IMG/VR virus record: IMGVR_UViG_3300028394_000272
Location: 1-26,983 of that record
Origin: a virus
Length of the DNA: 26,983 nt
Reading direction: 5' to 3' (one strand)
Every line of letters starts with the position of its first letter. Within the stretch, counting starts at the first letter, position 1. Positions 1-26,983 of this stretch are shown in pieces. Made by a program: the position numbers and the translations under genes. Below the pieces are notes generated by a model. The model ran no database searches. It saw only the letters and a list, made by a program, of their open reading frames with translations, and was not told the origin of the DNA.

Positions 1-531
1 CGTCATCTCAAGGCTGAACTTACACAACTACACGAAGACATCAAAGTTGCTCGCGAGAACAATTTTGGACGTCGTATCTTTGAAGCATACGCTGCTGAAT
101 TTGGTGCAACTCATCTCAATGAGAACGCTGAAGTCCGCAAGTTGTACGACCTAGTAAGTCGCAAAGATCGTCAGTTGGCGGAAGCCATCAAGCTCGGACA
201 CAAGGCGAAAGTCTTGATCGAGCACAAGGAACGCGAAGTGCGTATGTTAAAAGAATCCAATGAACGTGACAGCACATTGGAGATGCTGTTGGCTCCTCTC
301 AACAAGGAAAAAGCAGAAACCATGCGTAATTTGCTCGAAAGTGTACAGACAACCCGTCTGAAAAATGCTTTTGAAAAATATCTACCAGCAGTGTTGGAAG
401 ACAGATCAATGAGAACCTCTAAAGTTATCACTGAACAAGTCACCGCAGTAACTGGTAATAAAACTGTATCCAATGTTCCACAAGAAGAACGCAGCAATGT
501 GATCGACTTGAAGCGTTTGGCAGGATTATAA
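1..531 (+). CDS. gp22: Prohead core/scaffold protein, gp22-like (5' partial)
   Basis: The frame is open from base 1, so the gene begins upstream of the window; 176 residues are visible. The segment NNFGRRIFEAYAAEF (about residues 20-34), followed by THLNENAEVRKL, is the conserved block I recognise from gp22-type prohead core proteins of T4-like phages. The rest is highly charged (K/E/R-rich) and looks helical or coiled-coil, as expected for an internal scaffold that shapes the prohead and is later degraded by the gp21 protease. Its position directly upstream of the capsid gene matches the T4 order 22-23. It ends 22 bases before the capsid start. A TTG at 142 could be read as a start, but the conserved block lies upstream of it, so that start is wrong. 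The family assignment is from memory of the motif. Confidence 0.8.
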   Translation, partial: RHLKAELTQLHEDIKVARENNFGRRIFEAYAAEFGATHLNENAEVRKLYDLVSRKDRQLAEAIKLGHKAKVLIEHKEREVRMLKESNERDSTLEMLLAPLNKEKAETMRNLLESVQTTRLKNAFEKYLPAVLEDRSMRTSKVITEQVTAVTGNKTVSNVPQEERSNVIDLKRLAGL

Positions 532-540
532 TCATTTAAT

Positions 541-547
541 AAAGGAG
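541..547 (+). promoter_or_regulatory. Strong Shine-Dalgarno of the capsid gene
   Basis: AAAGGAG lies 6 bases before the ATG at 554. It is the best ribosome binding site among the head genes here and fixes the capsid start. No TAAATA late-promoter motif is visible in the 22-base gap, so the capsid promoter is presumably upstream or shared with the scaffold gene. Confidence 0.8.
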
Positions 548-553
548 ACTTAA

Positions 554-1750
554 ATGTCACAAGAACTATTAGAGAGCCGCTGGGGCGAAACAAAAGAAGC
601 CCTGCTCGAAGGTCTTAACGGATCTAAGCGCAATAGCATGGGTGTTATCCTTGAAAACACTCGCAAGTACCTGAAAGAAAATGCATCCGCAGGTTCTACA
701 GGCGCTGGTAATATCGCCACATTAAACCGTGTGATTCTTCCAGTTATCCGTCGTGTTATGCCAACCGTTATCGCTAACGAATTGGTTGGTGTTCAGCCCA
801 TGACTGGTCCTGTTGGTCAGATCCACACCCTGCGTGTGCGTTATGCCCAGAGTTTGACTGACACTTCTGCTGCTGCAACTAGCGTTACAGCCGGCCAAGA
901 AGCGTTGAGCCCATTCACAATCGCTACTGCGTATTCTACCGTACCACAAGGTACCAGCACAGCTACCAACTACACTGGTGGCGCTACAGCTACCATGGAA
1001 GGTACTGGCGGTAAGCAGATTTCTGTTCAGATCCTGAAGCAGGCAGTTGAAGCTCGCACACGTAAGTTGCAAGCTCGTTGGACCTTTGAATCTGCACAAG
1101 ACGCACAAGCCATGCATGGTATTGACGTTGAAGCAGAAATCATGGCTGCACTGGCACAAGAAATTACAGCTGAAATTGACCAAGAGATCTTGTTGTCTCT
1201 GCGTTCGTTGGCAGCTACTGAGTTTACATACAACCAAGCTACCGTTAGTGGTACAGCTACATTTGTTGGTGACGAACACGCCGCTCTGGCAGTTCTGATC
1301 AACCGTGTTGCTAACTTGATCGCCCAACGCACACGTCGTGGCGCTGGTAACTACGCTGTTGTTAGCTCTGCTGCATTGACCGTACTGCAAAGTGCGACCA
1401 CAAGTGCATTTGCTCGTACCACAGAAGGTACATTCGAAGCACCTACCAACACCAAGTTTGTTGGCACACTGAACGGCGCTATGCGTGTGTTCGTTGACAG
1501 CTATGCCAGCGATACCACTCCTGTGCTGGTTGGTTACAAAGGTAGCTCGGAAGCTGACGCTCCTGCATTCTACTGCCCATACATTCCGTTGATGAGCAGT
1601 GGTGTTGTTCTGGATCCAAGCACCTTCGAACCAGTCGTGTCGTTCATGACACGTTATGGTTACATCGAATTGACCAACACCGCAAGCAGCTTCGGCAATG
1701 CTGGCGATTATGTTGGTGAGATCGCTGTGTCGAACCTTTCGTTCTCCTAA
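554..1750 (+). CDS. gp23: Major capsid protein, gp23-like
   Basis: This 398-residue protein forms the hexameric shell of the T4-type head. Diagnostic stretches are LNRVILPVIRRVMPTVIANE and VGVQPMTGPVGQIHTLRVRY (about residues 57-95) near the start, and YCPYIPL plus DPSTFEPVVSFMTRYG near the end; all match the gp23 pattern. T4 gp23 is 521 residues, so this copy is short, probably with a reduced insertion domain. The N-terminal arm carries three sites of the (L/I)xE type recognised by the gp21 prohead protease, ending at E7, E19 and E34; cleavage in this arm would give the mature protein. The start is set by the AAAGGAG at 541. A terminator follows 32 bases after the stop, so the scaffold-capsid unit probably ends here. 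Identity is very secure; the cleavage site is inference. Confidence 0.97.
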   Translation: MSQELLESRWGETKEALLEGLNGSKRNSMGVILENTRKYLKENASAGSTGAGNIATLNRVILPVIRRVMPTVIANELVGVQPMTGPVGQIHTLRVRYAQSLTDTSAAATSVTAGQEALSPFTIATAYSTVPQGTSTATNYTGGATATMEGTGGKQISVQILKQAVEARTRKLQARWTFESAQDAQAMHGIDVEAEIMAALAQEITAEIDQEILLSLRSLAATEFTYNQATVSGTATFVGDEHAALAVLINRVANLIAQRTRRGAGNYAVVSSAALTVLQSATTSAFARTTEGTFEAPTNTKFVGTLNGAMRVFVDSYASDTTPVLVGYKGSSEADAPAFYCPYIPLMSSGVVLDPSTFEPVVSFMTRYGYIELTNTASSFGNAGDYVGEIAVSNLSFS

Positions 1751-1782
1751 TCAGAGAATCTCCCAGGGATGGGAAGGCAAAG

Positions 1783-1804
1783 AACCTGCTTCGGCAGGTT
1801 TTTT
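1783..1804 (+). terminator. Intrinsic terminator after the capsid gene
   Basis: A perfect 7-bp stem, AACCTGC (1783-1789) with GCAGGTT (1794-1800), closes a TTCG tetraloop in C(UUCG)G context, an exceptionally stable loop. The T run 1799-1804 follows directly. It lies between the capsid stop (1750) and the next start (1822). Confidence 0.92.
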
Positions 1805-1821
1805 GTTGGCTATATAAACGC

Positions 1822-2712
1822 ATGATATATCACTTAAATCCTGCACAATATTACACAAATAGAACGTATCTAACACAATGGTTTGATAAGGACACGTTGG
1901 TTATCACCGATAATGATTTTGAAAATATTGATCAAACCCAAGAGTTACTAAAAGCTCATCCTTTACAAAATCGTGTGTTAGATAATACACACAATCCTTA
2001 TCCGGACAACAGAATTCAAATTACAATAGATCCAACACTGACCAATAATTTTGACTATTGGTATCGTCCCAAACCTGGGATGCACTTCTTTCCGTTGTTT
2101 TTATGGATGTTTAGTCTGCGCACCAATCTTTGGTGGCAAGGATTCAGTATGGATTCAGGCAACAGCAAGACCCAGGAAATCATGTGTTTGAATCATAAAC
2201 CTAGACCGTTTCGAATTCAGTTGTTTGAAGAATTTAAACAAAAGAATCTACTAGATAGTATGATGTACACGTTTCCGGAATATCGTAATTTACCCGGTGA
2301 GTTTCCAGAAATTAATAGAGCCGACGCTGGTGTTGATCACGAAGTTTACGATCAGTATGCTGTGAATATTGTAACTGAAACTGCAATTGATTTGTCTTAT
2401 CTCAGTGAAAAAACCTGCAAGCCTTTTATAGCCAGGCAAATTCCTATCATTGTATCCAGTGTAGGTGTCAATCAATTCCTTAAAGATATTGGATTAGATA
2501 TGTTTGAAGATATTGTTCCATGGCCAACTTGGGATAGCGAATTGGACAAAAACATCCGTATAAACAAAATTGTTGAATTTGTAGAGCAATGGATTAAATC
2601 AGGCACTGTATTAGAAGATTATTATCGAGTGATTGATAGAGTTGAACGTAATAAAAAATACTTTCATAGCGAAAAGTTCAGAGATATTATCATGGTCCAG
2701 ATGTCATTTTAA
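1822..2712 (+). CDS. Putative glycosyltransferase (fucosyltransferase/exostosin-like C-terminus)
   Basis: A 296-residue protein. The recognisable part is residues about 183-233: NIVTETAIDLSYLSEKTCKP, then PIIVSS and FLKDIGLDMFEDIVPW. The TE...(S/T)EKT.KP...P(I/F)I pattern is the nucleotide-sugar-binding end of GT10-like/exostosin-like transferases that are frequent in large phages and algal viruses. The N-terminal half (Trp/Tyr-rich, PKPGMHFFPLFLWMF) I do not recognise. The donor sugar and acceptor cannot be told. No good Shine-Dalgarno precedes the ATG at 1822, but the next Met is near residue 86. The gene is visibly A+T-rich: two 60-base lines (1861 and 2461) are 35% and 30% G+C, against 57% for the capsid line at 781, which suggests separate acquisition. 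It sits alone behind a terminator, so it may be weakly or differently expressed. Confidence 0.6.
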   Translation: MIYHLNPAQYYTNRTYLTQWFDKDTLVITDNDFENIDQTQELLKAHPLQNRVLDNTHNPYPDNRIQITIDPTLTNNFDYWYRPKPGMHFFPLFLWMFSLRTNLWWQGFSMDSGNSKTQEIMCLNHKPRPFRIQLFEEFKQKNLLDSMMYTFPEYRNLPGEFPEINRADAGVDHEVYDQYAVNIVTETAIDLSYLSEKTCKPFIARQIPIIVSSVGVNQFLKDIGLDMFEDIVPWPTWDSELDKNIRINKIVEFVEQWIKSGTVLEDYYRVIDRVERNKKYFHSEKFRDIIMVQMSF

Positions 2713-2720
2713 AATAAATA
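2713..2720 (+). promoter_or_regulatory. Candidate late promoter (AATAAATA)
   Basis: AATAAATA ends 23 bases before the ATG at 2744, and its last six bases match the T4 late consensus TATAAATA. The same TAAATA core recurs at similar distances before other genes in the window. The local sequence is A+T-rich, so on its own this site would be weak evidence. Confidence 0.3.
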
Positions 2721-2743
2721 AATCATACAAATTGGACACCACC

Positions 2744-3976
2744 ATGAAAATAAATGAAATTGAACCTAGACGTCTTGACGAAGCTCTCCCACCGTGGATG
2801 TCAAAAGGAATCCAACCAGTTGTTAAGTATGCCGAACCATACTTTAACAAGGCTGTGCAAGCAGCATCATCGGCAATGAAACCCAGGATCGTCATGCAAC
2901 CTGGAGAAACAATGGATCAGGCAATAGCCAGAATAAAAGCAGCAACGCCTGCAAGTGCAGAAGTGGGTGGAATAAAAGCCGCAGACCCATTGGTGTCGGA
3001 CGCAGAAAGAGCAGCACTTGGAATACTTCCTCCTCCCGAAAGATCCGGTCTGTCGTCATTCTTTAAACGTCGTGGAGATACAGGATTTGATCCTAATCTT
3101 AACAAGACACAGGCATTACCGGACTATTTGCAAAATATGCCACCGGCCAGCATAGGTTCGCCTCCAAAACCAAAACCTAAAGCAGACACATCTGCAGCCG
3201 ACAGAGAAGTTCGTAAAACCCATGACATGAATCCACGTATGCCTAACAAAGGCAAACCCAGTGCTGAAGCTGAGGCATTTGCAGCCGAAAAAGCAGCACG
3301 AGCTGAAAAACAAGCAGCTGAAGAATTAGCAGCAGCTGAAAGACAAGCAGCAGCTGAAAGACGAGCAGCCGAATTACCTGCTGACTTTGAGCCGCCAATG
3401 TCTGCCAATGCACCAGCACCAGCAGCACCAGCAGCACCAGCAGCACCAGCAGCACCAGCACCTGCAGCAGATACCGTGACTTTACCACGAGATTTTGCAG
3501 ATCGGTTATTGAGCATGGCCGAACGCGATCCGGCAGCAGCCCAGGAACAAGCCAAGCAATGGGGATGGTGGGGTAAAAAAGGACTAACCGCTGCTGGGGT
3601 TGCCGCATTAGGCGCTGCTGCACCATCAGTAATCAATGCAGTCAGACCCGGCACAGTTCCGGACTATTACAATCCAGTTTCTATTGCCACGCAAGGACCT
3701 GAAAAAGTTTTGGCTCCTAAGCCGTTGCCACCAGACCGTGCAGGTCCAACAGTAAAAGAAATACCAACTGACTGGTCTCCTTCCTCACCGGCTGCTTCTA
3801 CCGAGACACCGGCTCCGGCTGCTGACAAAACACCTGCTGCTCCAGCAGCACCTGCCAGTGATTCGGCAACCAGTGATGATGCAAAGATACAGGATCTTAG
3901 GAAACTATGGCAAAAAGATAAGATGGATGAGTCAACCGCTGCGCTGAACCGCATGGTGTATCTGTCTAGACTTTAA
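2744..3976 (+). CDS. Ala/Pro-rich hypothetical protein, low complexity
   Basis: A 410-residue protein of unknown function, starting MKINEIEPRRLDEALPPWM. The frame is open back to 2633, but the ATG at 2744 is preferred because it avoids a long overlap with the preceding gene. In order: an N-terminal segment with few features; a charged Ala/Glu/Arg coiled-coil-like helix at about residues 174-212; an Ala-Pro linker at about 223-241 encoded by 9-bp tandem repeats; a hydrophobic, possibly membrane or amphipathic helix at about 273-299 beginning GWWGKKGLTAAGVAALGAAA; a second Pro/Ala-rich stretch; and a charged C-terminus (DLRKLWQKDKMDESTAALNR). This build fits an extended linker, scaffold-like or virion-internal protein, but no family is recognised. 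It converges on the next gene with an 11-bp overlap of the 3' ends and no terminator between. Confidence 0.75.
   Translation: MKINEIEPRRLDEALPPWMSKGIQPVVKYAEPYFNKAVQAASSAMKPRIVMQPGETMDQAIARIKAATPASAEVGGIKAADPLVSDAERAALGILPPPERSGLSSFFKRRGDTGFDPNLNKTQALPDYLQNMPPASIGSPPKPKPKADTSAADREVRKTHDMNPRMPNKGKPSAEAEAFAAEKAARAEKQAAEELAAAERQAAAERRAAELPADFEPPMSANAPAPAAPAAPAAPAAPAPAADTVTLPRDFADRLLSMAERDPAAAQEQAKQWGWWGKKGLTAAGVAALGAAAPSVINAVRPGTVPDYYNPVSIATQGPEKVLAPKPLPPDRAGPTVKEIPTDWSPSSPAASTETPAPAADKTPAAPAAPASDSATSDDAKIQDLRKLWQKDKMDESTAALNRMVYLSRL
3421..3456 (+). repeat. 9-bp tandem repeat encoding the Ala-Pro linker
   Basis: Four perfect tandem copies of AGCAGCACC, flanked by imperfect ones (about 3411-3466). 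The unit is in frame, so copy-number slippage would lengthen or shorten the Ala-Ala-Pro linker of the encoded protein without breaking it. Confidence 0.85.
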
Positions 3977-5114
3977 ACCACTTGAGATACTGGGCCACTT
4001 TCTTAGTGACGCTGGTCCAATCTCCCATCACAGGCTGTCTAAATAGTCTAGCAGTGGAATACCAAGGACTGGAATCTCTGTCTAACAACCAACGCCAATC
4101 AGTGGAATAAGCGTTGAGCATGATCCAAGCTGGACGCCCTAACGCACCGGCCAGGTGTGATATGGCAGTGTCTACACCAATCACCACATCTAAGTTCATT
4201 ATCAATCCTGAAGTTTCTACGAAACTAACAATAGTGCCTGGGTAACATGTGACTCCGGCTTCTGCTAATGCCTGCTCTTCTTCGGCTGTGACATCTATTT
4301 GTAGGTTGATCCACTCGTACTCGGGATTGTTTTTGATCATTTCCAGTATCACAGCAAATGGAACACCTTTGTGTTGATTGAGCCAAGAATCTCTACGACC
4401 ACTCCAGTTGATGCCCACACGCATACGTGTCTTGGGCCCTAGTCGTTGTTGCCAGACTTGCACAGCATGGGGTTGTGCAGTGAGATAACTCTGCACCTTG
4501 GGTATGTTGTCAATAGTAACGCCTAGGATTCCAGGAATGCTCATGATAGGCACCCAGTAATCAAATTCACCCATGTCGGTGGTATAGCTGCCGACCTGTT
4601 GGATGATGTTGCTGTTCTGCATGACCGGAATCAAGCCGTCGGTAATCTGAAGTTTGATCTGGGCACCCATCACATGCAGATTGTACAAGAATCTCACAAA
4701 TTGTATGCAATCGCCGTGCCCTTGTTCTCCCACTACCAAGATAGTTTTGCCCTCTAGTGACTCGCCACGCCAGCGCGGTTGTGGATATTTGGGTTCTGTC
4801 CCGGCCAGATGTTCGTACTGCCACCGAGATTCATAAGCAGGCCATCCCTGCGAATAATCGCCCATGATAAGATGGCACACTGCCAGATTGAATTTGGCTG
4901 TGATGCTGGTGGGATCTAGTATGATGGCATGTTGTAAGAATGGCACAGCACGAGCAGGAAATCCCATCTCGCGCAGAACATTACCATAATTGTTGAATGC
5001 TGCCGAGGACTCTGGATCTTGTACAAATGCCTGGGCGTAGCATGCTATTGCCTTGGCCGGTTCGTGAGTGGAACGATGCTGATTGCCAGCTTCTATTAGG
5101 TCGTTTGATGTCAT
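3966..5114 (-). CDS. TPR protein with GT9/heptosyltransferase-like glycosyltransferase domain
   Basis: A 382-residue protein. Residues 1-100 hold three TPR-like helical pairs (KAIACYAQAFVQDPES, AAFNNYGNVLREMG, KFNLAVCHLIMGDYSQGWPA). The remainder matches the TPR-linked GT9/heptosyltransferase-like family: WRGESLEGKTILVV with EQGHGD (115-135), VGINWSG (233-239), the donor-site-type VDTAISHLAGALGRPAW (314-330) and SSPWYSTARLFRQP (348-361). Bacterial relatives are common; the substrate here is unknown, perhaps host surface glycan or virion protein. This is the only minus-strand gene in the window. It faces the unknown protein gene tail to tail and is divergent from the gene at 5255. No Shine-Dalgarno is visible before its ATG. 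The inverted orientation and family suggest a host-derived insertion (moron), which is inference. Confidence 0.85.
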   Translation of the reverse strand: MTSNDLIEAGNQHRSTHEPAKAIACYAQAFVQDPESSAAFNNYGNVLREMGFPARAVPFLQHAIILDPTSITAKFNLAVCHLIMGDYSQGWPAYESRWQYEHLAGTEPKYPQPRWRGESLEGKTILVVGEQGHGDCIQFVRFLYNLHVMGAQIKLQITDGLIPVMQNSNIIQQVGSYTTDMGEFDYWVPIMSIPGILGVTIDNIPKVQSYLTAQPHAVQVWQQRLGPKTRMRVGINWSGRRDSWLNQHKGVPFAVILEMIKNNPEYEWINLQIDVTAEEEQALAEAGVTCYPGTIVSFVETSGLIMNLDVVIGVDTAISHLAGALGRPAWIMLNAYSTDWRWLLDRDSSPWYSTARLFRQPVMGDWTSVTKKVAQYLKWFKV

Positions 5115-5161
5115 GGAATATTTAATAAAATCCGCTGTGCGGTGTTAAATTTTAACAGGCT

Positions 5162-5169
5162 GCTAAATA
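5162..5169 (+). promoter_or_regulatory. Candidate late promoter (GCTAAATA) in the divergent intergenic region
   Basis: GCTAAATA contains the TAAATA core of the T4 late consensus. It lies 85 bases before the ATG at 5255, in the 140-base gap between divergent genes (5115-5254), the longest gap in the window. It would give a leader of about 80 nt. That leader could form two small hairpins: GGTGT/ACACC (5186-5190 with 5201-5205) and GCGG/CCGC (5214-5217 with 5225-5228). A 7-bp palindrome, TGTTAAA-T-TTTAACA (5143-5157), lies just upstream and could be an operator or chance A+T symmetry. Confidence 0.35.
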
Positions 5170-5241
5170 CTTGTCAACACAATACGGTGTTTTATGCAGG
5201 ACACCACTGCGTAGCGGCTAGAACCCGCATTGGGCTTCTAT

Positions 5242-5247
5242 AAGGAG
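5242..5247 (+). promoter_or_regulatory. Shine-Dalgarno of the gene at 5255
   Basis: AAGGAG lies 7 bases before the ATG at 5255, comparable in strength to the capsid gene site. It suggests a well-translated virion component. Confidence 0.75.
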
Positions 5248-5254
5248 AAATCAA

Positions 5255-6073
5255 ATGGGAAGAGCTCTAAAAATTCAAAAAAACAGTGTTGGTTCGGGTA
5301 CAACAGTAACTGGCACAGTCACAGCATACAACCAAAACATTCTAACTGACGCTGGTTTTCCTAACTTCGGATCGCTGACTAACCCAGCATACAACACACC
5401 AGTTCAAACACTAGACACCACACAATTCTTGGGTGTGGTTGGTGGTTCACCTGCTACTAGTACAGCAAGTGCTACATTTCCAGAAATTGCCGCAGTTGTA
5501 AACATCAGCTTAGCTGATAGCACCAGCACCACAGCAGGCGCAGGCAGAATCATACGTCAAAAAGGAAGCCACAAATTCTTAGTGGCCTACACTGCCGCTG
5601 CTACAGCAGACGAAAGTTTTATTGTTGGTCAAGCCTATCAAGTTTCCACAGTTGGCACCACTGACTGGGCAGCCGTCGGCGCTGGTACTGGTGTAATTGC
5701 AGGTGATATCTTTACAGCCACAGCCGTGGGTGCAGGCACAGGCGAAGCATATCCTGTGGGCGTTTGTGTTTTGTCCAACACAGCCACTCCGGCAGCTGGC
5801 TTCATGAGCATTGCTTACTCTGTAGGTGACAGCTCGGCAGTTTATGCTAGCTATATCACCAACAAGTGGGTGCGTGATTGGAACGGCATGACTTATGGTA
5901 CATACGCTAATTCTAATCTTGGTGTTAACATTCAATCTGGCGAAAATCAATATGTTGCTAACTTCTTCACAGACGAAGGTAACGTGACTGTGTCTGGTGG
6001 CGAAATGGTTGGTTCTACTTCAACTGACAATGCCACAATCCAACTGGCTCAGATCGCCAGCGTCACATCTTAA
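5255..6073 (+). CDS. T4-like virion structural protein (MGRALKIQK family)
   Basis: A 272-residue protein beginning MGRALKIQKNSVGS. This start, together with FLGVVGGSPATST (58-70), RIIRQKGSHKFLV (98-110), YITNKWVRDW (200-209) and YVANFF (233-238), fits a structural protein family I recall from T4-like cyanophages, of unassigned virion position. Residues about 124-166 are an inserted small module, VGQAYQVSTVGTTDW...GDIFTATAVGAGTGEAY, that recurs in otherwise unrelated phage tail and fibre proteins; it looks like an independent beta module. The gene has a strong ribosome binding site and its own terminator 18 bases after the stop, consistent with a single highly expressed late gene. It carries no enzymatic motif. 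It could be a head-decoration or tail protein; the sequence does not decide. Confidence 0.75.
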   Translation: MGRALKIQKNSVGSGTTVTGTVTAYNQNILTDAGFPNFGSLTNPAYNTPVQTLDTTQFLGVVGGSPATSTASATFPEIAAVVNISLADSTSTTAGAGRIIRQKGSHKFLVAYTAAATADESFIVGQAYQVSTVGTTDWAAVGAGTGVIAGDIFTATAVGAGTGEAYPVGVCVLSNTATPAAGFMSIAYSVGDSSAVYASYITNKWVRDWNGMTYGTYANSNLGVNIQSGENQYVANFFTDEGNVTVSGGEMVGSTSTDNATIQLAQIASVTS

Positions 6074-6090
6074 TTTGTTAGGTAGTGGAG

Positions 6091-6121
6091 TCCTCCCAGC
6101 TACATACTGGGAGGATTTTTT
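6091..6121 (+). terminator. Intrinsic terminator fused to the next gene's ribosome binding site
   Basis: A perfect 9-bp stem, TCCTCCCAG (6091-6099) with CTGGGAGGA (6107-6115), has the 7-base loop CTACATA and is followed by six T (6116-6121). The ATG of the next gene starts at 6122. The 3' arm GGGAGG (6109-6114) is also the only ribosome binding site for that gene, and the T run is its spacer. Transcripts that read through would have this site buried in the stem. Confidence 0.93.
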
Positions 6122-6712
6122 ATGAGCAGAGCATTTGTATTAGGTAATGGGCTGAGCCGTCAAGGGATTGATTTAAATCTCTTAAAATCACTTGGCCCTG
6201 TGTATGGTTGCAATGCATTGTATCGCGAGTTCACACCAGACGTTTTGGTCAGCACCGATGTTCCTATCAGCGAAGCCATACAAAAAACAGGATACGCACA
6301 ACGAAATCGAATGTACACACGTCGTCCTTTGCCCGATATGGGTGCAGAACGCATACCTCAAGACTACTTTGGATTCAGTTCAGGCCCGGCAGCAGTAGCA
6401 CTAGCGGCGCTGGATCGTAATGTAGCAATCTACATGGTTGGGTTTGATATGGGCCCAACCAAGCATGGCAAGTTCAACAACTGCTATGCAGACACTGAGT
6501 TCTATAAAAAAAGTTCTTCCAATCCTACCTATGCAGGAAATTGGACAAAACAGCTGGTCAAAATCTGTAAAGATTTTCGTAAAACTAGTTTTTATCGAGT
6601 GGTAGGTGCCAGCACCACAGCCAACATACCAGACTTGAAAAGCCTAGGTAATCTACATCACATGCCCATAGACGACTTTTTGAATCGTATAAATAACACA
6701 AAGGAACTTTGA
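6122..6712 (+). CDS. Sialyltransferase-fold (GT42/DUF115-like) protein
   Basis: A 196-residue protein. The layout resembles GT42 sialyltransferases (Cst-II type) and the related DUF115/MptE-like fold: LGNGLSR near the N-terminus (7-13), YGCNALYREFTPDVLVSTD (28-46), SSGPAAVALAAL (86-97), then IYMVGFDMG (103-111). In Cst-II the equivalent elements are the N-terminal nucleotide loop, the SGV..A.AIALG helix and the IYLSGIDF strand. I recall short proteins of this build in T4-like phages, without assigned function. The catalytic His of GT42 cannot be placed with confidence; H115 and H179/H180 are the candidates. Its ribosome binding site is the arm of the terminator just upstream, so translation probably depends on RNA structure. 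The TGA stop is immediately followed by the ATG of the first giant fibre gene. Confidence 0.6.
   Translation: MSRAFVLGNGLSRQGIDLNLLKSLGPVYGCNALYREFTPDVLVSTDVPISEAIQKTGYAQRNRMYTRRPLPDMGAERIPQDYFGFSSGPAAVALAALDRNVAIYMVGFDMGPTKHGKFNNCYADTEFYKKSSSNPTYAGNWTKQLVKICKDFRKTSFYRVVGASTTANIPDLKSLGNLHHMPIDDFLNRINNTKEL
6688..6695 (+). promoter_or_regulatory. Late promoter, exact T4 consensus TATAAATA
   Basis: TATAAATA is an exact match to the T4 late-promoter -10 element used by the gp55 sigma factor. It lies in the last codons of the preceding gene, 17 bases before the ATG at 6713. A start about 6-7 bases downstream would leave a short leader containing the AAGGAA ribosome binding site (6701-6706). It is the best single promoter candidate in the window. 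Confidence 0.55.
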
Positions 6713-9700
6713 ATGTCTACTTTCAAGCGTGTGCTCGGTAATCTTACCATACAAACCGTTACAGCATCTGATGCAATCACTTTGCAAGGTGGTACAGTAG
6801 TTGTAAGTGGAAACCTCACGGTATCTGGAAATGCTACCATAACTGGTAATCTTTCGGCCACAGCACTGACTAACGGTACTACAAATCTTGGGATTCCTCT
6901 AGCCAGTGGCAACGCTAATATCACCGTGGGCGGTACCAGTAATGTAGCTGTGTTTACTTCAACTGGTGCCAATATCACCGGTACTGCTAATATTAGTGGA
7001 GCAGTTACCACAGCTAGTACTATTAGTGCAACAGGCAACCTAACCAGCGGTAATATTTCAACTGCTGGATTAATAACGGTCACCGGTAACGTGCAGGGCG
7101 GTAATCTACGAACTGCCGGCCAGGTAAGTGCCACAGGTAATATCACTGGCGGTAACGTGTTAGGCGGCGCCAATGTCAACGCAACCACACACACAGGTAC
7201 CACTGTAAGTGTAAGTGCAAACGTAACAGGCGGAAACATATTGACAGCTGGACTGATATCGGCCGGCAGCACAATATCAGCAACAGGCAACATCCAAGGT
7301 GGTAATCTACGTACCGCAGGCACAATTTCAGCAACCGGTAACATCACCGGTGCTAATCTAGCGGTCGGAACAACCACTCCAGATTGTGAAGTGACCATAT
7401 TGGCCACTCCTCAGAGCGTGGTCTACTCAATCACAGGCAACAGCACCACAGCAGGAACTGATTTACATATTTCGGGCGCGGATGGTGCTAATACTAGAAT
7501 AACACAAGATGCATTTGGATCAGGATCGTATAGTGCATTCACTGGAAGAACTGCTGGCGGAACTGGAACTGCTCCTACTGGAACACAACCTGGAGACACA
7601 TTAGCCCAATTCACAGCACGTGGATTCAGCAGTGGTACATTACAATTTGGTAATGTATCAACCGGCAGATTGGACATCACAGCCGCCGAAGCATTCTCAG
7701 ATACCAGCAGAGCTACCAACGTACAGATATTCACCACAGCCGTTGGCGCAATAACTCCTACATCGGTTGCTGTTTTTTCCAGTGCAGCTGGACTGAGTGT
7801 AGTAGGCAACGTAGCAGGTGGTAATTTACTTTCTACTGGGTTGATAAACGCAGTAGGCAATATCACTGGCGGCTATCTAATAGCAAACTCAGACGTACAA
7901 GCAGGAAATTTACGAACAACCGGAACAATTAGTGCAACCGGTAACATCACAGCAGGTAACGTGCTAGGTGGTGCCAATGTCAATGCAACTACTTTGACTG
8001 GTACTACGGTCAGTGTGTCAAGCAACATCACCGGTGGAAATATACTATTTGGTGCAGGTAATGTCAGCGGCATTGGTAATATACTAGGTGGACTAATAAG
8101 TGTGTCGGGCAACATCACTGGCGCCAACATTATTGGTGCTATCATTGCCGGAGCAAATCCTATTACCACAACTGGTAATATCAGCGGCGGCAATTTGCTG
8201 ACCGGTGGATTGGTTTCAGCAACCGGCAATGTCACCGGCGGAAACGTATTAACAGGAGGCTTGATTTCAGCAACCGGCAACATCACAGGTGGTAACGTAT
8301 TAGGTGGTGCCAACGTCAACGCAACCACACACACAGGAACCACTGTTAGTGTTAGTGCAAACGTAACAGGCGGAAACATATTGACTGCTGGTCAAGTAAG
8401 TGCTACAGGTAACATCACAGGCGGTAATGTGTTAGGTGGTGCTAATGTGAATGCCACAACTCACACAGGTACCACGGTCTCAGTAACTGGCAACATCACA
8501 GGTGGTAATGTAATATTTGGTAGTGGCAATATCACCGGCACAGGAAATGTCATTGCAGGAAATGTATTAGGCGGTGCTAATGTTAACTCTACTTTGTTTA
8601 CTGGTACTACAGTTAGTGTAAGTGCAAACGTAACAGGTGGCAATGTATTAACAGGTGGCCTAATCAGCGCAACTGGCAACATCACCGGTGGCAACCTAAC
8701 TGGTACCAGCATTGTGGGTACACTGACCACAGCAGCACAAACCAATATAACTTCAGTGGGCACGTTGACCAGTTTAGCAGTAACCGGTAACACCACAAGT
8801 GGTAATTTATTAACAGGTGGATTAATATCTGCAACTGGCAACATCACCGGTGGTAACCTAACTGGTACCAGCATTGTAGGCACATTAACCACAGCAGCAC
8901 AAAACAATATAACCTCAGTAGGTACACTGACTAGTCTGAGTGTAAGCGGCAACATCACTGGTGGTAACGTCATAGGCACCATTGCTGCCGGCGCAAACAC
9001 AATCACCACAACTGGCAACATCACCGGTGGCAACGTGTTAGGCGGAGCCAATGTGAATGCAACCAGTTTAACCGGTACCACAGTATCGGTCAGTGCAAAT
9101 ATTATTGGTGGTAACATATTAACCGGTGGTGCGATTTCAGCAACCGGTAATATCACAGCAGCCAATGTGCTAGGTGGTGCCAATGTCAACGCAACCACAC
9201 ATACAGGTACCACAGTTTCGGTCAGTGCCAACGTCACAGGTGGTAATTTATTAACAGGTGGATTGATCTCGTCTACTGGTAATATTACCGGTGGTAACCT
9301 AACTGGTACTAGCATTGTGGGTACGCTGACCACTGCGGCACAAACCAATATTACCTCAGTTGGTACACTAACTAGTTTGGCAGTAACAGGCAACATCTCG
9401 GGTGGCAACGTGCTAGGTGGTGCCAATGTCAACGCAACCACGCACACAGGTACCACTGTCAGTGTAACTGGCAACATCACCGGTGGCAACGTGCTAGGTG
9501 GTGCCAATGTCAACGCAACCACACATACAGGAGCCACGGTATCAGTAACCGGTACCATCACAGGTGGTAATGTATTGACAGGTGGCCTGATCAGTGCCAC
9601 TGGTAATGTAACCGGTGGTAATATTATCACTACCGCAGCGGTTAGTGCTGCATCAGTAAGTGCATCAGGAAATGTAACAGGTGGTAATGTCAACACAGGC

Positions 9701-12700
9701 GGATTGATCACAGCGATCGGCAACATCATTGGCGGCAATTTACAAACCGCTGGAAATTTGATTGCCGATGGAAATGTGATTGCTGGTGCTGCAATGAGTT
9801 TTGCTCCACTGACTGCTCCAGTTCAAGCTGCTGCTACCGCTAATAGCTATGTACAATTAATAGTACAGAATAAATCAAGTGGTCTGGCCGCAACAACAGA
9901 TATTGTAGCAGTGGCAGATAATGGTAATGATACCGATGGTTTTGTTAGTATGGGTATCAATAGCTCGACCTACAATCAACCAGGCTATGCACTGACCACC
10001 GCCAATGATGGGTATTTGTATGTGACCGGCAATGTCACAACAGGTGGCGGCAATCTAGTGCTCAGCACTTACACTGCCAAGGACATTGTGTTTAGTACCA
10101 ATGGTAGTGATACTGCCAACGAAATTGGAAGATTCAAGCATGCTTTTGGACTTAGCGTAACCGGTAATGTATCAGCGACCGGCAATGTTACAGGTGGTAA
10201 CTTGAGCATATCTGGTAATATAGCAGCCAACAATGTTCTTGCTACTACAATAGTTAATGCTGCCAGCTACACAGGTGGATTGGTCAGTGTTACCGGCAAT
10301 GTCACCAGCGGAAACTTGTTAACCGGCGGATTGATCTCAGCCACAGGTAATATCACTGGTGGTAACATATCAACTGCTGCATTGACTGCAACTGGTACTA
10401 CGACCATGTCGGGCACCGTGAGCATGACCAGTTCGGCATTCACCCGCACAGCCACAACTCAAAACTGGACAGATGGCTCAATGACCACGGGGACTTGGAC
10501 AGTTGGAGGAACTGCACAAACAGGTTTTCTAGCTCTGGGCAGATCTACTGCCACACAAATATTGTACCTTGCCAATGGTGCCACTTCCACTGGCAACACA
10601 AAAACCATCAGTATTGGTGAAAACGGAGTTGCCAATTCCGTCACCAACATCAGTATTGGAACTGCCGCCGGCAATGGTAATGTCACATTCTCTGCCAATA
10701 CTTTGGTATCAATCGCCAACACATCTGGCACAGCACTCAGCGTGGCCGGTAACATCACTGGCGGTAATATATTATTTGGATCTGGTGTTATTAGTGGAAC
10801 TGGTAACATCTATGGTGGTAACATAATTGGTACATTGACTCCTACCACATTGAGTGCCAGTGGTAACGTCACTGCCGGCAATTTACTAACAGGTGGGCTA
10901 ATTTCGGCAACTGCCAACGTCATAGCCGGTAATTTATTAACAGGTGGACTGATCAGTGCAACAGGTAATATCACTGGCGGCAATATAAGCACCACAAGAT
11001 ACACAGGTACTTCGATCAGCGTGTCTGGCAACATCGATAGTGGTAATTTGCGCACCATAGGTCAGATCAGTTCTACCGGTAATGTCAATGTTCAAGCTGG
11101 AGCGTTTTTTGTGGGCGACGGAGGATTCCTCAGTAACGTGACTGCGGCTGCTAACGTATCGGTAACCACAATCGCCAATGGTACCACGTCGATGTCTATT
11201 CAATCATCGGGCGCTAACATAATAGTAGTAGTAGGAAATGTAGCACTTGGAAACATAAATCCATCAGGTTATGCCATAAACGGATATGTCAGTGCTAGTG
11301 GTAATGTAACAGGTGGTAATGTAATCACACCGGTAGTCACTGGTTCTACAATGACTATCAGCACCACTACTGCCAATGCCAATATTGTATTGACTCCAAA
11401 TGGAATTGGTAATGTCACAACTGGCGCTAATGTAAGCGTTACCGGTAACATCACAGGTGGTAACCTAAGCGTGACCGGTATTGCTGGTACCTTGTCTACC
11501 GCTGCACAAGGTAGTATCACTTCGGTAGGTACATTAACTAGTTTAGCAGTCACTGGTAACATCACCAGTGGCAATCTAAGTGGCACTAGCATTGTGGGTA
11601 CATTGACCACTGCTGCACAAACTAATATTACAAGCGTAGGTACATTAACCAGTTTAGCAGTCACTGGCAACATTAGTGGCGGCAACCTTTCGGGTACCAG
11701 CATCGTGGGCACATTGACCACTGCCAGTCAGACCAATATCACCTCAGTTGGTACTTTAGGTAGCTTGACAGTCACGGGCAATATCTCGGGTGGCAACATA
11801 TTGGGTGGAGCCAACGTCAACGCTACCACTCACACAGGTACCACAGTGAGTGTGACCAGCACTGTGACTGGATCGCAATTCAATGGATCTGGCGCTGGAT
11901 TGACCAGCATACCTGGCGCTAATGTAACAGGTACATTAAGTATTCCTACTTCAAGTTATGCTGCCACAGTAAGTGGTGCTGCCCAAGCCAATATTACCAG
12001 TGTGGGTACATTGACCAGTTTGGCAGTGACCGGCAACATTACTGCTGGCAATCTGTCAGGTACTAGTATCGTGGGTACGCTGACCACTGCGTCACAGACC
12101 AACATTACCAGTGTGGGCACATTGGGCAGTTTAGCGGTAACCGGCAATATCTCAGGTGGTAATGTGTTAGGTGGTGCCAATGTGAATGCTACCACTCACA
12201 CAGGTACCACTGTGAGTGTGACCAGCACAGTCACAGGAAGCCAATTCAATGGATCCGGTGCTGGACTCACTAGTATCCCAGGTGCCAATGTAACAGGCAC
12301 ATTGAGTATTCCTACTTCGAGTTATGCTGCCACAGTAAGTGGTGCAGCACAGGGCAATATCACCTCAGTGGGCACATTGACCAGCTTGAATGTAACTGGC
12401 AACATCACTGGTGGTAATTTATTGACAGGTGGGTCAATATCATCAACCGGTACCGTGAGTGCAGCAGGAACAGTATTAACAGGAAACATTAGTGCTGCCG
12501 GGTATCAAGGTGGTTCCAGTGGGCTCAGTATCACAGGTAACATCATTGGCGGCAATCTTTCTGGCACCAGCATTGTGGGCACATTGACCACTGCTGCACA
12601 GACCAACATTACCAGTGTAGGCACACTAACTGGCTTGACAATCAACAATGCAACCATAGCAATCACCAATGGTGCCACAACTGGTACTGGTAATATTGGT

Positions 12701-13126
12701 TCGTCTACCGTTGCATTTAACACGGTGTTTGCTAAAGCAACATCGGCACAATATGCTGACTTGGCCGAGATGTATGTAAGTGATGCTGAGTACGAACCTG
12801 GCACCGTGATGGAGTTTGGCGGCGCACATGAAATAACCATCAGCAATACCCAAAATAGTGACCGTGTAGCCGGCGTGGTTAGTACCAATCCAGCTCACAT
12901 AATGAATTCGTCACAGCAGGGCGAGCATGTGGTAGCAGTGGCCTTGACCGGAAGAGTACCCACCCGAGTCACTGGTTCTGTGTGGAAAGGTGCCATGATG
13001 ATTTCCGCTGGAAACGGGCATGCGCAAGCCTGTGCATCACCCACAATTGGTACCGTGATCGGCAAATCCTTGGAAGATTACCAAGGCGAGTCGGGCGTGA
13101 TCCAAGTGGTAGTGGGTAGACTATAA
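6713..13126 (+). CDS. Giant repeat fibre/adhesin protein (2137 aa) with C-terminal chaperone-like domain
   Basis: A 2137-residue tail-fibre-like virion protein. Most of it is Gly/Asn/Thr repeats (SATGNITGGNVLTGGLI strings, 11 copies of a GGANVN(A/S)T..TG(T/A)TVSV unit, 8 full copies of a GTL(T/S)TA(A/S)Q...ITSVGTL unit), expected to form an extended trimeric beta fibre. Globular modules seen in other phage fibres interrupt it. Residues about 243-365 carry LHISGADGANTRIT, GRTAGGTGTAP and TGRLDITAAEAF. Residues about 1023-1153 carry YVQLIVQNKSSG and DGFVSMGINSSTY. Residues about 1240-1343 carry ALGRSTATQILYLANGAT and TKTISIG. The last about 137 residues (FNTVFAKATSAQYADLAEMY, EYEPGTVMEFGG, VAGVVSTNPAHIMN, GKSLEDYQGESGVIQVVVG) recall C-terminal chaperone/Peptidase_G2-type domains. 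Start set by AAGGAA (6701-6706) and the exact late promoter. Residues about 1668-1902 contain a 122-residue tandem duplication. Receptor binding is inferred. Confidence 0.88.
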   Translation: MSTFKRVLGNLTIQTVTASDAITLQGGTVVVSGNLTVSGNATITGNLSATALTNGTTNLGIPLASGNANITVGGTSNVAVFTSTGANITGTANISGAVTTASTISATGNLTSGNISTAGLITVTGNVQGGNLRTAGQVSATGNITGGNVLGGANVNATTHTGTTVSVSANVTGGNILTAGLISAGSTISATGNIQGGNLRTAGTISATGNITGANLAVGTTTPDCEVTILATPQSVVYSITGNSTTAGTDLHISGADGANTRITQDAFGSGSYSAFTGRTAGGTGTAPTGTQPGDTLAQFTARGFSSGTLQFGNVSTGRLDITAAEAFSDTSRATNVQIFTTAVGAITPTSVAVFSSAAGLSVVGNVAGGNLLSTGLINAVGNITGGYLIANSDVQAGNLRTTGTISATGNITAGNVLGGANVNATTLTGTTVSVSSNITGGNILFGAGNVSGIGNILGGLISVSGNITGANIIGAIIAGANPITTTGNISGGNLLTGGLVSATGNVTGGNVLTGGLISATGNITGGNVLGGANVNATTHTGTTVSVSANVTGGNILTAGQVSATGNITGGNVLGGANVNATTHTGTTVSVTGNITGGNVIFGSGNITGTGNVIAGNVLGGANVNSTLFTGTTVSVSANVTGGNVLTGGLISATGNITGGNLTGTSIVGTLTTAAQTNITSVGTLTSLAVTGNTTSGNLLTGGLISATGNITGGNLTGTSIVGTLTTAAQNNITSVGTLTSLSVSGNITGGNVIGTIAAGANTITTTGNITGGNVLGGANVNATSLTGTTVSVSANIIGGNILTGGAISATGNITAANVLGGANVNATTHTGTTVSVSANVTGGNLLTGGLISSTGNITGGNLTGTSIVGTLTTAAQTNITSVGTLTSLAVTGNISGGNVLGGANVNATTHTGTTVSVTGNITGGNVLGGANVNATTHTGATVSVTGTITGGNVLTGGLISATGNVTGGNIITTAAVSAASVSASGNVTGGNVNTGGLITAIGNIIGGNLQTAGNLIADGNVIAGAAMSFAPLTAPVQAAATANSYVQLIVQNKSSGLAATTDIVAVADNGNDTDGFVSMGINSSTYNQPGYALTTANDGYLYVTGNVTTGGGNLVLSTYTAKDIVFSTNGSDTANEIGRFKHAFGLSVTGNVSATGNVTGGNLSISGNIAANNVLATTIVNAASYTGGLVSVTGNVTSGNLLTGGLISATGNITGGNISTAALTATGTTTMSGTVSMTSSAFTRTATTQNWTDGSMTTGTWTVGGTAQTGFLALGRSTATQILYLANGATSTGNTKTISIGENGVANSVTNISIGTAAGNGNVTFSANTLVSIANTSGTALSVAGNITGGNILFGSGVISGTGNIYGGNIIGTLTPTTLSASGNVTAGNLLTGGLISATANVIAGNLLTGGLISATGNITGGNISTTRYTGTSISVSGNIDSGNLRTIGQISSTGNVNVQAGAFFVGDGGFLSNVTAAANVSVTTIANGTTSMSIQSSGANIIVVVGNVALGNINPSGYAINGYVSASGNVTGGNVITPVVTGSTMTISTTTANANIVLTPNGIGNVTTGANVSVTGNITGGNLSVTGIAGTLSTAAQGSITSVGTLTSLAVTGNITSGNLSGTSIVGTLTTAAQTNITSVGTLTSLAVTGNISGGNLSGTSIVGTLTTASQTNITSVGTLGSLTVTGNISGGNILGGANVNATTHTGTTVSVTSTVTGSQFNGSGAGLTSIPGANVTGTLSIPTSSYAATVSGAAQANITSVGTLTSLAVTGNITAGNLSGTSIVGTLTTASQTNITSVGTLGSLAVTGNISGGNVLGGANVNATTHTGTTVSVTSTVTGSQFNGSGAGLTSIPGANVTGTLSIPTSSYAATVSGAAQGNITSVGTLTSLNVTGNITGGNLLTGGSISSTGTVSAAGTVLTGNISAAGYQGGSSGLSITGNIIGGNLSGTSIVGTLTTAAQTNITSVGTLTGLTINNATIAITNGATTGTGNIGSSTVAFNTVFAKATSAQYADLAEMYVSDAEYEPGTVMEFGGAHEITISNTQNSDRVAGVVSTNPAHIMNSSQQGEHVVAVALTGRVPTRVTGSVWKGAMMISAGNGHAQACASPTIGTVIGKSLEDYQGESGVIQVVVGRL
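7142..12390 (+). repeat. Interspersed fibre-module repeats in the giant gene
   Basis: Two dominant modules recur in mixed order. One encodes GGANVNATTHTGTTVSV, for example from about 7163, 8302, 9178, 9418, 9496, 11802 and 12172. The other encodes TAAQTNITSVGTLTSLAV, for example from about 8729, 9331, 11607 and 12594. Linker strings encoding SATGNITGGN join them. The protein text is nearly constant, while the DNA varies at third positions between copies. Related modules appear in the genes at 18977 and 23505. Confidence 0.9.
11714..12420 (+). repeat. 366-bp tandem duplication (122 aa)
   Basis: The block starting at 11714 repeats from 12080 at an exact offset of 366 bases, and similarity persists to about 12420. 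Both copies encode LTTASQTNITSVGTLGSL, the GGANVN unit, SQFNGSGAGLTSIPGANV and SIPTSSYAATVSGAAQ in the same order. The SQFNGSGAGLTSIP element occurs only in these two copies in the gene. Amino acids are almost identical, while synonymous differences are scattered along the DNA. Confidence 0.93.
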
Positions 13127-13148
13127 AATCATTCATGTAATTTTGGTT

Positions 13149-13181
13149 CTAGGGGTGTTGGTAAATATACTACACCCCTAG
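13149..13181 (+). promoter_or_regulatory. Perfect 10-bp inverted repeat enclosing a candidate late promoter
   Basis: CTAGGGGTGT (13149-13158) pairs exactly with ACACCCCTAG (13172-13181) around a 13-base loop. The loop contains GGTAAATA (13160-13167), a late-promoter-like octamer ending 22 bases before the ATG at 13190. No T run follows, so it is not a standard intrinsic terminator. There is no Shine-Dalgarno in the 8 bases between the hairpin and the ATG; the only purine-rich stretch, AGGGG, lies in the left arm. The inverted repeat could be an operator over the promoter, or an RNA hairpin on read-through transcripts. Confidence 0.6.
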
Positions 13182-13189
13182 TAACTCTC

Positions 13190-16100
13190 ATGACACAACA
13201 GATCATCAACACCGGTAACACATCAAATGATGGTACCGGTGAGGCATTACGCAGTGCTTTTATATCAGTAAATGAAAATTTTACCGAATTATACGCTGCC
13301 GGCCCGGTAGGGACTAATGTTTCCATAGCAGGAAATGTTATCACGGTCCTGGGGCGAAACAACAATCTAGTACTCAAGGGCAATGGGGTTGGCAATGTAC
13401 AAGCCAACAGCTCGATTATTCCTTCTATAGATGCAGTCTACGACCTTGGCGCACCGGCTACACGATTTGACACGGTTTATTCTACATACTTTGTAGGCAA
13501 CGGGTCTTTACTCACAGGCATAACGGTCAGTGGCGGAACTGCTATTGTTAATGGCAACAGCAATGTAAGTGTATCAGCCAACAGCGTAGTTACGATAGGT
13601 GTTGCTGGCACCGGAAATGTGGTCACGTTTGGTGATACCAATACCACATTCAACACCAACATCTCAGCAGCGGGCAACATCACCGGCAGCTATTTTATTG
13701 GTAATGGCTCACAGCTGACCGGGATTATAGCAACCAATAGTTATGGCAACGCCAATGTTGCTGCTAATCTAGCTGCATTTGGTACCAATCCCATATCCAC
13801 CACAGGCAACATTGCTGGTAGCTATTTTATCGGTAATGGTGCATTGCTCACTGGTATTGCCAGTGGTAGTACTTCAAATATCGCCAATGGCACAAGTAAT
13901 GTCACGGTTGCGTCCAGCAGTAATATCACTATTGGTGTTGCAGGTTCTACGGTTGCAACATTTGCCAGTACCGGCGAATATGTAACAGGCCTAGTCAGCG
14001 CCACAGGTAATGTCAAGGGCAACTACCTACTGGGCAACGGTAGTCAGTTATCCAATGTGCTGACCGTAAGCCAGTATACCACTGGTAACATATCCAATGT
14101 TGTTCCTAATGTACACGGATTGCTGTTTGATACCACCACTGGATTTAGTGTCACTGACATGGGCAACGGCAATGCCCTGATCACACTGGGCAGTTCGTTC
14201 AAGACTTGGGAAGTTGCCGGCCAGACCAGTCTAGTTGCAGTAGGTGAAGATACCGTAAAATTTGTTGATGGTAACAACATTGTTATAACCACCAATGCGC
14301 TGTCTACTCCGCAGCAAATCAAATTTTCACTCAGCGACAATGTATCAGTCTCGGGCAATATCACTGGTGGCAATGTTCGCACAATCGGATCAGTATCAGC
14401 CACAGGTAATGTCTCCGGCAATTATTTTATTGGTAATGGCTCACAGCTGACCGGACTGCCAGCATCTTATGGCAATGCTAATGTGGCTGCTAATCTAGCT
14501 GTGTTTGGTACCAATCCAATATCCACTAGTGGTAACATCACTGGTGGTTACATACTGGGCAATGGATCACAGCTTACCGGTATCGCATCTAGTTACGGCA
14601 ATGCTAATGTTGTTGCTAACTTGGCAGCTCTGGGTACTAATCCGATATCTACCACAGGCAACATCTCGGGTAATTATTTTGTTGGTAACGGATCACAACT
14701 TACTGGAGTTATTGCATCCGGCGGTAGTGGCAATACCACAATATTAGGCACCCCTTCAGATAGCAGCCTAACAGGAAACACAGTGGCATATCAAGGATGG
14801 ACTGCCAATACATATGTGACCGATGGATTAGATGATCTCAACCAGGTGGCTCTCAACATAGCTGGTAATACATTTGTGGGCAACACCTATATCACCTCCA
14901 ATGTGTATGCTGGTCCTAGTCCACTAAGTGTATCATTGACTGGGCGTTATATTGGTAACCCCAACAGCTACCTATGGCAATTTGGAGACGGAACTGCAAA
15001 CGTAATCACAGCAAATGCCACACACACATTTAGTAACACATTAGGTGGAACCTATACGGTGACTTATACTGCCTATAACACCACCGGTACCAATGCTGGA
15101 AATGCTGCTGCTGGGGCCAAAGGATCAACCAGCACAGCAACTACCACAATAACATTGTATACCCCAACTCCTATTCCAGCATTCACTGCCAATAGGACTA
15201 GTTTGGATACTCCTAATGGTGTACAGATAACCAACTCCAGCCAGTACTCCGAAACTTACTCAATCAATTGGGGAGATGGTACTATCGTGATCCCGGCCAC
15301 CAACTGGACCACAGCCGCACATGTCTATACCAATGCCACAGCCAATACCGATGTGTTGTATGGTGTTAACCTAACTGGCAACAGCGCCAATGCAGGCGCC
15401 AGCCCAGTAAGCGTCACGTCGTCAAACACCAATGTCAAGGTATACTCATCGCAGGCCAGCAATGTGTTTGTCACTGCCAATGTGGCCAATGTGATCAATG
15501 GTGTGGGAACAATAAGTTTCAGGAATGATTCCACTGGTAATCCGGGTAATACAGCAAGTTTTGGAGCACAGCAGTTATACAATTTTAATTGGGGCGACGG
15601 AACCGTTAGCAATGTTAACATAGCAACAGGCATCGCCGGCAATCCAGCAGCAGCCAATGTCACACATGCTTTTGCACTGAGTGCAGCCAATCAATCCGGA
15701 AACAAATACGAACAATACACAGCCAACTTATATCTATACACTGGTTACAGCACCAGCCCATTCAAATCTAGCAACATCACCATCACGATTGAACCGCAGA
15801 CTCGTGCTAATTTTGTTGGTGCCACAGCCAATGTCACTACCGATGCGACTGCTAACGTGGGCAATGCTAGAGTGGGTTACTTGTACACGGACTACAATGG
15901 TGCCAACCGATCGACCTTTACGTTCCAAAACACCAGTGAAAACAGCAACATCGCCAATTGGGCCTGGGGAGATAGCACATTCAGCAATGGTGTGTCTAAC
16001 GTGGGAAATGTTGTACACACTTATACTACCACCGGAGCAAAAACCGTATCACTCACTGCTAACGGAACACCAAATGGCATTACCAGCACCGCACAGAGCA

Positions 16101-17782
16101 ATACATCCAGCGTGACGGGCTATATTTTTATCGCGGCCAATCCCGCTGCACCTACCAATCTCAGCGGATATGCCAATCTAACAATCGCCAATGCAAGTCA
16201 ATTTACCAATGCTCCTTTGTTAGCAGCAGGAGCAACTGATGCGTCGGGCGGAAACATTCCGGCCAATGGCACATCTGTCACACGTTTTGTGACCAGCACT
16301 CCGATCATGACATCAGCTAATGTGGTGTTGGCCAACACAGCAACCACAGGCACATTGACTGCGTATGTGAACAATGCTGCTGCTGGCAATGTAACATTTA
16401 CCACATCCGGCAACACGGTAGGCACCACTAGCGCATTGGTCATTGCTGCGGATCAAGACTTGCATGTGGCCAATGCCGCTGTACCTAGCTCGTTCTACAA
16501 AGTGTTCAGTGCCAACATCAGTTGTGCATTGGGTAATCTAAGCACAGGATACAACAATTACAAACTATCACATACGGTATCGGGCAACACCAATTATGTG
16601 GGATTTGTCAAGGACAATCTAAATTCTGTGCCTACTCTAGCTACCGGCAATGTGGTCATGGCAGAAGCCACAGCAGGAACTTACAGATACATTTCTGGAA
16701 TTCCATACTACAACACCGGCAGTCCGACCATCACGATTGCCAACCTGCAAGTGGCAAATCTTGCTGGACAAACATTTACTAGCACAAACCCATTCATACT
16801 GGACAGCGGCACGGTGTCCGAAGGATCAGGCAGCGTGGTAGCAGCCAGTCAGACCAAGTCATTGGCCGGAATTGACAATGCAGCCAACAGCATGTTGACC
16901 AGCAGCAATGTCAAAGCCAACATAGGCGTAGGATCAAACTATATCCTAGGCAACTTGACTGCCAACCTTGGCGGTACCAACAACAGCGTGAGTACTTTGC
17001 AGGCCAACATACTCAACGTGGTAGGAACCAGTGCAACGGTGCAACTGCCGACCAAAATACAGATGTATGCTGGAGCCAACTCCGGAGTAAACGAACAATC
17101 AATCACTGCATCTACCACTGGCAACACTCAAGCTGCTGTGCGTGTGGTCATGAGTTCAGCTGGCAATACTCCGGTATTCGCCAACACCATAAATTACTAC
17201 ACATCAAATGTGTGGAGTGGCGCACAAACTATTGCTAACACTCCTGAGGCTGTGGTACGATACGGAAATCTTACAAATTACATTGTAAATCTTTCAACGG
17301 GCTATCTGCCAGTTGGTCCCAATCTAGCTGTGGGAGGAAATCGAACTTCTACTCAATATTTTACCTTTGCGTTTGCTAGACCCAGCCTTGCTAATTTTGA
17401 CATCAGACTAACATCCACCACTGGCATTGCCGGGCTGTGGATCGCAGCACCCAACACTACGATTGACCGCAGTGGGTATTCATCTCCGGTTCCGGGATTT
17501 CCGGGACCAACCAGCACCATCAACGGCTGGCTGGAAGGGTTTGTTCAGTACAGCGGTTCTGGAGTTCCGGGCGCCAGCAACACCGGAGGCAACGGCAGCA
17601 ACGGCTGTGCTTTAACAGGGGCTGATGTTATACCACTAAATACCTCAATTGCCAATGTGTCTTACACAATGACTCTGGGATCACAAAATGCGGCCAATAG
17701 TTTTGGAAACAACATTTTGGTAAGAATTGCCTTAGCAAGTGGGCAAACTATCACTGCTTTATCAATAGGAACGGCGACTTAA
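13190..17782 (+). CDS. PKD-domain-containing virion/adhesin protein (1530 aa)
   Basis: A 1530-residue structural protein. Residues 1-105 (INTGNTSNDGTGEALRSAF, NENFTELY, YDLGAPATRFDTVY) are the N-terminal type found on many T4-like fibre proteins. Residues about 105-530 carry YFIGNGSQLTGI units alternating with GNANVAANLA.FGTNPIS units. Four PKD-like immunoglobulin folds follow, each with a W.(F/W)GD(G/S)T core and a later H.(F/Y) strand: WQFGDGT (about 596), INWGDGT (about 693), FNWGDGT (about 799) and WAWGDST (about 926). The C-terminal about 280 residues (YRYISGIPYYNTGS, STQYFTFAFARPS, NGWLEGFVQYSGSGVPGA, NGSNGCALTG) match a terminal domain I recall from large cyanophage structural proteins, some annotated VrlC-like (unverified). 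No Shine-Dalgarno precedes the ATG. PKD domains often bind glycans or proteins at surfaces; the role here is inferred. One base separates its stop from the next ATG. Confidence 0.87.
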   Translation: MTQQIINTGNTSNDGTGEALRSAFISVNENFTELYAAGPVGTNVSIAGNVITVLGRNNNLVLKGNGVGNVQANSSIIPSIDAVYDLGAPATRFDTVYSTYFVGNGSLLTGITVSGGTAIVNGNSNVSVSANSVVTIGVAGTGNVVTFGDTNTTFNTNISAAGNITGSYFIGNGSQLTGIIATNSYGNANVAANLAAFGTNPISTTGNIAGSYFIGNGALLTGIASGSTSNIANGTSNVTVASSSNITIGVAGSTVATFASTGEYVTGLVSATGNVKGNYLLGNGSQLSNVLTVSQYTTGNISNVVPNVHGLLFDTTTGFSVTDMGNGNALITLGSSFKTWEVAGQTSLVAVGEDTVKFVDGNNIVITTNALSTPQQIKFSLSDNVSVSGNITGGNVRTIGSVSATGNVSGNYFIGNGSQLTGLPASYGNANVAANLAVFGTNPISTSGNITGGYILGNGSQLTGIASSYGNANVVANLAALGTNPISTTGNISGNYFVGNGSQLTGVIASGGSGNTTILGTPSDSSLTGNTVAYQGWTANTYVTDGLDDLNQVALNIAGNTFVGNTYITSNVYAGPSPLSVSLTGRYIGNPNSYLWQFGDGTANVITANATHTFSNTLGGTYTVTYTAYNTTGTNAGNAAAGAKGSTSTATTTITLYTPTPIPAFTANRTSLDTPNGVQITNSSQYSETYSINWGDGTIVIPATNWTTAAHVYTNATANTDVLYGVNLTGNSANAGASPVSVTSSNTNVKVYSSQASNVFVTANVANVINGVGTISFRNDSTGNPGNTASFGAQQLYNFNWGDGTVSNVNIATGIAGNPAAANVTHAFALSAANQSGNKYEQYTANLYLYTGYSTSPFKSSNITITIEPQTRANFVGATANVTTDATANVGNARVGYLYTDYNGANRSTFTFQNTSENSNIANWAWGDSTFSNGVSNVGNVVHTYTTTGAKTVSLTANGTPNGITSTAQSNTSSVTGYIFIAANPAAPTNLSGYANLTIANASQFTNAPLLAAGATDASGGNIPANGTSVTRFVTSTPIMTSANVVLANTATTGTLTAYVNNAAAGNVTFTTSGNTVGTTSALVIAADQDLHVANAAVPSSFYKVFSANISCALGNLSTGYNNYKLSHTVSGNTNYVGFVKDNLNSVPTLATGNVVMAEATAGTYRYISGIPYYNTGSPTITIANLQVANLAGQTFTSTNPFILDSGTVSEGSGSVVAASQTKSLAGIDNAANSMLTSSNVKANIGVGSNYILGNLTANLGGTNNSVSTLQANILNVVGTSATVQLPTKIQMYAGANSGVNEQSITASTTGNTQAAVRVVMSSAGNTPVFANTINYYTSNVWSGAQTIANTPEAVVRYGNLTNYIVNLSTGYLPVGPNLAVGGNRTSTQYFTFAFARPSLANFDIRLTSTTGIAGLWIAAPNTTIDRSGYSSPVPGFPGPTSTINGWLEGFVQYSGSGVPGASNTGGNGSNGCALTGADVIPLNTSIANVSYTMTLGSQNAANSFGNNILVRIALASGQTITALSIGTAT

Positions 17783-17783
17783 T

Positions 17784-18950
17784 ATGTCAGATGCACAAAA
17801 ATTAGATTATCTGTGGAAAAAAGTAGGTTATGGTGTAGCCAAAACTGCTGATTCCGCCAGCAAAGAAGCTTTCAACGAAAGCATTGCTAGTCCATTACTC
17901 TATCGTGGAGATTTGATTTGGACCCAAAGTGGAGATATTCCCAACACTCCTCCGGCTAACACCACTGCGTTGATCCAGGTGTACAAAGATGGCGGAGGTG
18001 CAGGATATAGTGCCACCGTGGAATGTACAGAAGATTTAACTGCTCCAGACAATCAAACCTGGTTAACTGGCCTGGCCAACTGGGTTCCTACCCAGTTTGG
18101 TGACAACTACTTGGTGCAAGTGTATGTGGCAGCATCTGGTGTGAGCAATCCACAGACCGTGGGCACAAAATTGTTTGCTGCTGGCTCGGGCAATGATGAC
18201 ACATGGTTCTTTGACTATCAAGCAGGCTTGTTGAACTTCAATGGTGCAAATATTCCAAGCCAGATTGCAACTGGGGTCACTGGCAAAAGTATCTACATTG
18301 TTGGCTACAGATATGTGGGTACCTACGGAGTAGATCCCACATACATCAGCGACGGTACATCAAATGTACAGGTAGTAAGCACTGACGGTAATGTTACTAT
18401 AAGTGTGGATGGAACCAGTAATGTCGCTGTATTTTCTACTGGCGGCGCACAAGTTACCGGAAATATCTCCGCTACAGGCAACGTGGCAGGAAATTATTTT
18501 GTAGGTAATGGTGCGGCGCTGACCGGCATTGTGACTAGTGCAAGCGGCAATGTTGTTGGAAACTTGACCGTGACTGGAACTGCTAGCGTAGCAGGAAATG
18601 TCACAAGTGGTACTAACTTTGTAGGCAATGGTGCTGCATTGCTCAGCACAATGACAGATCGTGGCAATGATCAGAATAACTGGAACACTCTAATACAGAT
18701 GGGTGTTTACACAGTCAACAGAACCAGCTGGTCGGGAACGGTAGGAACACCATTAGATAGTCAGGTATTTACAGGGCTGCTCGAAGTAAAAAACAGCACA
18801 GATACGTCAATTGAACAGATATTTTATCCAGGCACTGTGGAAAGTGGCGATATAAAAATACAATGGAATCGCGCAAACTGGAATGCAACTTGGACTGATT
18901 GGATTAGAATCGTAAATAACGACCAGATTGTTATAGGTGGAACATACTAA
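17784..18950 (+). CDS. Short fibre-type protein with pyocin-knob-like tip
   Basis: A 388-residue protein. Residues 1-195 (KLDYLWKKVGYGVAKT, NESIASPLLYRGDLIW, FGDNYLVQVYVAASGVSNPQ, FFDYQAGLLNFNG, IYIVGYRYVGTYG) are a conserved N-terminal domain of T4-like fibre proteins, probably for virion attachment. Residues about 195-290 contain a few NVAGNYFVGNGAALTGI-type repeats shared with the giant neighbours. Residues about 300-388 (NNWNTLIQMGVYTVNR, EQIFYPGT, QWNRANWNATWTDWIRI) resemble pyocin-knob/phage fibre tip domains with conserved Trp and Arg. The protein ends GGTY, as does the next gene. The ATG is one base after the previous stop, so translation is probably coupled; AGGA at 17767-17770 is a distant ribosome site. 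It is the smallest member of the cluster and a complete attachment-shaft-tip architecture. Confidence 0.86.
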   Translation: MSDAQKLDYLWKKVGYGVAKTADSASKEAFNESIASPLLYRGDLIWTQSGDIPNTPPANTTALIQVYKDGGGAGYSATVECTEDLTAPDNQTWLTGLANWVPTQFGDNYLVQVYVAASGVSNPQTVGTKLFAAGSGNDDTWFFDYQAGLLNFNGANIPSQIATGVTGKSIYIVGYRYVGTYGVDPTYISDGTSNVQVVSTDGNVTISVDGTSNVAVFSTGGAQVTGNISATGNVAGNYFVGNGAALTGIVTSASGNVVGNLTVTGTASVAGNVTSGTNFVGNGAALLSTMTDRGNDQNNWNTLIQMGVYTVNRTSWSGTVGTPLDSQVFTGLLEVKNSTDTSIEQIFYPGTVESGDIKIQWNRANWNATWTDWIRIVNNDQIVIGGTY

Positions 18951-18953
18951 ATA
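18946..18953 (+). promoter_or_regulatory. Candidate late promoter (ACTAAATA)
   Basis: ACTAAATA overlaps the stop codon of the preceding gene and ends 23 bases before the ATG at 18977, the same spacing as the site at 2713-2720. It shares the TAAATA core of the T4 late consensus. A second copy of the core, CGTAAATA, lies at 18911-18918 inside the preceding gene. Confidence 0.4.
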
Positions 18954-18962
18954 AGTCTGAAT

Positions 18963-18968
18963 AGGAAG
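18963..18968 (+). promoter_or_regulatory. Shine-Dalgarno of the gene at 18977
   Basis: AGGAAG, 8 bases before the ATG, fixes the start of the giant fibre gene at 18977. The paralogous gene at 23505 has only a weak AGG. Confidence 0.65.
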
Positions 18969-18976
18969 TTATTGAC

Positions 18977-21900
18977 ATGTCAGCACCAAATACAAATACA
19001 ATTTTAATCAAACGCTCGGGGACTGCTAACTCGGTGCCGTCCGCACTTTCGCTAGGCGAATTGGCTATCAACTATGCTGATGGTAATTTGTTCTACAAAG
19101 ACGGCACTAGCACTATCAGAGTCTTGGCCAGCAATCAATTTGTCAGTGTAACCGGTAATGTCACAGCCGGCAATGTCAATGCAGTAGGCCTAAGCCTCAG
19201 TGGCAATGTGATATCGCCACTGAATGTAACAGGCAATCTCACAAGCGGTAACATACTGACCCCAGGATTGTTGTCAGTAACAGGCAATATCACTGGTGGT
19301 AATTTAATATCATCATCGCTGACATCTACCCGTATTCCGTATGTGGGTACCAGCAGTCAACTAACAGACAGCACTAATTTAACCTGGAGTAATTCCACCC
19401 AGGTCATGTCGATTGGCGCAGGCGGCACAGAAATTGGCGGAAATACCGGTGTAGGATATGTAAAAGCCGCGACCGTAAGTGCAACCGGTAATGTTATTGG
19501 TGGTAACATTACCACAGCAGGATTGGTAACAGCAGTTGGAAATATTACTACCAGTAATTATTTCTTAGGTAATGGTGCTCTGCTAACTGGTGTTATTACC
19601 AGTGTGGCCAATATCAACAACGGCACCAGTAATGTAACCGTTGTGAGTTCAGGTGGCAACGTCACAGTCGGCATAGCCGGAACATCAAATGTAGCTGTGT
19701 TCTACAGTGGCGGGTTAAACATTACTGGAGCAATCAGCGCTAATGGTAATATAACCAGCGGTGGAACTATCAACACCACAAGTTTAAGTCTAAGCGGAAA
19801 TATCACGTCAGACTTGAATGTGACTCCAAATATTGCCGGTGGCAATATCACAACTCCAGGATTAATCAGCGCCACTGGCAACATCACAGGTGGCAACGTA
19901 AGCGGTACTAGAATACTAGCAACAAATTTTGCGGGTACCACACTAAGTGTTTCCGGTAATGTGACCGGTGGTAACATTCTATTTGGTGCTGGGGTTGTAT
20001 CCGGTACCGGTAATATCGCCGGTGGCAACCTAACAACCGGTGGACAAGTCAGTGCAACTGGTAATATAACCAGCGGTGGAACTTTATCTACCGTAGATCT
20101 AAGTGTTGGTGGTAATGTCCTTACATCGTTGGTACCAGCAGCCAACGTAACTCAAGACCTGGGTAGCGCCACACAGCGATGGAGAGACCTGTATCTATCA
20201 GGCAGTTCATTAAATCTAGGCGCACAAACAATCAGCGCCAATGCAACAACGGTCAACATTGGAACTGGTAACTTAGCCGGTGCTAACATCACTACTCCGG
20301 GACAAGTTTCAGCAGCTGGTAACATCACCGGCGCTAACATAGCAACATCAGGCAACATTAGTGCAACAGGTAACCTGTTTGCAGGCAATGTATTAGGCGG
20401 AGCCAATGTTAATGCAACCACATTCACCGGCACAACAGTTAGTGTAACAGGTAACATAAGTGGTGGCAACCTAAGTGGTACCAATATTGTTGGTACTTTA
20501 ACAACTGCATCACAAACAAACATCACCAGTGTTGGTACACTAGGCAGCTTGTCGGTCTCGGGTAATACCACCAGCGGTAACTTACTAACTGGCGGCTTGA
20601 TTTCAGCTGGTGGAGACATCACTGCCGGCGGATATGTATTTGGTGCCAACGCAAATATCACTGGCAACCTTGACGCTGGCAATCTAAGTGGTACCAGAAT
20701 ACTAGCAACAAATTTTGCAGGTACTACACTAAGCGTATCTGGCAACATCACAGGTGGTAATATATCAGGCGGAGCCAATATTAATGCTACCAGCTTGACT
20801 GGTACCGTTGTTAGCGTTTCGGGTACCATCACCGGTGGCAACGTACAAACAGGTGGTGTTGTAAGTGCAACAGGTAACATCACCGGTGGTAATTTAACCA
20901 CAACCGGTAATGTCACTGGCGGTAATGTATTGTTTGGTACAGGTAATGTGTCGGGCACAGGCAATATCGCTGCTGGTTACTTTATTGGTAATGGTAGTCA
21001 GCTAACTGGTGTAATAGCCACGTCGGCATCTGCACTGGTTAATGGTACTACCAATATAACCACTGCACCAAGTGGCAATGCCAATGTTACCATTGCCGGC
21101 ACCAGCAATGTGATTGTTTGGACTACCACTGGCGAGTATGTGACCGGTAACGTAAGTGCCAGTGGCAATGTAACCGGTGGCAATTTGATATCTGGATCAC
21201 TGACTTCAACTCGTGTTCCGTATGTGGGCGCAGCAAGTCAACTGACAGATAGTACTAATTTAACCTGGGACAACCCAAATCAAGTATTGAAAATTGGCGC
21301 AGGTGGCACAGAAATTGGTGGCGATGCTGGGTTTGGATATCTAAACACCAAAACTATAAGTGCCAGCGGCAATGTAACCGGTGGTAATGTTGTCACGGCC
21401 GGTGCTGTATCCGCTGGTTCGTTGAGCCTAAGCGGCAATGTCACATCCGCACTCAACGCAACATCAAGTATCGCTGCCGGTACCACAATCAGCGCAGTGG
21501 GCAACATCACCGGCGGCAACTTAAATGCTGCTGGATTGAGTTTGACCGGCAATGTGGTATCTAATTTCAGAGCCAGTGCATCAATCGAAGCAGGCACCAC
21601 AATAAGTGCAGTAGGCAACATCACTGGTGGCAACTTGAATGCTGCCGGATTAAGCCTAAGCGGCAACATAGTATCTGCAGTCAGTGCTACTTCCAGCATC
21701 ACTGCTGGCACCACAATAAGTGCTACCGGTAACATCACCGGCGGTAACATTATCACAGGCGCTGCACTCAGCGCAGGATCAGTCAGCTCAGTTGGCAACG
21801 TCACTGGCGGCAATTTAATCACATCCGCTGCGATATCTGCAGGATCGGTCAGTGCCAGTGGCAACGTCAATGGTGGTAACATCACCACACTTGGTGTCAT

Positions 21901-23488
21901 ATCTACTGCCAGCATAGTATCAACAGGCAACATTGACGGTACCAATCTAAACGGTAGCGGGTTGAGTCTAAGTGGCAATGTCATCAGTGCATTGAATGTG
22001 ACTGGTGCCATAGCAGGCGCCAATGTTTCAACTCCAGGATTTGTCAGCGCCACAGGCAACATCACAGCTGGTAACGTCAATGGCGGCGCCAATGTCAATG
22101 CCACATTGTTGTCAGGTACCACAGTCAGTGTAACCGGCAATGTCACTGGTGGCAATGTCAATACCAATACCATAGTTGGTACTGCAACCACTATCCGATC
22201 AACAGGCGATCTGAATCTAAGTGCAACTGGCAACATTGTAGTTGGCACATACATCAATGGATTGACAAATCCTGTACAAGATCAGGATGCTGCTACCAAA
22301 TCTTATGTGGATTCAGTAGCACAAGGTCTTGACATCAAGGCATCAGTATCGTATGCCACTGCCGCAACACTAAATGCCTATACCTACAACAATGGCACAT
22401 CGGGAGTTGGTGCCACAATCACTGCCAACAGCAATGGCATATTGAGCATTGATGGATCAACACCGGTGAATGGCGAACGTGTTTTGGTCAAGAATGAAGC
22501 CGGGGCCAACGCACCGTACAACGGTATCTATGTGGTAACTGCTGTGGGAACTATCAGTACACCGTTTGTGCTAACTCGTGCCACCGATTTTAACCAACCT
22601 GCAGAAATACCCGGCGCGTTTACATTTGTTGAAGCCGGCTCTGTCAATGCTGATTCTGGATATGTATGTACTACCAATTCTCCAGTGACGGTTGGTACTA
22701 CTGATATTGTATTCACACAGTTCTCTGGTAGTGGTTCATACACAGCCAACACCTCAGCTGGTTTGGTATTGGTTGGTACACAATTCAATGCCAAAGTTGA
22801 TGATATAACAACTGCATTTGATGTCAGTGGCAATATTGTTGTCAAGGCCAGTGCTGCACTGACCACACCAAATATTGGTGCTGCAACTGGTACCAGTTTG
22901 AGTGTGACAGGCAATGTTACCAGTGGTAACATCAACACTGGCGCAATAAGTTTAACTGGTAATGTTATCACTGGGTTGAATGTCACAGGCTCAATTGCTG
23001 GTGGTAATGTCAACACACCCGGACTGATCAGCGCCACTGGCAACATCACTGGCGCTAATGTATTCACAGGCGGCGTGGTCAGTGCAACTGGCAACGTCAA
23101 CGGCGGTAATATAATTTCTGCTGCTGCTATTTCTGCAGTTTCGCTGAGCCTGAGTGGTAATATTACGTCAGCACTGAACGTGACTTCAAGCATCACTGCT
23201 GGTACCACAATCAGTGCTGTGGGCAACATAACTGGTGCCAATGTCAATACCACAAACATCAGTCTAACTGGCAATATTGTATCAGCAGTCAATGCCAGTT
23301 CAAGCATCACTGCTGGTACCACAATATCTGCCATTGGTAATATCACAGGTGGTAACATCACAACCGCAGGCCTGATATCAGCCACAGGCAATGTCGATGG
23401 CGGAAATATCAACGCCACAACTGGATCTTACGTCGCCGGCGTGTCTGTTTTAACCGTAAATGCAACTATTGATGGTGGTACCTACTAA
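18977..23488 (+). CDS. Giant repeat tail fibre protein with Mtd_N-like N-terminus (1503 aa)
   Basis: A 1503-residue fibre. Residues 1-55 (ILIKRSGTANSVPSALSLGE, LAINYADGNLFYKDG) resemble the major-tropism-determinant-type N-terminal attachment domain of phage fibres. The shaft is Gly/Asn/Thr modules, including GTRILATNFAGTTLSVSGN twice and a 38-residue SITAGTTISAVGNITGGNLN unit in tandem. A registration element, DLGSATQRWRDLYLSGSSLN, lies at about residues 394-413. At about 1093-1255 is a collar-type domain common in tail fibres: INGLTNPVQDQDAATKSYVD, then GERVLVKNEAG and NGIYVV, TRATDF, GYVCTT. Repeats resume after it. The end, ATIDGGTY, echoes the GGTY end of the preceding protein. The next gene is a close paralogue at the N-terminus and in the shaft. 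Start fixed by AGGAAG at 18963. Receptor-binding specificity cannot be inferred. Confidence 0.88.
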   Translation: MSAPNTNTILIKRSGTANSVPSALSLGELAINYADGNLFYKDGTSTIRVLASNQFVSVTGNVTAGNVNAVGLSLSGNVISPLNVTGNLTSGNILTPGLLSVTGNITGGNLISSSLTSTRIPYVGTSSQLTDSTNLTWSNSTQVMSIGAGGTEIGGNTGVGYVKAATVSATGNVIGGNITTAGLVTAVGNITTSNYFLGNGALLTGVITSVANINNGTSNVTVVSSGGNVTVGIAGTSNVAVFYSGGLNITGAISANGNITSGGTINTTSLSLSGNITSDLNVTPNIAGGNITTPGLISATGNITGGNVSGTRILATNFAGTTLSVSGNVTGGNILFGAGVVSGTGNIAGGNLTTGGQVSATGNITSGGTLSTVDLSVGGNVLTSLVPAANVTQDLGSATQRWRDLYLSGSSLNLGAQTISANATTVNIGTGNLAGANITTPGQVSAAGNITGANIATSGNISATGNLFAGNVLGGANVNATTFTGTTVSVTGNISGGNLSGTNIVGTLTTASQTNITSVGTLGSLSVSGNTTSGNLLTGGLISAGGDITAGGYVFGANANITGNLDAGNLSGTRILATNFAGTTLSVSGNITGGNISGGANINATSLTGTVVSVSGTITGGNVQTGGVVSATGNITGGNLTTTGNVTGGNVLFGTGNVSGTGNIAAGYFIGNGSQLTGVIATSASALVNGTTNITTAPSGNANVTIAGTSNVIVWTTTGEYVTGNVSASGNVTGGNLISGSLTSTRVPYVGAASQLTDSTNLTWDNPNQVLKIGAGGTEIGGDAGFGYLNTKTISASGNVTGGNVVTAGAVSAGSLSLSGNVTSALNATSSIAAGTTISAVGNITGGNLNAAGLSLTGNVVSNFRASASIEAGTTISAVGNITGGNLNAAGLSLSGNIVSAVSATSSITAGTTISATGNITGGNIITGAALSAGSVSSVGNVTGGNLITSAAISAGSVSASGNVNGGNITTLGVISTASIVSTGNIDGTNLNGSGLSLSGNVISALNVTGAIAGANVSTPGFVSATGNITAGNVNGGANVNATLLSGTTVSVTGNVTGGNVNTNTIVGTATTIRSTGDLNLSATGNIVVGTYINGLTNPVQDQDAATKSYVDSVAQGLDIKASVSYATAATLNAYTYNNGTSGVGATITANSNGILSIDGSTPVNGERVLVKNEAGANAPYNGIYVVTAVGTISTPFVLTRATDFNQPAEIPGAFTFVEAGSVNADSGYVCTTNSPVTVGTTDIVFTQFSGSGSYTANTSAGLVLVGTQFNAKVDDITTAFDVSGNIVVKASAALTTPNIGAATGTSLSVTGNVTSGNINTGAISLTGNVITGLNVTGSIAGGNVNTPGLISATGNITGANVFTGGVVSATGNVNGGNIISAAAISAVSLSLSGNITSALNVTSSITAGTTISAVGNITGANVNTTNISLTGNIVSAVNASSSITAGTTISAIGNITGGNITTAGLISATGNVDGGNINATTGSYVAGVSVLTVNATIDGGTY
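21482..21795 (+). repeat. 114-bp tandem repeats (38 aa)
   Basis: Units beginning ACCACAAT start at 21482, 21596 and 21710 at exact 114-base intervals; the third is partial. Each encodes TTISAVGNITGGNL followed by a LSLSGN element. The DNA copies differ at many third positions. Confidence 0.9.
23204..23400 (+). repeat. Second block of the 114-bp repeat
   Basis: The same 38-residue unit reappears near the 3' end of the gene, with starts at 23204 and 23318 (interval 114 bases). It is separated from the first block by the collar domain, so one module was used on both sides of a globular insertion. Confidence 0.85.
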
Positions 23489-23504
23489 TCATAAGTAGTA
23501 GGTA

Positions 23505-26500
23505 ATGACCAATACAGTACTAATCAAGCGCTCAAGTACGGCAAATTCAGTCCCTGTTGCGGGAAATCTTCAAACGGGCGAATTGGCCATCAACTATACT
23601 GACGGCAATTTATTCTACAAAGACAACAACAACGGCGTCCAGTTACTGACCAGCAACAAATTTGTCAGTGTAACTGGCAATATCACTGGGGCCAACCTAA
23701 ATGCCACTGGGCTAAGCCTGAGCGGTAATGTTGTATCCAATGTTAATGTAACTTCAAATATTGCCGGTGGCAATATCAAAACTCCCGGATTGATCAGTGC
23801 CGCGGGCAACATCACGGGCAATTATTTTATTGGTAATGGATCTCAGTTGACTGGCATTACAACATCCGCCGGCTCTGCTATCACAAATGGCACAAGTGAC
23901 GTTACTGTAAGTGCCAATAGCAATATCACAGCCAATGTGTCCGGGACCACGATAGCCACATTTGCTAGCACAGGCGAATATGTAACTGGTATAATCAGTG
24001 CCACGGGCAATGTCACAGGCAACTTCTTTATCGGTAATGGCTCGTTACTGACCGGAATTTCTTCATCAAGTTATGGCAATGCCAATGTTGCTGCCAACTT
24101 GGCTGTGTTCGGAACAAACCCAATATCTACTAGTGGTAACATCACAGGCAATTACTTCATTGGCGACGGATCACAGCTGACCGGAATTGTATCCAGCTAT
24201 GGCAATGCCAATGTTGCTGCCAACTTGGCAGCATTTGGAACAAACCCAATATCCACCACAGGCAACATCACAGGTGGTTACATACTGGGCAATGGATCAC
24301 AGCTGACCGGAATTGTATCCAGCTATGGCAATGCCAATGTTGCTGCCAACTTGGCTGTGTTCGGAACAAACCCAATATCTACTAGTGGCAACATCACAGC
24401 AGGCAACATCTTAGGCGGTTCAAACGTCAATGCAACCACACACACAGGTACCACGGTCTCAGTGACAGGTAATATCACGGGTGGCAATGTCAACGCCGCA
24501 GGATTGAGTTTAAGTGGCAATGTAGTAAGTGCATTGAATTTGACCGCCAACGTCACTACCACTGCCAACATTTCCGGCAGTTACATATTAGGCAACGGAA
24601 GCCAACTGACTGGTCTTCCGGTGACTTATGCTAATGCCAACGTGGCGGCTAACTTGGCAGCATTTGGAACCAACCCAATATCAACCGGCGGTAATATCAC
24701 TGGTGGTAATTTTTATGTGCCAACAACAAACACCGGCTTGATTGGTGGAGTCATAGGCTTAACATATGCTGGATATTTTAATGGTACCAATCAATACCTA
24801 ACCGTACCAAACGCTACCGTGTTGGCCGGCGCAGGTAATTTAACAATCGAATTTTGGGCATATCCGATGAATAGTTCAGGACGCTGTTTTATCGGTGGCA
24901 CTGACTGGGAATTATACATGAGTGGCTGGGAAGTACGATTTGTACAACAAAACTCATATGGATTTAACAGTGGATTAAATGTTACTCCGGACACATGGAA
25001 TCATGTGGTGTTATCTCGTGATTCGTTTGTATCTGGAACTTCTGGCAATTGGAGAATATTTGTAAATGGTGTGATGTATACCACGGCCAGCAATGGTGGA
25101 TCACCTCTGAGTTCACCGTCGTATCTGGGCATAGGTATAAGTGTAGATAATGGCGGCACAAGAAATCCATTTGAGGGTTATCTGTCTAATTTCCGCATTG
25201 TGAACGGGGTAGGAGTTTACACATCTGCATTTACTCCCAGCACCACACCGCTAACACCAAATCAATTGGCCAATGTAAATGGTTCTCCTAGCGCAGCACT
25301 CACTGCTGGACAAACAAAATTATTAACCTTACAAAATAGTACCATTATAGACAACTCGTCGCAGGCACTGACAATCACAAATTACAATACCGTGGTGACT
25401 TCAACATCATCGGTTCTTGTTACTAGTGCCCAAGGAACGTTGATATATGATGGTAGTACCTGGCAATCGACTTCTATAATGGTAACTGGTACATTGTCGG
25501 CCACAGGCAATGTAACCGGCAACTATTTTATTGGTAACGGCTCGCAACTCACAGGCATTGCAGCTAGTTATGGCAATGCCAATGTGGCAGCCAACTTGGC
25601 GGCATTTGGAACCAATCCTGTATCTACCACGGGTAATATCACTGCTGGCAACATCCTGGGCGGAGCCAACGTAAATGCTACCACTCACACAGGTACCACT
25701 GTTTCGGTAAGTGCTAATGTTACCGGCGGTAATATATTGACAGGTGGTATTGTATCAGCTACAGGTAATGTAACCGGCAACTTCTTCATTGGTAACGGCT
25801 CGCAACTGACTGGACTTGCTGCAACTTACGGCAACGCCAATGTGGCAGCCAACTTGGCAGCATTTGGAACAAATCCCATATCGACTAGTGGCAACATCAC
25901 AGCAGGTAATTTGCTAACCAACGGAGTGATCAGTGCTACTGGCAATATCACTGCTAACAACGCAATATTCACTGGCAATTTGAGTGTGGCAGGTAATGTA
26001 ACCTACATTAGCAGTAACGTGGTCACTATCAACGATGTGGCAATCAATTTAGGAAACAATGCCTCCAACATAACTCAAGTGAACAATGGTGGCATTGAGC
26101 TAGGTCCTCAAGGCAGCCCATATGTCACATTCCTTTACAACAGTTCAGCAAATACGTTTACGTCAAATGTTGGATTAAGTGCAGTAGCTAATATAACAGG
26201 TGGTAATGTATTGACAGGTGGTATTGTATCGGCTACTGGTAACATCACCGGCGGTAATATCTTGGGTGGTGCTAATGTGAATGCTACCACACATACAGGT
26301 ACCACTGTGAGTGTGAGTGCAAACGTAACTGGTGGTAATGTATTGACAGGTGGAATAGTAAGTGCAACCGGTAACATCACTGGTGGTAACCTAAGTGGTA
26401 CCAGCATAGTGGGCACATTGACCACAGCAGCACAAACCAATATCACCTCAGTAGGTACGCTGGGTAGTTTGGCAGTGACTGGCAATGCCACAGGTGGAAA

Positions 26501-26983
26501 TGTATTGACAGGTGGCATAGTGTCTGCAACCGGCAATGTTACAGGCAACTTCTTCATCGGCAATGGATCACAGCTGACTGGGCTTCCAGCAACTTACGGC
26601 AACGCAAATGTTGCGGCTAACTTGGCAGCATTTGGAACCAACCCAATATCTACTACAGGTAACATCACTGGCAATTACTTCATTGGTAACGGATCACAAC
26701 TGACCGGTATCGCTCCAAGCTATGGCAATGCTAATGTTGCTGCCAATTTAGCCGTGTTTGGTACCAACCCAATATCCACCAGTGGCAACATCACAGGTGG
26801 CAACATAATCACGCCTGCGGCAATATCAGCAGTTTCGGTCAGCGCCAGCGGCAACGTCACAGGTGGTAATGTCAATACCAACACCGTAGTTGGCACAGCT
26901 ACTACAATAAAATCAATTGGTGACCTGACTCTAAGCACAACCGGTAATATTGTAGTTGGCACCTACATCAATGGATTGTCAAC
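23505..26983 (+). CDS. Giant repeat tail fibre protein with LamG-like domain (3' partial, paralogue of the preceding gene)
   Basis: The frame starting at the ATG at 23505 is open to the window end (1159 full codons), so the gene continues beyond. Residues 1-55 (VLIKRSSTANSVP, GELAINYTDGNLFYKD) are a clear paralogue of the preceding gene's attachment domain. The shaft has 42-residue NGSQLTGI...YGNANVAANLA.FGTNPIS units. Residues about 423-577 form a LamG/concanavalin-like lectin module: GYFNGTNQYLTVP, LTIEFWAYPM, WNHVVLSRD, WRIFVNGVMYTTA, GYLSNFRIVNG. Residues about 839-873 carry VVTINDVAINLGNNAS and NGGIELGPQGSPY, a module of T4-like structural proteins. The visible end, GNIVVGTYINGLS, is the point where the paralogue enters its collar domain, so one is expected to follow. 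Only a weak ribosome site (AGG, 23500-23502) precedes the ATG, 16 bases after the previous stop. Confidence 0.88.
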   Translation, partial: MTNTVLIKRSSTANSVPVAGNLQTGELAINYTDGNLFYKDNNNGVQLLTSNKFVSVTGNITGANLNATGLSLSGNVVSNVNVTSNIAGGNIKTPGLISAAGNITGNYFIGNGSQLTGITTSAGSAITNGTSDVTVSANSNITANVSGTTIATFASTGEYVTGIISATGNVTGNFFIGNGSLLTGISSSSYGNANVAANLAVFGTNPISTSGNITGNYFIGDGSQLTGIVSSYGNANVAANLAAFGTNPISTTGNITGGYILGNGSQLTGIVSSYGNANVAANLAVFGTNPISTSGNITAGNILGGSNVNATTHTGTTVSVTGNITGGNVNAAGLSLSGNVVSALNLTANVTTTANISGSYILGNGSQLTGLPVTYANANVAANLAAFGTNPISTGGNITGGNFYVPTTNTGLIGGVIGLTYAGYFNGTNQYLTVPNATVLAGAGNLTIEFWAYPMNSSGRCFIGGTDWELYMSGWEVRFVQQNSYGFNSGLNVTPDTWNHVVLSRDSFVSGTSGNWRIFVNGVMYTTASNGGSPLSSPSYLGIGISVDNGGTRNPFEGYLSNFRIVNGVGVYTSAFTPSTTPLTPNQLANVNGSPSAALTAGQTKLLTLQNSTIIDNSSQALTITNYNTVVTSTSSVLVTSAQGTLIYDGSTWQSTSIMVTGTLSATGNVTGNYFIGNGSQLTGIAASYGNANVAANLAAFGTNPVSTTGNITAGNILGGANVNATTHTGTTVSVSANVTGGNILTGGIVSATGNVTGNFFIGNGSQLTGLAATYGNANVAANLAAFGTNPISTSGNITAGNLLTNGVISATGNITANNAIFTGNLSVAGNVTYISSNVVTINDVAINLGNNASNITQVNNGGIELGPQGSPYVTFLYNSSANTFTSNVGLSAVANITGGNVLTGGIVSATGNITGGNILGGANVNATTHTGTTVSVSANVTGGNVLTGGIVSATGNITGGNLSGTSIVGTLTTAAQTNITSVGTLGSLAVTGNATGGNVLTGGIVSATGNVTGNFFIGNGSQLTGLPATYGNANVAANLAAFGTNPISTTGNITGNYFIGNGSQLTGIAPSYGNANVAANLAVFGTNPISTSGNITGGNIITPAAISAVSVSASGNVTGGNVNTNTVVGTATTIKSIGDLTLSTTGNIVVGTYINGLS
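24072..24449 (+). repeat. 126-bp tandem repeats (42 aa), mosaic
   Basis: TATGGCAATGCCAATG starts at 24072, 24198 and 24324, exactly 126 bases apart. Each unit encodes YGNANVAANLA, FGTNPIS and, in the first two, GNGSQLTGI or GDGSQLTGI. Copies 1 and 3 share the variant GCTGTGTTCGGAAC and end ATATCTACTAGTGG, whereas copy 2 has GCAGCATTTGGAAC and ATATCCACCACAGG. Further copies of the unit lie near 25568, 25826, 26592 and 26718, and in the gene at 13190 (near 13742, 14468, 14594). Confidence 0.92.

Follow-up and report, generated by a model that had tools for sequence, protein, structure and literature searches.

The stretch of DNA analyzed here, referred to as the window, comprises positions 1 to 26,983 of IMG/VR virus record IMGVR_UViG_3300028394_000272. 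An ORF check bore out the five fiber-like ORFs in a row described by a first-pass annotation of the sequence, all on the plus strand with gaps of 63, 1, 26, and 16 bases (Table 1). The same annotation had presented them as a 20-kb block ending at the window edge; the genes are present, but F5 continues beyond the edge and is followed by a sixth gene. In a longer record, which differs from window positions 1398 to 26983 by 2 mismatches over 25.6 kb, full-length F5 is 1543 aa, F6 lies downstream of it, and the block measures 28.2 kb.

Table 1. Features of the fiber locus and its left flank (window coordinates)
Feature	Position	Strand	Remarks
Major capsid protein Gp23	554..1750	+	Left anchor of locus; Pfam Gp23 1.3e-96
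g6122	6122..6712	+	Conserved gene directly left of fiber block; phrog_30607 1e-31; orthologues in relatives
TATAAATA, T4-type late-promoter-like site	6688..6695	+	25 nt before F1
F1, repeat fiber protein	6713..13126	+	2137 aa
F1C, C-terminal domain of F1	12638..13123	+	Peptidase_G2-like, below cut-off
Hairpin in F1-F2 gap	13149..13181	+	10-bp stem, TAAATA in loop
F2	13190..17782	+	1530 aa; repeats chiefly in N-terminal third
PKD domain in F2	14927..15100	+	Residues 580-637, best of two stretches; Pfam PKD_4 9e-11
F2C, C-terminal joint domain of F2	16235..17779	+	phrog_8578
F3	17784..18950	+	388 aa; without promoter-like site upstream
F3N, N-terminal joint domain of F3	17784..18332	+	phrog_9417
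F4, repeat fiber protein	18977..23488	+	1503 aa
F4 globular module	22226..22822	+	Common with annotated tail-fiber proteins of marine T4-like phages
F5, repeat fiber protein	23505..26983	+	At least 1159 aa in window, cut by window end
LamG/ConA-like domain in F5	24717..25379	+	Laminin_G_3 7.2e-18, 65.6 versus 27.6 bits (above gathering score)

The virus is a T4-type phage with a gp23 capsid. It is probably a jumbo phage, because a relative whose capsid is 90% identical (G025) is represented by a record of 346,856 bases. On the left, g6122 weakly resembles sialyltransferases (phrog_4603, 1e-4), and a further gene matched Glyco_transf_9 barely above the cut-off (22.5 versus 22); both adjoin the fiber row rather than lying inside it. 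The right flank holds tail-sheath and sheath-stabilizer-like genes, with a head-tail adaptor gene further along. Long repeats can be mis-assembled and the sources are metagenomes, which raises the question of whether the block is an assembly artefact. This is extremely improbable: the longer record, though maybe from a related sample, agrees almost completely, the fiber ORFs of the window are uninterrupted, and other arrays recur in distinct records.

The site TATAAATA is the sole perfect copy on the plus strand of the window. Its TAAATA motif was found at -23 in all seven distinct F1-type upstream regions and 24 to 30 nt ahead of F2-type genes in 35 of 35 cases (0.55 expected). Ahead of F3 it was found in none of 55 cases, an absence that is also predicted by chance (expectation of 0.60). 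Since no promoter-like site precedes F3 and the F2-F3 spacing is 1 to 18 nt across junctions, the two genes are likely cotranscribed. Stems of at least 7 surrounded TAAATA at 18 of 99 sites in gaps, compared with 18 of 179 control hexamers, and the hairpin excess was clear only upstream of F2-type genes.

Repeats, globular modules, and variation among relatives

Of the tandem-array rows in the window, 12 of 19 fall within the fiber block. Exact 20-mers are common to F1, F4, and F5 mutually and to F2 and F5, and the 6.7 kb left of the block has none in common with any fiber gene. The first-pass annotation stated that all five genes use Gly/Asn/Thr repeats. Such repeats are real, but among the four families counted F3 has no copies and F2 only three, of one family; repeat-free stretches (at least 60 aa without motifs) account for 88% of F3 and 55% of F2. 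Concerted evolution was assessed by typing the four families as consensus strings, with units below 60 to 70% identity to the consensus uncounted. Repeat units had their nearest neighbor within their own gene more frequently than expected. Units from other genes of the same genome were nearest neighbors at or near expectation (observed versus expected, 2 versus 2.6, 2 versus 3.2, 10 versus 9.5, and 18 versus 12.2), and silent sites of the repeats were about half diverged. The repeats are homogenized inside genes and hardly from one gene to another. Because repeat similarity concentrates within genes, the picture is not that of one library being actively shared by the five genes.

The same globular modules are seen in different genes. 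The PKD and LamG inserts were confirmed, the latter by a search with the segment alone, and no "knob" was located. The "collar" segment in F4 belongs to no Pfam family but matches annotated tail fibers of marine T4-like phages at about 37 to 51%; F5 carries a related module beyond the window edge. The N-terminal domains are not all different, as had been proposed, in that F4 and F5 have a common one (42/61 identical). F1C is common to PA5oct gp359 and Campylobacter phages; gp359 is a virion protein, marked as detected by ESI-MS/MS in its record, and its neighbor is annotated as a long tail fiber. The occurrence of F1C in gp359 and the match of the F4 module to annotated tail fibers suggest a role in the virion. 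The similarity of F1C to Peptidase_G2, an intramolecular chaperone, was under the Pfam gathering score (18.3 versus 25 bits), and a PDB profile search yielded a weak match only (0.016). An NCBIfam match in F3 (PRK08651, 25 versus 369 bits) and Pfam matches below cut-off, e.g., Chlorovi_GP_rpt, were judged to be spurious.

The description of an expanded, mosaic locus of receptor-binding type held up. In 10 records closed on both sides, the same flanks enclose 12.2 to 28.2 kb and 2 to 8 genes (120 aa or more). The compared flanking proteins of the nearest relative are 70 to 99% identical, yet it has two fiber genes in 12.2 kb. Genes flanking the block on both sides served as the yardstick of divergence. 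Capsid identity was rejected for this purpose because Gp23 is unusually conserved: the capsid of the best-matching record is 98% identical in protein and 85% in DNA. At four-fold sites of the closest records, the capsid gene is about 60% identical, and the glycosyltransferase gene and g6122 are roughly 27 to 40% identical.

According to the first-pass annotation, unchanged modules in close relatives would speak against a recombining locus, and at the near-identical scale this is what was found. Gene set and module order were the same in 10 of 10 pairs of distinct records, some of which may come from related samples, and nine pairs were gap-free with 0 to 4 mismatches over 7.6 to 20.3 kb of fiber genes (the 12.2-kb block for G027/G028). 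In the remaining pair, G029/L197, 201 nt (67 repeat codons) were lost in frame from L197 (1358 versus 1291 aa), by true slippage or by assembly collapse. Larger changes appeared from about 5 to 9% flank divergence upward. Recombination and diversification stand as a long-term process, the block being built differently in relatives, and fast shuffling received little support. A fast-diversifying locus, in which repeat slippage or gene conversion steadily makes new adhesins, would account for the tandem repeats, for exact repeats of up to 65 nt inside genes, for the resemblance of repeat units within genes, and for the L197 loss in a repeat stretch. Collapse of repeats during assembly could explain the loss, however, and the gap-free pairs, the diverged silent sites, and the near-expected frequency of neighbors from other genes make this account improbable.

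A domain pair split over the F2-F3 boundary

In 95 of 95 distinct testable cases, the F2C end was the C terminus of the protein and the next gene started with F3N; conversely, 96 of 96 testable F3N starts were preceded by an F2C end. These counts leave out six F2C and two F3N domains too near contig ends and include phiCbK, CcrSC, Bajun, Phosso, Atu_ph07, and SCTP-2. Bajun, Phosso, and Atu_ph07 also encode one protein that bears both domains, F3N first and F2C last. The corresponding families, PHROGs 8578 and 9417, are annotated as of unknown function. Single-chain models were obtained for F2C (beta-rich, mean pLDDT of 75.6) and F3N (71.4). Neither had a Foldseek match at an E value of ≤0.001 or a VIA-align match at a Z score of ≥8 against the PDB; CBA120 TSP4 appeared in the VIA-align rows for F3N only weakly (Z score of 3.0). 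PDB profile searches yielded no match for F2C and a weak one for F3N (0.073). A single pattern-based scan for F2C relatives in bacterial and archaeal genomes was negative, and queries for relatives retrieved six loci with phiCbK gp73 and none with Phosso. The pair is absent from the nearest relatives, G027 and G028, and was not found in G029 or in G001, whose record is cut off; it is therefore not essential to the lineage.

The two domains diverged in a coupled manner (r = 0.92 for 5356 pairs from 104 distinct junctions), whereas the rest of each protein followed the joint poorly, with r of about 0.3 to 0.4 (0.35 for F3N versus the rest of F3 and 0.30 to 0.34 for F2N versus F2C). For pairs homologous on both sides only, the correlation was 0.95, against 0.48 and 0.41. 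Identity breaks fell on the F2C/F3N boundary in 1 of 5356 pairs, compared with 619 of 3741 inside F3 and 305 of 3403 inside F2; the pairs counted are nonindependent, and F2C or capsid queries supplied most of the loci. In 24 loci with a capsid gene, r was 0.93 for F2C-F3N and 0.43 for F2C-capsid, and the partial r given the capsid was 0.91. The junction is not alone in being so tightly coupled, since F2mid and F2C, within one protein, reach about the same level (r = 0.91).

A comparison of G003 with G025 revealed 82 to 92% DNA matches flanking one unrelated segment, which spans the C-terminal half of F2 and F3N. The G003-type F3 protein recurs in six other records at 97 to 100%. F2C and F3N were replaced together here, and they seem to be swapped as a single piece between viruses. 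This points to a domain pair split over a gene boundary as the unit of exchange, its partners being kept while the remainders of the proteins change. If the coupling reflects binding, multiprotein fibers could be reassorted without breaking their assembly.

Joint movement would also be expected if F3N were an assembly chaperone of F2C, like a tail-fiber assembly protein encoded after its fiber, and not a structural link. In other phages, one study describes a fiber and its cognate chaperone moving together (PMC10579305), and F3 follows F2 at short spacing without a promoter-like site. However, F3N opens proteins that continue for 343 to 3009 aa among the records compared (232 aa in phiCbK gp74), and the proteins with F3N and F2C at opposite ends are more consistent with a chain than with a free chaperone. 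We regard this alternative as rather unlikely.

Proposed function and comparison with known systems

We consider the locus, with moderate confidence, to be a host-recognition fiber cassette with a coupled F2C-F3N joint in a T4-like phage. Located between the capsid and tail-sheath regions, it would be expressed late from several promoters, and its products would be extracellular virion fibers. Repeat stretches would form the stalks, and the PKD, LamG, "collar," and C-terminal domains may serve as spacers or binders or may assist folding. One unit would be constituted by F2 and F3, in which F2C fits F3N and links two proteins in one fiber; a middle protein with F3N and F2C, as in some isolated phages, would extend this to a chain of three. 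Crossovers would occur within genes, not between them. F2C and F3N would be replaced together by recombination because the halves must match, and F2 at its anchor end and F3 in its distal part would stay or change independently.

The same pair in phiCbK suggests a different placement on the virion. There, gp73 and gp74 carry homologous F2C and F3N domains in adjacent genes (33% identity each). The major head protein is encoded 1.8 kb upstream of this pair, and gp75 and gp76 follow it immediately. Gill et al. named gp76 (2799 aa, with a lectin domain and tandem duplications) as the most probable head-filament protein, without the filament protein being conclusively established in 2012; among the eight phiCbK virion proteins that they list from mass spectrometry, gp73 and gp74 do not appear, and gp76 was undetected (PMC3556154). 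The F2-F3 unit, perhaps with F4 to F6, might accordingly be a capsid filament, an antenna like that of phiCbK, rather than a long tail fiber. The window locus likewise lies downstream of the capsid gene, and phiCbK is a siphophage, so that the pair needs no T4 baseplate as its carrier. On the other hand, modules are in common with annotated tail fibers, F1C occurs in a PA5oct protein beside tail-fiber and baseplate genes, and the right flank of the window consists of tail and connector genes. Among the ORFs compared, moreover, gp75 had no match and gp76 two weak ones, none in the window or G022, and gp76 is itself a putative filament protein. A capsid filament is a possible but unlikely reading. 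It is also doubtful, if conceivable, that F2C and F3N are halves of a general coupler in T4-like jumbo and phiCbK-like phages, building a capsid filament from separate proteins, with the coupler as the unit of exchange. If this were true, the coupler would offer a genetic handle on the phiCbK head filament, for which the pair provides testable gene candidates.

The cassette with a coupled joint, which we favor, can be set against several known systems. The long tail fiber of T4, gp34 to gp37, is assembled end to end from several proteins, and the T4 adhesin pair gp37/gp38 has tip genes that are exchanged by recombination. The coupled unit here is, unlike in T4, a joint and not a tip. T4 fiber families had no Pfam, PHROG, or NCBIfam match in searches whose sensitivity is too low to decide on their absence.

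Metaviromic islands of marine phages, in which tail-fiber and lectin genes vary among relatives, are defined by read recruitment (PMC3909814); the variation described here is known from comparison of records. The host recognition cluster of pelagimyophages and cyanomyophages is described as a hypervariable, nonsyntenic tail-fiber island in the structural region, with glycosyltransferase genes (PMC7029224). Like this cluster, the present locus is a variable fiber block inside conserved structural genes of a T4-type phage. The cluster lies between VrlC and gp14, and the flanks identified here are a capsid side and a tail-sheath side. The present row also differs in being almost purely giant fiber genes, in its lineage, and in the recurrent F2C-F3N pair.

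Klebsiella phage RaK2, also a jumbo phage with tandem fiber genes, encodes nine fiber proteins in consecutive genes, gp526 to gp534, which are proposed to join via common N-terminal domains (PMC10253068). The RaK2 proteins carry depolymerase beta-helices and CBA120-type head domains, and sequence searches identified none here; branching domains like those of CBA120 or T4 gp10 had no Pfam, PHROG, or NCBIfam match. With RaK2 and the T4-like host-recognition islands already published, the tandem organization is not unique. The resemblance to phiCbK lies in F2C/F3N homologues encoded by adjacent genes downstream of the capsid and before a giant lectin-domain protein; phiCbK is, however, a prolate siphophage, and neither its gp75 nor its gp76 is a clear homologue of any window gene. 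Among the top results of a literature search of limited reach, mostly open papers, there was no publication on a coupled F2C/F3N pair. Variable fiber loci are already known, and the coupled split-domain pair is the new element here.

Layout and composition of the fibre block

The Gp23-type capsid gene identified the phage as T4-like, and the best 30 isolate records, with capsid identities of about 61 to 66%, included PA5oct, MIJ3, Phosso, GAP32, and CBB. ORF calling bore out the first-pass annotation of five fibre-like genes (F1 to F5, left to right) that occupy position 6713 to the end of the 26,983-base window. A 47,708-base record, IMGVR_UViG_3300010160_000074, differs from window positions 1398-26983 by 2 mismatches and extends past the window end. 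There, F5 has a full length of 1543 aa and is followed by a sixth gene (F6) of 2095 aa, then by tail-sheath-like and virion-structural-like genes on the reverse strand, and farther right by a head-tail adaptor gene and a tail-sheath gene. Between g6122, the gene immediately left of the fibre genes, and the sheath-like gene, this block spans 28.2 kb and 6 genes.

Coordinates of features in the window and in compared records
Feature	Position	Strand	Remarks
Gp23-type capsid gene	554-1750		Pfam 1.3e-96
Capsid/TPR-glycosyltransferase slot	1751-3965		second variable site
ORF	2633-3976		short tandem repeats at 3281-3470 encode Ala/Pro/Glu/Lys-rich sequence
TPR + Glyco_transf_9 gene	3966-5114	-	beside fibre block; present in 11 of the records compared
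g6122	6122-6712	+	weak sialyltransferase match; beside fibre block; in at least 14 of the records compared
Hairpin	13149-13181		F1-F2 gap; late-promoter-like TAAATA in loop
F2C, C-terminal domain of F2	16235-17779
F3N, N-terminal domain of F3	17784-18332
F3 C-terminal end	18930-18947		...VIGGTY
F4 C-terminal end	23465-23485		...TIDGGTY
F6	L234:651-6935	-	2095 aa, repetitive; LamG-like stretch 30% to F5
221-aa gene	L245:4299-4961	+	closes far side of block in several relatives
Fibre-like genes in slot	G008 3348-7127

Gly/Asn/Thr/Ser-rich repeats make up most of F1, F4, and F5. In F2 they lie chiefly in the first third, followed by a PKD domain (9e-11) and a long conserved C-terminal region, and most of F3 is non-repeat sequence. 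The LamG domain of F5 was overlooked in the whole-protein scan and detected on scanning the segment alone (7e-18). The C-terminal domain of F1, for which Peptidase_G2 was the sole Pfam family listed, with a score below the cut-off, is shared with PA5oct gp359, whose record marks ESI-MS/MS and which adjoins a protein annotated as a long tail fibre. A globular module of F4 also occurs in proteins annotated as tail fibres in Melnitz, Pelagibacter, and Synechococcus phages, and F4 and F5 have an N-terminal domain in common. F6 gave no PHROG match; on visual inspection it looks like a beta-helix adhesin. The GGTY/GGTF endings of F3, F4, and gp74 of the prolate siphophage phiCbK (...TIDGGTF) are a possible shared C-terminal motif.

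The two glycosyltransferase-like genes beside the block might decorate the fibres or the host surface. The 221-aa gene has a weak match (4e-4; blastp 0.002) to PHROG 30607, the family that g6122 on the near side also matches. In G005 and G008, fibre-like genes occupy the slot between the capsid and TPR-glycosyltransferase genes; no Pfam or PHROG family matched positions 2741-3976 of the window ORF there.

Variation over long and short times

A capsid search yielded at least 80 loci, and fibre blocks of multiple genes were repeatedly present in the relatives examined. In 10 records closed on both sides, two of which (G027 and G028) have identical blocks, the block covers 12.2-28.2 kb and 2-8 genes, counting genes of at least 120 aa and including some small non-fibre genes. 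The nearest relative, G027, in which 12 compared flanking proteins are 70-99% identical, has a 12.2-kb block of 2 genes (1322 and 2591 aa). It retains the first 450 aa of F1 (80-92%), the last 190 aa of F1 (76-90%), and the start of F2 (52-74%), with collinearity over 14.6 kb on the right (83% DNA identity). The remainder of F2 and F3 to F6 have no collinear counterpart in G027, only scattered repeat matches.

Ten near-identical pairs of distinct records, some possibly from related samples, were compared (window/G022, G027/G028, L188/L189, L138/L141, L138/L140, L145/L157, L134/L179, and G029 with L198, L200, and L197). Nine showed 0-4 mismatches and no gap over the common fibre stretch (7.6 to 20.3 kb). 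In the tenth, L197 versus G029, genes are 99.5-100% identical, and a repeat stretch of gene 4 (near G029 15918) is shorter in L197 by 201 nt (67 codons) in frame, giving 1291 aa versus 1358 aa; both slippage and assembly collapse are possible causes. At flank divergence of about 5-9%, the gene set was the same, but with indels or a replaced N-terminal stretch (e.g., L133 versus L135 and L166). The proposed diversification of the locus thus holds for mosaicism over evolution, but over short times the locus is mostly stable. Separately, the L188/L189 pair shows 60 mismatches across 5.4 kb to the left of the block and 1 across 11 kb of block; 61 of the 63 counted differences fall in L189's initial 1.5 kb, where this contig ends within the capsid region, and recombination or assembly mixing could explain the pattern.

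For repeat units of four families, the nearest neighbour at DNA level was in the unit's own gene more often than expected (11 versus 4.1, 26 versus 6.7, 16 versus 7.9, and 77 versus 12.8), whereas neighbours in the genome's other genes were at or near expectation (2 versus 2.6, 2 versus 3.2, 10 versus 9.5, and 18 versus 12.2). This argues against a single library shuffled among genes.

The proposed F2C-F3N joint

F2C (PHROG 8578) and F3N (PHROG 9417) meet at a gene junction that recurs in 58/58 loci of a first set. In a wider, overlapping set that included isolates, 95/95 F2C ends and 96/96 F3N starts lay at this junction, after exclusion of 6 F2C and 2 F3N cases located too close to a contig end. 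Searching the phage collection gave 52 records with F3N and 50 with F2C, most of them phiCbK-kind Caulobacter and Brevundimonas phages. Phosso and SCTP-2 matched both; Atu_ph07 matched F3N, and its F2C-type regions were revealed by direct protein comparison. Bajun, Phosso, and Atu_ph07 have a middle protein with F3N at its start and F2C at its end, forming chains of three.

Although the two domains are on different proteins, their distances correlated at 0.92 across 104 distinct junctions, compared with 0.28-0.36 between F3N and parts of the remaining F3 and 0.30-0.34 between the N-terminal portion of F2 and F2C. Restriction to pairs homologous on both sides gave 0.95, 0.41-0.48, and 0.41, respectively. 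For the 24 loci that include a capsid gene, the F2C-F3N correlation was 0.93, or 0.91 after removing capsid, and that of F2C with capsid 0.43. Identity breaks (one side at least 75%, the other below 60%) occurred between F2C and F3N in 1/5356 pairs, a borderline case (59/76), versus 619/3741 inside F3 and 305/3403 inside F2; these pair counts do not represent independent events.

Clear replacement of both domains was seen in 7 pairs from two groups. In the one case mapped at DNA level, G003 and G025 match on the left (85% DNA identity over 3.1 kb, G003 4002-7060) and on the right (82-88% over most of 5.9 kb, 9683-15593), but the intervening segment (2.6 against 3.9 kb), which covers the C-terminal half of F2 plus F3N, is unrelated, the G003 version being 76% like that of G006. 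Other differences between these two records are about 2.3 kb of additional G025 sequence next to the capsid gene and greater divergence of the last fibre genes. Six other records carry an F3 protein of the G003 type at 97-100%, so one faulty assembly does not account for it. Coupling of the F2 middle portion to F2C, within one protein, is about as tight (0.91), so the unit of exchange probably runs from the F2 middle to F3N.

TAAATA is the core motif of T4-type late promoters. It lies 24-30 nt upstream of 35/35 distinct F2-type starts (0.55 expected from shuffling) and 23 nt upstream of 7/7 F1-type starts; upstream of F3 it was found in 0/55, itself near the chance figure of 0.60. In the window, it occurs within 30 nt upstream of F1, F2, and F4 and is absent there for F3 and F5. 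Given the short F2-F3 spacing and the lack of TAAATA before F3, the two genes probably form one transcript. TAAATA sits within a hairpin (stem of at least 6) in 21/35 distinct F2-type upstream regions versus 4.5 expected; the stem sequence varies between phages, and pairing is often kept.

Function and known precedents

The most likely reading, and the simplest, is a fibre apparatus for receptor binding assembled from several proteins, in which F2C-F3N would act as a coupler between them. Alternatively, the locus could encode a capsid filament: in phiCbK, the same pair (gp73-gp74) lies downstream of the head genes and is followed immediately by gp75 and gp76, of which gp76 was proposed by Gill et al. 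(PMC3556154) as the head-filament protein. Against this, gp75 and gp76 lack clear counterparts in the window locus, whose other modules group with tail fibres, and gp73, gp74, and gp76 are all absent from the eight phiCbK virion proteins detected in that study (PMC3556154). Among the matches listed in searches of an open-access library, we found no description of the coupled joint across a gene boundary or of its sharing between T4-like and phiCbK-like phages. A variable fibre-gene island in T4-like phages (PMC7029224), a jumbo phage with fibre genes in tandem (PMC10253068), and variable fibres in marine phages (PMC3909814) are already known.
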